Origin: Norana najaformis
Taxonomy: Eukaryota; Annelida; Clitellata; Crassiclitellata; Hormogastridae
Direction of reading: 5' to 3'
Assembly (NCBI GenBank): GCA_964023275.1
Contig: OZ029914.1
Location: 49,368,530-49,432,529 of the forward strand
Length of the DNA: 64,000 nucleotides
Positions within the stretch are counted from its first letter, which is position 1. Each line of letters opens with the position of its first letter. The translations under genes and the position numbers were made by a program. Positions 1 through 64,000 of the stretch are shown here, piece after piece. The notes beneath the pieces were generated by a model, which saw only the letters and a program-made list of their open reading frames with translations, had not been told where the DNA came from and did no database searches.

Positions 1-789
1 GGGGTTCTCGAGATGGATGTTGAGGTCTCCTGTGATGATCAGTTGGGAGTTATATGTAGAGAAGACTTCCAGGAGAGATGAGAACTCTGAGAAGAAAGCC
101 GGAGTAAGCGGAGATGAGCCAGGTCGGTAGAGGGCGAGAATGGTGAGAGGCCCTCTAGTAGTCGAACAGGAAAGGCATAGAAGTTCATAGGTGGAGAGCA
201 AACAGGGAGGAGGAATCTTCTTGATACGGAGGTGATCACGGAAGAAGACGACGATGCCACCGTAATTTTGAGATAATGGGTCACGTGAAGCGTCAGCAGG
301 GCGAGGGACGTCGAAGAAAGAGTATCCTTTAGGAGTAGAGCGGCGAACTGAGACATCAGAAGCGGAGGAGTGCCAGGACTCCGTGACGACAAGAATGTCT
401 AGGGAGTGATGGGAGATGAGGTTTGAAATCTCCATAAACTTATTGCCCAGTGAATGAGCATTAAGCGTCCCCAGCCTCAGTCCCATGACGTTATTCTGGG
501 TCAGCGTTGGAAGGACGGAGGGTGAAGAAGCGGAGATAGAAGACGAAAGGCCAACGTGAGAGTCCCGAGGCGTCCTATGAATGTCTGGCGAGGAGGAATT
601 TGGAGAGGAAGGAATTGATTGACGAGTTGGAGGAGGAGATCCAGTTCTTTGTGTAGTTGGGCGCCATAGATGGAATTTGAATAGTGTTTTACGTATAAGA
701 CGGTTGATCAGAGAAGACGGCTGATTGTATGACTGCAAAGCAGCGAAATCGTAAACAAACGTCGAAGCGTTAGAAGAGAAGGCGGCCAT
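1..789 (-). mobile_element. LINE ORF, N-terminus and AP-type endonuclease domain, cut by window edge
   Basis: An uninterrupted minus-strand frame starts with ATG at 789-787 (good context, AAATGGCC) and stays open to base 1, about 263 codons. A Ser/Pro/Thr-rich leader of about 100 residues is followed by LRLGTLNAHSLGNK, then an ILVVTESWH segment, GGIVVFF, LTILALYRPGS and, at the edge, LIITGDLNIH. These are the ordered blocks of the apurinic-type endonuclease of CR1/L2/Rex-like LINEs, which nicks target DNA for target-primed reverse transcription. The reverse transcriptase must lie outside the window. No stop or frameshift is visible, so the copy may be young. Family placement inside the CR1/L2/Rex group is not certain. 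Confidence 0.82.
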
Positions 790-1300
790 TTGTAATAATC
801 ACACGAGTTGTCGATGATAGAAAACGACAAAAAACACAACAATCCAATTCAGAGAGAACAGAAATCCGAAAAGCAGGTGATTAACAAAGTTAAATAGACG
901 ATGTTTCCGAAGCTAAGAATCACAAAACGCCCGAAAATTATACTAAATAAGTTGAAAACCAGCATAAAAACAAGTCAGCTAACCACACGCCGAAGCGCAT
1001 CATGACGTCATAATGGTCATAATGACTACCTCATTGTTACAAGATCTAATGCAATATAATTGCACAGCTTATATTTATTTTCATGACGCCACATCACAGT
1101 TAGCATAGGTACTTCGTAGCGTTATGGTTCAAGAATAATAATAATTATTCTCGCAGGACAATTGCACAATAATCCATATGTAATCTAGTTGCCTTTCAAA
1201 GTTAAGAGAGGACAGAAAAATCTCTGAAACTCGTGTTTCAATCGAGGGCCTCGCGAAACCCGCAATGAGGCACTAGTATTGTATCAAACTCTAAATCAGA
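790..1300. other. Probable LINE 5' leader, then unassigned DNA
   Basis: Upstream of the LINE start codon in element orientation; 790 to about 1000 is probably the element's 5' untranslated region, but its boundary cannot be seen. No gene or repeat structure is recognised in the rest. Confidence 0.35.
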
Positions 1301-1309
1301 TTTCAAAGT

Positions 1310-1400
1310 AAGGCTAATTAATACTGCATTAAGAGTGGCGTCATCGGTTGATGCCTTGTGCATTAGATACCGGCTCAGTAGAAGTTCCTAAGCGCAGTTA
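1310..1400 (+). repeat. LINE 3' tail fragment
   Basis: Shares the block CATCGGTTGATGCCTTG plus a following GCATTAGATACCGGC with 46520-46555, and a similar GATGCCTTGTGCATTA with 31658-31673. In the 46.3-kb copy this block directly follows a LINE C-terminal coding tail, so it is read as a 3' UTR remnant. Confidence 0.6.
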
Positions 1401-1643
1401 CAATACTGAAACTTGTTTCGCATGAGCATGCCCCTCTGTGCCGGTTTTAAACTGCCACCTCTGCAGTTACATGTCGCACAACTAGTTCCATAATTGATTA
1501 TAGAAACAATCAATTCATATATATATATAATCGTTTATACATAAATACAGTCCCATACAATTAAGCATATAATTACGCTATTAATAACAACGCTACTTGG
1601 CTCTCGTCCTAGGTGACAGCTCTATCTTTCAAGAGGCAAGGTC

Positions 1644-1805
1644 ATGTTGTTAACTTCTCTCGTGTTTTTGGCTGTCGTCCAAAATGACAAACAAGAAGAG
1701 CCGCAATCAGGTCAATATCCAGAGGTCGGACTGGCTGGATTGGTCATAACTTGTGACACAGTTCACAAGAGATGGAAGTGTTTGTCGCCTGCTGGTCACG
1801 AGTGA
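1644..1805 (+). CDS. Small ORF with signal-peptide-like start (candidate first exon)
   Basis: ATG at 1644 opens 54 codons: MLLTSLVFLAVV resembles a signal peptide, and the continuation has LVITC followed 8 residues later by RWKC, reminiscent of the Ig strand-B Cys and strand-C Trp. A phase-1 but weak donor (G|GTCAAT) lies at 1708. It could be the missing leader exon of gene A or of the relic at 4634-4796. The stretch around 1700 also resembles LINE 3' UTR wording seen near 44.42 kb, so chance is quite possible. Confidence 0.22.
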   Translation: MLLTSLVFLAVVQNDKQEEPQSGQYPEVGLAGLVITCDTVHKRWKCLSPAGHE

Positions 1806-2195
1806 TTAATTATCTTGTAGGCGGGAACAAGAATGCTTTAGTAAGTGGAGCCGGTCACATTGATAGCCTTTCTGTTATGATGATTTGGCTTTAATTTCCT
1901 GGTCTGTGAATACAGTATTGATGTAGAAATTTTTGTAAATAAGACATAAAGTTATAGCTAGCTCGACATGAAGGGCCTTGTAACAAAGGCCCGCATATTG
2001 ATTTTGATATCGGCATGGATTCATAACACATGCGTCAGATTCATATGCTCATCGCCTTTGATGTGAATAAGTCGCTCCATAAAAGTAATTCACTCATTGA
2101 ATCATTAAGCAGTCAGTAATCATTCACAAAGTCTAAGCCGGTTAACCGGAATTATGCACAAATACCTCAACGTCGTAAGCATTTTAATGCCTGCG

Positions 2196-2404
2196 AATGT
2201 ATGTATGTATGTATGTATGTATTTATGTATGTGCGATATAGGTTCTCTAGCTCTTTGATATATGTATGTATGAATGTTTTCTCTATATGTCTCTGTCTGT
2301 CTCTCTGTCTGTCTGTCTGTCAGTCCGTCCATCCATCCATCCATCCACCCACCCACCCATCCATCCATCCATCCATCCATCCATCTATCCATCCATCCAT
2401 CTAA
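2196..2404 (+). repeat. Compound microsatellite (GTAT)n, (CTGT)n, (CATC)n
   Basis: Runs of GTAT (2199-2230), CTGT (2290-2322) and ATCC/CATC (2329-2401) follow one another. The ORFs on both strands here are artefacts of the repeat. Confidence 0.95.
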
Positions 2405-2576
2405 GCACTCGACATAGCGTCTTTTAAATGCCTCACAAAATCTATTGACTCATAAATATAAGAAACATAACAGCATATGTGTACTTCATGCTATTAATAT
2501 CGTGGTTAATCATGGATATAATGCTATATGGTGTACATCATTATCGTCGTCAACATCATCACAGTCATCAGTCCCA

Positions 2577-3105
2577 TGAGAGAGAGAGAGAGACAGAGAG
2601 ACAGAGAGACAGACAGAGAGAGAGAGTGAGTGAGAGTGAGAGAGCGAGGCAGAAAGAGAGACACTGAGAGAGACTGAGAGAGAAAGAGAACTTGAGACAA
2701 GACTGAGACGGAGATAGAGAGAGAGAGGGGGGAGAGAGAGAAACACAGAGAGAGAAACACAGAGAGAAAAAGAATGAGAGAGAAAGGGAGAGAGAGCCTC
2801 AGAGAGATAGAGAGAGAAAAAAACACAGAGAGAGAAATAGACAGCGAGAGAGAGAGAGAGAAAAAGAGAGACTGAGAGAGAGAGACAGAGATAGAGAGAA
2901 ATAGAGAGAGAGAAACACAGAGAGAAACAGAGAGAGAGATGGACAGAGAGAGACACTAAACAGAGAGAAAGAGAAAGAGACAGAGACAGAGAGAGAAAGA
3001 GAGAGAAATAGAGAGAGAAAAAACAGAGAAAGAGACACAGAGAGAAACAGAGAGAGAGACAGAGTGTTACACACAGACAGAGAGAAAGAGAGAGAGATTA
3101 TACAG
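2577..3105 (+). repeat. Half-kilobase GA-rich purine tract
   Basis: Degenerate (GA)n with GACA and GAAA interruptions for about 530 bases. Open frames of up to 148 codons (Ser/Leu-rich on the minus strand) are low-complexity artefacts. Confidence 0.95.
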
Positions 3106-3337
3106 GGCTATAGGTATTTCATTAAAAAGCTGACTTTTCCGAATAAAATTCCTGTTGTTATTTCTGGTTTATGGCCTTACCCATATTATAACTGTTTGCA
3201 TAATAATCTTTTATGGGCCGCGCCAAACTGTTGGGCTGTGAACATGCTTGATAACGACTTCTTGTGAAGCGAGAGTCTGCACAGCGCTGACTAATCATTC
3301 TGTGTTGTTAAGTTATACCCTCGTTCGTTATAACTTG

Positions 3338-3400
3338 GTCTTCATCTGTCTGTCTGTCTGTCTGTCTGCCTGTCTGCCTGTCTGCCTGTCTGCATGTCTT

Positions 3401-3431
<31 letters not shown>

Positions 3432-3440
3432 CATTCTGTC
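3338..3440 (+). repeat. (CTGT)n microsatellite
   Basis: Tandem CTGT with CCTG and CATG variants. Confidence 0.95.
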
Positions 3441-4017
3441 TGACTGTCATTCTGTATCGCTCTCATTAATATTGCTTCTTAGCTGTGGCAGTGCATCTCC
3501 ATTCCGATTAAGAATCGGCTTGCACAGTGCATAGCGCTGCATGCGTCACGGCTGCGTGCCAAGGCACGGATGTAAGGAGACCAACACTGGCCTGTGAATA
3601 GATAACAGGTGCAGGTGGCGGCTGTTGACATAGAGCGCAACGCGCGTCTAAGCGGCACCACAGTCTTCGCTTTGTAGCCGTGGTGAACTGATTGATACAG
3701 ATTACAAAGGTGTCTGTTACGGGCCAATCATTACAGCGATCCATCGACTGAAAGGTTCGTCGTTCTACGCAGTTTAGGGTAATTATTTCCGGTATGGCTT
3801 CCTTCCGTCAAGTGCCAATCGGCTTCCGAAGCGTCTGTTGTAAATTATACGACACACAAGAGTACCTCAAAGACAGCTTACTTACTTGATACTGCTTTAC
3901 TCACTCAGATCTATACCGTGATATGTGCGTATGTGTGTATACAGTGTATGTTTGTTTGTGTATGCCTAGGTAGAGCCTCGTTGTGAGGTATTTCAAACAC
4001 GCTATGTAAACTGTCTT

Positions 4018-4175
4018 GGTACATACATACATACCTACATGCATTATGTGTACTATGCATACGTACATAATGTATACATAATGCATACATGCATTCATAC
4101 TTAATGCATGCATACATACATACTTAATATATGCATGATATATGCATACATACATACATGCTTGCATGTATGATA
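4018..4175 (+). repeat. (ATAC)n / ATGCAT-rich microsatellite
   Basis: Repeated ATACATAC and ATGCATAC units. The stretch 3440-4018 before it shows no recognisable feature. Confidence 0.8.
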
Positions 4176-4633
4176 TATAGATATTTGGTTTGCGAGTAGG
4201 TAAGTAGCGCATTCATGCTTGTATGAATACATATATATATATGTGGGCATTTATATAGCGCCTAATTAGAATCCCTTTCAAAGACGCTTCTTGCTAAACA
4301 AATGGATGCTACAGTTCTAAAGTTTATGTTGATGCGAACGATACTGGATTATCAGGGAAAGCCTCCATTGGTAGGCTTTCGCATACACGTTGAACCAATC
4401 TGACGGTTTCTCGTCCATGACTGACAGGTGGAAACGACAGATGAGTGAATTGTGTGTTCATGCTTCGCAGAGAAGCCTGTAGGGTAAAGTATAGTGAATC
4501 TATAAGGTAAGGTATGGTCGATATCAACTGCCCTGGCATTCAAAACTGTCGTTAAACAATGGATACTGCTGCTACCACTCCCCAAAGAACCTGACTACAT
4601 TACGTAACTTGATATTCTGTATTTATTTTACAG

Positions 4634-4796
4634 AAAAACGACTCAGCATTCCACTTGTTCAACTGTTAGCTTCTCTATGCATGATGGTTTTACCGAATAT
4701 GTCAACTTTGCGGGGGCCAACCGATCAAAGTAAACTCAAATGTGAAACATTGACTGCAGGATTTGTAACTACCTGGATCTTTCTGCAAATTAGTGG
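4634..4796 (+). pseudogene. Possible partial Ig exon upstream of gene A
   Basis: An acceptor (TTTATTTTACAG) at 4633 and donor (G|GTACGT) at 4797 bound a 163-nt open exon with phase-1 borders, the rule for this gene family. It encodes a hydrophobic stretch (LVQLLASLCMMVL) and then KLKCET followed by TTWIFLQ, matching the strand-B Cys and strand-C Trp spacing of an Ig domain. The second half with the YxC motif is missing. A second phase-1 acceptor at about 4925 leads into an open frame to about 5075 (with LVSCHIH), possibly a decayed continuation. No initiator ATG fits. Most likely a relic of an older Ig gene copy. Confidence 0.35.
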
Positions 4797-5084
4797 TACG
4801 TCATGGTCATATCAGTAGCCTAGCCTTATCTATTTGACATCCTTTCCAGTCTAAACGATTTCAGAGTTTATTAAGAACAAGTTCATCTTTAAGGAAATAA
4901 TACTAAAATAATTGGAATAGTCAGCACTGGTGAGCTGTCATATACACATAGAACCAAGCTATCAAAATTCAATCCAGGGTGCACAGCTGATACCATGTAA
5001 GGAGTTTGGACCTTGTCACCTTGTTGCGCTGCGGATGTGGAATGACGACAACCGAATGCAGTACTATAAAAATTGCCCCAAATC

Positions 5085-5275
5085 AAAATTATTTTTATAT
5101 CTGCATTTATTAAGCGCTACTATGTAATGATTAAGCATCAATCGATGGTGCTGAACAATTGTGAGTGGACTTGCTCAAGGTCTCTACACAGTTACCGTCA
5201 AGCTCGGCTTGTAACCCGTACTCTCCGGGTTACAAGCCGAGCGCTCTAACCAATGAGCTACCGTGCCCCGCAAAA
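5085..5275 (-). mobile_element. tRNA-derived SINE with an internal hairpin
   Basis: The minus strand reads GGGGCACGGTAGCTCATTGG (A-box side), then the GCTTGTAAC block, the CTTGAGCAAGTCC block, a TTGATGC block and the 3' end AGCGCTTAATAAATGCAG, the same order as the copy at 12.28 kb. The usual box-B stretch is replaced by a perfect 16-bp inverted repeat (arms 5202-5217 and 5227-5242). Confidence 0.85.
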
Positions 5276-5450
5276 GATTTGGACAGGGTATACGTCAGAA
5301 GCAATGAATTTCCGCATTGGACGAATTAATCTGGCAAATTGATTTAGATGTGTCAACAACATCCAACATGATAGAAGGCGATAATAGCATAGCACAACTA
5401 TGAAATTGACTATATAAGTCATGTGCAGTTAGCTATAAAGATTGTTTTAA

Positions 5451-6902
5451 CTCATTACCGACCGCACGGTACTAATCGGTAGTAACGTCAGCCGACCGCA
5501 CGGTACTAATCCGTAGTAGATGGGACTAGTCATATCGTAACCTCTTGTTTATTTGTAATCCTTATAATTTTAGAATTCTACGTCATTTAGGCAAATAGGT
5601 ATAATTTTAATCCATATTACATCAGCGGAATCCCTGGAAAACACCTCAAAAATATAAAAACCAACCAATCAAAATGGGCATTTAAATCGGCCAGCGTGTA
5701 GTTAAAAATGGATATTTAAATGTCCCAAAATGGCGAAGCGTTGTTTACCGGAGGAAGAAATTCGCCAATCGATCGACGAATGGTCGTATATTAACGAAAG
5801 TTGTGATTCTACTGATGAATAAAACGTGTCAGATGGATCACACGAGACTGTTGGCAATACGAAGTGAACAAGTGGCACACTGATATGGAGTTTGATGACA
5901 ATGGCATCCGCTATATGCCTGCGGCGATTGTGGGTCAGTTTTCAGTTACCCAGAAAATGTTGTGTTGAGAAATATAATTATAGGTTGGAAAAGAAGAGAA
6001 GATAAAATCATAAAGAATGATGTTTACCTTATGTATATATGTCAAACACAGACACAGATATCACAAGTTCAGTTAGTTTTGCTTTTAGGCTTTTCCTGTA
6101 ATTTTCTTCAGTTTTTACCCAACGGTCTAAATACTAAAAAAATTGTATATCTTTCAGTTTTGAAAAATTTTTTAAAATTTCTGTTTGGTTCTATCTGGCA
6201 ACAATTTCTGCACATTTCTTGTGCCGAACTACCATATGTTGTCACTTACAATTCTTATGTAGACTGTCTTGAAGGTAAACATATAACAAATTTTTGGGGT
6301 ACAGTTGGGGGGCACTTTGAATATCCCAAAACAAATTTTCCCCAAAAAACTTGACAGATGAATGGGGAGAGGAGATAAAATGCTAAAGAATGGTACTTAC
6401 CTTATGCCTACATGTCAAAAACCAACAGAGATATCATAAGTTCAATTTGTTTTACTTTTATCCTTTTTCCTGTAATTTTCTTCAGTTTTTATGACAACGG
6501 TCTAAATACTAAAAAAATTGTATCTCTTTCAGTTATGAAAATATTTTTAAAATTTCTGTTTGGTTCTATCTGGCAACAATTTCTGCACATTTTTTGTGCT
6601 CAATTTATATATGTTGTCATTCAAAAATTTTTGTAGACTGTCTTGAAGATAAAAATATAGCAATTTTTTGGGGGATATAGTTTGGGGCAACTTGGGGTAC
6701 CCTAAAATTTCTTTTTTCAAAAAACTTGACAGATGGTTGGGAAGAGGAGATAAAATGCTAAAGAATGGTGCTTACCTTATGTCTACATGTAAAAAACTGA
6801 CAGAGATAAAACAAGTTCAAATTTTTCATTTTTTGGCCGTTTTTGCCAAAAATGTGCGGTCGTGAGGGGGTAGGTGAAAAAATTTCTGCGGTCGTTAAAG
6901 GG
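5451..6902 (+). mobile_element. Non-autonomous piggyBac-like element with TTAA ends
   Basis: TTAA duplications at 5447-5450 and 6903-6906 flank termini CTCATTACCGACCGCA (left) and CCCTTTAACGACCGCA (right, reverse complement), 13/16 identical. TTAA target choice and such ends are the signature of piggyBac. Near the left end an ATG at 5730 opens about 30 codons (MAKRCLPEEEI..., acidic) before a stop, resembling the acidic start of a piggyBac transposase; the rest of the transposase is absent. The right two thirds is a tandem array of a 375-bp unit (separate entry). Short ORFs inside have no recognisable product. Confidence 0.8.
5980..6865 (+). repeat. Tandem 375-bp unit, 2.3 copies, inside the piggyBac-like element
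   Basis: Copy 1 about 5980-6357, copy 2 about 6358-6735, partial copy 3 from about 6736. Shared blocks include GGTCTAAATACTAAAAAAAT (6125, 6500), TTCTATCTGGCAACAATTTC (6189, 6564) and CAAAAAACTTGACAGATG, all at about 375-bp offset. Confidence 0.88.
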
Positions 6903-7033
6903 TTAAAGTTTACTATCTGATACAATTCAATGCTTTCTATAGATACAAAAGAGACCAAATTATGATCTGATCGTGAACATCTGGCTGTTTATAGGCGTTC
7001 TTTCTACTCTGATTGTGACTCCTACGAATGTAG

Positions 7034-10000
7034 CGGCTATGAAAGATGAGAAAATTCCAATGGAGTGCAACACTAATGGAAGTGCCCCACTTAAATGGAT
7101 ATTACTTCTTCCCCGGTCATCAACCAAAGAAGGTGAGGAGATTTATAGTGGATACGGAGTCTCATCGAGTGCTACCTCCTATTGTGCCTTCCAGCCAGGC
7201 GAACCGGCAGTTGCTGGCCAGCACAACCTGGAAATCACTGCCGTGAAGGAAGCCGCAGGGCTTTACACATGTCTGGAACCAAGCAGTTTGGAGAAAAGAT
7301 CGGCACAACTCATAGTAATTGGTAAGTATTTATAGTAGAGATCTGTGTCCGTTCTTTGTTGTCGTTGTGAACAATTGTCGGCAAAACTTATGTTGTGTGT
7401 GGTATCATGTTTACCAAATCAATCCTTGAGAAAGGGAGAAATTTAAAGGCTCAAAGCTTGATTCGATTCATGCATACGTTTAGTCAATTATTTCGACAGT
7501 ACGACTTTAAAAGAAGATATCACATTCTCTTTTATTATGTCTCTGTCGGCTATGTTGGCAAAACTTGTGTCCAGTACGGTATTACGGACACTAAAGACAT
7601 GTCCAGAGATTGATAAGTTCGACTTGATTGTGCAAACTCTGATAAGCAATATCTTTCATGTCAGTAGTGTCAAAAGATTAGCATTTTCCTTTTCGTTACG
7701 CTCTGTGTTTCGAATTGGAGCTAACCTCTTCAGTTTTGCCTACTATTTTCAAGATGAGATACTGGCCCTCTAATCTAACCTATGAACTTCTAGGGCGCCG
7801 TTGTGTTAATCGGCAAAGCATCGGTCAGTGGTTGCTTCTAAACAAAATCGCATCCCTAAATCACAATCCATTGGGAGAAAACAAGTCGAGATCCAAGAGG
7901 CCCAGAGACCAAGACTGACTACGGAGGATAAGTAATCCGGAGAAAATGATACTTTAGCCCAAACCTAAACGGCAACACAGAATTCGCGGAGTATGCATAA
8001 GCAGGTAATTCCAGATTCTTGGGTCAGTGGTCGAGTAAAACCGGTAACTAGTACCGTTCTGGTATCACTTGAAGTTTGCGTAGGTTAGGTCTAATAGTAT
8101 CCGTTCATATAAATAAACTGGCTATGCATTGAAGTTGTTTGTTTTCTAGATTCTCCTCCAAGATGCTATTCGATATTCGGTGAAGACCATGTCAACATTT
8201 CATGTGTCATTGACTTTCATGGACACTGGCCTCCAGCGGTGGAGTGGAGGGAATGCGACATTTATGATGAAACGGTCATCAAAGATGATGTTACCAACTT
8301 ATTATATCCAAATGAGAGAGTTACCAGCACCCTGACAAGAAAGCAAAACGGGAGTAATAATGGCACCTGCTACAAAGTAACGTTCAGGTTCAGAGAGGAT
8401 GAACGACCGCTGGAAACCACTGCTCTTAATATCCCAGACTACAAACACACGCTTTGTTTCAAACACCCTCAGTGGCTCAATACCTCAGAGTGCAACAGAA
8501 CGCGAACTGATGACAATTTTGGCAGTAAGTACTCAGTTACGGAATTCGTGAATAGGAGTGATACTTTTAGTTGGATATGCATGCTTTTAAAGACAGTTTA
8601 AAGGTGAAATGTGCTTGGGTATAGGCCTAATTCTATGTAACATATCTACGTTTAGCTCTAGATAGTTTTCTAGATATTCAAAGATCTAGATAGCTACATA
8701 AAACTCCCAGTGAACTGACGGCTGTCCTAAAAGACAACGAAGCTTATATTGTGATATTATTGCCAATTTCGTATGGCCAGTCCTTGAACAACAAAAGTGC
8801 AGAAAATTAAGGTCTTAAGTGGGCCACGGTAGCCGATTGGTTAGAGCACATGGCTTGTAACGCAGAGAGTACGGGTTAGAGATTCACAGTTGTTCAGCGC
8901 CATCGATTGATGCGAGGTCGTTATATAGTGGCACTTAATAAATGCAGAAATAACAATGATAACTCCCGGCCTTAACTAACCATATTCTGGCACAGCTAAA
9001 AATGTGCACCAAAAAACTTTTTGAAGCTAGGACCGCTAGCTGCATGGATAGTGCAGTCCTTCGAAAACTGGTTTATTCTTCAGAGAAGCTGGGAAATGCA
9101 ATCAGAAGAGCTAGCGGAGTAATAGTAAGCCTGTCTGAGGAGATACCATAGAAGGAAAGCAATAGTTTGCCTGGAATGCATATGATAATTTACGATTCAC
9201 TTGAACACAACGCACTATTCATTGGTGACAGTCGCCTATGTTTGGATTTCTAGAATGGTCATTAAATGTAGCCAGTCTTTAATAAGAGAAATATTATTAT
9301 AATAGAGTTAGGCTGATTATTAATTTTAGATCCTACCAAAAATGAAGACCAGCGATTCTTGATAGCCGTTGCTATTTCGAGCACAATCACTGCGATCCTT
9401 TTGTGTGTGATCATAGCTATTATTCTGTAAGTTACATACAAACGATTGTACCCACACAAACGTTTTAATCTTACTGTACTTTGCAACACATTTACACCGT
9501 GTTCTAACTGTTCATTAAGACATTAAGAAAATGTTCCTCTCATAGACATGCATTATATATGCATCAATAATTATGTATAGGCTGTTAGTGTTAATTTTCT
9601 ATTAATCCCAAATGTAACGTCATATGTCTTACATGCGAATCATATATATGCTAAAATTCCCATTTGGGATTCAGATGTCTTAAATGGACATATGCCTTTA
9701 AGCGCGGGGCACAGTTCCCGATTGGTTGAGGCGTTCGGCTTGTAACACGAAGAGTAAGAAGGGTTCAAGCCTCCCTTGAGGCGGTTACTGTGAAGGTACC
9801 CCTCAGATTCACATTTACTAACCTTGCGCGCGCATTGAATGCAATATGACAATAGTAATAAAAATAATAATGACAACAATAATATGGTCCCAAATGGTAG
9901 GACATACGAAACCATATGGGAATGTTGTCGTATGGGCTTCATATGTTCTACATAGGGCGTTGCTAATTGGGGAACCTACAAGTTTGTAAATTTGGCGAAT

Positions 10001-11099
10001 TGTGATACCACAATATTTATCTCTGAATCAGCGGCAGATTTAGCTATAGGCGTGGGGGGACGGTTCGCCCCGGCGCCTCTATTGATTATATATGCCGGCG
10101 CCCCCGACTCCTGCATTATGGACCCCCGACTTCTGCATGATAGACTGCCAGATAATGGCGCCCCTCTGGAAATGCTCTAACCCCACCCACTCCCTCAAAA
10201 GCAATCCTGGAGCCGCCACTGATTTGAATGTTTGTATTCTCCCTCTGTGGTTATACAACGGTGCGATTCCTTTATTTTTTGTTGTTTTTTTAACCTAAAT
10301 CTCTTCTATATATTTTCTCATACTCATCTTCTTTATCTACAGGTACTTCTTCAAGTTCAGGAAGCCAAAGGATTCAGAAAAGAGAGCCAGACGTATGTAA
10401 TTTCATTTGGCGCATTTTACATCTCCATGCATGCTTGTGTGCGTATGTGTCTTTGGTTGTCTCGCAGTTTGTTTTGCAACGTTGCTATCTGGAAAAAACA
10501 TCAGAAGCTGCTTTATTAACTGAGGATCAACGCAGTTTGTGTTGCGAGCTTCTGAACTGAGCAATAAAAAATCCCTGTTCAGCAAAGCATGCAGCAAAGG
10601 CATTCTTTGACGCAAGTACTTCAGGCCTATGTTTGCAATCGCAATTGGCGTGGTACATGTATATTTGATTGATGTTTCAACACTGTTCCCAGTGATATAA
10701 CCCAATAGAACCTGACCTGAGCCTCGGGAAACTCTTATTCCCAGATTCAAACCTGGCACCCAAACTGAGCAAACACCTGACTCTTGCGGACTTGATTTGA
10801 TATAGCGCCGGTGAGTAAGATGATCTCTCTGGCGCAACTTTCGTGTAGAGCGAAGATTTTCGGAGAACTCTATCCGTTAATTCGGTCAAAAATATGAATT
10901 CGTGAGTATAAGTTGGTGACCATCAATGAAGTACGTGAGACAAGGTTGCTTGATTGTCATTGTACTAAGACCGCCCTAATTTTATAGATATCTCATCAAT
11001 TTCTAATTTCTATACATTACTTTAACAGTCTGCTGTGAAAGGTTTAACTCTATTGTTGTAGAAAGTCTCCTGACCAAAATAAAGAATGAAGGCCACTAG
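7034..11099 (+). CDS. Gene A: two-Ig-domain transmembrane receptor, first exon not found
   Basis: Exons read: 7034-7321 (Ig domain 1), 8150-8524 (domain 2), 9330-9426 (transmembrane), 10343-10392 and 11062-11099 (cytoplasmic, stop TAG). Domain 1 has PMEC, LKWILL and the classic EAAGLYTC before strand G, a V/I-set signature. Domain 2 has CYSIFGE, NISC and HWPPAVEW, with NIS and NGT glycosylation sequons. The membrane exon gives LIAVAISSTITAILLCVI. Extracellular borders are phase 1; the membrane exon ends in phase 2. Donors are mostly GTAAGT. The tail (LYFFKFRKPKDSEKRAR, then 12 residues) has no tyrosine motif beyond the juxtamembrane Tyr. The Ig-1 acceptor could instead be at 6942, but that breaks the phase rule. 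A signalling partner would be needed; this is inference. Confidence 0.68.
7322..8149 (+). other. Gene A intron, no recognisable content
   Basis: Runs from donor GTAAGT to acceptor TTTTCTAG. Short ORFs at 7395-7918 carry no known domain. Confidence 0.5.
8821..8965 (+). mobile_element. tRNA-derived SINE, internally deleted, in gene A intron
   Basis: Begins GGGCCACGGTAGCCGATTGG, continues GCTTGTAACGCAGAGAGTAC, then jumps to CAGCGCCATCGATTGATGC and ends GCACTTAATAAATGCAG. The middle part present at 12.28 kb is deleted. Confidence 0.85.
9702..9850 (+). mobile_element. tRNA-derived SINE fragment in gene A intron
   Basis: GCGGGGCACAGTTCCCGATT, TCGGCTTGTAACACG and GGTTCAAGCCTCCC (box B) are seen; the 3' part is diverged. 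An antisense leucine-rich ORF over it is an artefact. Confidence 0.75.
10029..10221. mobile_element. hAT-type MITE, 193 bp, in gene A intron
   Basis: Left end CAGCGGCAGATTTAGC and right end (reverse complement) CAGTGGCGGCTCCAGG match the common hAT terminus CAGTGGCGG. The 8-bp flanks CTCTGAAT and ATTTGAAT agree at 6 of 8 positions, fitting an aged hAT target duplication. The interior is GC-rich (GGCGCC, CCCCCGAC repeats) and non-coding. Confidence 0.7.
10640..10890 (-). repeat. LINE 3' UTR fragment, minus orientation, in gene A intron
   Basis: The minus strand carries a TCTTACTCACCGGCGCTATATCAA block shared in wording with 63621-63650, and a TTGCGCCAGAGAG block. The shared pieces mark a dispersed LINE tail. 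Confidence 0.5.
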
Positions 11100-11229
11100 A
11101 ACAGTCGCAACCACGTCAGCCAAGACGAACAAGGCTTCTAAATCTTTGTCAAACATTGATGAAGATTTCATGCAATGTAGCTTGATTAAGCATGGAATGC
11201 GTCTTCATGTACACTTAATATGATCTTAT

Positions 11230-11560
11230 TTCTAATATAGTCTAATTTTAGTGGCTTCTGTAGTGCAGTTATCTTGATGCCTAAGGCATCATTCGATGGT
11301 CGTTTCAAGTTGAATATAATCAAAATCATAATTCAATGGAGAAACCAGTTCGAATTCCTATAGGTCAGAGAAACCAGAAGTAAGGCTACGGTGGGTAAGA
11401 TGTTGGAACAGGTGCGTCATAAGTTTAGATCCGAATGGTATGCTTAGAAATTGGCAGCGAGATTGCGAGAAACAAATATTATGCCTAGACATGCAGTGTA
11501 CACAATCAATACGATTGACAAGCAAACCACCAAACTCAGTATAGACGCCAGGCAATCAGA
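11230..11560 (-). repeat. LINE 3' tail, minus orientation
   Basis: Shares GTCGTTTCAAGT, CCAGTTCGAATTCCTATA, AGAAACCAGAAG and GCTACGGTGGGTAAG with 28340-28430, 34850-34975 and 52845-52965. The minus-strand frame is a decayed LINE C-terminus. Confidence 0.7.
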
Positions 11561-12280
11561 GATATGGAGTTGTTTGCTTATGCCTAAGAGAAGATCTCAT
11601 TTGTAATCAAATTAGCTAATTTATGACAGTAATAATCTCTTGTCACTATTCAGTGATAATGGCACTGTTTTAATGTTAAGCAATCGTGTATTAAGTGTTT
11701 ACTCAAGTTGCAAACACGAAGACCTCGGGGAGACTCGAGGCTACACACTCGGCGCTTTATCCACTAATTCTGACACATTTTCCTAAGATATTTTACTCCT
11801 GGTAATAGGCCTTTATTCTCTGGATCTGACTGATACATCTGATACTTCGAAAATCTATCTTTCGAGGAAACATAATCCGCAAATATGTTGCTTTTGTCCA
11901 GAGATCTTTCCCAGTGGTTCAGATGTCTCTCATTGAGGGTACAATGTCCTCATATATTTAGCTTTCACCTGAATGTCTTCCTTACTGTTGCCAGTCAGGA
12001 ATTCCTTACTGGTAATGATGTACACAAGTGACTAATCGCTCGGTTTAACGTGAAATGGAGTGTTCCTGCTCGAGACGCCCCTAAACGGTCACTTATGGAT
12101 GGACCTTGAGCAAGATATTAATGCACGATTGCTTAATTATTGGTCTGTCATTAGATGGTGGCGTTGACTAATTATTGAAAAAGGTTAGCTAGTCATTTGG
12201 GCATTTTCTATGTCGTGCGTTTGTTATCTTGACAGTAATGTCATGTTTACATTTCTTTGATGATCTCATCATTTTGGTGG
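11561..12280. other. Unassigned intergenic DNA
   Basis: No ORF with a known domain, no clear repeat. A short AAAGCGCCGAGTGTGTAG-type (tRNA/SINE-like) remnant on the minus strand near 11740 is the only hint of structure. Confidence 0.4.
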
Positions 12281-12462
12281 GGCATGGTAGCCGAGTGGAT
12301 AGAGCGCACGGGTTATAACGTGGAGAGCACGGGTTCGAGCTACCCTGAGATGATTACTATGTATCGGGACCTTGAACAAGCCCTCAACTCACAATTGTTC
12401 AGCGCCATGGATTGATGCTTTGACACTAGATAGTAGCGCTTAATAAATGCAGAAATATATGA
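12281..12462 (+). mobile_element. tRNA-derived SINE, full-length reference copy
   Basis: Head GGGGCATGGTAGCCGAGTGG with a polymerase III A-box (TAGCCGAGTGG), B-box GGTTCGAGCTACC about 40 bp later, then the tRNA-unrelated body with ACCTTGAACAAG, CAGCGCCATGGATTGATGC and the end AGTAGCGCTTAATAAATGCA. It is a SINE head and not a functional tRNA gene, because the acceptor and anticodon stems do not close. Confidence 0.88.
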
Positions 12463-13189
12463 AATAGCGTAGTTTAGAAGTATCAAACTGTTCTATATAA
12501 ATATTCATATACACGTACAAAATGTGAGAACAATGATATGCTAAATGACTGTACTCCAATAGGTATACATAACGTTGCTTATATGTTTCGTTAACTGTGA
12601 TAGCATAGTTCAAAGTTATTATATATTTTCTCTTATGTTCTGTGGTGCATGTTTAAAGTTGATGTTTGCTTAACTGGGATCAGCAGTCCAAAAATTTACA
12701 AGTGTCTACTAAAATATGAAAATTTCCTTGGTCATCAGTACAGTTTGATAAAAAAAATATTCGACTATAGCCTTTGCTTATTTTTGTCGTTAGGTCATAT
12801 ATAGGAATCCACCACATACCTATCATTATACCCGTAATTATAATATAGATTACAGTTAGGAACGTACACAGCAAGATGAGTTTAGAGGGTGACTGTTGTG
12901 CCCCGCCGCAGGACTAGGGATGCGCAAGGCGATGGAGGAAAATCGCAGTTACAATTTTTGACTTTCAAAATTTAACTTTGGACATGAGGCGCAGATTTTG
13001 CGCCTTGTGCCCGGTCTTAGAAGACCCTAGCTACACCAATGGACGCAGAACTCAGATGTGCTCGATAACCACAACAAGCAACAATATACAACGATCGGGA
13101 ATTTTCTTTTCCTGAATAAATATACCCATATGTTGAAATTTCCATTATTCATCAAGGAGAAAGGGTTAGGGTTAAGGTTTACGTGATTT

Positions 13190-13645
13190 TCAGAAAAGTA
13201 AGTAAGTAAGTAAGTACGTACCTTTATTAGCATCTGACATACGCACATGTACTACATTGCATAGATCAGTTACATACATATTTAAACAAGTATAATATAA
13301 TACATAGAAATACACAACCAAATATAATTAAAGATATATCGAATCACAAAACTGCTTTCAAACAGTTTAGATTTGACAATAGGTAACATGAAAAGGTGCC
13401 GTATCTTGCAAAGCGAGTACTTGTCTTCACGAAGAGGTGGCAAGAGCTCACGAAGGCAGTTCCCGGGAAACTGCGATTTCTGGTAGAGCTACCACCTATC
13501 AGCTCTTCTGCAGTATAATTCTTCCCACATGTCTGCCATCTGCGAGCCTTTCTTGAAATCTTCACTAATGCGCGCAGCGTCATGAGAAGTAAGAAATTCC
13601 GCATAAGTCGGTAATGCATAAGTGATTCTTAAAATAATCGGCTCA
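13190..13645 (-). mobile_element. LINE 3' end with (ACTT)n tail, minus orientation
   Basis: On the minus strand a 91-codon frame (13619-13344) ending LLSNLNCLKAVL is followed by an AT-rich 3' UTR, AATAAAGG at 13225 and a short (ACTT)n tail at 13198-13214. A basic C-terminus, a short UTR and a microsatellite tail are typical for CR1/L2-like LINEs. The 5' part is missing; protein family support is weak. Confidence 0.5.
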
Positions 13646-13879
13646 TATTCTGAATTAAGCGCTAACTGTATCTAATGGATTTGAATCTCGAGAAACAGAA
13701 TATTAATAGTCTTTCTGATGGGTACTAGGGTTCCACTTAATATAGCTATCGAGTCTTACATGATTTTATATAAACATATATAGTCACAATTGGTTTGAAA
13801 ACAGACCTTATGTAAATGTAAACGCAGACGGTTTCTATAACGACCGTATGGCCTCCACCCTGCTCAGTGAATTGAGTAC

Positions 13880-14432
13880 AAAGTCCTGTCACTTACCTAC
13901 AACACACTTCAATCTTTCCAACCCTCCTATCTTCGTCAGTTATTTACAATGCAACCGCTTCGCTCAACTCGCTCCTCTTCTGCCCTAACACTTTTTCGCC
14001 CTCCCGTCACCTCATCATTAAAATTTGGTAATCGCTCCATAGCCATAGCTGCCCCACCACTCTGGAATAAATTCCCTCCAGAACTGCGACAGTCTTCTGA
14101 CCCATCATACAAACTCATCATTGCTCCACCGCTTGCAATTTCTGCTTCGGCCTTTCACTCAAAACTCAAAACATTCCGCTTTCACAGATCCTATCCTGAC
14201 ACCCCTTCTTCCTCTTATCTCTCTCTCTTCTCCGACCCCAAACACCACCGCCCCCCGTAGCTCCCATGCTGTCTCTCTGCCTGACTTTGGATCTTGACCA
14301 GAAACCGAACCTTTTTTGCCTATCGATTTTGTTTTGACTGAGCGCCTGTGAATAAAGGTGGTCCCAGCGGCGCGGCTTTCGTTGCATGTGGGCGCTGTAG
14401 AAATCTCGGAATTACGATTACGATTACGATCA
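13880..14432 (+). mobile_element. LINE C-terminal ORF tail and 3' UTR with (ATTACG)n end
   Basis: The frame 13949-14257 reads RSSSALTLFRPP, then SIAIAAPPLWNKFPPELRQ and ASAFHSKLKTFRF. The APPLWNxLP ... FxxxLKTxLF pattern is the C-terminal signature of CR1/L2/Rex-type LINE polyproteins. It is followed by a UTR and a tail of ATTACG repeats (14409-14430). 5'-truncated copy. The stretch 14433-14960 after it shows only a (GAAT)n microsatellite (14876-14915). Confidence 0.8.
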
Positions 14433-14964
14433 GTCTTCAATGAATTTATCGGGTGAGATACTGTTGCACAGAGGCAGTTTGAAGTAACGTTCTTATGCAG
14501 CTAAGCGGGAAGCATGAACAGATATTGTAAGAGGAGCTGGTGAAGAGACAGGTGCAGGCACAGTAGCGGCCCAGTAGCTAACGGTACACAGCAATGAAAG
14601 GTTATAACAGTTATAGGGCGTTCCCAATGCTTCATCAGTGCACGTAGCAGAAGGCTGTCCGAGATGCCTTTAACAGGGCGGTCTAGGCCCAATACACCAA
14701 CCATTCAGTCGCCTCGGCGATATAGCCACACCCACCAGCGGTTATACGTTGGTATTCCATGTGGTTTTTCCTCTCCACTAAACTCGGAAGGGAAAACCGT
14801 GTGGGTAAATGGTTGATGAATATACATTGGCGTGAGGCAAATAGGCGTGTGAACGACTGAGGGAATGAGTGACGAATGAATGAATAAATGAATGAATGAA
14901 CGAATGAATAAACGAATGTTCTTCATGGTCTATCTTGAAATGGGGAGACAGCTGGTCCCTATTC

Positions 14965-15092
14965 ATAATAATTGTAACAGCTATAGTGAAATTATACAAA
15001 ATAGGGAAACTACGTAGATATGGTCATAGAAATTGTAAAAGCTATAGCGCAAGAGTGAAATTATACAAACTAGCGAAACTACGTAGATACTG
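14965..15092 (+). repeat. Two-copy tandem repeat, about 70 bp
   Basis: AATTGTAACAGCTATAG...GAAACTACGTAGATA at 14970-15040 recurs as AATTGTAAAAGCTATAG...GAAACTACGTAGATA at 15032-15090, with the shared block GTGAAATTATACAAA. Confidence 0.8.
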
Positions 15093-15254
15093 ATTACTAA
15101 TGTATCTATAACATTGAGGGCTCAGTGGTAAGTCCATTAGTGTATGCTACAGTTCCCCCAATAATCTATTTTAATTTTAATTTTTCAAAGCCTTTTTATA
15201 AAAAGCTATTTGAATTAATAATATAGAGCCGTTGTTGCATTGTGTTAGGCATCA

Positions 15255-15460
15255 ATCGATGACCCCTTCAAGTGAAATTGTGGAAATCCATGCAATATTC
15301 CAGAGTCTTGCAAGAGCAGGAGAATCCTGCATGCCTATGTAGCAATAAAATTGAAGTTGTAATCAGAAATTTGTGTAGCGCAATATATTAGAAATTAATC
15401 ACAGGCTCACTCTACGCTAGTCTAAATTATGTTAAGCCCATCAACAACAAGAAGTTCGTA
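15255..15460 (+). repeat. Dispersed retroelement 3' tail fragment
   Basis: CAATAAAATTGAAGTTGTAA and AAATTTGTG followed by ATCAACAACA recur at 33995-34070 in the same order, so both are copies of one family. The region 15460-16289 shows nothing else than a short (TTGA/TCGA) repeat near 16000-16065. Confidence 0.6.
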
Positions 15461-16289
15461 GAAGTTTCGTAGATGACAGCCAAAAAGATCTTGTACATTA
15501 TCATGTGCTCGTCAAATACTGCTAATGGCACAAAAAGTGGAAACTCTACATTCAAGCGTTTATAGGACTACACCTATATTTTAGGGTAGTCCTCCTCCAA
15601 AACTCCAACGCCATTCGTAATGTCATCATAATTCATTAATGCTTTTCATGTTTAGGATTAAAGGACCTAAAATTAAAGTTACATTGTTTTAATAGTTACC
15701 AAGACCGTCATAGGCTGCTTTTCTTTATCAAACAAAGGCTAAATTAAAAAATTGTCACTATAATCAGCAAAATCCATCACGAAAGTCAAAATAATTATCA
15801 TCATCATCGCAGAAAAGAAAGACTACTTTGCCACTGTAGTTAACCATAACTCAATCAGTGGATCGAACTCGTTTGCAATATCTTATTCCTGTACTACACT
15901 CTAAAAACAGTCGATCTACAAGTACAGGTTTATACGCTCAACACCTAATGTTGATATATTGATTGAATAAATTGTTTGCTTGTTTGCTCGCTCGTTCGCT
16001 GGCTCGATCGATCGATTTATTGATTGATTGACTGATTGATTGACTGACTGACCGAATGATCGATCGAAAGTGCTTGATCGTCCAATATGCTGTTGACCTA
16101 TAAGGGTCAAAACTCTTGTTATTCAGCAGTATTTTTGGACAACTAGCGACTGATATTTTGGCTTCAAAATTGCGATGGCCAGTTTTTGCACCCATTGCTT
16201 CACAAATTATTTCGATAAAAGCTTTCACATCTCACTCTGAATTATTACCATACCTGAACTTAGGTGCACCAAGCATTTTATTCTTTTAG

Positions 16290-16497
16290 GTCACGAGTGT
16301 GGTCTAAAATTATCTCTGCCTGTCAATCAAATTTTCGAGTGGAGGCAATGCCCAACACGCCTGTGCCGACGACCTTCGGCATGATGTACTATAGAGGGCC
16401 AAGGTGATGTCCTACATGCTGTACGATCATCTCAACAACAGCTATGCGTGGTTTTAATGGGTATACGCATGCATAGTGAATTCAGTTCATAGAACAG
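16290..16497 (+). pseudogene. Relic second-Ig exon between genes A and B
   Basis: A good acceptor (TTATTCTTTTAG, 16289) and donor (CAG|GTAAGT, 16498) bound 208 nt. In phase 1 it reads GHECGLKLSLP and FEWRQCP, which parallels the AVEWREC of gene A domain 2, then meets a stop at about 16382 and another near the end. No neighbouring Ig-1 or membrane exon was found. I read it as the decayed second-domain exon of a lost gene copy; the similarity is short, so chance is possible. Confidence 0.38.
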
Positions 16498-17014
16498 GTA
16501 AGTGTCATGAATGCCATATTTTGATAATCAAACGTTAGAGACAAAACAAGTAGCTGACCTAACATAAATATTTGAACAATCGAACTTGTTTGAATGCATG
16601 TGTTGGTCCTTTCGCTGCTTTCGACAACGTGCACTGAGATTTATTTCTAGCCGTTGATATGTAGTATTGTATACAATTTCGTCACATGTTTACAATATAC
16701 TACAAGAAACGCTGTCATTTTAATAAAATTTTATGTTAGATCACCACTTTATTGTTGACTACATGCTGTATCATCATAATTTCTAAACAGAATAAGTAAA
16801 ATTGTTGTATACTTAGAAACCGGTTGTAGGCTTTAGGCTATTTATGAAGCAGATCGCATTCACGTCTCATGTAGTATTATACGGCGCCATTTTGGAAAAA
16901 CTTGTTATTAACATATTGTTAAACAATACCGCCTGCTATCGTAGAAAGCCGCTTTAAGCCATTTATTATGGTGGCTTTCTTTGTATTTGGCTTTGTCTAC
17001 CGTTATGATGCATC

Positions 17015-17020
17015 TATAAA
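17015..17020 (+). promoter_or_regulatory. Candidate TATA box of gene B
   Basis: CATCTATAAAAATGG lies 51 bp before the gene B start codon at 17071, leaving room for a short 5' UTR. No other core element is recognised. Confidence 0.4.
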
Positions 17021-17070
17021 AATGGCAAGAGCCTCGCTCGAAAGTAGAAGCTTATGAATGTTTTCAGACC

Positions 17071-20000
17071 ATGTGGAATTCTGGAATTGAATTAATGCTT
17101 TTCCACCAACTTGCAAAGATAGTCTGCTCATTTCTACTGGTAATTTCAAGTAATATATTTCCGGTTGGTGGAACAAAAATTGGTGAGTACTTTTATAGCA
17201 CTTGTCTTTTCGTTCAAAATATTCGCTTTTTTAATGAATGTCGTGCGCAAATTGCATTTTCAGGACTTTCTGTAAGCACATCCCATTAATTATTCTGACT
17301 TAGCACTGTCATAAGCAATTCATTTTCCACTATGATGGGATAGCACGATCGCAGAATAAAATTTTCTTTCGCGTTTGCTCTGATGCACGGTTCAAGGCAT
17401 CAGGTATGCTTCCAATGCAGTCCAGCATCTCTGCTTGCAACCAAAGATTTCTCAGTTGGAACTCTCCTAGCATTCACTTGATCATAGTTGTAATGACGAC
17501 AATTTCTTTAACATTGTCAGTAGCCAGCAACTTCTTGGGTGCTTTTAACGTTGGTTCTATAAGAGTTATAAAATAGACGGAGTTCAGTTGTTATTTTGAA
17601 AGCTAAATTACCTCCCACTTTAGACGACGTCACTAAAGTACTCCAGTGCCTCTGGAATCACCACACTTGTAAGGCCTATACAGTGATGTCAACAGCAACA
17701 GATAACTACGATAATTCTTAACGTATAAATATACATAGTAATCTGATGTGTTGGACGTAGCCATTGAAAAGGTGCAATACATTAATGATATGGTTACCGT
17801 AACGCAGCCATACGTTAAAAAACTTGGTTTATTTTATGACAAACAACTCATCAGTTAGGATTATCATTGAAATATAAGGAAAAGCATAAATTTTATATAA
17901 AAAACAATAGAATACATCATGCGAGTTTGATCGCTTAAACACTGCAGCAGTCAAGTTTCTATCAGTACGACGATTCTAAACACACAGAAATTGCAATCAG
18001 AGAATGACACATACATAAAATCACTATCAGGCAGGCACATAAATTTAGGCGTGTGTACTGAAGGGAAGATTTTGCCGTGTCCGTCTGCGTCGACTGAAGG
18101 ATTCACCGGTGAACACAAATCTTGGTTTCATTGCTTTGTGGCAAGCGGTGCTAGTATAATAGGCGTTTACTCTTCGGGGGATTAAAAGCCTTTTCACAGC
18201 ACTTGGGTTCTTGACAGTAACGGGACGTAACGAAACGATTATTTCTTTACGCGTATATTAACCGGTATAATACAACGTATTAACAACATTACAGCAACAT
18301 CAGAGTAAATAATTCGCTTCGGTTTTACCATCTCGAGTGGACCCCGTTTATGAGATACCGGGATGCCTAATGCGTTCAGCCGTTAGCGAATGCCCCTTCG
18401 CTTCCGCCCCTTGTTCAACCTTTTCCGTCTTCTGTCAATCACACTGGCCAACAGAAAAATTTTTTTTTCTTGTTGCCTTCGGTTTTAGAACTGTTCTTGG
18501 GGTAATTTTGGGCGCTGATTCATAAAATGTCATTGGATTGAGTGCATCAGGTCTAGTTTCTCAGATATCGTCGATTTTGTAAAGAAAACCCAGTCCACTC
18601 TTTAAACGATGTCTTTGACAAAACTAAAATGTCATAATAAGCTTTATTTATGGCTAATTATAATTCTTGCTGATTCATATAATGCCTACATCCTTATAAT
18701 GTAAAATCAGCATATCTTGCCGCGTGCTGAGATATTGCTGATTCAACGAAATAACTATTCCGTAGCCTACAGCTTACTCAGCACTAAATTCATGGCCTCA
18801 TTTAGAATTTATTTGTGCTTATACAGCATTTCATGGTTTCGAACTATGTAAATAGATTATGCTGAAGTCAGCATTTATAGCCTATATAAACCGCCTCCTG
18901 AAAGCTAGAGCAGCCGCAGTCGTCTTAGGGCATATTAAGAGTTGGTCGCAAGAACAATCTGTGAATGTGAACATTAAATAACTACATGTTCTTACTATTT
19001 TTTAGGTTAGTCACTTAATTCCTCAGATGCGAACATCCTTAAGGTTATGGCTACTTCCAGACGGAGCTGCATTAACCATCCAGACATATTCTGCTACATT
19101 TGTGGGGAATACACACTAAAGGCAAACAGGAAACCGATTTCTGAGTTTGTAAAAAGACCATATGTAGGTTATTTTGGTGTCAAACTTGGAGATCAAGATA
19201 AGCAATGGGCTCCTCATACAGTATGCAAAACTTGTATTGAACAATTGCGCCACTGGACAATTGGAAAGAGAAGCTGCCTGAAATTTGGTGTACCGATGGT
19301 TTGGAGGGAACAGATAAACCACTTGGACGACTGTTACTTTTGTATGGTTAATATCATAGGCATCAATCGAAATAATCGTCACAAGTTGTCTTACCCTGAT
19401 ATACCTTCAGCCAGGAGACCTGTTCCGCATTCGGATATTGTACCAGTTCCACCTTTTCGCGAACTACCTCAGCTCTCAGACGATGACACTTGCATGTCCA
19501 ATATCGGACAAGATGACGAAAGTGAAGAAAGTGGGGGCAGTGACAGTGATTTCCAATCAACTTCACACAGTGAACGTTTTGACGAAAAAGAGTTGAGTGA
19601 TCTGATCAGGGACTTAAATCTTTCCAAAGAGTCCTCTGAATTGCTTGCGTCCAGACTAAAGGAAAAGAATGCACTTCAGCCTGGAACGAAAATTACAATT
19701 TATAGAAACAGAGAAAAGGATTTGCTGCCATTCTTTACCGAAGACAACAACCTAGTATTCTGTAATGACATCAGCAACTTATTGAAGAAAATTGGTCTGT
19801 CGGATTACAGCCCAGATGAGTGGCGTCTTTTTATCGACAGTTCAAAACGTAGTCTGAAATGTGTGCTTTTAAATAACGGCAACAAATTTGGTTCTATTCC
19901 AATCGGTCACTCCACCAGGATGAAAGAAGAGTACAATGCCATCTCTTTAGTACTGGAAAAGATAAAATACAAAGAATATCAATGGGTAATTTGTGTAGAC

Positions 20001-21245
20001 TTGAAGATGGTAAATTTCCTCCTTGGTCAACAAAGTGGCTACACAAAGTATCCCTGCTTTTTGTGTCTTTGGGACAGTAGAGCCAAGCATGAACATTGGA
20101 CAAGAAAAGATTGGCCTTCGAGGAAAGACAAGGTGGTTGGAGCTCAAAATGTAATCAAGGAATCTTTGGTGGCACGAGATAGGATCATACTGCCACCACT
20201 ACATATAAAGCTAGGCCTGATGAAACAATTTGTCAGGGCTTTGAATAAAGAAGGTTCATGCTTCGAATACATAGTACACAAGTTACCAGGAATTACAATG
20301 GAAAAATTGAAGGCTGGAATCTTCGATGGTCCACAGATCAGGCAACTTATGAATGACCCACTTTTCATACCATCAATGAATGAAATCGAATCTTGTGCCT
20401 GGTCTTCCTTTGTTCTTGTAACTAAAAATTTTCTTGGCAACAAGAAGGCAGACAATTATGCACAACTAGTAGAGGATATGCTTCTTCATTTCAACAAGCT
20501 TGGCTGCAACATGAGCATTAAAGTCCATTATCTCCACAGTCACTTAGATCGCTTTCCAGAGAATCTTGGTGACTTCAGCGAACAGCAAGGTGAAAGATTT
20601 CACCAAGACATCAAAACAATGGAAAATCGATATCAAGGAAGATGGGATGCACACATGATGGCAGACTATTGCTGGAATATTATGCGCAATTGTTCCGGCA
20701 GATGCCACACTCGGAAATCGTACAAAAGGAGCTTCTTCGGTGTCGAATGACTTGAAATTTTTATAACAAACTTGTTCTGTTTGGTATCATATAAGTACAG
20801 TTTCAGGTACTACCATTTTCTTTTAAGTATTTGTATTATTATGTTTATTTAGTGTATCACATAATAAATTGAGCACTACATAATTATAGCTATAGCCTTA
20901 TGTTTTATGGGCGAGCAGAGGCAAGGACTGGTATATGGCATAATGTTCTATATCTCGAAAACTAGACCTGCTGGGAGAAAACTGGTGCCTTTTCTGGAAT
21001 CAGCAGGTCAAATATACCCAGAAACAGTTCTAACATTTGAGGCAACAAATTATGTGTTGGCCAGTGTCATTCCTCTGATCGGCGTCCTCTGCTTCGCCTG
21101 GTTCTCTCTTTCTCTCTCTCCCCCTTTCTCTCTCTCGATCCTCTCCTCTCTCTCTCTCTCTTCCTTTCTCTCTCTCCTCTGTCTCTCTCTCTTTCTATTT
21201 GTTTCTCTCTCTCTTTCTCTCTCTCCCCCTTTCTCTCTCTCGATC

Positions 21246-21283
<38 letters not shown>

Positions 21284-21821
21284 TCTTTCTCTCTCTCCCT
21301 CCCCTCTCTCTCTCTTTCTCTCTCTTTCTCTCTTTCTTTCTCTTTTTCTTTCTCTCTCTTTCCTTTTTCTCTCTCTCTTCTCTATATCTTTCTCTCTTCC
21401 CTCTCCTCTCTCTCTCTCTTCTCTCTCCTCTCTTTCTATCTTCTCTTTTTTCTCTCTCTTTCTCTCTCTTTTTCTTTCTCTCTCTCTTTCTCTCTTTTTT
21501 TCTTTCTCTCTCTCTTTCCTTTTTCTCTCTCTCTATCTTCTCTCTTTCTATCTCTCTCTTTTTCTCTCTCCAATCTCTTTCTCTTTCTCTCTTTCCTTCT
21601 CTCTCTCCTCTCTCTCCTCTCTCTCACTCCTTTCTATCTCTCTCTATCTCGTTCTCTCTCTCTCTTTCTCTTCTCTCTCTCCTCTCTCTCTCTTTCTCTC
21701 TCTTTCTCTCTTATCTGTCTCTCTTTCTCTGTGTCTCTCCACTCTCTCTCTCTTTCTCTCTCCTCTCTCTCCTCTCTCTCTTCTCTCTCTCTTTCTCTAT
21801 CCTCTGTCTCTCTCCTCTGTC

Positions 21822-21871
<50 letters not shown>

Positions 21872-22111
21872 CAATCTCTCTCTTTTTCTCTCTCTCCTCT
21901 CTCTCTCCTTCTGTCTCTCCTCTCCTCTCTCTCTCATTTCTATCTCTCTCTCTTTCTCTCTCACTCTCTCTCTCTTTCTCTCCCTTTCTGTCCTATCTGG
22001 TTCTCTTTCTCTGTATCTCTCCTCTCTCTCTTTCTCTTTTTTCTCTCTCTCCGTTCTCTCTCTTTCTTTCTCTCCTCTCTCTCTTCTTTCTCTTTCTCTT
22101 TCTTTCTCCCT

Positions 22112-22146
<35 letters not shown>

Positions 22147-25100
22147 AAGGCATGGCAACCATAAGATGTCGTTAAACACTTTATAATATTTAATCCCAGT
22201 GGTTGAGAAGTCTGTATAAGGGTAATAATATGGTCGTCTGCCAAGCCACGTGCACCATAAGATACAATCAGAACAAAGGCCGTTGAATAAAGCTTGTCGT
22301 ACGCGTCGTTGCCTCAATCGTGAAGTGTCGAGTACGAGTTCGAACGTGTTAAGTTGCCACCTGTTATTCAGGTTTAATGAATGGCATCCTCTCGGCCTCG
22401 CTTCATGCACGTTAATGATAGCCCGCCTAATTGTTCCACAGTGATCCGCAGAAATTACACGTAAGACTAACTTAGCCAACATTATACAATCTACATATAC
22501 TCAAAAACTAAAACCCTCGTTGTTTCCAAATTTGCACTACAGCGCACTTATGTACAGATATATACACAAGATATATGCCACTTTAAACAAGTTGACATAA
22601 ATATGTGTTTTAATATAGCTTTTTCCCGTGATGCTGTATGGTCGAATTGGTTTGCGCATGCGTTAAATCCTACGTTGCGGCTTAACTCGAGTTAAGGACC
22701 TTTTCAGAATTATAATGTTAGCAACAATAAAGTTATTGCTTCAATATTATTCGATTTCAATACTTACTTTGCCACCGGACAGTTTATCATGTTAATATTC
22801 GAGTTAACTTGATATTCAAGTAGGATATATAGGTATACGACGTATAGTTAAGTTGTTAAGTTGATTATTTGTCATTTCAAATAGCATTCCATGTGACGTA
22901 TGTGCGTCCCTAATAAGCGGAACATGGTTCTTTCTGGAAACGCCTGCATGTTGTATCCCACATGAATTTTTTAGATGTAATATGTTATATGCTGTTGTCT
23001 TTTTGTGGAGCAATAAAAGGAAATCAAACGAAAAAATGAAATGAAATGTTAAGCCTACATATATGTTGGCGATAACACATCTATAAATCAGGTGCTTAAC
23101 ATATTTAACTACGTTACTGAAACTACTACTTCAACATTACGTCGAATTATACAGTAAACTTGCAACGTAGTAATACGTTGTGAACCAAGTTTAACTATAA
23201 TATAGATATTTTTGTAGTTTAGAGTTTCTTTCTAAGACTTCTACATGGGCTGAGGCAACCCACATATGCGTTATAAAACAGGTTGAGTGTAAAAATAAAG
23301 ATGTTGCAGTAGGTCGTAAAAAAGTCATTGAAGATAATCAACCTACACAAAGACATTTTTTAAATGCTAAAATTTGCCAATAATTTTATTATTCAATCAC
23401 GCTTAGGCAAATCAGTGAAGTTAGAGCCGTTACTTGTTTAACCAAAAAAACTATTTTCATTCTCGCAAAATCAGGTCACATGCAGAAAGACAGGTATAAC
23501 AGGTATATTGTAATTGTAATTGTAATCGTAACCTGACATTTATAAAGCGCCACTTCAAGAATAGACTCATCAGAGGCGCTCCCGACCCGAACCAGTGAGA
23601 CCACTGTCAAATAATACAGACTTCAGGCGCTTGCGAAACTGCGGAAGGGACAAACTGAGGAATTCAAGCCGGAGCTCTCGGCCTGGAACCAAGGAGACCG
23701 AAACGCAGAAGTCTCTAAGATATGATGGAGCAGAGCCAACGAGATAATTACTCATAAGCGTTAGAATCTTGAACTGGATACGCTGCTGAATGGGAAGCCA
23801 ATACAGTGTCCCGCATAAAGGAAGTTATATGGCCATACCTGGGGACGCCTCCAATAAGACGGGCAGAAGCATTGAGAACAGATTGAAGCTTGGAAATATT
23901 GGCACGTGAGAGTCCAGCAAAGATAGCGTTACCAAAGTCCACCCTGGTGCAGATAAGGGCATGAATTAGAGTAGTAACGGCATGAAAGGAGAGGGAGCGG
24001 CGGATGGTACGAAGCTGACGAAGGTGGTAAAAGCATGAGCGGGAGACACTGTTAACATGATCGGTCAAGGAGTGTTCCCGGTCCAGAACAACCCCAAGAT
24101 CAAGGACTTTGGAACAGAATAGAATGTCCGGACACCTCTGGCGTAAGGATGATGAATCAATTGTACCAAGCTGAGCACGACCACCAAGCCAGATGAACTG
24201 GGTCTTAGCACAGTTCAATCGGAGGCGATTAGAGGACATCCAGAGACCAAGGGCAGATGTTGCGTCAAGAATCCTCTAAACCAGAGATGAAGCCGCTTCC
24301 GCTGGGCTATGAGCGAAGGCCTGAGTGTCGTCTGCATTCTGATGGACAACGACACCCATGGGAAGGAGAACCCGTGCCAGGTCGGCAGTGTACAGAATGT
24401 AAAAGAGAGGGTCCAGAGCAGAACTCTGAGGAAAGACAAAAGGTTTAAGGGACCAGGCGGAACGTGTGAGCCCAAAGATAACAGAATAAGAGCGGTCTGA
24501 GAGGAATGACTGAAACCAAAGAAGGGCAGTATCAGTAATGCCAAAAGATTTTTCTAGACGCTCCAAAAGCTAGTCAGGTAGACAGACGCAACATATTAGA
24601 TAATTATGTAGACAGACCGACATTCAAACAAAACAAAAGACATACAAAGACACTGACAGATACAGGTTATTGTACAATTTAAATCAAATAAATGAACTAT
24701 ACTTCGAAGCCCGTGCTGTTGCGCAACATCAATCACAGGCATAATTTAGACATTAGATGTTTGTTGATAGTACTGTCAGAGAGTTCCTTAGTGTGTGTGT
24801 CATTAGATTGAGAGGAACTTCTGTAGTTTTATTGTCTCTCTGGATATGCATGTCCTTACGATACGAAAGTCTTCTCAACGCGATTGTCCTCCAAACGCTT
24901 TCTAGGTTGACTGAGCTACATTACACAGAACGAGAATGTTCGCCTTGCCGGACTTTCAGCTCAGTCTATTCTAAACGATTGTCCGACCGACTCGTCGCCT
25001 ATCTTGCCAGTTCTGCGTGTCTGAATGCAGCAATACAGACTGACTTCTGACTTCTGACCGACTGCTCTGGCCGCTGACTTCAGACTGATCTCTAGTCCGT

Positions 25101-28100
25101 GTCTGACAGACGCTTATATGAATTCTCTCCAGACCTTCTGCATTCCGGCTGTACTGCTAGTCGTCCCTGTCCTACTGACCTGCACGTTAGACTAGTTTTC
25201 GCCTGTGTCTACTTCTATTGAGCCGCTAGGCTCCTCAGAGATACCTATTCTGAGCTACCCGTACTTGCTCGCTACTGCAGCACAACTACTAATTATTTTT
25301 CATACTGCGGCTACTGCTTCGTCGTTGTTGCTGCTGTTGCTGGTGCTGGTGCTGCCTGTGGATTTCTGCTCGGGTGGAATCTTTGCTTAGATTGCCCTTC
25401 TAACCTAGTTCGCTTTATCTAGTCATGGCCTCCTGTATCGGCGGCCGACTTCTGAAGATTATAAGTTTCTTCTCAGAAATGGTCAAGGCAACATCTGTTC
25501 CTAATGTTTCACTGGCTAGTCTGAGCAACTGGCCGCTATATACCGAGGCAGCGCTTAAGAAGTGTAATGTACTACAATAGCATACTTACTTCCTTTGACT
25601 CTCTGGTAGTACTAAGAGAGTCTGAGGGTTTTAATTTGTTTTCCTTTCGTGTTTTTTGATTTTCAGCAAGGAAGAATGATTCGTCGAAAGGACAGCCAAG
25701 CAATATTGCCTTGGTAAATGGGCAAAACGGAAGCATTTGCTGCTATACAGACACAAATTATACACTTTTTTGGCGTTCATCACCTGATGGCAAAGGGATC
25801 GCCAACGGAAATTCAAAAACACTCGAAGGTTACAAAGTTGAGGAAAACCTACCAGGATACAATTTTCTTAATTTTACAGCTAACATTTCGTCGACTCCTA
25901 CAAGAATCTCTTGTTCGGAACCCAGATCTGGCATTGAAAAGAGCGCCGATGTGATCGTATTAGGTTGTTTTAACTGCATGCATTATTCCATTAGAATTTT
26001 TGCTGTGAACCTATTGACCATTATATATAGAATTCGCCCAAAATTGTTATTCTTTAACTCAATCATGCAGCGAATGTTTGTCTAGAGTTGACATTTGAGA
26101 TCCCCCTACAGTTGGAAAGCTAATATAACAATGGGATTTTAGGTCTAAGTAAATCCATGCATCTATCGATGAGATTAAATGAGTCAAGCATTCGTGAAAT
26201 GAACCGTCAATACCATATTGAATAAGAGCAAATAACACACGATATTGAAACTAACGAGGCTAAACTAAACGAAATAAGTAAACGATGGGCTCAAAAGATA
26301 CCCAAGACACAAAACAATTTAGATGTCCCTTCTAGGTTCACCTTAAAAATTGATCGGCATTTATGGTATATGTTTATAATCGCAAAGTTTGATAGCGTCA
26401 TTTCAAGAGAAAATGCTCAGAAGTATACGAGACAAAGAGAAAATTTCGCTTCTTCAATTAAAATGTGTTCGAAACTTAACTAAAATTGGTCCTTTTGTGT
26501 TTTATTGGCAGATTTACAAGTTCGTTTAATACTAAAATGCAAAAAAACGTCATTTATGTCCAGAAAGTGCATATAAAGCCAAAGTTCAAGCGAGAACAAT
26601 GCACCTGTGCACAAAATTCTTGATATAGAAGCGTATTAGGATAAATGAACAATTATATTACCATATCTCAAAGGGTATATTTCATAGTATTTGACAAAAC
26701 CAGCAAGTTCTATGCATGCTAGATAAAAGGTTACAAATGCCCAAGACAAGAAATACATAAAACTTAACAGCACTCATTTTTTTGCATTAAAATGAATGTG
26801 AATATAGGTTGCTTCATTCGCGAACGCGCGTTTCAATGTTATCGTTTTAATGAGCTCGCTCCTAATGCAACTAGGACAGCTTATCTGTTGCTAACAAGAG
26901 ACTGATTATATATTTTTGCAGATTCTTTGGACTGCAAGGCAACACAGACAGAAGACTTTATCAACATAACGTGTTCAGCCAATTTTCGTGGTAACTGGCC
27001 ACCATACTTTGAATGTACGCCAATCAACAGCTCACATCAAACTAATTTCACAAACGGATCTGCAGATGGTCTCCAGAGAGTTATCACTAAAGTGCAGATA
27101 CCGTGTAAACAAGCTTTCGGTGAAACAGTTTACACGTGTTCTGTTAATTTCAACAAAACTGCGAACATTCCAAAAGCAACTGCTACAAACATTCCGGAAC
27201 TAGACTGGTCATTGTCACTGAACAGTAAGTCAAACAGTTTTTAATAGGGTTAATGACTCGGGATGTTTCAGAAAGTAAGCTTAGTCTTGGAGATTTATCC
27301 GAACAGGCGAGCATAAACAACCCATGAGAAAATCATTTACGGTTGTGTCGCAGTCTTGTATGAAAGTCACATATCTATCATGAATAATGAGAGGGAGACA
27401 GACAGACAGACAGACAGGCAGGCAGGCAGACAGACAAGCAGACAGACAGACAGAGAGATATTAACACGTCAGATTATCATAAATTATAATCAGTAATTCA
27501 AACATGTAAGTGAGCATAATCGATTAACAAACACATAAACAAAACACTGCCTTAGAAAATATCAACTTAAGAGAGTGGTGTATGAAATAAAAAGCACTCT
27601 ATTCATGCACATATCATGATACTTCAGGCGGTTTCTTCCCCTAGAGCAGTGGTATACAATAAATGATCAACTGCTGATAAGTTTAAATTAATTTATTATA
27701 CATCATTAAGTGATGTTTTGTCGTCTATTGTTTAGATGCATAGCCATTTTGCATACTGTTATATTTTTTGGCATATTGTTAAGGCAACTCTTTGTTGGTA
27801 ATAGTTTGAAATCAATCAAAAAGGTTTGCTAGAGGCATTGGGTTAATTTTTAATTGTAATTTATATGAAACAGTGTCGGAATTTGACAACTCAAAGAACG
27901 ACAACAAGAATGACACTGGAATAGCAATTCAGTCGCACGCAGGCCTAATTGTTCCCATAGTCATAGTTGTATTTGGATCAGCATTGACTACAGTCCTACT
28001 CTTACTCTTCATACTGTGAGTAATAAAAACGAAATTATGAAAGTTGGCGTGTAATTCATAAAACAATCATTTCATCGTTTGTTGCAATTAAGAGGCCGGG

Positions 28101-29700
28101 CAAAATTTTGCAGCAAGAAATTGTTCATTATTATAGACATCGTATGTCTGGCAAACTCTTCAGCACAACTTTGTTACCAGCAGCTCTTGTAAAGAAGTAG
28201 GAGAAGCAGAGCAATCACTTAATCTAACCCAGAGAGAGAGAGAGCCTCTATATGTAGGTCTAATCTAATTTAATGACTCTCGACAGCTTCGCTATCATAA
28301 ACCACAAGTCATAAATCAATTGTCGTTTCATTTGAATCGTAGTCTAAAACTGTAATCCACTGGGGAAGCCAGTTCGAAATCCACTACGTCAGCCGGGGAA
28401 CAGAAGTCAAGTTATGGTGGGTAAGCTGAAACCGACCAGTCTTAAGTCTAGACCTGACATTAGACATTAAAGCAGTGGCAGAACGCTGGCAACCACCGAT
28501 AACACTTGAGAGCCCAGCAGTGTTCTGGTACGAGCTATCTTCTTCTTCTCTCTTCCGTCAGGCGTGTGCCGACGATGAGGTTTGAACAAGACGCCTCCAT
28601 TTTGTCCTATCCTTGATTGAATGAATGGCCGTTCTCATGTCCAGTCCCTTGATTTCCAGATCTTCCTTCATATTGTCCATCCATGTCTTTGTCTGCCTTC
28701 CTCGACTCCGTTTTCCCTCCACATGGCCATAGAGTGCTCTGGCTGGTAGTCTTCCGAGTGCTCTGGCTGGTAGTCTTCCGCTGCCCATCTTCGTTACGTG
28801 CCCAAACCAAGTCAGTCTTCTTTCTCTAATCCTGTCCACCAATGTCTTCTCCTGTCCCAGCTCCCTCCGGGTCACCTCATTGCGGATCTTATCTCGTCTG
28901 CTCCTGCCCAGTATTCTTCTTAGCCAGCTCATTTCCGCCACCACTAGTCTCCTTTCATCCTCCTTCCGTATGCACCAGTACTCCGATCCATACTGCAGCA
29001 CAGAGATGACAAGTGTCTCATACAGTTTTATCTTTGTCTTTTTTGATATGCTGTGTGTTTTCCACATTTTGCTCAATCTACCGAACACTGCCGATGCCAG
29101 ACCAATCCTCCGTTTTATATCGTTCGTACATTGGCCATCTTCTGTTATTAATCCTCCTGGTACAAGGTATAAACTAGAGTCAAAGTGTCCATATATTTGT
29201 TGTATATGAGGGTGGGCTAGGAGCGGAAATAGGTCTCTGCTTAAATGCAATGCCATTTGAACCCTAAGACAGATTTTAAAATGGATTCTTTGCTCGATGT
29301 AAAGCCGATGAAGTGAATGTAATACGGGAGTAATTTGGTATGGGGATTCTAGATCATTGTTAAGTCTGATGTTCGCAAATCTAAGTGATTTCTGGTAGAT
29401 CTACAGCCAGCATTTTGATGTTTTTCAAAAAGCCTGCAAGAAAGGGACTATAAAATTGATCATATGCATATATAACTGCATGTGTTTACCTAAATGTATT
29501 TTTAAACAATCAACTATGATTAAGCGGCCGGAAACTTGCAGATTGTTGACCTAAATAATTTCGTTAGGCCTATGTAGTTTTTTCTGCTAGACTGCAGTCT
29601 TTCATCGCGCGCTTTATTGCTTCGTTACATTGCTTGCTTTTTAGATATAAGATGCGTCAAGGTCCGAATAGAGGTAGACATTACCGAGTTCCTAACCAAG
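17071..29700 (+). CDS. Gene B: two-Ig-domain transmembrane receptor, C-terminus unresolved
   Basis: Exons: 17071-17182 (signal peptide), 25667-25963 (Ig 1), 26922-27224 (domain 2), 27874-28015 (membrane), 29645-29700 (juxtamembrane tail); joined they stay open for 303 codons. The leader (from ATG in ACCATG) has LAKIVCSFLLVISSNIF. Ig 1 has SICCYTD, TLFWRSS and ISCSEPRSGIEKSA; the usual Tyr before the second Cys is Ile. Domain 2 has NITC, NWPPYFEC and TVYTCSVNF, parallel to gene A. The membrane exon gives LIVPIVIVVFGSALTTVLLL. The tail begins LYKMRQGPNRGR. Borders are phase 1 except phase 2 after the membrane exon, exactly as in A. The Ig-1 donor (G|GTTGTT) is weak. The last exon or exons after 29700 could not be chosen with confidence. 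Intron 1 is 8.5 kb and holds a DNA transposon. Confidence 0.72.
18442..21066 (+). mobile_element. CMC (CACTA-type) DNA transposon, complete, 2625 bp
   Basis: Left end CACTGGCCAACA and the same at the right end in reverse complement, flanked by 3-bp direct repeats TCA (18439-18441 and 21067-21069). The imperfect inverted repeat runs about 130 bp inward; shared blocks are TTAGAACTGTT and CAGGTCTAGTTTTC. CACTA/CACTG-type ends with a 3-bp target duplication are characteristic of EnSpm/CACTA elements of the CMC group. The interior holds one intact ORF. It sits in intron 1 of gene B in the same orientation. Confidence 0.78.
19047..20750 (+). CDS. Transposase-like protein, 567 aa, of the CMC-type element
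   Basis: Uninterrupted from ATG (TTATGGC) to TGA. The N-terminus is Cys/His-rich (residues 8-105: CYICGEYT, TVCKTCIEQL, DDCYFCM), probably zinc-binding DNA-recognition modules. An acidic Ser-rich linker (about 145-185) follows. The core looks like an RNase H-fold DDE transposase: FIDSS (Asp about 264), VICVDLK (Asp about 318), an inserted CFLCLWD pair of cysteines just after it as in CMC transposases, HYLHSHLDRFP, and SEQQGERFHQD with the candidate catalytic Glu (about 512-516). Such proteins catalyse cut-and-paste transposition in the nucleus. Assignment rests on motif order plus the element's ends; residue roles are inferred. The intact frame suggests recent activity. Confidence 0.75.
   Translation: MATSRRSCINHPDIFCYICGEYTLKANRKPISEFVKRPYVGYFGVKLGDQDKQWAPHTVCKTCIEQLRHWTIGKRSCLKFGVPMVWREQINHLDDCYFCMVNIIGINRNNRHKLSYPDIPSARRPVPHSDIVPVPPFRELPQLSDDDTCMSNIGQDDESEESGGSDSDFQSTSHSERFDEKELSDLIRDLNLSKESSELLASRLKEKNALQPGTKITIYRNREKDLLPFFTEDNNLVFCNDISNLLKKIGLSDYSPDEWRLFIDSSKRSLKCVLLNNGNKFGSIPIGHSTRMKEEYNAISLVLEKIKYKEYQWVICVDLKMVNFLLGQQSGYTKYPCFLCLWDSRAKHEHWTRKDWPSRKDKVVGAQNVIKESLVARDRIILPPLHIKLGLMKQFVRALNKEGSCFEYIVHKLPGITMEKLKAGIFDGPQIRQLMNDPLFIPSMNEIESCAWSSFVLVTKNFLGNKKADNYAQLVEDMLLHFNKLGCNMSIKVHYLHSHLDRFPENLGDFSEQQGERFHQDIKTMENRYQGRWDAHMMADYCWNIMRNCSGRCHTRKSYKRSFFGVE
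21102..22146 (+). repeat. One-kilobase CT-rich polypyrimidine tract in gene B intron 1
   Basis: Degenerate (CT)n with TTTCT and CCT variants, starting 33 bp after the transposon's target duplication. The open frames of 422, 321 and 151 codons over it are Ser/Leu/Phe low-complexity artefacts. Confidence 0.95.
22147..23510. other. Gene B intron 1, unassigned
   Basis: AT-rich single-copy-looking DNA. No ORF with a domain, no terminal repeats seen. Confidence 0.4.
23511..24575 (-). mobile_element. Dead CR1/L2-like LINE, reverse transcriptase part
   Basis: Minus-strand coding from about 24575 to 23570: WFQSFLSDRSYSV, PQSSALDPLFYILYTADL, HQNADDTQ, then ISKLQSVLNASARLI and HITSFMRD, the block order of a CR1/L2/Rex reverse transcriptase and thumb. 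The catalytic YADD is changed to NADD. A stop separates the two in-frame pieces near 24275, and a frameshift occurs near 23750. The copy ends with (ATTGTA)n at 23511-23530 (plus strand). 5'-truncated, inactive, antisense within gene B intron 1. Confidence 0.88.
25964..26921 (+). other. Gene B intron 2, no recognisable content
   Basis: AT-rich; no domain-bearing ORF or repeat structure seen. Confidence 0.45.
27393..27453 (+). repeat. (ACAG)n microsatellite in gene B intron
   Basis: Tandem ACAG with GCAG variants. Confidence 0.92.
28330..28540 (-). repeat. LINE 3' tail, minus orientation
   Basis: TGTCGTTTCATTTGAATCG, GAAGCCAGTTCGAAATCC and GTTATGGTGGGTAAGC match the tail family at 11.3, 34.9 and 52.9 kb. 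Confidence 0.65.
28548..29256 (-). mobile_element. RTE-like LINE, reverse transcriptase C-terminal part
   Basis: A 232-codon minus-strand frame: TNDIKRRIGLASAVFGRL, KIKLYETLVISVLQYGSEYW, LRRILGRSRRDKIRNE, RRLTWFGHVTKM, GRQTKTWMDNMKEDL. This is the post-catalytic region of the RTE/BovB-like endonuclease-reverse transcriptase family. The catalytic core is missing (5'-truncated). A perfect 24-bp tandem duplication (28734-28781) adds eight residues (GRLPARAL twice). A short (GAA)n tail is at 28540-28552. It lies antisense inside the last gene B intron. Confidence 0.88.
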
Positions 29701-30040
29701 GTAAGTGTAATTGATCGGAACCTAGAACTATTTCTGCTACGTATTTTGTCAAAAGCCACAAAGGATTACATGTGGCTAAATATTTTAAACATATTTGTGT
29801 ACACGAACACGGAGCTATAATGACCTATACAAAGACTATGAAATCCGCGAAACTCCGAAGAATTTTTTTGCAAAAATTAGCCTTAGGTATGTAAGTGTTT
29901 TGCAGCTTCAAATGATATTCGTCCCAACCTCATGCCATGCATAGGCTTTGCCTCTGAACCTCATTTCGGGTTTCATCCCGGACTTCCATTATAAGCTCAC
30001 CCTAACGCTCGCCATATGTGGCTCCCAATCTTCATAGCGT
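29701..30040. other. Unassigned DNA after the last resolved gene B exon
   Basis: Expected to contain or lead to the gene B 3' end; no convincing phase-1 terminal exon could be picked. Confidence 0.3.
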
Positions 30041-30042
30041 TT

Positions 30043-30059
30043 TGATGATGATGATGATG

Positions 30060-30100
<41 letters not shown>
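30043..30100 (+). repeat. (GAT)n(TTA)n microsatellite
   Basis: Five GAT followed by about fourteen TTA; it abuts the LINE fragment to its right. Confidence 0.95.
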
Positions 30101-30560
30101 ACAGACATTTATAACGCGCGCAATTAACAACAGCCTCAAAGGCGCGTGCAACGACCCTAAAAAAGTCTTAACGAGTAATATCGAATAATCATGGTTTATA
30201 GATCAATAGGAATACACGGAAATCGAGGCAGACCTATTACACATGAAAGTTTTAAGCTTGTTTTAAAAAACTTGTTATTGGAAGAGTGTTATCTTTGATG
30301 CTAGTCGGTAAGGTATTCCACACTGTGGGGCAAGGGTAACAAAATCCACGAGAGCCAAATGTAGTGTAAATCTTTGGAACTATATGAGATTTTGGTTGGT
30401 CGCAGAACGTAATGCCTGTGGTAACTAACAAGGTCAGAAACAGCACGAGATCCGAAAGACCAAAACATCACTCAAGAGCCATAGTGGTCGGAAACCCAAA
30501 ACAGTCCCTTATGAATCGTATAGACAGCAAAAGTTCTTCACTATATCACAATGCCACTCT
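30101..30560 (-). mobile_element. LINE C-terminal tail, minus orientation
   Basis: The minus strand reads FGSRGFCYPCPTVWNTLP and then TSIKDNTLPITSFLK, the VWNxLPxxIR...FKxxLK signature of CR1/L2-like LINE C-termini, with a CGCGTTATAAATGTCTG 3' UTR end beside the (TTA)n tail. Confidence 0.7.
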
Positions 30561-31480
30561 ATATCGCCTTTTCCAGCCTATTTATAACAAAAGATAGGCC
30601 AGGATAGATTAATCAACTGCTTATTTTGTATGAACATTATTTAACGATGACGACTGGAAATAAGGTTAATAAAGAGCAGAAAGGGCGATGTAAGGTAACT
30701 ATCATCACAAAAGAGAACAGATGCTAAACTGTGTATTTTTAAATTACCGAATTGTAGAACAAAACAACGAAGATGAACTATGAAGGAGAACAACAGAAGT
30801 GTCAAAAGTCAACGACTGTGCGATGCTTGTTTATAAAAGTGCTAAGATGCTGTGTATATCAAGCTTTCTGTGCTTTTGATCTAGTTTTTTCACATTTTTA
30901 CAACAGAAGGGCAAAAACTCATTTGCCTGTTAGATGAACATGGCTTAGTGAACTTTATTTTTCGTAACCGTAGTCGTAATCATATACTTGGTGTGAGCAA
31001 AGGCAGATTGCTAAAGGATTTGTGATTAATATACGAACCTCTGATTTTAATTCGTAGGACCTTATAAGTAGAAGTAGAAGCTACGAAGATAAGTAGACGG
31101 TAAGTAGAAGCTTATCCTATCCGTAAAGCACCTAAAATATTTGCTAAATATTGTCAAATGCTTTGCAGTAAAAGTAGATTGCATCTGTTTAGATGGTTTA
31201 TTATATTTTATTACTTTGCTAATCAAGTATTAGACTCGTAGACACCTACATCCTTGATTCAGCCGAAGACTAATCGACATACAAGATTCCGTATGATCTA
31301 TGATAACATTCATCCGATGTTCATCTCTTGTTGTACCTTATCTAAGATCTTATTGTTGTACTTGTGCTGTATACTAGATCTCGTTGATTTATTTGTTAGC
31401 TGCTGCTCTAGGTGTAATAAACTGCTCTTGACTGATTGAATGAAAGTCATAACAAAACGTAACATAACAGTATGACATAA
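30561..31480. other. Unassigned intergenic DNA
   Basis: No domain-bearing ORF. The short repeat GTAGAAG is clustered at 31068-31110. Confidence 0.4.
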
Positions 31481-31489
31481 CATAACTAA

Positions 31490-31700
31490 ATATGGGTTTT
31501 TAGTGGTTCAAATGACTTAGTTCCATTGTATCTCTCAATATGTACTCCGCATTTGATATTTAATCCACTTATGATGTCCTCTTTAAAGCTGTAGTAAAGT
31601 TCACTGATGCCTGATCAATGATTACGGCTTGGCTTGGCTTTCGAGCACTATCGCTTGATGCCTTGTGCATTAAACCCAGGCAATATAAAAATTGCTAATT
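31490..31700 (+). repeat. LINE 3' tail fragment
   Basis: GATTACGGCTTGGCTT followed by GATGCCTTGTGCATTAAACC parallels 46500-46560, in the same orientation. The stretch 31700-32130 that follows has nothing recognisable. Confidence 0.6.
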
Positions 31701-32136
31701 ATTTTTCGTTTTGTTATTACCACTATCATCTAAACTAATCCTCAAATCTATATAACTCTTGCACCGAAGAATAAAATTCGTCCTATAAACTCCTGCTAAT
31801 TAATGAAATAATATTTTATGCGGCCATATATGGTTCAAAGTTAAAGGACCTCTAGCATGGTACTGTTGCCTTTTCTTCAAAGCCAAAATGTGATTCTTTT
31901 CTATATGTCTCTGAACATATATGTCTCATCTCCCTCGCTGGACTAATTGATTTTCATATTTTCTTAAATGGAGGTAATTTCTCGTTCTCTGTAGCAGCAG
32001 TACCTGGTGTTTAACGCTAACTTGTGGATGTTAGGTCTTACCCTACGTCGATCTTACTTTACATCTCAACGAGCGTTGTTTTGCATCGTTGGATGTATCA
32101 TTAAAAATAGCAACCAACTGTTTTCGGTCATTCAAA

Positions 32137-32362
32137 AGATGGCACAAGTAAAACAATTTGCAGTTCGGTTGATGGCGCATGTAAGACTGCTGTTCGGAAG
32201 AGAGAACCAGTATGACAGTTCACTTTGCAGTTCAGCAGATGGCGAAAGCAAGACAGTTTTGCTTTCCCGTTCAGCAGATGGCGCAATTAAGACAGCTTGC
32301 TTTGCTCTCAGCAGATGGCGAAAGTTAGCTTGCTTTTCCGTTCGGCAGATGGCACTAGTAAC
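32137..32362 (+). repeat. Minisatellite, about 35-60-bp units around CAGATGGC
   Basis: Six irregular units, each with TTC(A/G)GCAGATGGCG followed by A-G-rich then GCTTTGC/TTTTCCG: ATGGC at 32140, 32174, 32239, 32278, 32315 and 32349. The ORFs on both strands come from the repeat. Confidence 0.85.
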
Positions 32363-32404
32363 AAGCACCGCAATGCCCATCACGAAACGACGCAAGCTGC
32401 ACAA

Positions 32405-32670
32405 GAAAGGTTTATGTATGCAATTATGTATGTATGTAAGGAGGCATGTCTATGTGCGTTTGTAGTTATGCATGTTTGCATGTATGTGTGCGTGTATATA
32501 TGAATGTATGTATGTATGTGGATGCGTATGTATGTATGTATGTATGAATATATGTATGTATGTATGTATGCATGCATGCATGTATTTATGTAAGTATGTA
32601 TGTATGTGTGCGTATGTATGTATGTTTGTGTGTATATGTATTTATGTATGTGTCTGTATGTGTGTTTCTG
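32405..32670 (+). repeat. (ATGT)n microsatellite
   Basis: TATG/TGTATG repeats with interruptions over 260 bp. Confidence 0.93.
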
Positions 32671-33880
32671 TAAATTTGCATAGGGCTATTTTAGAACCTC
32701 TCTGAGGTCCTATATAAGTGCAGTCGAACGACACGATCTATGTTACAGCGGTTAATTAGGTTAATAATTTCCCAAGTCTTCTGAAGACTTTTTGTTTATT
32801 ATTTTGTTTTCCCTCATTTGCATGACTTTTCGGCATCTTTGCCTCTGCCTATTTCTGACCGACTTTTGAATGCCATAGCTGTAGCAATATCATTATAGAC
32901 GTTCTTTTCTGAAGACGACTTGCGCTGCCTCCGCTGTGTAAACAGGCTTGCATCAGCATGCCGCCGCCGATTGCTATAAAGAGGTGTTTTATTAGCCTGC
33001 TTTGTATCTCCTGAAGAGTCACTGTCGAGTGTTTAGTATCATATCGTCTCGCGAGTGTAATGGGTTGCCGCATTGAAAATCTATAACTCTTTGCCTACAA
33101 CCGTAGTGCTATGGGACTTTCTTATAGGAAAAGCCCATAAGAAATTCCAATTAATTTTTCAAATGTACATGGTTTTAAGCGGTGACATAATTATGAGTGG
33201 CCGCATAGTCTTCATTTTTCATTATCTTTTTGGGGTGAATTGAAGGGCCTTTCAGGTGAGATTTTAATGTCATAATGTGATGACTTCTAAATTGTCATTT
33301 TAGCAACTGTAAGCATCGCCTTTGAGATCTTCAATTATCAATTTCTGTCACCTTTTAAACTACTCACACGAAGGTTTTTATTGGCAGCGGGCAATGATTG
33401 CTTCATGGCTGCGTGCATTCTTGCCACAGTAGGCATTGCTTTTAAGAGTGTTTGGTTAAGTTAGCACTGAGACCGTGTAGATTGGAGCTTTTAGTAATGA
33501 TCCACGCTGTGTTCATTGTTTCCCTTCAAATTTCTACAAGGCTTCGTGCTTCAAAATTACTTTAGGTCCAGATTCCTCTAAACAAATCCTAGCCATGCAC
33601 TCCTTCTCTTTTGGCATCACTACCTAAAGTACGACCGAAAATATCTAATTACCTTACAATGCTACAGACACTCCTTTGGCAAGTTTCTACAATACGAAGA
33701 TAAATAAGGACTTTTGCGTTGCACTGTACTCTTCCACTTCACTACGCCGCCCCATACAACGCCACGCCATATCAAATCGCATCACGTCACATGCCATTGC
33801 ATCACATGGCATAACAAATGAAGAATATCGGCTAATTATAAAACCAATAGCTGGACTTTCGATATATTGTAAATACTGAA
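32671..33880. other. Unassigned intergenic DNA
   Basis: No ORF with a domain; a CA(C/T)GCCA-type imperfect repeat near 33750-33805 is the only local structure. Confidence 0.4.
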
Positions 33881-34085
33881 ACTCGGTTTCAGCCTCAGAT
33901 CACAGTGCTCTCTTGAAAGATTATCATTGTCATCTGTACAAAATCCACGCCAGTTCAAGAATGTCCATACAAGAGCTGGAAAAGCCTGTTTCTGTCAATA
34001 AAATTGAAATTGTTATCATAAATTTGTGCGTTGAATAAAGATAAATTAATGATAAAGTTCATCAACAACAAAAGTTTATCAGTAG
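33881..34085 (+). repeat. Dispersed retroelement 3' tail fragment
   Basis: CAATAAAATTGAAATTGTTA, AAATTTGTGCG and CATCAACAACA are shared with 15340-15450. Confidence 0.6.
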
Positions 34086-34689
34086 GAAAACAGCGCTCGG
34101 GTAATTAGATATCACGAATGGCGAGCTGCCGTGTATACCCATACTCCACATAACGGATTCTCAAACAGAGTTGACAAATGACACCATGTTCAGAGTTCCT
34201 GGAGCATTTGACATCGAGCATGGGGAACAATGAATGGCGATAAAAGCCTTAAATAAACTATAAATGCCTAAATAAAAACGAGTCAAATAATTTTGCGGTT
34301 ATATTAAGAGTTCTGACCATAGGCCTACCTGATTTTCCATGTTTCTTTCCACGAAAGCCATTTGCTAGGGAAGCCTTTGACGGTATTATTCCAAGTACGT
34401 TATCGTAGAAACCCTTCGATCTCCTACAGTCCAGAGCAGATCTAAAGGAAAATCCTGCCTTAGCCCATTTTGTTAAAATGGGCTACGCCATTGAGTTGAA
34501 CTACAAACCGGTTTCGGCAAGGTTTGGCCATCACAGAAACTGAAAAGTAAAAACTGTCTAGAATATTTATGTGTAAAGAACTAAAGAAGTCAAACTAGAC
34601 AAACTAAAGCGAAGAAGTCTCAAAAATGTTTAGAAATATGGAAAAGGACAGCAAAACTAATTTAATCTAAAGACTTCTCTAGAGCCGTT

Positions 34690-35230
34690 ATCATAATGCT
34701 CAAGGCATCAGTTGTAATCGTAATCGTATTCAAGAATTTATAGAGCGCCACTACAAGGTATATATTCGTGAGAGGCGCCTTTGGATGACACTAAACCTGA
34801 TGAATACCGCAAAATTAACACAGCCGGCACTCACAGATCAAGGCGAAAATCAGTGAATGGTCGCTTCAAGTCAAAATCGCAATCCAAAATCATAATCCGT
34901 GGGAGCAGCCGGATCGAATTCCTATAAGCTAGAGAAACCAGAAGCCAGGCTACGGTGGGTAAGTAAGTTGAAAGAGACGAGTCTTTAGTATAGATCTGAA
35001 TGACATAAAAGAACTGACAGAACTATCTGAAACGGGCTGTAAATTCCACAGCCTTGGACTAGCCACCGAGAGCTCAACACTGTTCGGGTATAGAGCACAA
35101 CAAGAATCAAAATGTCCACTGACCGAGTGCAATGTCTACTAGTGTTAAAGGTGAGCATGTAATGTAGGTAGGTCGGCTGATTTAAATGTAGCACTTTCTG
35201 AACTGTAAGACAGATTTTAAAGAAATGCGG
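34690..35230 (-). mobile_element. LINE C-terminal tail and 3' UTR, minus orientation
   Basis: The minus frame has VLSVELSVASPRLWNLQP-like coding (SVASPRLWN) then FRSILKTRLFQLTYPP, the CR1/L2 LINE C-terminus, followed by the shared UTR (CCAGAAGCCAGGCTACGG in plus) and an (ATTACG/ATCGTA)n end at 34712-34730. Confidence 0.75.
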
Positions 35231-37602
35231 AAAAAAGAAAGAGAAACTGGCTTCAAACGTCTCGAGAACTAGAAAGAGAAGTTTTAGTCCTCAGAAGTCT
35301 CTATGTCTATAAAAATATCGTCAAATATTTTCCGCTGTAGAATACCCCGATTATGGTAAAATTTGCCCCCACAAATTCTCAACCTGTACAATGACGAGAA
35401 AAATCAAAATGAACTTACTTTAATCATAGACAATTGCGAACCATTTGTCAGCGTTATCGAACTTTCGTGCCTGGACAGTTTATTATATACGCATATAACT
35501 GAATCTAGCAGACTAACCAGGATTTCCAGGCCATTAACTTAAGTGTAATGAATATCAAGTGCATACTGTTAGATTTAGGCCGTTGAGTTTGTTTATATGG
35601 GGCACTCAATATGGTCAAGACGACGCGCATAAGCTTGTTTGTATGCTATTCGTGAGGCCCAGTTTGATATAATGGAACAAAAGTTGCTAGTGTATCGATG
35701 TGCTGCGTAGGCCTATGTTCGTGTGTCTGTTCTCTCTGTTCCAAGGGCGCAGTCCCTCAAGCTAACCCTGGTAGGCAGCTGTCGGCTGGCACAAACGAAC
35801 CTGCGTCGGAGGTGGATCAATAGTGGATGTTAATAAACCTCGATGCCAAGCTGTCCTGGAAATTGGAACACAGTGTCATCTGTCAATATTATTCTGATTT
35901 TGAATCCGTTGGTTGAGCTCTGCGTGCACGCGGTAGCTCGCAAGCGGTAATGTCTAGTAATCTGAGCGCTGCTTGCTTATCGATAAGTATGTATGCGTGT
36001 GTGTGTGTGTGTGTCTGTGTAGGCCTGTGTATCTGAACACTTGCATAGGGCGTAAAAAGAACTTCACAAATGGCGATGAAGCCTGGCTATCCAACAGATA
36101 TAACAAGGTACTTTGGGATAAGCTAAACCTAATTTCGAGATATTTATGGCGGTATAATATAATTATATATTTTGTTTGGTTTACATAGAGCAGTTTACAC
36201 TGTACATGGGTCACGTCATTGTACTGGCCCATAAACAGGTTTCGGCAAGGGTTGACCATAACAGATACTGAAAGGCTATAAAAGTTTATCCTAAATTAAT
36301 AAGAAGTAGTCGTAAAACCTGCTAATGGGCCAATACAATGGCGTAGCTCAGACTTGTGCAGAGGTCATGAAACGTTTTACGCCATAAAATTCCCCAACTA
36401 TGCAGGGTAAAATTTGCTTACCATTCTTAACCTCTACAATCATGAGGAAGGGTTAGAATGGACTTAATTGTAATTATTGTCAATCGCGAACCAATTCTAA
36501 GGTTAATCGAACTTTTCAGAAATATTCTCGTGCCAAGATTATGTACTGATGTACTGATATAGCTAAATCTAGCAAGACGTAGCAATTATCAGACTAACCT
36601 GGATATGTGTGGCATTAATTTCTATGTTCAAAACTACTCACAAGATACTTGGAGACGTCGAGTTGCTATGAGGGATTGTTGAAAAGCTTATGCATTTATG
36701 TAAGGCAGTCAATATGGTGCGTGACGCGTAGCCTAGGCCCCTTATACATAAGCATATTTTTGTACTTTAATATTTTTAAGCCTTATAAGTCGATGGGCTT
36801 TTTGTGTTCATTCTCTGTGGCACAATGGCGCAGCTCTTAAGCTACCCCTTCCTGATAGGCAGCCGTTGGTATAAGACGTGTTAGCGATTTCACTTTCTTA
36901 GTAAGGCACACAACTGCGGGTAGCCAGCCCTTTATCTCGCCGTCTGATCTTCTCACCGACAGTGTACGGTCCGTGTACTCATTTTATAGTTGAGTTCACC
37001 CGGAGTTCAAGTGGAGCAGACATTTCGAAACATCTTTTGACCTTGCGAGATATAAACCCTTGACCTCTTGGCTGACAGTCCAACACGCTAACCATAAGAC
37101 TTTACCACAACCCCTGTGTATATACACACACAATATGCATAATTGTATATACACATACACAAGTTTGTATGTATATATGTGTGTACTGTATGTGCGTGCC
37201 ATGGGGTTAACACGGTGTTTCGTACTATCGTTTGTTTGTGGCGTAGTCTATACATACAGACATACATGCATACATACATACACACATATATATGTATATA
37301 TATATATATATATGATACGCCATACTTTATCATTTGAATGATATATAAAGAATACCAAGCGAATGATCCTGTACAGAAACTTAGAGTGAGTATATGCAAC
37401 ATCGTGTACTGATAGCGTCTCTGTACTAACGTAACTTCTGTCAAGGTTTATTAAGGTTTATTGAACCTTAGACCTCGTCTCACTATGACTTTATGAACTT
37501 CTGTGATCTCTACCTCCCAGTCTCTTCAACAACCAGGCAGGCAGATCACAAGCTAAGGTACAAGTTAAGACAGTCTCTAGCAGACTTCTCTCATAGATTG
37601 CT

Positions 37603-37603
<1 letters not shown>

Positions 37604-37672
<69 letters not shown>
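37604..37672 (+). repeat. (GT)n microsatellite
   Basis: About 34 uninterrupted GT units. Confidence 0.97.
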
Positions 37673-37675
<3 letters not shown>

Positions 37676-38060
37676 TGTCTGGTTGGTATGGTCAAGTCGT
37701 CCTGTTTGACTACTGGCTGGTAGTAACTGAATATTATATCGCAGAATCCACCTTCTGATTCCAAGCTTTAGGCTGGCATAAGCTAACCTGTGGGCGAGGT
37801 TATATTATATTATGCGTTATATATATAATGTACAGTTGTATAGGGCATTTAAAGAACCCCACAAATGCTATCCAACAGATCTAGCAAGGCACGTCTTAAG
37901 ATGAGCTAAGTATGTCTCGAGCTATTTATCATGTCGATAGCAAATCATTAGCATAATTGATTGTATTTTGGGGAGTGGGCTGTTTATAGGCTCATCGATC
38001 GAGAAACACAAGATCAGTGTATGGCAACAGCTTGGCAACTACAGCTACCGTTAACAGGTA

Positions 38061-38154
38061 CGGAAGCCCATAGGGGACATGCGCTTATTTTTATTTACCT
38101 AGTGTGTGGGCACTAGATAAATAAAAATAATCGCATGTCCCCTATGGGCTTCCG
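38061..38154. mobile_element. 94-bp hairpin MITE
   Basis: Two 44-nt arms (38061-38104 and 38111-38154) pair at 42 of 44 positions around a 6-nt loop TGTGGG. Termini are CGGAAGCCCATAGGGGACAT. TA lies on both sides, fitting a Tc1/mariner-type target duplication. It could fold into a long hairpin RNA if transcribed. Confidence 0.75.
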
Positions 38155-38339
38155 TATACAGGCCTTTTTAAGGCAGCAAATGTAGGTATAGGTCCTTCTG
38201 TACAGGTAAAACTTTTTCGACTATCGGGTAAGCTAACATTTTGCCAGACCCAATTCAATCCAATCTTATCTGAGATTTGATCTAATCTAATTTACGGTTG
38301 TAACAATTGATCAGCTGCACCAGTTGCAAGAAAGTGTTA

Positions 38340-38500
38340 ATAATGAGGCATGGTAGCTCATTGGTTCGAGTTCAGGGCTTGTAACACGGAATGTGTGGTG
38401 ATTCGAGCCTACCCTCAAACTGTTATTGTTTATTGACCTGAAGCAAGTCTTTCACTCACAACTGCTCAGCGCCAGTATACATGTAAATGCCTAACCATAT
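38340..38500 (+). mobile_element. tRNA-derived SINE copy
   Basis: GAGGCATGGTAGCTCATTGG, GGGCTTGTAACACGG, ACCCTCAAACTGTTATTG and CAACTGCTCAGCGCC in SINE order; the normal 3' end is replaced after CAGCGCC. Confidence 0.78.
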
Positions 38501-39269
38501 AAACTAAAGTATTGATGCTGTGTGGCTGCTCTTTTACCTGCGTCGTTTGCATTGTATCGTCGTTAACACGCATTCTGAAACTACGCAGTTTTCCACACTA
38601 TTATTGACTGTTTTCTGCGACAAACGAGGCTTAGGCTACATAAATATAGTTTAATGTTCGCGCGTTACTATGCGTTTGACGGCGTAGTTAATGTAAGCTA
38701 AGACTAGTTTATTCGCTCATAAGAGATGTCAGGCAACAGCGATCATCTGTGTCCAAAATAGATGAGAGTTTCTCATGCTTTCGATCATAACTCTCATATC
38801 GATCTTTAGCCGCTCTACCACCTAATGTTCTACTGCGCATATATATTGTGACACTAGGCCTATGTATGTCTTATGTGTGTGGGAATATGTGTCTTAAGAT
38901 TAGCTAAAATGTCTCAAGCTATTAATGGAGGTATACTCTGTCTGGCTGACATATTGTCCAGTTGAGAGTGTATTTAGGCATGTCACAAGTCAGGCAATGT
39001 TTCGACAGACACATCGGTGTTTTAGAACAGCTTGGAAACGACAGTTACTGCTAACACGCCCATCTAGGGCAGTAAAAGTAGATATATGTCCTTCTATACA
39101 GACACCATTTGGTGAACTAACGTGTAAGCTAATATTTTGCAGATCCAGTTCAATCTAGTCTTAACGGATCTGAGATTTAATCTAATTTAATTTACTGTTC
39201 TAACAATTGATCATCTGAACCAGCAGCTGGAAAGTGGAAATAGTGTGTGCCCCACAGACACAACGGTGT

Positions 39270-39412
39270 TTTAGCCGATTGGTTAGAGTGTTGGGCTAGT
39301 AACACGGAATGTATGGTGATTCGACCTTCCCTCAAACTGTTATTGTTTAGGGACCTGAAGTAAGTCTTTCACTCACAACTGCTCAGCGCCAGTATACATG
39401 TAAATGCCTAAC
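39270..39412 (+). mobile_element. tRNA-derived SINE copy, duplicate of the 38.3-kb copy
   Basis: TTTTAGCCGATTGGTTAGAG, GTAACACGG, CCCTCAAACTG and CAACTGCTCAGCGCC. It shares the odd 3' junction with the copy 917 bp upstream, so both arose by duplication of one insertion. Confidence 0.78.
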
Positions 39413-39924
39413 CATATAAACTAAAGTATTGATGCTGTGTGGCTGCTCTTTTACCTGCGTCGTTTGCATTGTATCGTCGTTAACACGCATTCTGAAACTA
39501 CGCAGTTTCTAAAACTATTTTTGGCTTTTTTCTGCGATGAATGTCGGTTGGCTAAATGGCGAAGCTTAGGCTATGTAAATTATTTTAATGTTCGTATATT
39601 ACTATAGTACGTTAAACTGCGTAGTTAATATAAAGTAGGCCTATTCTATTCGCAAAAAATGGTGATGCCAAGCAACAGCGACAACACTTGTCCAAAAAGG
39701 ACAATAGTCTGTCATCCATTCAATCATAATCGATAAGTTTACTGAAAAATTGTAACAAAATTGAAAACTGTTATACCACAATGTAGCAATCATAGATCGA
39801 TCATCAACATTTCCAATCACTTAACACCAAAGTATAAGATATGGAAGAATTGACATTCAGAGTCTGCCATATTCAAACAAGAACCGCTGACTGTTGTTTG
39901 CGATACAGAGAGCTAAGCACAAAA

Positions 39925-42162
39925 ATGACCTTTCCGTTTTTCATTGGATGTTTGTTATTTTCAGATTTCGACAAGTCTACGCCAAGTGTGTTTCAAACAG
40001 CCTTGCAATTTTTGGTTTCGTCACATTCGTATCCAATGGGTAGAGTACGTACTGTACAAGCTTAGGAATTAACCTACATAACGCAGGGAAACAAATCATG
40101 AAAGTTTGTTTCTCTAAAACATTTAATGTTTTTTTAGAATTCTTTCTCACTGAATAGGCATGTTGTCCTCAGAATTTATTTATCAGGCAAAGTTTCTGAG
40201 AAAATGTACCCAGTGTTATCTTAAGAAATGTACCAAATCATGTAATTGCACGCAGTTGCAATGCACTAAAATCGGAGTGTATCTAAGTTGCAAGAGCTAC
40301 TCTAAGAAATGCCCAATAGTAGTTAGCCAGCAAACTTGGACTTAAAATTTTTTCTCATTTGTTTATATTTTGGTGAAATCTTTCACAATGTTCATAACTG
40401 ACTTTACCGAGATTGCTTGAAAAAGTTTGAAGTGAAAGGTAAATATACATCTGCGTTTATAATTATCATGTCATGCTGTGAAATGCCATCAATCAAGAGC
40501 GCTGAGCAATTGTGAGTGAAGGACTTGCTCAAGGTCCGTAGACAGTAACCGTCTATGGGTAGGCTTGAACCCGTACTCTCCGCGTTACAAGCCGAGCGCT
40601 CTAAGCAATCGGATATCGTGCCCATATTTTGCAATAGACTGCCAGAAGTATATAGATGGATCTGTACAAATATAGGAAGAAAGTGGTTCATTTTTTCATT
40701 CATTCAGACAGGAAAGCAGACAGATAGTTAAATGCTCATACAGTCGTTCATTCATTCATCATTCATTCATTCCTTCTTTCTTTCAGTGAACAGACTATTA
40801 CCTTGTTTTAGAAGCCTTTGCTGACTTGTATGATAATCCACTGAACGAGTCTTTCAAAGTTGGAGAGGATGCAGCATTGAGGTGCCGCAGCAACTTATCT
40901 GTTGACATATCCTGGTTTTCATACACCCCCGATCGAAGTCGAGACGTTACCTTCAATGGAAAGAGGATTAATAACAAGTCTTGTTCAAACTGTGTTCTTA
41001 ACCACACACATGAACACCAATGGGATCTTCAGTTCAAAGCTGAAAAACACACGCGAGATTAGATGAATGCGTGGAACCAAGTACTGATGAATCAGTAGTG
41101 ACATCAGTGACAGTTTTCGGTGAGTGGGTGTTTACCTTGTGTGCTTGCTTGTCTTGGTTTCATGGCTTGTTCTTTACTTCCATCCTTCCTGTCTTCCTTT
41201 CTTTTCTTTTTTCTTTCTTTCTTCCTTCCTTTTTGCTTCCTTTCTGCTTCCCTGCTTCTTGCTTGCTTCAGTCCTTTCTTCCTTCTTTCATTCGTTCACT
41301 CATTCACTCACTCACTAATTCCCTCATTTAATAATCTACTACTGATCACATTTTTTGATGTTTCAGTTTCTGCAATAGATGGTGACCCTCTTTGTTATGG
41401 AGAAAAGGCTAATGGCATAACGAATCTAATCTGTTCGGTCATTTTCACCGGTGAGTATCGTCCAGTTATACAAGGGGCACATCTGGTTGGCCAGAGGATC
41501 ATGCTGCTCAGCGAAAATGTTACCAATCAAACGCTAACCAGTATTCTACTGATACTTGAAAGCGCTGGCTATCATAACGCAACATATCTTGGTATTACGA
41601 CGTTCAGAGAAAACAAAAGACCTAAGATGTTACTGGTAAAACATTCCTAATTTCGAATATATATGTCGTCACATTTCCAAGGAGAAAGGCGAGTCTTTAT
41701 TTCAGTCCATCCATCATTTATTCAAATTATCATCACAAGCCACGGCTAAGAAATGAAGTCCCTAACACTTCGTACTCACGGCTGTCACTCTGGTACTATT
41801 CTTCTGTGGTACATTACAATTTATTTATTCATTCATTTATTCATTTAAACACTCATTAATTCATTCTCAATGCACAACATATTATCTTGTTTTAGACGTC
41901 AAACTTGAAGGGCACGTGCACGTAATACAGAGTTGCAGTACCAACATGAATGTGAATATATCCATATTATACGAGCACTATGATTATTTTTCTCTGTTAT
42001 CTTACAATTCTTCAGGCTGAGGGACTACAATTGCATAAAATCATTGAAAGCTATCAATTTTGTTCATTCAGCAAAACAAACCAAAGGAAAAAATTGGATG
42101 CCGTGTATTGTTTCGATCGCTGTTTCGATGTTGGTCGTTGTTACAGCTGTTGCATGTTTATT
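39925..42162 (+). pseudogene. Gene C: two-Ig-domain receptor, frameshifted
   Basis: Exons read: 39925-40039 (leader, MTFPFFIGCLLF; an in-frame ATG also at 39841), 40812-41119 (Ig 1), 41367 to about 41640 (domain 2), 42072-42162 (membrane: WMPCIVSIAVSMLVVVTAVA). Ig 1 has ALRCRSN, ISWFSY and, after a break, ECVEPSTDES, parallel to YTCLEPSSLEK in A. Between KHTRD and ECVEP one base is lost, so the frame meets TAG at 41060-41062; the frame then resumes in the +1 register. Domain 2 (LCYGE, LICSVIF, TTFRENKRPK) lacks the WPP motif and a phase-1 donor; the only nearby donors are GTAAAA (phase 0) or GTATTA. Membrane exon borders (phase 1 in, phase 2 out) match A and B. Probably a pseudogene; a sequencing error or a null allele is the alternative. 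Confidence 0.62.
40470..40625 (-). mobile_element. tRNA-derived SINE in gene C intron
   Basis: The minus strand has GGGCACGATATCCGATTGCT, GCTCGGCTTGTAACGCGG, GGTTCAAGCCTACCC (B-box) and CCTTGAGCAAGTCC, then CAGCGCTCTTGATTGATGG. Confidence 0.86.
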
Positions 42163-42363
42163 GTAAGCAAAGATTTGTAAAACTCACAGAAGTTTGTTCT
42201 TGTAACATTATACCCGTAATTTCTCAATGCTGAATTGCTTGTAAGAATACTCCATTGTTAAGAGTTCACAGAACATGCTATGGTACTAAACAATGAATCA
42301 AGAGTGTGAATAATTGCTTATCTATACAGATGTTGCATGATTGCGTCATCAATGACTAAGTCT

Positions 42364-42425
42364 AGGTAACAGGCTATTTCACCGAGGAATAGGAGGAGGA
42401 GGAGGAAGAGGAGAAGGAGGAGGAA
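42364..42425 (+). repeat. (GGA)n purine microsatellite
   Basis: AGGAGGAGGAGG-type run with GAA variants, 3' of gene C. A possible cytoplasmic exon of C (acceptor CTATACAG at 42330, reading LCCMIASS) lies just before it but is not supported further. Confidence 0.8.
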
Positions 42426-42520
42426 GCTCACCAAAGCGTCCAGCCGATCACGACCGAACTTTCACCAAGTCGACAGAAGAGTTTTGTCTGATGTATTTTA
42501 TATATATATATATATATATA

Positions 42521-42794
42521 CAGTGCTGGCCATAAGTTTGGAATCACCCAGGCGCAATCTGTTGAAAACCATATTTGATCGCTATAGCAGTCGAGTTTAT
42601 CAAGCTATTGAGTCGGCGATGGTTACTTTGTATAGAGCTGACATCTATTGAACGTTCCAAGCAGATTTCAGTACTGTAAGCATCGGCTGCAATTTCTAGG
42701 AGACTGACCAGCGTAGCGTAGGCTGTCGGACTAAGCGGAATATTTCCTATTGTTACAACTCCTCTAAGTGATTCCAAACTTATGGCCAGCACTG
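42521..42794. mobile_element. Tc1/mariner-type MITE, 274 bp
   Basis: Perfect 27-bp terminal inverted repeats beginning CAGTGCTGGCCATAAGTT, with TA at both junctions inside a (TA)n run on the left. No transposase inside; a minus ORF across it has no domain. Ends of this CAGTG(C/T)TGGCCA type are common in Tc1-like elements. Confidence 0.85.
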
Positions 42795-43215
42795 TATATA
42801 TTTCTGAACAGCGTGTAACCGGTTTCTCTTTTTTGATTGGCGGAAACAGTTTCAGGAAAAGTCTAATGGCTGACATTTATGATTACTCTTATGTGGACCA
42901 TAAGCAGCATAAGTGCAAGCGTGTGGTTTCTGGAAAAAGACCACAAACGGTCAGTATTGTGCAGGAACTTTCATGAACCAGTCAATTTCTTTTGAATGTC
43001 TTAATGACGTTTTTGAATAACAGACAACACAAACAAATGGTACATCATTGTCTGCTCTTCGAGGTCCTACCTTTAAGCGAGTTAGGAATAGACAAACGTT
43101 CTCAACGAGTTACGTCACGTATATTGTGAATCTGCTATTCTAATATTCTAAGATGAGAGAGACCATCAATGACAGTGCTCTGACAACATATCCGCTTCAG
43201 TGGAGCCTCTGAGAC

Positions 43216-43890
43216 ATGCCAAAGAAATTCAAAGGCGAGAATTCGAAGGCAGTAGAGGCAAGGGTTCGTAAGGCTACACAGAAGGATGAAGAGGAACAGC
43301 GTAAACAGAAACAGTTAGAAGATGAATACTGGAAGGAAGATAAACATGTTCTTAAAAAGCTTCAGAGAAAAGAAGAAAAACAGAAGAAGAAGACAGAGTA
43401 GCTAGAGAGGAAAAAGGAGGCACAGAAGAAACTGGATGAGGGGCTTGCTGTTCTAGCGTCAAAGTCAGGCGGCAAGGCAGCACCTCCCCAACTATCTCGG
43501 GCAGAAGTCGAAGTTCATCGACTCAATGTTGCTGATGCGGAAAAAGGGGCAGTGGCTGCAACTTCTAAAGTCAGCTTTCAAGAGCAAGAGCCTGAGATCG
43601 AAGAGAACGTCAACCGTATTGTAATCGAGGGTGATCATGCGTGCATTGTGGATGAGGCGCTTAGTGTGCTGAGTGTTAAAGACGAAGTTGACTTGCATCC
43701 AGAGAAGCGAATGAAGGCAGCATACCTGGCGTTTGAAGTGAAAAACCTTCCGATATTGAAGCAGGAAAATCTCAAAAACTTACGGTTGTTACAGCTGAAG
43801 CAGCTGCTGAAGAAGGATTGGGCAAAATCACCAGAGAATCCTCTGAATCAGGCACTGGCAGCTGCTGCTGCTGTCGATGCCAGCAAGTAA
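43216..43890 (+). pseudogene. CCDC124: Processed pseudogene of CCDC124
   Basis: An intronless frame of 224 codons plus stop, near the usual CCDC124 length, begins MPKKFKGEN and holds LEDEYWKEDKHV, RKEEKQKKK, a coiled-coil basic N-half, then EENVNRIV, ALSVLSV, HPEKRMKAAY and LSQLKQ-like LLQLKQLLKKDW with the C-terminal SPENPLNQ. CCDC124 (yeast Lso2 relative) is a conserved ribosome-associated protein. Codon 62 is TAG (43399-43401), in frame; no frameshift occurs, and the frame simply continues beyond it. A 350-nt 3' UTR ends in an A-rich tail near 44244-44270. Lack of introns plus the tail indicates LINE-driven retrocopying. With one stop only, it is recent. Confidence 0.9.
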
Positions 43891-44275
43891 GGAGAGCCGT
43901 ATTCATCGTTCAGCCACTGTACAGATAAACAGAAACTTGTGTCGTAGTTATGTCCGTCTTCATGATGAAATTCATCAGAAAACACTGTCTGTTCCTACCA
44001 CATACAGACATCTTTATTTTACTAATGGAATGTGTTCATTTTTCTAACAAGATGACACATGTCTGTCATATCCTGTTCTCTGCATAATTGATCTTAAAAT
44101 GGTTAAGAGTATGATATCTGTTTTTTATTGAGACATGTTAAAATGTGACTGGCTTTTTCAAAATGAGTCTTAAGTCTCAGATTAAGGTGTCCGCGCCTCA
44201 GATTTAGGTGTACTGACATTGCGCGCGTTACAAGTGCTTTAAATAAATAAAAAAATAAAATAAAATATTATATTA
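43891..44275 (+). other. 3' UTR and A-rich tail of the CCDC124 retrocopy
   Basis: AATAAA occurs at 44243 and 44247, followed by A-rich sequence (AAAAAATAAAATAAAAT), as expected of a reverse-transcribed polyadenylated mRNA. Confidence 0.7.
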
Positions 44276-44369
44276 ATTTTACATGCGGAAGTTTTATCCA
44301 GAGTTGTGAATGACGTCATACATTTGCGAAGATGATAATAATTATGAAAATTGATTAGAAACTTCTATA

Positions 44370-44680
44370 ACGCCGAGTGTCTAATGAATGAAGCATCAAC
44401 CGATGGCGCACCAAAATCAAGCCCAGTCAGGTCAATATGCAGAAAGTCAGCCGACTGAAGATAGAGGCAGCATACGGCGGATAAACCAACTGAAAAAGAT
44501 AAGTCTTAGGCTGAGAACAAAATGATACACGACACTAAGGATAAAGCACATATGGGGGAAGAGAATTCCTAAAGTTAGATCCAAGATCCGAAGAAGCTCG
44601 CTCACATGGAACGTTCTAGTTTTTGGCATCTCCAGAGACAGGCATTCAGATGACATGTCTGAATAATGATAACGCTCTTT
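44370..44680 (-). mobile_element. LINE C-terminal tail, minus orientation
   Basis: On the minus strand a FVSERASSDLG-like segment, then a RNSLPPYV-like block and the 3' UTR with GCGCCATCGGTTGATGC match the 46.3-kb LINE tail. Reading frames are broken. Confidence 0.62.
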
Positions 44681-45032
44681 TCTACTAAGACCTGCTTTGT
44701 GATAGACCTATAGTTTATGCGCATGTATGCCTGTATTTATATTTATGTGCTTATAATTATGTATTTACTGTTATATCCACTCGATAACAGTAATATCGGT
44801 AACATGTCGAGCCTGCATAAATCACGGTTGTAACAAACATATTTGACTTGGTGGATCTGTGCCAATTGGCTGTATAGCCAGAGGATTAGGATACTTAGAT
44901 TACTGCCTAAACATAGAAGTCCAATTTAACCACTCGTCTATTTCCGATCCCATCACGATATTCTTCAGCGTGGTTATATTATGTTTAACTTTCAATTTCT
45001 CTGTGTTGGTCTAACTGCACATGACGTGTATA

Positions 45033-45555
45033 TAGGGCTGCCAACTGTCGATTCTTCCAATCCGGGACGCCCGCGTAGTCAGTCACTCGATATACCAGTA
45101 CCAATTTACCCTGTCCACATCACTGTATGTAACGAATGTTGAGTCAGCCTAATGTAGGATCTACTGCAAATAGTCGTTAAAAATTAGAGTCAAATGATTT
45201 GACTCAAACATCAAGAGACAAGTGGCCTAAATATAAAATTTGAATCAACTTCAAAAGCAAAACTTTACTAAATTACAGTAAGCTACCAGGCTTCAGCGCC
45301 TAACATGAGCGAAGTTCATAATTATATACATGCACGATGAATGCAATTTGCAGATGTCATTTCTATTCTATTGTCAATCTATAACACTTATTTACGGCCA
45401 GCTGTTCGAGTTTAGTGTGCGAAAAGAAGAACAACATTTGGTGAAGTGGATATTTTCACCAAGTTTCGGGACAATTGGGGATCAATCTGGGACACGGGAT
45501 GCACAAGGCTGATTCCTGGTCTGTACAGGCGAATCTCAGACGGTTGGCAGCCCTA
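45033..45555. mobile_element. hAT-type MITE, copy 1 (upstream of gene D)
   Basis: Ends TAGGGCTGCCAAC and, in reverse complement, the same 13 bases. The body is an inverted, roughly 80-90% similar copy of 51301-51843 (shared: CTGTCCACATCACTGTATGT, GGCCTAAATATAAAATTTGA). No clear 8-bp target duplication at this copy. It ends 107 bp before the gene D start codon. Confidence 0.78.
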
Positions 45556-45662
45556 CCTGTGCGTAGGCCGAGTCAGATAAAACTTACAAGGAGCTGTCAG
45601 GATTGGAAGGAGTGTAGGCTTAAAATTGAAGATAAACAATATGCCATGTTGAAATACCCGAT

Positions 45663-48600
45663 ATGAAGACAACAACGCTGATCAGATTCACAGTTTCTTT
45701 CATACAATTGTTCTACGGTTAGTATTGATAATATTAAGGTCTAAGCTTGTAAAGAATTTACCAGAGTAGAATAATTGGGTTGTGTTAATTTTGATCATTG
45801 GGTGGCAACGTAGTTAAAGTTAACATATCTGAAACATTTGACCTTTTAGACAATAAAATCTAATATAACCACTCCAAATGGAATCAAGCGATGGTTTAAC
45901 AAAATCTAGTCAGGCCGATATGCTAACTTAAACTTCAAAAATCACCCTAGACTCAGTCTCCATTACCCTCACAATAATTATAATTCTCGTTTTGTAGAAG
46001 GATTATTATTAGTAGCAGCAGTAGCATCGGCAGCAGCAGTAGTGGTAGTAGTAGTAGTTGCAGCATCCTTCATGATTTAACGACGCTAAATGGATACTAA
46101 GGGCCTTTGACGTTGACTCACATCACCACGCTTTTGTGAGGTATTAGAGGCCGCTATATTAGCTATGTTAAGTGTCAAGACGAATGGTTTAGAAAAAGTT
46201 TAACTGTATCCAACCATAGTGTTAAACCACTCCTTATTCACCAATACTATCATATTCAACTAGTGTACTAGTGTCATCTCATTGCCTCCTCTGTTTGTAC
46301 CTAAAATTAGAATCGATCTTGGTGAACGAGCTTTCTCAGTTGTTGTACCTAGATTTTGGAACTCTGTTCCAGTATCTGTTCATTCTTCTCAGTCGCTTTT
46401 GTCATTTCGTTCCCAACTTAAGACTTACCTTTTTTCAAATTGCTTCCCAACCACAGGCTGCGTCTTTTGTCTTAGTGGACTGATATTCTGGATATTGACC
46501 TGATTACGGCTTGGTTTTGGTGCGCCGTCGGTTGATGCCTTGCGCATTAGATACCGGCGCGATAGAAGTTACTAATCTAAACACATCCATACATACCGCA
46601 CATATGAAACCCCATCTGTAGGCAGAGTTACTATTAAAGGATGCTCCCATGGATGACGTCAATACGCTAGACTAAGAATCAGTAAAGAGCCCACAAGAGA
46701 GATTGGAAGTTAGCTCCTCATCAGGTGTAACCCGTGAGACTGATGTTATTACGAAGATCAGTCTGTAAGTAGATGTGTACATTACACTCCAATTGTGCTG
46801 AAACTACTCATCTAATTGGTATTCTTCTGGCCTCCTTTATTGCAAAATCAAGTCAGTCGCGATGAATTATCGAATTTGAATATTTCAGTTGGTACCCAGG
46901 GGCTATTAACGCAGAAACCAAGAGATAATGTGTTCGCTCTTCTGCATAGCACAGTGGGGTTGAACTGTCCCACCGACTTAAGTGGACCCATAAATTGGGA
47001 GTTTTCGACAAATGGTTCCAACATATATTCCTGGATCTACCTGAATTCGATGATGATCCAAGCACATGAGTCAAGATACAAGATCGACTCAACTAATGGA
47101 AACTATCGTCTTATAATCGAATCCCTGGATTGGTCATATGCAGGAAGATACAAATGCACAGACGATGCTGGCCTTGGACAATCGGCAATTTCACAGCTCA
47201 CAGTTGTCGGTAATATCACAATTATAATCTTATAGAAGATAAGGTTTTCCTTGTGGGGTTTGGATATGGAATAAAACAGATAATGTCGGAATAATGCAAA
47301 CCTGAGGATAAGTCATAATTCACTGAAAAAGAACAAGACATAATAGAACATATTAAAACATAATAGAACAGAGCACAGCATAGTGATGTAGAACATAACC
47401 GAATAGAACAAAACATAATAGAACAGAACATAATAGAATGAAATCGGATGAAGTGGAGAGCAGTGGAATGAATAGATGAGTGGATAGAAATAGAGTAGAA
47501 TACGGTAGAACCAGAAAGCATATATGAAAGCTGCATACTAGAAGAATGTAAATTAGATCCACCCAGAACACGTAAAGCTGAATCTATACTTTAGTGTACA
47601 CAAAGGTGGCAAATATTGATTCCGTACAGTTCTTCACAAATAGTTTCCTTTAATAATAGTCTTAATCTTTTTGTGTTATGACTAAATTGAATTGCAACGT
47701 AATTAGATTGATGTTTCTAATTTGACCTTAACATTATATATAACAGTTTATGTTTCCCACGTTATACAGATCCGAGACCAAGGTGTTTTCACGATCTTTC
47801 ATCAAACCAGCCAACACGACCTCCATGTTTCTCAAGTTTTTCTCACTGCTCATTTTACTACTGGGGTGATGCAGTGCCGACCTTAGATCTGTTGAAATAC
47901 GTCTTCAAGCGAAACACAACAGCTGACTACAGTACAACAGAACTTCATAAGAATGCTAAAACAGTCAATGTCACTTTAAACCAACCGTGTGAGAAAATAA
48001 ACGAGACAACTGAAGTCACAAAAAGCTCGACAAGTGATGCCTGTTCTGCATGCGTTTGGCGTAAGTGTGTTAAAATTATATCGTATAAGGCCATTTACAC
48101 ACAGAAAAACAAATTAACTTGAAGTAACCTAAGATTAATCGTATTATTTGTAATCGCAAACGGTAAGCTAATATGGAATTCCGGGCGACATTGTCAGTGG
48201 AACACTGTTGCTCTTTTGGGGTTTAGATAAATTGCTTCATCACAGTTTGGGTCAAGAACAGTTCCGGATCGTGGACAACCAATAGGCAAATAGATGTGCC
48301 ATAATTGTGTTTTGTGAAGACGATGATATGGTCGCCTTCAACTTAGCGTGGAAGAGATTTCAGTAAATGGTGCTTAATAGTGCAGGGAGAAAGGTGTTTG
48401 GAGTCGAGACTCCGGCTGTTTCTGGTGCAAGAAGCGCAGAAGTGGAGCAATGGTACCCTTAAAACTTAACTTATAGTTGACATTGCTGCTGCACTACAAC
48501 AATAAAAGATATATCCACTAATCTATTCTGATCTAATCTGAGGGCGACTGTAGCGCGATTGCGATGACGATGAAGGCATCAATTCTGGTTGTTGTAAACC

Positions 48601-51600
48601 AAAACTGCCCCCACAGCAAGGTCAAATGTAGGAAAAATGAAACCCACATAGTGATATTGCCATATTGACTTCGTATGTCCTGTCCTGCATATGACGTTGC
48701 TGTTACTTGGTGCGCTTGCCAAAATCCAGAATGATTGTGTTTAATGTCAACTAAAGGGTAATGGCATCAAATACACTGATTCACTTGTTGTTGTATGGTA
48801 TGGTTTTTGACACATAACATGTTACAGATTTTACTGGCTTTCATCGAGGCCAATTTTAGAAAGCATGTTGTTAGAGTTTCTTTGGTAAATTATAACCCAT
48901 AGTGAACTACTTTTTATACGGATATCATAAAAGAGAAGTTTCCAATCACGTTACAAACGACGTTTCGTTATGGTAAAGTATGCGATGTTGATTGTTTTTT
49001 AACAAGTCGGCCAAGTTTTGAACCTCCTAAACGTAATCTGAAATTGACAATTCATTGTTAATCCCTTTCTTTCATGCAGATTACCTGCTGTGCAGTTGCT
49101 GTTGACTCTCAGGCTGTGTCAAATCTTTTGCGAACAAACCATCTACACCAAGATAATGACTAATGACTATGTGATAACCACGTTTAACAAATGAAGTTAA
49201 CTGTTATAATGTTCGTAGTGACGCACTATACTACTGACAAAAAATCACCCAGTACTGACGAAGCTGTCACGACAGTGTACAAGATAACATTAAATCACTC
49301 CACGAAAGTTGAATTGTTGTCGTTCACTACTCCAATCGCCACAAAGATAATGTTTCAAAGCGACCAAAACACTAGAGATATGACTTCAAAAGCAAATGAG
49401 ATGAATGTTTTCTGTGGCTTACTTTTCTGCTATGGTGAGGTACAGTTGTAGGTAAGCCGGTACAGAATATTCAGGCAAAATCCAACGAAACTTACCGAGA
49501 ATTAACCATGCCGAGTTCTGATAATGAAAGCTAAGATTTCCGGATGATACTGGAATTGAACTATGAGTGATGTTTTGAAATGGTTTGGTTTCAGAGTTGG
49601 TATAAGTTCACAGAAGATTTGAAAAAGTGAAAAGATTTCTCAATGATGCTGATATTGTGACAGAGAGATTGATAATTGGCTTTAGTTTGGGATGAGTATA
49701 GTTAAAAATTAATAGAAGTTTTGCAAAAGTTCTGAAAAGAAAAAAAAACAGATTTAGAGATAAATATTAACAGATTTATTGGCAATGATATAGAGAGCGG
49801 CATTTGGAATTGGATTGGGATCACCATGGCTACAAGCTCAGAGAAGTCTAGCAAAAAAATGTTTGCTTTTAGACGTTTTTTGTATCTGGCGAGAAACGAA
49901 CAATTCAAGTTAGAGCCAATAATTGACCTATAGGCCTACATAAGACAATGTATACATAGCCAATAACAATAGAATGGGAAGCTTGTGCTGCTATAAAAAT
50001 CTACGAAAAGGAAAGTGTTTTACATAATTTTAGCTCAATATTCTGTTTGCATTTTGCTTTGCACCGGAAAATAACAATAAACATTTTCAGAAACCTAAAA
50101 CTAACTGTACACATAAGATCATAGAAAAGGAAATCATTTCAGTTTTTCGAACTACCGAATTCAGGCACGTCATGGTATAAAACTAAAGAGAAACCAGTCA
50201 TCAATATGTATGCTTTTCCATTAGAGCCAACAATATCTGTTTACAGTGGGTGAGGAAACTTTGTCAAGGAAATAACAAAACTTCCAATTCGTTGTCCCTC
50301 TTAACTAATAGTTACTGTTGGGTATTTAAATATATTTACTTCATTTGTCATTTCTAAATGTAAGCAATGGTGGCAAATATGATTGGGCGAATCAGTTATG
50401 GCTGTAACCTCGATTGAACGAAATGATTGACTTAATAATGAGCCTTGCCCTTCTGCACAGCACCTGGGCATTGTGTGAAAGAATAATACTTCGTCAAAGA
50501 AATGGTAATTTCTATGGTTATTACCATATCATCGTCACTGTCATGACAGTAATAATCATGACCACTATCACCGATATCGCCATCGTAAATAATCACCTAT
50601 GACATTCATCATAATCTTCATCACAATCATCATTATCATCATCAACGTTATCGTCTCGTAGTCGTTATCCTCGCAATATTAGTGAGTTTGAGTAAACATG
50701 CCTCCATAATTTGGTTAACTAGTTCCGTTATGAATCAGCAAAGAGTTTTTTTGGCCTGTAGAGCAATTATTCTGCCTTGTGTCTCTCTATTCGTTTCAGA
50801 TGGCATGGTAGACTGCGCAACGAAAATCCAAGTCCTCGGTGTCTTAGTTTCTCTGGCTGCTTTTGTCCTCGTCGTCCTCAGTGTGTACATTGTGTATCTC
50901 AAAAGAATTATTACAAGTAACGATCTTACTGGTTTACCAGTTGATAAGACTGTAGAGTTTGCATATAATATTACGAATAAACTGCTTTATTCGCTAATTC
51001 GATTAATGTATGTGTAGGGTGTATTTTTCCTCAAGGAAGACTCGTGTTATTATGTAGCGGATACAGAATTTGGGGTCTGGCGCGAAGCCCACAAAGGAAG
51101 CTTAAAGCATTGACACGATTAAAGAATTTGTATAGCATTTTGTGAACGTTTACTGTTAGTATTCTAGAACAGAATAGTAAACCCTCAAGGTAAATGTTCC
51201 AAATCAGGGTTGGATTTGTGAAGTTTTGGGAGGTTGAAATTTAGAATATGAAATCAGTGGGTTCAAAGGTGACAAGATGCCGCGGATGAAGAGATGCGAA
51301 TAGGGCTGCCAACCGTCCCGTATTCACCTGGACGGACCCGGAATCGGCCTTGGGTGTCCCGTGTCCCGGATTGATCCCAAATTGTCCCAGAATTTGATGT
51401 AAATATCCACTTCACCGAATGTTGTTCTTCTTTTCGCACAATAAACTCGAACAGCCGGCTTTTAACAGGTTTTACAGAGTGACCATAGAATAGAGGGTAG
51501 TTAGATTAGCAGACCCAATAAATGACATCTGCAAATTGCATGCATCATGGATATATATATATGAATTTCGCTCGTGCTAGGCCCTGAAGTTTGGTTGGTT

Positions 51601-52461
51601 AGTGGAATTTAATAAACGTTTTGCTCTTGAAGTTGATTCAAATTTTATATTTAGGCCACTTGTCTCTTGATAATTTGAGTCAAATCATTTGACTGTAATT
51701 TTTAACGACTATTTGCAGTAGATCCCACATTAGGCTGACGCAACATTCGTTACATACAGTGATGTGGACAGGGTAAATTGGTACTGGCATATCGAGTGAC
51801 TATGTGGGCGTTCCGGATTGGCAGAATCAAGTTGGCAGCCCTAGATGCGAAGGTCCGAATGTTTTACAAATACGGCTATGAAATGGTGGTTTTATATTTA
51901 TCTTCACACAATTGCTGTGATAAATGTTCAGTCTAAGGTTTGCAGTAGTGGCGCTTAAGTTTTGTTGTTTTACTTGTTGCACTTGTAATGTTTTGCCATT
52001 ACGATACTGACATTACCTTATATTTGCCATTGCAATGCACTGTATTGTCAATTAAACTTATTTTGAAACTGTGGCGCTTTCTTTTACTAATTAGCATTAT
52101 TATTGTGAATTTACCAGATTTGAAAGGCGGAAACGACGGCTCTCCTTCTGCTCGTTCTTGTTCTGGCAGCAGTCCGCCAGATAACCAGGGATACGAGTTC
52201 GTTGAAGGAGACTTCAATGACGCATCTGCAGATGCAATGATTGAGGGCAACTATGACGCACTGGGTCACCGTGGACCCCACAAGCCATGCGTCTACGACC
52301 GACTGAAGGGATCGAAGCAGTCGACCAACAGAGCAACGGTCCGTTCAGTCACAGCAGAAGAAGAAAGCCAAACATCTGCTGGTGTCTCTTTGGTTACTAC
52401 TGAAACAGTAAGCAGAAGAAAGTCACAAGATAAAGACAATTACCTTATGTTGGTGCAGTAA
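45663..52461 (+). CDS. Gene D: complete Ig receptor with ITAM-like tail, 375 aa
   Basis: Exons 45663-45717, 46889-47209, 47770-48060, 50800-50916 and 52118-52461 join, all in phase 1, into 375 codons ending TAA. Residues 1-19: leader (TLIRFTVSFIQLFYG). 19-125: V-like Ig with GLNCPTD, INWEFS and the classic SLDWSYAGRYKC then LTVVG. 126-222: divergent second domain with nine Cys-bearing positions (PRCFHD, PPCFSSFSHC, QPCEK, DACSACVW) and sequons NTT, NVT, NET. 232-256: membrane helix (VLGVLVSLAAFVLVVLSVYI), then KR stop-transfer. Tail 257-375 has Tyr287 (YEFV), Tyr307 (YDAL), Tyr321 (YDRL) and Tyr370 (YLML). YDAL-x10-YDRL resembles an immunoreceptor activation motif with a slightly long spacer. 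Predicted plasma-membrane receptor signalling through Src/Syk-type kinases (inference). Unlike A and B the tail is one exon. Donors GTTAGT and GTAATA are non-optimal. Confidence 0.75.
46265..46565 (+). mobile_element. LINE C-terminal tail and 3' UTR in gene D intron 1
   Basis: The plus frame 46282-46440: LGERAFSVVVPRFWNSVPVS then SFRSQLKTYLF, the CR1/L2 LINE C-terminus, followed by ATTACGGCTTGG and GATGCCTTGCGCATTAGATA. Confidence 0.85.
47338..47445 (+). repeat. ACATAATAGAAC minisatellite in gene D intron 2
   Basis: At least six short units of ACATAATAGAACA with variants. Ser/Cys-rich antisense ORFs here are artefacts. Confidence 0.8.
48061..49218 (+). other. Gene D intron 3, 5' part, unassigned
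   Basis: No repeat or domain recognised. Confidence 0.4.
49219..49434 (+). CDS. Candidate optional stalk exon of gene D
   Basis: The 216-nt open segment runs from a phase-1 acceptor (TTCGTAG) to a phase-1 donor (TATG|GTGAGG), so including it keeps the D frame and adds 72 residues. It is Thr/Ser/Lys-rich (HYTTDKKSPSTDE, ITLNHSTK with an N-x-S sequon, SFTTPIATK) and ends with FCGLLFCYG, fitting a glycosylated membrane-proximal stalk. The acceptor has a poor pyrimidine tract, and an ATG-initiated ORF spans the same frame from 49191. Could be a decayed exon or chance. Confidence 0.3.
49435..50799 (+). other. Gene D intron 3, 3' part, unassigned
   Basis: AT-rich, with an ATCATC/CATCGT imperfect repeat at 50525-50660. 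No domain-bearing ORF. Confidence 0.4.
51301..51843. mobile_element. hAT-type MITE, copy 2 (gene D last intron)
   Basis: Perfect 13-bp terminal inverted repeats TAGGGCTGCCAAC and an exact 8-bp target duplication GATGCGAA (51293-51300, 51844-51851) identify a hAT-type non-autonomous element of 543 bp. It is inverted relative to the copy at 45033. Confidence 0.88.
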
Positions 52462-52799
52462 ATTACGGAGCATGACGTACTATCAACAGATAAGCTGTGC
52501 AATAATCAAGACAGAATCATATTGTCAAATTAATTTAAGTTTAATTGAGAAATACTCAGTGATTTAAAGAAAATTTAAAGAAAAATTTAAAGGTATCATT
52601 AAAGGATGACCCATATAAGGGTAAAACTCAAATTTAAGGTTTATAACAGACGAGAATCCAGATCTTTGTTTTTTTTTCAAATTTCCCTACTACTTGTCGC
52701 TTAAAACGCGCAGACTATAATCGCTGGTCATATTTTGTAATCGATGGTCAGTTTGGTCATCGATGATCACTGCAAGTCACTTATCTAATCTAATATGAT

Positions 52800-53078
52800 T
52801 TAACCCAATAACTTCTATAGCGCCGTTATCGAAATGAACAAGACATTAATCGATTGTCGTTTCAAGTCAAACAGTAGTAAAAAATCGTAATCCTCTGGAG
52901 ATGCCCGGTCGAAATCCGATAGATCGTGGAAATCAGAGGTCAGGTTACGGTAGGTAAGCAAGTTGAGGCAGATGAGTCTTAAGTTTATAGGTGAATGGCA
53001 GTAAAGAACTGACGCAACGAAGTTGGGCAACCCATGACCCCATAACTCCATTTTGTCAAGGTGGAGATATCCCATAGT
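52800..53078 (-). mobile_element. LINE 3' tail, minus orientation
   Basis: TCTATAGCGCCGTTATCG, TTAATCGATTGTCGTTTCAA and GGTTACGGTAGGTAAGC match the tail family at 11.3, 28.4 and 34.9 kb. Coding is decayed. 53079-53700 after it shows nothing recognisable. Confidence 0.68.
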
Positions 53079-53757
53079 TCAAGCAGAGTCGTCGTTGGGT
53101 GATTTCTGTAAAAGTCAATTGCCAGCTGTTAGCTACTCGTCCCCGCCAATAGTTATTATTTCATTGTGACTAAATTGGTTGCTCATGGTAAGTCCTGCTT
53201 TTGCTCTATTTGTAGAGATTTGCCTAATTTCTTTCGCTTTTGCACGACTCGTGTAATTTACCAGTCGTTGAACATCGGTAGAACAAACCCATTTTGGGTG
53301 TATGGTTATGCAAATTTACATTGCAATACAGAACTGTTTGAAAACTTATGTTGAACTAGATAAGCTTCAAGATAATTGAGTTTAATATGCTTCCATGTGT
53401 ATAATTGTTAGTGCATCATAAGCTCTGCTATCAGTATAAGCCTTTATTGCACACGTATTACAGTAACGTTTAAGGACAAGTAAAAATTGCTTTTGCACAG
53501 TCTTGTATATACGTGGTAATATTAGAAGCTTTTATGATTTGTCAATGTAAATAGTATACGACTATTCTGTGATACTTTGAAAGGCAGAATAAGATATCGA
53601 CATTGAACATCATTATGAACTGGATTATTGGACTCTGGTGTTGTACATAATCCTGTTAAATGCACTTATTTTAATGCAATCTAGTGCACCCTAATGTACT
53701 TTGACTTAATTGGAAGACTTCTATGGCGCCGTTGTCGTAAGCGTCGATAAATGGTCC

Positions 53758-54606
53758 AGGTCATGTCATGTCATGTCATGCACCAACGTCGCTGCGCGAC
53801 GGTTGGCTACATGAATGGACTAGAGCTCTCCATTGACGCCTATTGCGTGCAGCGGCGAGAAGACAAGAACCAGAAAGGTTCGTCCAGGAAAGAATATTGT
53901 CGATCCAGTTAATTTGGGGTCTGCCACGGTGTCGATAGCCTTCAACGTGACCCAGAATGATGGAATTTTCTATGGAATCTTGAGGAAGTCTAATGATGTG
54001 ACCAAAATAGCGGAGTTTGCGAGCTTTAGTGGAACTCAAGAGCTCGGGGTAAGTTCTAGCAAGGTGATAAACTTGCTCCGTGGTAAGCTTGAGCGTCCAG
54101 GGGATGCGCAGAAGCTTTCGAATGCATTTGTTCTCAAAAATCTGGATTTGCTTCTCTTCAGCTTTTTTGAGCGTCCATGATTCGCACCCATAGGTTGCAA
54201 CTGACCACACCAGGGATTTCATCAAACGAAGTTTGGTTTGAGTGCTGATGGATTTGTTTTTCCAGACCTTCGTGAGTTTCACCATGACTTCCATACCCAT
54301 GGCCAATCTGGACTTAACATCGCCTGAGCACTTTGCGTCGCTTGAAATTTTGCTGCCCAGATATGTAAAGTTATCAACCTGCTTGAGTTTATCGCCTGCA
54401 ACAAAAACCTCGAGGACCTCGTCGGTGTTGGTCATAACTTTCGTTTTCGAAGTATTTGTACTCCTCAGCAGCGGTTTCGACTCTTCGGACGAGTTCCTGG
54501 AGTTCCGGTGAAGTAGCGACCAAGAGGATGTCATCAAAATGGTCGATAGGTAGTGAAGAATATGAAACTTCGCCTTGTCCTCATGCAATGTCATGTCGAA
54601 ATACAT
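53758..54606 (-). mobile_element. RTE-like LINE, C-terminal 276 codons with (CATGA)n tail
   Basis: The minus-strand frame 54606-53776: DNFTYLGSKISSDAKCSGDV, TKLRLMKSLVWSVATYGCES, LRYFGHIIRLP, HRGRPQINWIDNI, the post-catalytic region of an RTE-type reverse transcriptase. The element ends in a CATGA repeat at 53763-53780. It is 5'-truncated but uninterrupted; the copy differs from the 28.6-kb one and is a separate subfamily. Confidence 0.88.
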
Positions 54607-54845
54607 GGATTGGCAAAAGGAAACGTCGACTGGAGCAAACTAATCTCAGAACTTCTAAAGCAAACTTGTTATATATATATTTGTGTGTGTGTGTGTAAAG
54701 TGGTATTTGCTGAAAGTTTGAAGCCTGTGTTGCACAGAGATAGATGGACGGACGAATGTATGAACAGAGGAACAGAGACTGCGTTGTTCAGGATGCAGAG
54801 TGTACACAATGGGTGTCAAAGACTTGAAACATTGACCAGAGGGGA

Positions 54846-55712
<867 letters not shown>

Positions 55713-55782
55713 GTCACGAATAGAAAAACCCATGTCGGGGAAAAAGACGTTTCACGAACATACAAGTTTTTCTATTCGTGAC
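55713..55782. mobile_element. 70-bp inverted-repeat element
   Basis: Perfect 18-bp inverted repeats TGTCACGAATAGAAAAAC at both ends of a 70-bp segment, set between CA-rich flanks (ACACCACAC / CACACACCAC) that may hide a target duplication. Too short to code; probably a minimal MITE. Confidence 0.55.
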
Positions 55783-56077
55783 ACACACACCACACACCAA
55801 TTCCTTGTAGGAGAAGTTCAGTGCGAAGAAGCGAACTCCAGGTCACGAGTTTGTATACGAGAAGTGCAAATCGGGGTGTTATGAGTGTGTAAAGACTGTG
55901 CCTTGAAAACCCTATGATCGTCTTCGGGGGTTCTTGTCATTCATCATCGAAGACGAATGCACACGAGTCGACTGCTATCATAGAACCCGTGACTTAAGGA
56001 ACAGCTAGCATGACAGAAACTCATGGCAGTTATATTTGAACTACTGGATTAAATCTAAATCTCTAAATGATGCTTAA

Positions 56078-58571
56078 CCCTTAACAGGATACCTGGGGTC
56101 CATCTGGACCCCAGTGCTAGAATAATGTTATTACAGCTTGTTCGCCAGATGGCATGCAGATGCTGTTTAATGTATTCCTCAAGGAGTGTTTTGGCAACAT
56201 TTCGGTACAAAAAGTTTTGAAAAGAAATATATCTGGTACCCAGACAAAGAAGAAATATGCTGGGGTCTCTGTAGACCCCAAACATTGCAATTATTGAAAC
56301 AGTCTGGAAGTTGTTACTTATTTTATTGAAACCCTCAGTGTAACACCTTTATTATCAGGAAAGGTTTTCACATAAGTTATTCCACATCTAATGCTTTCTT
56401 TTACGTACTTATTTGCAAGTTTTCGTGAAAAAAATGGAGCGACATCAGAGATTTTCGGCAGCGGAAGCCCTACGAAGAATTATGGAAGACAGCGACGATG
56501 AGACAACTTCTATTCAGGATGAAGAAGATAGTGAAGTGGATCACTTGTCCAAGGAATCTTCTTCAGACAGTGACTCCTCTGAAAATAATTCTGATGAAGG
56601 CCATCTTGAAGTGAGTAATAATGAACAATATTGTCCTCAACCACCTAGAGTTATTAGACGAGGAAGAGGTCGTGCACGAGGCAACCGATACGCATCGTCG
56701 AATTCAGTAAGAGGAAGAGCAACAGCCACTGCCGTGGCTAACCAGGATGGACCTAATTGGTGTCCAGATCCTACACATGAAGGCACCTTATTCACCTCCA
56801 AGAACGGAAGTCAGTGGGATGCTGATCCTCCTGCTTCCCGTCGTCGGGGCCCACATGACATCATTCGCAACCGCCCTGGAGTGAGACGTGAAGCAGTTTC
56901 AACAGCAGAATTGGATGCTTTTCAAAAGATTTTCTCACCAGAAATATTCGACATAATTGTACGCGAAACAAACCGGGAGGCAAAGAGGATTTGTGAGATA
57001 TGGAATCAAGAACATCAGGATGATAATCAGAGGAAATGGACAGAGACGACTCTGCAAGAAATGAAAGCATTTCTTGGTCTTCTGATATTATCGGGAGTGT
57101 ACCGGGGAAGACTGGAACCATTGGAAGACTTGTGGTCAGAGGAACATGGACGACCGATCTTTGCCGCTGTGATGTCTTCCAACCGATTCAAAGCGATTCT
57201 TCGATATTTTCGGTTCGATGACAAGAGAACGAGGGAGCAGCGTCGTTCTGTAGACAAGCTAGCCCCGATTCGGGATATCTGGGAAATGTTCCTTGCCCAA
57301 CTGCCGAAGTGCATAACACCAGGAATGGACATAACTGTCGATGAACAACTTGTGCCATTTAGAGGCAAATGTCCATTCCGCCAGTACATTCCTAGTAAGC
57401 CTGCCAAGTATGGAGTAAAAATCTGGTGGGCATGTGATTCAACAACTTCTTTTCCTCTGTCTGGGGAAGTGAACTTGGGACGTCAGCCAGGCAGTGCACG
57501 TGAAGAGAACCAAGGTGCACGAGTTGTTATGTCTCTGACCAACAGATGGTTGAAATCAGGACGCAACATTGTTATGGACAACTTTTTTACAAGCGTTCCT
57601 CTGGCAAAAAATTTGCTTTCACAAAACACTACAATTGTGGGGACAATTAGAAGAAACAAACCGGATATTCCATCACAGTTGACAGATTCAAAAGGGAGAG
57701 TGGAAAATTCGACTATATTTGCATTTTCTGAACACTTGACACTTGTCTCGTATGTGCCAAAGAAAAAGAAGGTGGTGACATTATTGTCCACCATGCATCA
57801 TGACTGTGCTGTTGAAGGACCAACCAAAAAGCCTCATGTAATTCTTCATTACAATGACTTCAAAGGAGGCGTAGACAATATGGACAAGCTTGCCACAACC
57901 TAAACTTGCAGGCGAAAATGTAACCGATGGCCACTTGCGGTTTTTTTCAACATGATCGATGTTGGTGGAATTGCAGCCTTTCTTATCTGGCTGTACAGCC
58001 ATCCAGATAACCTTGCGAAACAACAACGACTTCGGAGAAATTTTCTGATCCAACTTGGCAGACAACTGGTGGAAGATTGTATTCAACTGCGTCTTTGTAA
58101 TCCACAAGCTCTGCAGAAAGGAGCACGACTGTCCCTCAAGAGACTTGCATATACCATTTCAGATTCAACATTGTCGAATAAACCACCAGCTAAAAGGCGT
58201 TGTGTCTTATGTCCAAGGGTCAAGGACAGAAAAACAAAGCAACTCTGCGCAGTCTGCAACAGAAATGTGTGCAAAGATCACGGCACACCTAGAGTAATGT
58301 GCTCAGAATGTCTATAACTTTCAAGACAATCATTGGATTTTTAGAACTTTATATAAATTTTCTAGGAATTTTCCTTTAAATCCAACAAATTTTCTTTTAA
58401 AATCACTTGCCCTGATAAACTAAATGAAGTCTAATACACTGCGAACGGCATGTGCTACCCATAATAGTTTCTTCATTTGCAAATTGGTATTTTTAAGCAA
58501 TAAATAGTGTGGGGTCCGAAGAGACCCCAGGTGGTCAGAAACGTGATTTTTAGAACGTGTCCTGTTGAGGG
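56078..58571 (+). mobile_element. piggyBac transposon, full length, 2494 bp
   Basis: TTAA at 56074-56077 and 58572-58575 flank termini CCCTTAACAGGATACC (left) and CCCTCAACAGGACACG (right, reverse complement). Subterminal palindromes of GGGGTC...GACCCC type occur at 56094-56115, 56261-56280 and 58510-58527. One transposase frame occupies most of the element. Confidence 0.93.
56434..58317 (+). pseudogene. piggyBac transposase with one premature stop
   Basis: ATG at 56434; the frame runs 627 codons to TAA at 58315-58317 but contains one in-frame TAA at 57901-57903. The N-half is acidic (Asp/Glu/Ser, residues 15-60), then an Arg/Gly-rich patch. The DDE_Tnp_1_7 core shows the three piggyBac aspartates in VDEQLVPFRGKC, VMDNFFTSVPLA and KGGVDNMDKL. 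The premature stop falls a few codons after the third Asp. The frame then continues with CRRKCNRWP, and the C-terminal Cys-rich domain (CVLCPRVKDRK, CAVCNRNVCKDHG, CSEC) that binds the termini is intact. The enzyme excises and reinserts at TTAA without footprints; this copy should make only a truncated protein lacking the end-binding domain unless read through. Confidence 0.93.
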
Positions 58572-58575
58572 TTAA

Positions 58576-59320
58576 GCAAGCAGTTTCCATACACATTGTA
58601 TTAACTGCTTTCCATTAACTACTTTAATAAACTATTTACATAAGAAAACATTCGTATACTACTGTCACATAATATTTCCTTATCCGAGTTGTATAAACCA
58701 CTTTTAAACGCCAATTCCAAACGTTACTAACCGCGTGCCTCTTCCATGAGGTAACTGGATATTGCAACAGCTTTTTAGTTTTATGCATTGGTTACAGTTC
58801 TCTTTCTGGCCTAACCCCACTTGACATTGACTTGGACTGAAACTGACCTAACATTGCTAATTTGAAAGTTGAGCACTTGAATATGACGAGAAACGGTGGA
58901 TTAGTTTGGACCATTGGTGGGGCTGAGATGTATTTTTATAGACTTTATATTTCTTGGTGTTTCATTTTTTGTTTATAATAGCTGCAGTTCTGTTGACAAT
59001 CATCTTTTGCTCATCCTGTGCATCGTTTTCCTCAGAAGAAACCATAGCAGTATATGTTCATACATTTTTCTAACCACTGGCAAAGTGATACTATATTTAC
59101 AACGTTCTCAGTTACCGATATGTCTTGCAAAGTAACTCGGGTTACACAAACAGTAGAGCTTAAGTTTTTAGTAAGGAAGCCAAGTAACGACTTTGTTCAC
59201 GTAAACTTGGCTTTTGTACCCAAGTTTTTGTTACAGCAGTATTTCTTTATTTTGGACCATTCAACTACATGCAATTTTAAATTTTGATCAACTTTCTACC
59301 ATTTTTCACCTGAACATGTC
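58576..59320. other. Unassigned intergenic DNA
   Basis: ORFs at 58914-59287 have no recognisable domain. Confidence 0.4.
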
Positions 59321-59332
59321 ATTAAAAACAGC

Positions 59333-59545
59333 GAGACAGACAAACAGACATGAAAGACAGACAGACATGCAGAGAGACAGACAGACAGACGGACGGACGG
59401 ATGGATAGATGGATGGGTGGGTCGGTCGGTCGGTAGGTAGGTAGGTAGGTAGGTAGGTAGGTAGGTAGATAGGTAGGTAGGTAGGTAGGTAGCTAGATAG
59501 GTACATAGGTCGATATGTAGATATATACAGACAGACACACACAGA
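59333..59545 (+). repeat. Compound microsatellite (GACA)n, (GGAT)n, (GGTA)n
   Basis: Continuous tetranucleotide runs; the minus-strand Tyr/Pro/Thr-rich ORFs are artefacts. Confidence 0.95.
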
Positions 59546-60640
59546 GAACAAATAGTAAAATAGACAGTCATATAAGTAGGTAGTTTGACAAAGAGACCGA
59601 CTAACACAGACAATCAGACAGCTGCAGATATAGACATAGACCGTGTGCATGTGTGTATGTGTGTGATTGCTTGTGTGTACGTGTGTGAATATTCTTGGGC
59701 GCCCACAGGAATCTCAGAAAAAATCGCATGAGAATTTGGTACCGAAGTTAGCTCTGAAGAAAACGACACGTCCTGCGATGCACTGGCCCCTTGTCCAGGA
59801 TCTTGGGATTTGTCCATTGCTGCCTTAAGGGCCGAAGATATAAAAATTACATTCTTAATTTATGGTAAACACTATCGAATTTTGATATGGTTGACTCCTT
59901 CTCTGTTATCTACTTAAAATTTTGGACTCAAAGGCAGATGTAAGCATGCAATCTGAAACAGATGGGAATGCACTTCCATGTGCAGAATCGAATAGTCTAG
60001 GCTAAAATTCTTGTCTCCAGTTCCTCGCGGCGACTGCGACAATACAGCCGTTCAAGTCTTCCAACCATCTTAGGCTTGCCATAATTTCATGGGCTGCCTC
60101 CTTTTCGTCTATCATTTAGAAGTACATGTATGTCTCTAACTGTTCTACCATTAGCAAGTCGTCTTAGTATCAAATCTTATTTTGTCCTCTCCTTATCTTC
60201 CTTTTTCATTAAACCATTTCTCTCCAATATAAAAATTATTTTTGTATTTTTGTATTGGCAGTTTGCAGTCGTAAGCAGGGCACAATTTGTGGTGGGTGGC
60301 AAAGGGAAAACTCAATTAAATGGGGTCTAGACTTAACGCGAAGAGAAGATCCTCCTCTACTAAGCGATCCCTGTCTGCATGTTTCTACATTATTTAGGAT
60401 CGCCAATACTTTGAAATTACGTAATCTAACATGTGACTTTACAACTGTTTCCCACAGTTTATGATTAATTATTTCAGTTTTACTCTCTGACATATTTTGG
60501 AACTATTTAAAATCCCCTTCTTTGTTTGCAATATCAACTAACTCAGAACAGTTCGCTGGGTATTTCAATCAAGTATCATATCATTCCACAGATGGCGTTA
60601 TGGGCTGTGACCTGCCTGGTTACACACTGCTTCTTCCAAC
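59546..60640. other. Unassigned intergenic DNA
   Basis: No recognised coding; 60255-60464 is open but without a domain and may be retroelement debris leading into the LINE fragment. Confidence 0.35.
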
Positions 60641-61075
60641 TATAGCGATGTTCCAGGTTGCACTATTGTGTCGTGAGCTCTGTTGCTGAGACCATATCAC
60701 ACCGGCTCTTCGTTCTCTATTCTGGCTTCTTGTGTCTGAGCGTATCCGCTTCAACCTGATAGTCCTCATGTACAAAACACGTGCAAATTATCTTCCATAC
60801 TACTTATCATCCATTGTTACACCCTGTTGCTCCGTTATAGGTTCACCCTGCCTACGATTAGCATCTTCCTGAAAGTATATTGTTCCTGGTACACGTCTTG
60901 TCTACCTTCTCATGTTCGCAACTCTCTTAACAAGACTATCTTTCGCGTTAAACTTAAATCTCCCAATCTGTCCATGGTTCTTAATGTCTCCTGTTCTGCA
61001 GCTTTGGTGTGCAGTTCAAAATTTTATAAAGCATCATCAAATTAGGTTGCATTGTATTCTATTGTATTGTTACAG
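60641..61075 (+). mobile_element. CR1/L2-like LINE 3' fragment
   Basis: The plus strand reads HITPALRSLFWLLVSERIRF then LIVLMYKTRANYLPYYLSSI, the RT-connection block (HITPxLxxLHWLPVxxRI) of CR1/L2/Rex LINEs, with frameshifts around 60830 and a stop, then VRNSLNKTIFRVKLKS. It ends with ATTGTATTCTATTGTATTG. Confidence 0.82.
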
Positions 61076-61651
61076 AATTCATCAGAAGTATGTCCCGAGT
61101 TAGAAGGATCATTTTGATGTGGGGCAAAAACAACCACAGAAATCTAACAACAAGATACTTTAAAGTATTTTCTATGAGCATTCAAGGCATATTTATATAT
61201 GCTGTTACAAGACAGATTATTTTTTAGTAGGCTCAATTATACACAGGTGCAGGTGTGAAGGCAGCTGGTATCAGGATTGCCCCATTAGATGTTAACACAA
61301 GCCGCACTGTAACCATAACCGAATTCTATCCGGAACAGTCATAGATGAACCTCACGACTAATAATAATCGACCTTGAGTTTCGTTGTTCTCTGAAAGCCC
61401 AAGAACATCAGCCATGAGTCCGCGAGGCCACCAGAATTCTTTAGGCCTATATGTTGATGTGGAACAGCAGAGAAACGCCAGACATGGATCAACGCAGATC
61501 AGTGCATCGCGCAAAACTCCGAACAGTCAAGACGATCACAGATTTTCTTAAGATCGAACTCAATTGAGCAGGTTGAATCGAAGAGGCGATTTCGGTAGGC
61601 ATGACTGTGTACGCGGAAGTCATTCCTTAGCAACTTCTGAAAACACAAAGA

Positions 61652-61708
61652 ATATATATATATATATATATATATATGTATTATATATATATATATATAT
61701 ATATAATA
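61652..61708 (+). repeat. (TA)n microsatellite, self-complementary
   Basis: Two (TA)n blocks around ATGTATTA. The stretches 61080-61650 and 61710-62400 hold nothing recognisable. Confidence 0.93.
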
Positions 61709-62404
61709 GTATACCAAAGGCCTATGAGTGAGTGAATAGAAACGTTATAAGTGGGTGAGAGAGTAAGTTAATCAGTGGGTGACTCAGTGACAGAGCGAGT
61801 TTTTTTTTTGGCAAGCGAATCTGTATAAACCCAACGTTTCAACGGCCTATAACCAACTGGCTACAGCTTGCTCGTGACTTGCCACATTTAGTCAAGTTTG
61901 ACTACGAAAATTTGTAACAATTTGGACTGAAAAGTGGGACGACAGTAGCCTATTGTTTACATCTTACTTCTTCGGCTTATGGGTCTAGGTGATGGAACAG
62001 ATTGCACGCCATAGAGAACAAACAGTTATAATAGAGATACGTTCCTAAACTTAGGCCTAATCTACATCAAGATGGTATTGTGTGAGGAAAAAACTCAATT
62101 GGCTGAAATTGCTTAGAATTTTAAATAAAATTCATTAAACTCATTCTTACTACGATGCTCTGACTTGCAGTTAAATAACTATAGTTCTAGATGCTAGCTC
62201 TAAACTATTCAGGCTCAGAATAAACACATATCATTTGCATAAAATCTGCATTAAAAAATTAGTTGACCTGGCTTGCTTAACGTTACCTCTAGATAAAATG
62301 AAGTCGTTTATTCTGTATTGCTGACATTAGCCAGTTGAGTCTTCAAATATTACTATATGTAGATTTAGACCAAAATTTTCAAATCTGCTTACAAAAAATA
62401 TTGC

Positions 62405-62830
62405 CATATCAGAGGACTTCCATAAGGACGCCTGCAAAGAGGGGGTAAGAGGGGTCATTCAAATGTGGACAAGGGGAGGGAGGGTTTTGCCCAATGTGGA
62501 CGTCCGCATCTACATACAGTTCTATAAGTACAGCCTGTGCCTTAAACACCAACTTAAGTCAGACAGCAGACAGTGTGTATTGCGCTGTATTTCATTAAAT
62601 GGAGTCCCTTTACTGGATGCAGTACAGCAGTAACAATACCACGCTCTTTATCTACGTTAGCCGCGAAATATCTGGAGGATAGTAAGATAGCTTAATCGCG
62701 GCCTTTATACTCTGTTGGAATTCGGACGTACACAAGGGGAAGGTAATACCAGTTGCGGACAGATGCGGACAAGGGGAAGAAGGGGTCCAAAGTAGGTCAT
62801 TTTTTATGCGGACCGAATTCTTTATTGTTT
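62405..62830 (+). repeat. Segment with repeated GGACAAGGGGA motif
   Basis: TGTGGACAAGGGGAGGGAGGG at 62466-62486 is echoed by TGCGGACAAGGGGAAGAAGG at 62766-62785, and the GGACGT and ACACAAGGGGAAGG motifs lie between. It looks like the diverged ends of one 350-bp direct-repeat unit; class unknown. Confidence 0.4.
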
Positions 62831-63585
62831 TAACCAACTGCAATCAATATTATAAGCTGTCGCCAGGCTGATTTGCAGTATATGCAGGTTTAATAATATT
62901 TCGAGCTTAATGCGGGATGACATGACGCAAAAGCACATTAATTTTAAGATTTTGTAATCTTAATGCTGAGGCGTGATTGCCTTGCAAGTTGTGCTGCACC
63001 TGATTTCAATGAGTTATGTGTTTTGGTCTTAATATATTTAATATTTTATATTTTATATGTTAAATAAATATGCAGCAAATTGCGTTAAACGTTATAATGT
63101 GTCTGTGGTTATTATTCCAAATAGACCCGTGTCTCGAATTTATGCAAAACATTGAACACGCACCAAGAGGCAGAAGCCCGGGCAAAATGATCCATCTGAT
63201 AGACGCTGATAGGGTCTTAGCGAGGTAATGCCCTGCCTCAATATTCCACAATTGTTGTCAGCTTAATTTGAGAGCTGGAATCTTATCTTTGAAGCCTTTG
63301 CGATTGGTCAGCTGTGAGAAGACTGACCGCTGCCAATCAACGACTGACCAATCGGACGCTGGTCCTACGTTGTCTGGAGGGCCAGTCTCAATCATTTCTG
63401 GGCGGAGACCGACAGGTAGCCTGCACGGACACTGTGTATCGGCCTTCTGCAAATAAACTAAGAAATTAGAAAAATACCGATTTGAACTCGTAATGTTATG
63501 GTGAACTCGAGAAGCGCGAACGACTTAAAGCGCCACGTGATGACACACTAGTTTTGTTAATGCGTATGTAAATCATCAAAATTTC
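62831..63585. other. Unassigned intergenic DNA
   Basis: No domain-bearing ORF; the paired ORFs at 63258-63456 on both strands are shadows of GC-richer sequence. Confidence 0.4.
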
Positions 63586-63589
63586 TCAG

Positions 63590-64000
63590 CACCATGCAAA
63601 AGCCGCGTGAAGGGAGACCAGCTTATTCACCAGCATTATATCAAATCAAATCCCAAGGTTGTTTTATCGGTTTCCATGCGGGGTCGGAATCCGAGGAGGG
63701 ATCAAGGCGACAAGATGGTGCTGCGATGAAAATCGTTGGTGATAGTTGTCACTAGATTGTAGAAGTATAAGCAGGATAAGATAGCTTGAAGGTTCGGTGC
63801 TCAGTCTTGAGTGAAAAGCTGCAGGAGAGAGGGCGAGCAGAGGAGTGCTCGTATTCACAGGCGATAAATGTACATGTGTGAACTGACTGAGATCTTTCAC
63901 AAGTTGGTTCCAAAGAGCTGTCGCCGCGTAAATTAAGGAGCGGTCGCAGAAGTTGATATAGGAGGCCAAGATAGAGAAAGTAAGATGAAGAACGAGTAAA
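63590..64000 (-). mobile_element. LINE C-terminal tail and 3' UTR, minus orientation, running off the window
   Basis: The minus frame from beyond 63969 to 63664 reads DRSLIYAATALWNQLVKDLS and SPAAFHSRLST, the ALWNxLP...FHSxLK signature also seen at 13.9-14.2 kb (PPLWNKFP, AFHSKLK). The UTR end shares GACCAGCTTATTCACCAGC with the 14.35-kb tail in wording. Same LINE family as the 14-kb copy, possibly also that at 1-789. Confidence 0.72.

What the first reader, a model, noticed from the sequence alone, without database searches (positions are those of the whole stretch)
7034..52461. Tandem family of two-Ig-domain receptors built from phase-1 exon cassettes
Seen: four same-strand genes with the same exon order and phase (leader, Ig 1, divergent domain 2, membrane, tail). 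Domain 1 ends are alike (YTCLEPSS, SCSEPRS, ECVEPST, YKCTDD, each closing with V(I/L/F/V)G at the splice). Domain 2 differs strongly between copies. Family knowledge: clustered, fast-diverging Ig receptors with phase-1 exons are typical of immune or allorecognition loci. Inference: this is part of a larger recognition-receptor cluster in an invertebrate.
Basis: partly seen in the sequence, partly recalled or inferred. Interest (0 to 1): 0.78.

Follow-up and report, generated by a model that had tools for sequence, protein, structure and literature searches.

The report
Huge cluster of Ig-domain receptor genes
The window holds four neighbouring genes for membrane receptors built from immunoglobulin domains, one of them apparently broken, and they are a small part of a very large, fast-changing receptor gene cluster that probably serves recognition of microbes or of other cells in an animal that could not be identified.

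Summary
The observation mostly holds. A domain-2 profile ranks genes 1-3 first (3.1e-12, 8.3e-11, 2.7e-4). Best in the reversed window: 0.95 and 0.19. V and D2 exons of genes 1, 2 and 4 fit symmetric phase 1-1 cassettes.
Corrections: gene 3 is frame-broken, a tail was found only for gene 4, and domain 2 is itself a divergent Ig domain. Of 20 sampled local relatives, 18 also carry a third Ig exon or a Cys-rich stalk.
The larger cluster is real. V, D2 and third-domain searches of the 608-Mb genome gave 150, 150 and 148 hits (at most 150 candidates scored), mostly on contig 2; hits chain into 128 gene-like units in C2:46.8-50.6 Mb. Parts of the window block recur twice downstream.
Some tails carry paired YxxL motifs. 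All 62 paralogue pairs compared have dN/dS below 1. Immune or allorecognition function is inferred; the host is unidentified and no transcripts were seen.

The parts
6995..7321 (+). Gene 1, V-type Ig exon (phase 1-1, 327 nt; start chosen by eye)
   Evidence: V profile from outside loci E 1.6e-11; exon limits
8150..8524 (+). Gene 1, domain-2 exon (divergent Ig, phase 1-1, 375 nt)
   Evidence: D2 profile from outside segments E 3.1e-12; 150 scored hits in own genome, itself included
9330..9426 (+). Gene 1, membrane exon (phase 1 to 2)
   Evidence: hydrophobic segment, splice signals
25667..25963 (+). Gene 2, V-type Ig exon (phase 1-1; weak donor)
   Evidence: V profile E 0.028, fourth-best hit of the window; weak similarity to gene 1 V, E 0.009 in a window-only search
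26922..27224 (+). Gene 2, domain-2 exon (phase 1-1)
   Evidence: D2 profile E 8.3e-11; paralogue C2:48732444 72%
27874..28015 (+). Gene 2, membrane exon (phase 1 to 2)
40812..41119 (+). Gene 3, V-type Ig exon with broken frame (308 nt; start chosen by eye)
   Evidence: V profile E 5.8e-4; stops in frame
41367..41647 (+). Gene 3, domain-2 exon, shortened; 3' limit uncertain (end given is the end of the open frame)
   Evidence: D2 profile E 2.7e-4; partial partner C2:49544738 80% over residues 38-82
42072..42162 (+). Gene 3, membrane exon (phase 1 to 2)
46889..47209 (+). Gene 4, V-type Ig exon (phase 1-1)
   Evidence: V profile E 1.3e-21; Pfam V-set 5.6e-4, below curated cut-off
47770..48060 (+). 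Gene 4, domain-2 exon (phase 1-1), Cys-rich, very divergent
   Evidence: open reading frame kept in paralogue L033 at 57% aa identity; 7.2 bits to D2 profile
49188..49451 (+). Gene 4, possible Ser/Thr-rich stalk exon (uncertain)
   Evidence: frame kept in L033 at 59% aa identity
50800..50928 (+). Gene 4, membrane exon (end uncertain)
   Evidence: start
52093..52461 (+). Gene 4, cytoplasmic tail with YEFV, NYDAL and CVYDRL motifs (start approximate)
   Evidence: 3 paralogues in own genome; tail comparison

Best explanation
The window is a slice of a multi-megabase tandem array of type I membrane receptors. Shown at sequence level: an N-terminal V-type Ig domain, then a rapidly changing C2-like Ig domain 2, then (in 18 of 20 sampled relatives, but not detected in the window) a third Ig domain or a Cys-rich stalk, a single membrane span and, in some members, a tyrosine-motif tail. 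V and D2 are encoded by phase 1-1 exons. Inferred: copies arise by tandem and segmental duplication, diverge fast, exchange exon cassettes and decay; the variable face of V (and D2) binds a variable ligand on microbes, parasites or other cells of the same species; paired YxxL tyrosines recruit SH2 proteins to signal. Genes 1, 2 and 4 look intact at the exons seen; gene 3 is probably dead.
For: Profile hits and reversed control. V in 20 of 20 fetched local loci (they were chosen by V), D2 at E<0.05 in 19 of 20, third Ig in 12, stalk in 6 (the D2, third-Ig and stalk profiles were seeded from some of these loci). V then D2 also in 5 of 6 loci from other clusters. Own-genome counts and clustering. 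dN/dS 0.23-0.94 in 62 of 62 pairs. Among 7 related genes the V data reject the D2 tree (AU 8.6e-5) and the D3 data reject the V tree (0.021); D3 falls into two groups 40-48% alike whose V domains are 70-83% alike across the groups. V variation among these 7 is highest in residue windows 11-20, 31-50 and 81-90, and windows 51-80 are near invariant (descriptive). Tail YxxL-x10-YxxL in gene 4; 21 matches of a type-A tail, query included, all in this cluster.
Against: No expression, ligand, population or functional data. No domain-wide dN/dS above 1. The ITAM-like pattern also occurs 60 times in 69,426 residues of open frames, many not genes; the type-A tails miss the ITAM spacing, and the type-A tail profile does not find gene 4's tail. 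Four of the six cross tests of the trees were not significant, and the D2 tree is poorly resolved. Genes 1-3 have no recognised tail. Large Ig families also serve neuronal wiring or gamete recognition.
Confidence: 0.62

Rival explanations
1. A neuronal or developmental cell-surface code (adhesion and wiring), not immunity.
For: V + C2 + C2 ectodomains are also typical of adhesion molecules (recalled, nectin-like); dN/dS below 1 in 62 of 62 pairs.
Against: Rapid turnover, frame-broken or stop-bearing copies and segmental duplication fit recognition arrays better than wiring genes, which are usually conserved (general knowledge).
Confidence: 0.17
2. Gamete or reproductive recognition receptors.
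For: Fast paralogue divergence.
Against: Nothing specific; hundreds of copies is more than gamete-recognition families usually have (recalled).
Confidence: 0.08
3. Mostly a graveyard: a decaying expansion driven by repeats, with few expressed genes.
For: Gene 3 frame-broken; 4 of 21 type-A tail matches and 2 of 3 gene-4 tail paralogues with stops; mobile-element frames and long simple repeats in the window.
Against: 147 of 148 third-domain hits and 148 of 150 D2 hits have no stop inside, although such hits do not show frameshifts between exons or lost exons; dN/dS well below 1 in most pairs.
Confidence: 0.08

Closest known systems
Hydractinia Alr family (allorecognition complex, 41 genes; PMC11999971, passages read)
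   Same: Clustered Ig-superfamily receptors described as having V-set and I-set domains; ITIM/hemITAM motifs reported on candidate genes (PMC12065747, passages read).
   Different: Here far more gene-like units in several clusters; domain 2 has its own motif; no allorecognition phenotype known; no direct sequence comparison made.
Botryllus fester co-receptors, FcoR (PMC12065747, passages read)
   Same: V-type Ig, C2-type Ig domains, membrane span, long tail with Yxx(I/L/V) motifs, encoded in a recognition locus.
   Different: FcoRs carry a sushi domain between V and the two C2 domains; the direct sushi search here was unanswered.
Pearl oyster clustered Ig-domain genes in haplotype-specific regions (PMC9646362, passages read)
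   Same: Clustered, expanded Ig-domain membrane proteins proposed to serve immunity.
   Different: Those often carry fibronectin III; here V-D2-(third Ig or stalk). No direct comparison.
Biomphalaria PTC2 polymorphic single-pass membrane genes (PMC7494358, passages read)
   Same: Clusters of fast-diverging single-pass membrane proteins at a parasite-resistance locus.
   Different: PTC2 genes are reported to contain no known domains besides the membrane segment; these contain Ig domains.
Vertebrate NITR/DICP/KIR-type Ig receptor clusters (recalled)
   Same: Tandem, fast-evolving Ig receptors with tyrosine tails.
   Different: No homology test done.

Membership tests
Immunoglobulin superfamily, V-set | V-set domain match | tested here: met
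   Relatives over the Pfam cut-off in own genome (150 of 150 listed matches) and 2 of 2 V exons tested. In the window gene 4 matches at 5.6e-4 but below the curated cut-off and genes 1-3 do not match V-set; they join only by the family profile.
Immunoglobulin superfamily, C2-like domain 2 | Ig match of domain 2 | tested here: inconclusive
   D2 exons of relatives: Pfam ig 22.3 bits vs cut-off 21.8 in 1 of 3, the others below cut-off. Gene 1 D2 model pLDDT 68.7; best Foldseek hits Siglec-10 and CD160 at E 0.01, none at E<=0.001, other folds mixed in. Gene 4 D2 model uninformative, pLDDT 47.
ITAM-bearing receptor | Yxx[LI]-x(6-12)-Yxx[LI] in the tail | tested here: inconclusive
   Met in gene 4 (spacing 10) and in an open frame of L014 (11); not met in the type-A tail of L016 (spacing 13); the pattern is common by chance.
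Hydractinia Alr-like allorecognition family | Controls fusion or rejection between individuals | not testable with these tools
   No genetics or individuals available.
Hydractinia Alr-like allorecognition family | Homology to Alr domains | not tested
   No Alr sequence was compared.
Botryllus FcoR | Sushi domain between V and C2 domains | not tested
   PF00084 search did not complete.
FREP (Ig + fibrinogen) | C-terminal fibrinogen domain | not tested
   No fibrinogen search was run; gene 4 ends in a membrane span and tail.
Biomphalaria PTC-type TM1 genes | No known extracellular domain | tested here: not met
   V-set and other Ig matches.

The most novel reading that the evidence does not exclude
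The array is the animal's principal polymorphic self/non-self locus: hundreds of V-D2-(D3) receptors whose symmetric phase 1-1 exon cassettes are exchanged between neighbours in the germline (and perhaps joined in combinations at the RNA level), giving individual-specific receptor sets that signal through ITAM-like tails.
Probability: 0.15. Interest if true: 0.85.

Novelty: new member of a known kind. Interest (0 to 1): 0.57.

Why it matters
Very large arrays of Ig receptors outside the well-studied systems bear on how animals without antibodies recognise microbes or each other. This one has a recurring cassette architecture (V, variable D2, third Ig or stalk, sometimes a tyrosine tail) in several clusters of one genome, so expression, allele diversity and exon exchange can be tested directly. 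It is not a new mechanism: clustered, fast-evolving Ig receptors with tyrosine tails are already known, for instance in cnidarians and tunicates (PMC12065747, passages) and vertebrates (recalled).

Tried and rejected
Tried: Pfam on the raw window exons gave little, so relatives were fetched and family profiles built. AlphaFold of gene 1 D2 was moderate and Foldseek weak, with no hit at E<=0.001: consistent with an Ig-like fold, not decisive; gene 4 D2 failed. Rfam at gathering threshold found one tRNA only. PDB sequence search with a relative's D2 gave nothing significant (best E 0.098). Host identification: molluscan haemocyanin (PF14830) and tunicate-type GH6 (PF01341) gave no match, but both answers warn that the controls did not ring, so they do not show absence; my working guess of a mollusc is withdrawn. 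A genome search with gene 4's D2 did not complete.

Rejected: 'unrelated single-copy genes' for genes 1, 2 and 4; 'domain 2 is a non-Ig domain' for the family as a whole, on modest evidence. Positive selection on whole domains is not supported; the one value above 1 (stalk exon 1.27) rests on 6.5 synonymous changes.

Searches for a description in print: (search listings seen) showed none of this cluster; as the host is unknown this does not show that it is unpublished.
Full report
1. Where it is. The window is C2:49368530-49432529 (+) of a 608-Mb, 17-contig genome without a name. The host could not be identified: no match to molluscan haemocyanin or to GH6, with warnings that neither result shows absence.

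2. The observation. Stop-to-stop frames and splice signals give four genes on the + strand with V-type Ig exons at 6995-7321, 25667-25963, 40812-41119 and 46889-47209, each followed by a domain-2 exon and a hydrophobic exon. I fetched 20 stretches around Pfam V-set hits of the local cluster, built a V profile from them and a D2 profile from 20 D2 segments outside the window, and searched the window in six frames. The four V exons are the four best V hits (whole-frame E 1.3e-21 gene 4, 1.6e-11 gene 1, 5.8e-4 gene 3, 0.028 gene 2), and the D2 exons of genes 1, 2 and 3 are the three best D2 hits (3.1e-12, 8.3e-11, 2.7e-4). The next D2 hit of the window, at 54550, has E 0.042 and looks like chance. 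In the reversed window the best were 0.95 (V) and 0.19 (D2). The D2 segments outside the window were themselves found with seeds from genes 1-3, so only the V test is fully independent. In a direct search of the window the D2 of gene 1 matches those of gene 2 (E 1.6e-6) and gene 3 (4.8e-5).

3. V and D2 exons of genes 1, 2 and 4 fit symmetric phase 1-1 cassettes, 6 of 6, with exon limits chosen by eye. Gene 3's V exon is 308 nt with stops in frame, and its D2 is shortened, so it is probably a pseudogene. Only gene 4 has a recognised tail. Domain 2 is probably a divergent Ig domain (1 of 3 relatives' exons above the Pfam cut-off); in gene 4 it is Cys-rich and barely recognisable (7.2 bits), and its fold was not resolved.

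4. The family. In the 20 local loci V was present in all (they were chosen by V), D2 in 19 of 20 at E<0.05, a third I-set-like Ig exon in 12 and a Cys-rich stalk exon in 6 (the D2 profile was built from these loci and the window, 7 of the 12 third-Ig loci and 5 of the 6 stalk loci supplied seeds). No third Ig or stalk was found in the window. In six loci from other clusters V was followed by D2 in five (C2 at 39.8 and 2.3 Mb, C4, C11, C16); the C12 locus had a third-Ig-like hit only. Genome searches, query copies included: V-set 150 matches (150 of 910 candidates scored), third Ig 148 (150 of 225 scored), gene 1 D2 150 (150 of 361 scored), gene 2 D2 17 at E<=1e-8, gene 3 D2 2, gene 4 tail 4, type-A tail 21, all at C2:47.68-49.19 Mb on the + strand, 4 with stops. 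Of the V, D2 and third-Ig hits, 103, 132 and 126 lie on C2; the window's cluster (C2:46.8-50.6 Mb) holds 27, 52 and 79. Chaining hits in the order V, D2, D3 gives 128 gene-like units there and 386 genome-wide. Many units are single exon hits, some may be other Ig genes, and the searches were capped, so these are rough figures. Within 10 kb on the same strand, third-Ig hits have a V hit upstream in 32 of 148 cases against 8 downstream, and a D2 hit upstream in 27 against 3; D2 hits have a V upstream in 13 of 150 against 3. This is the expected order in incomplete lists. Opposite-strand counts were 11 and 0, 2 and 1, 8 and 2.

5. Segmental copies. Gene 1's D2 has close copies at C2:49519398 (81%) and 49689962 (84%), and one at 41760957 (70%). 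Gene 4's tail has copies at 49568868 (64%, four stops), 49721532 (77%, one stop) and, in part and on the other strand, 48747825 (63%). A partial gene 3 copy lies at 49544738. So parts of the window's block recur in the same order at two places downstream; gene 2's best copy lies elsewhere (48732444), so the blocks are not complete repeats. Gene 4 and its copy L033 align over V, D2, a possible stalk exon, membrane exon and tail.

6. Evolution. For all pairs with dS<0.6 (29 V, 23 D2, 10 D3) dN/dS is 0.23-0.94, below 1 in 62 of 62. In gene 4 against L033: V 0.56, D2 0.51, tail 0.51, possible stalk 1.27 on few changes. For seven related genes the V data reject the D2 tree (AU 8.6e-5) and the D3 data reject the V tree (0.021); V did not reject the D3 tree (0.13), D2 rejected neither (0.077, 0.063), and D3 did not reject the D2 tree (0.078). 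The D2 tree itself is poorly resolved (support 27-58). Their V domains are 70-88% alike, while D3 falls into two groups 40-48% alike. Exon exchange or gene conversion is the simplest reading; uneven rates remain possible. V variation among the seven is highest in residue windows 11-20, 31-50 and 81-90 and lowest in 51-80, which fits loop variation but was not tested statistically. In a tree of V domains gene 4 and its copy group with the type-A genes.

7. Tails. Gene 4 ends with YEFV, NYDAL and CVYDRL; type-A genes have YEMV (one YGMV), EGYxSL and PxVYxxL; an open frame in L014 has YDSI, NYAPL and IYNQL. The first two tail groups were not joined by profile-profile comparison (probability 2.5%), and the type-A profile does not find gene 4's tail, so their similarity is by eye. 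The ITAM spacing is met in gene 4 and L014, not in type A, and the bare pattern is common in open frames (60 in 69,426 residues).

8. Mechanism. Shown: ectodomain, membrane span and tyrosine tail in gene 4 and some relatives; tandem and segmental duplication; fast divergence; some broken copies. Inferred: variable ligand binding, phosphotyrosine signalling, role in immunity or allorecognition. The closest described systems are Hydractinia Alr, Botryllus FcoR, pearl oyster Ig clusters and Biomphalaria PTC regions (PMC11999971, PMC12065747, PMC9646362, PMC7494358; passages read).

9. Verdict. A real, large, ordinary-in-kind but unusually big receptor array, of which the window shows four divergent members, one apparently dead.

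Noticed in passing
window 43402-43890 (+): Single-exon open frame matching CCDC124/Oxs1 (Pfam PF06244, 4e-31), perhaps a retrocopy between genes 3 and 4.
   Followed up: partly
window 56392-57903 (+), with 57904-58317: piggyBac-like transposase (PF13843, 5.8e-75), 503 aa open frame; the same frame goes on after a stop for 137 codons.
   Followed up: partly
window 19011-20750 (+): Open frame of 579 aa without any Pfam match at E<=0.01 between genes 1 and 2; possibly mobile-element derived (by eye).
   Followed up: partly
window 28558-29400 (-) and 53776-54639 (-): Open frames that look like the C-terminal parts of LINE-type elements (judged by eye; only weak DUF6451 matches).
   Followed up: partly
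window 21103-22146 and 2578-3097: Very long degenerate (TC)n / (GA)n tracts, about 1 kb and 0.5 kb.
   Followed up: no
window 5993-6820: A 375-bp unit tandem repeat, 2.2 copies, 83% matches, just upstream of gene 1.
   Followed up: no
L011 5013, L012 6307, L035 1323 and 3243: These loci carry two V-type exons before D2 (V-V-D2; L035 in reverse-complement coordinates).
   Followed up: no
G000 C4:28.6-29.1, C11:2.15-2.36, C12:14.7-14.9, C16:12.7-12.8 Mb: Further V-set clusters outside contig 2; V then D2 seen in single loci of C4, C11 and C16.
   Followed up: partly
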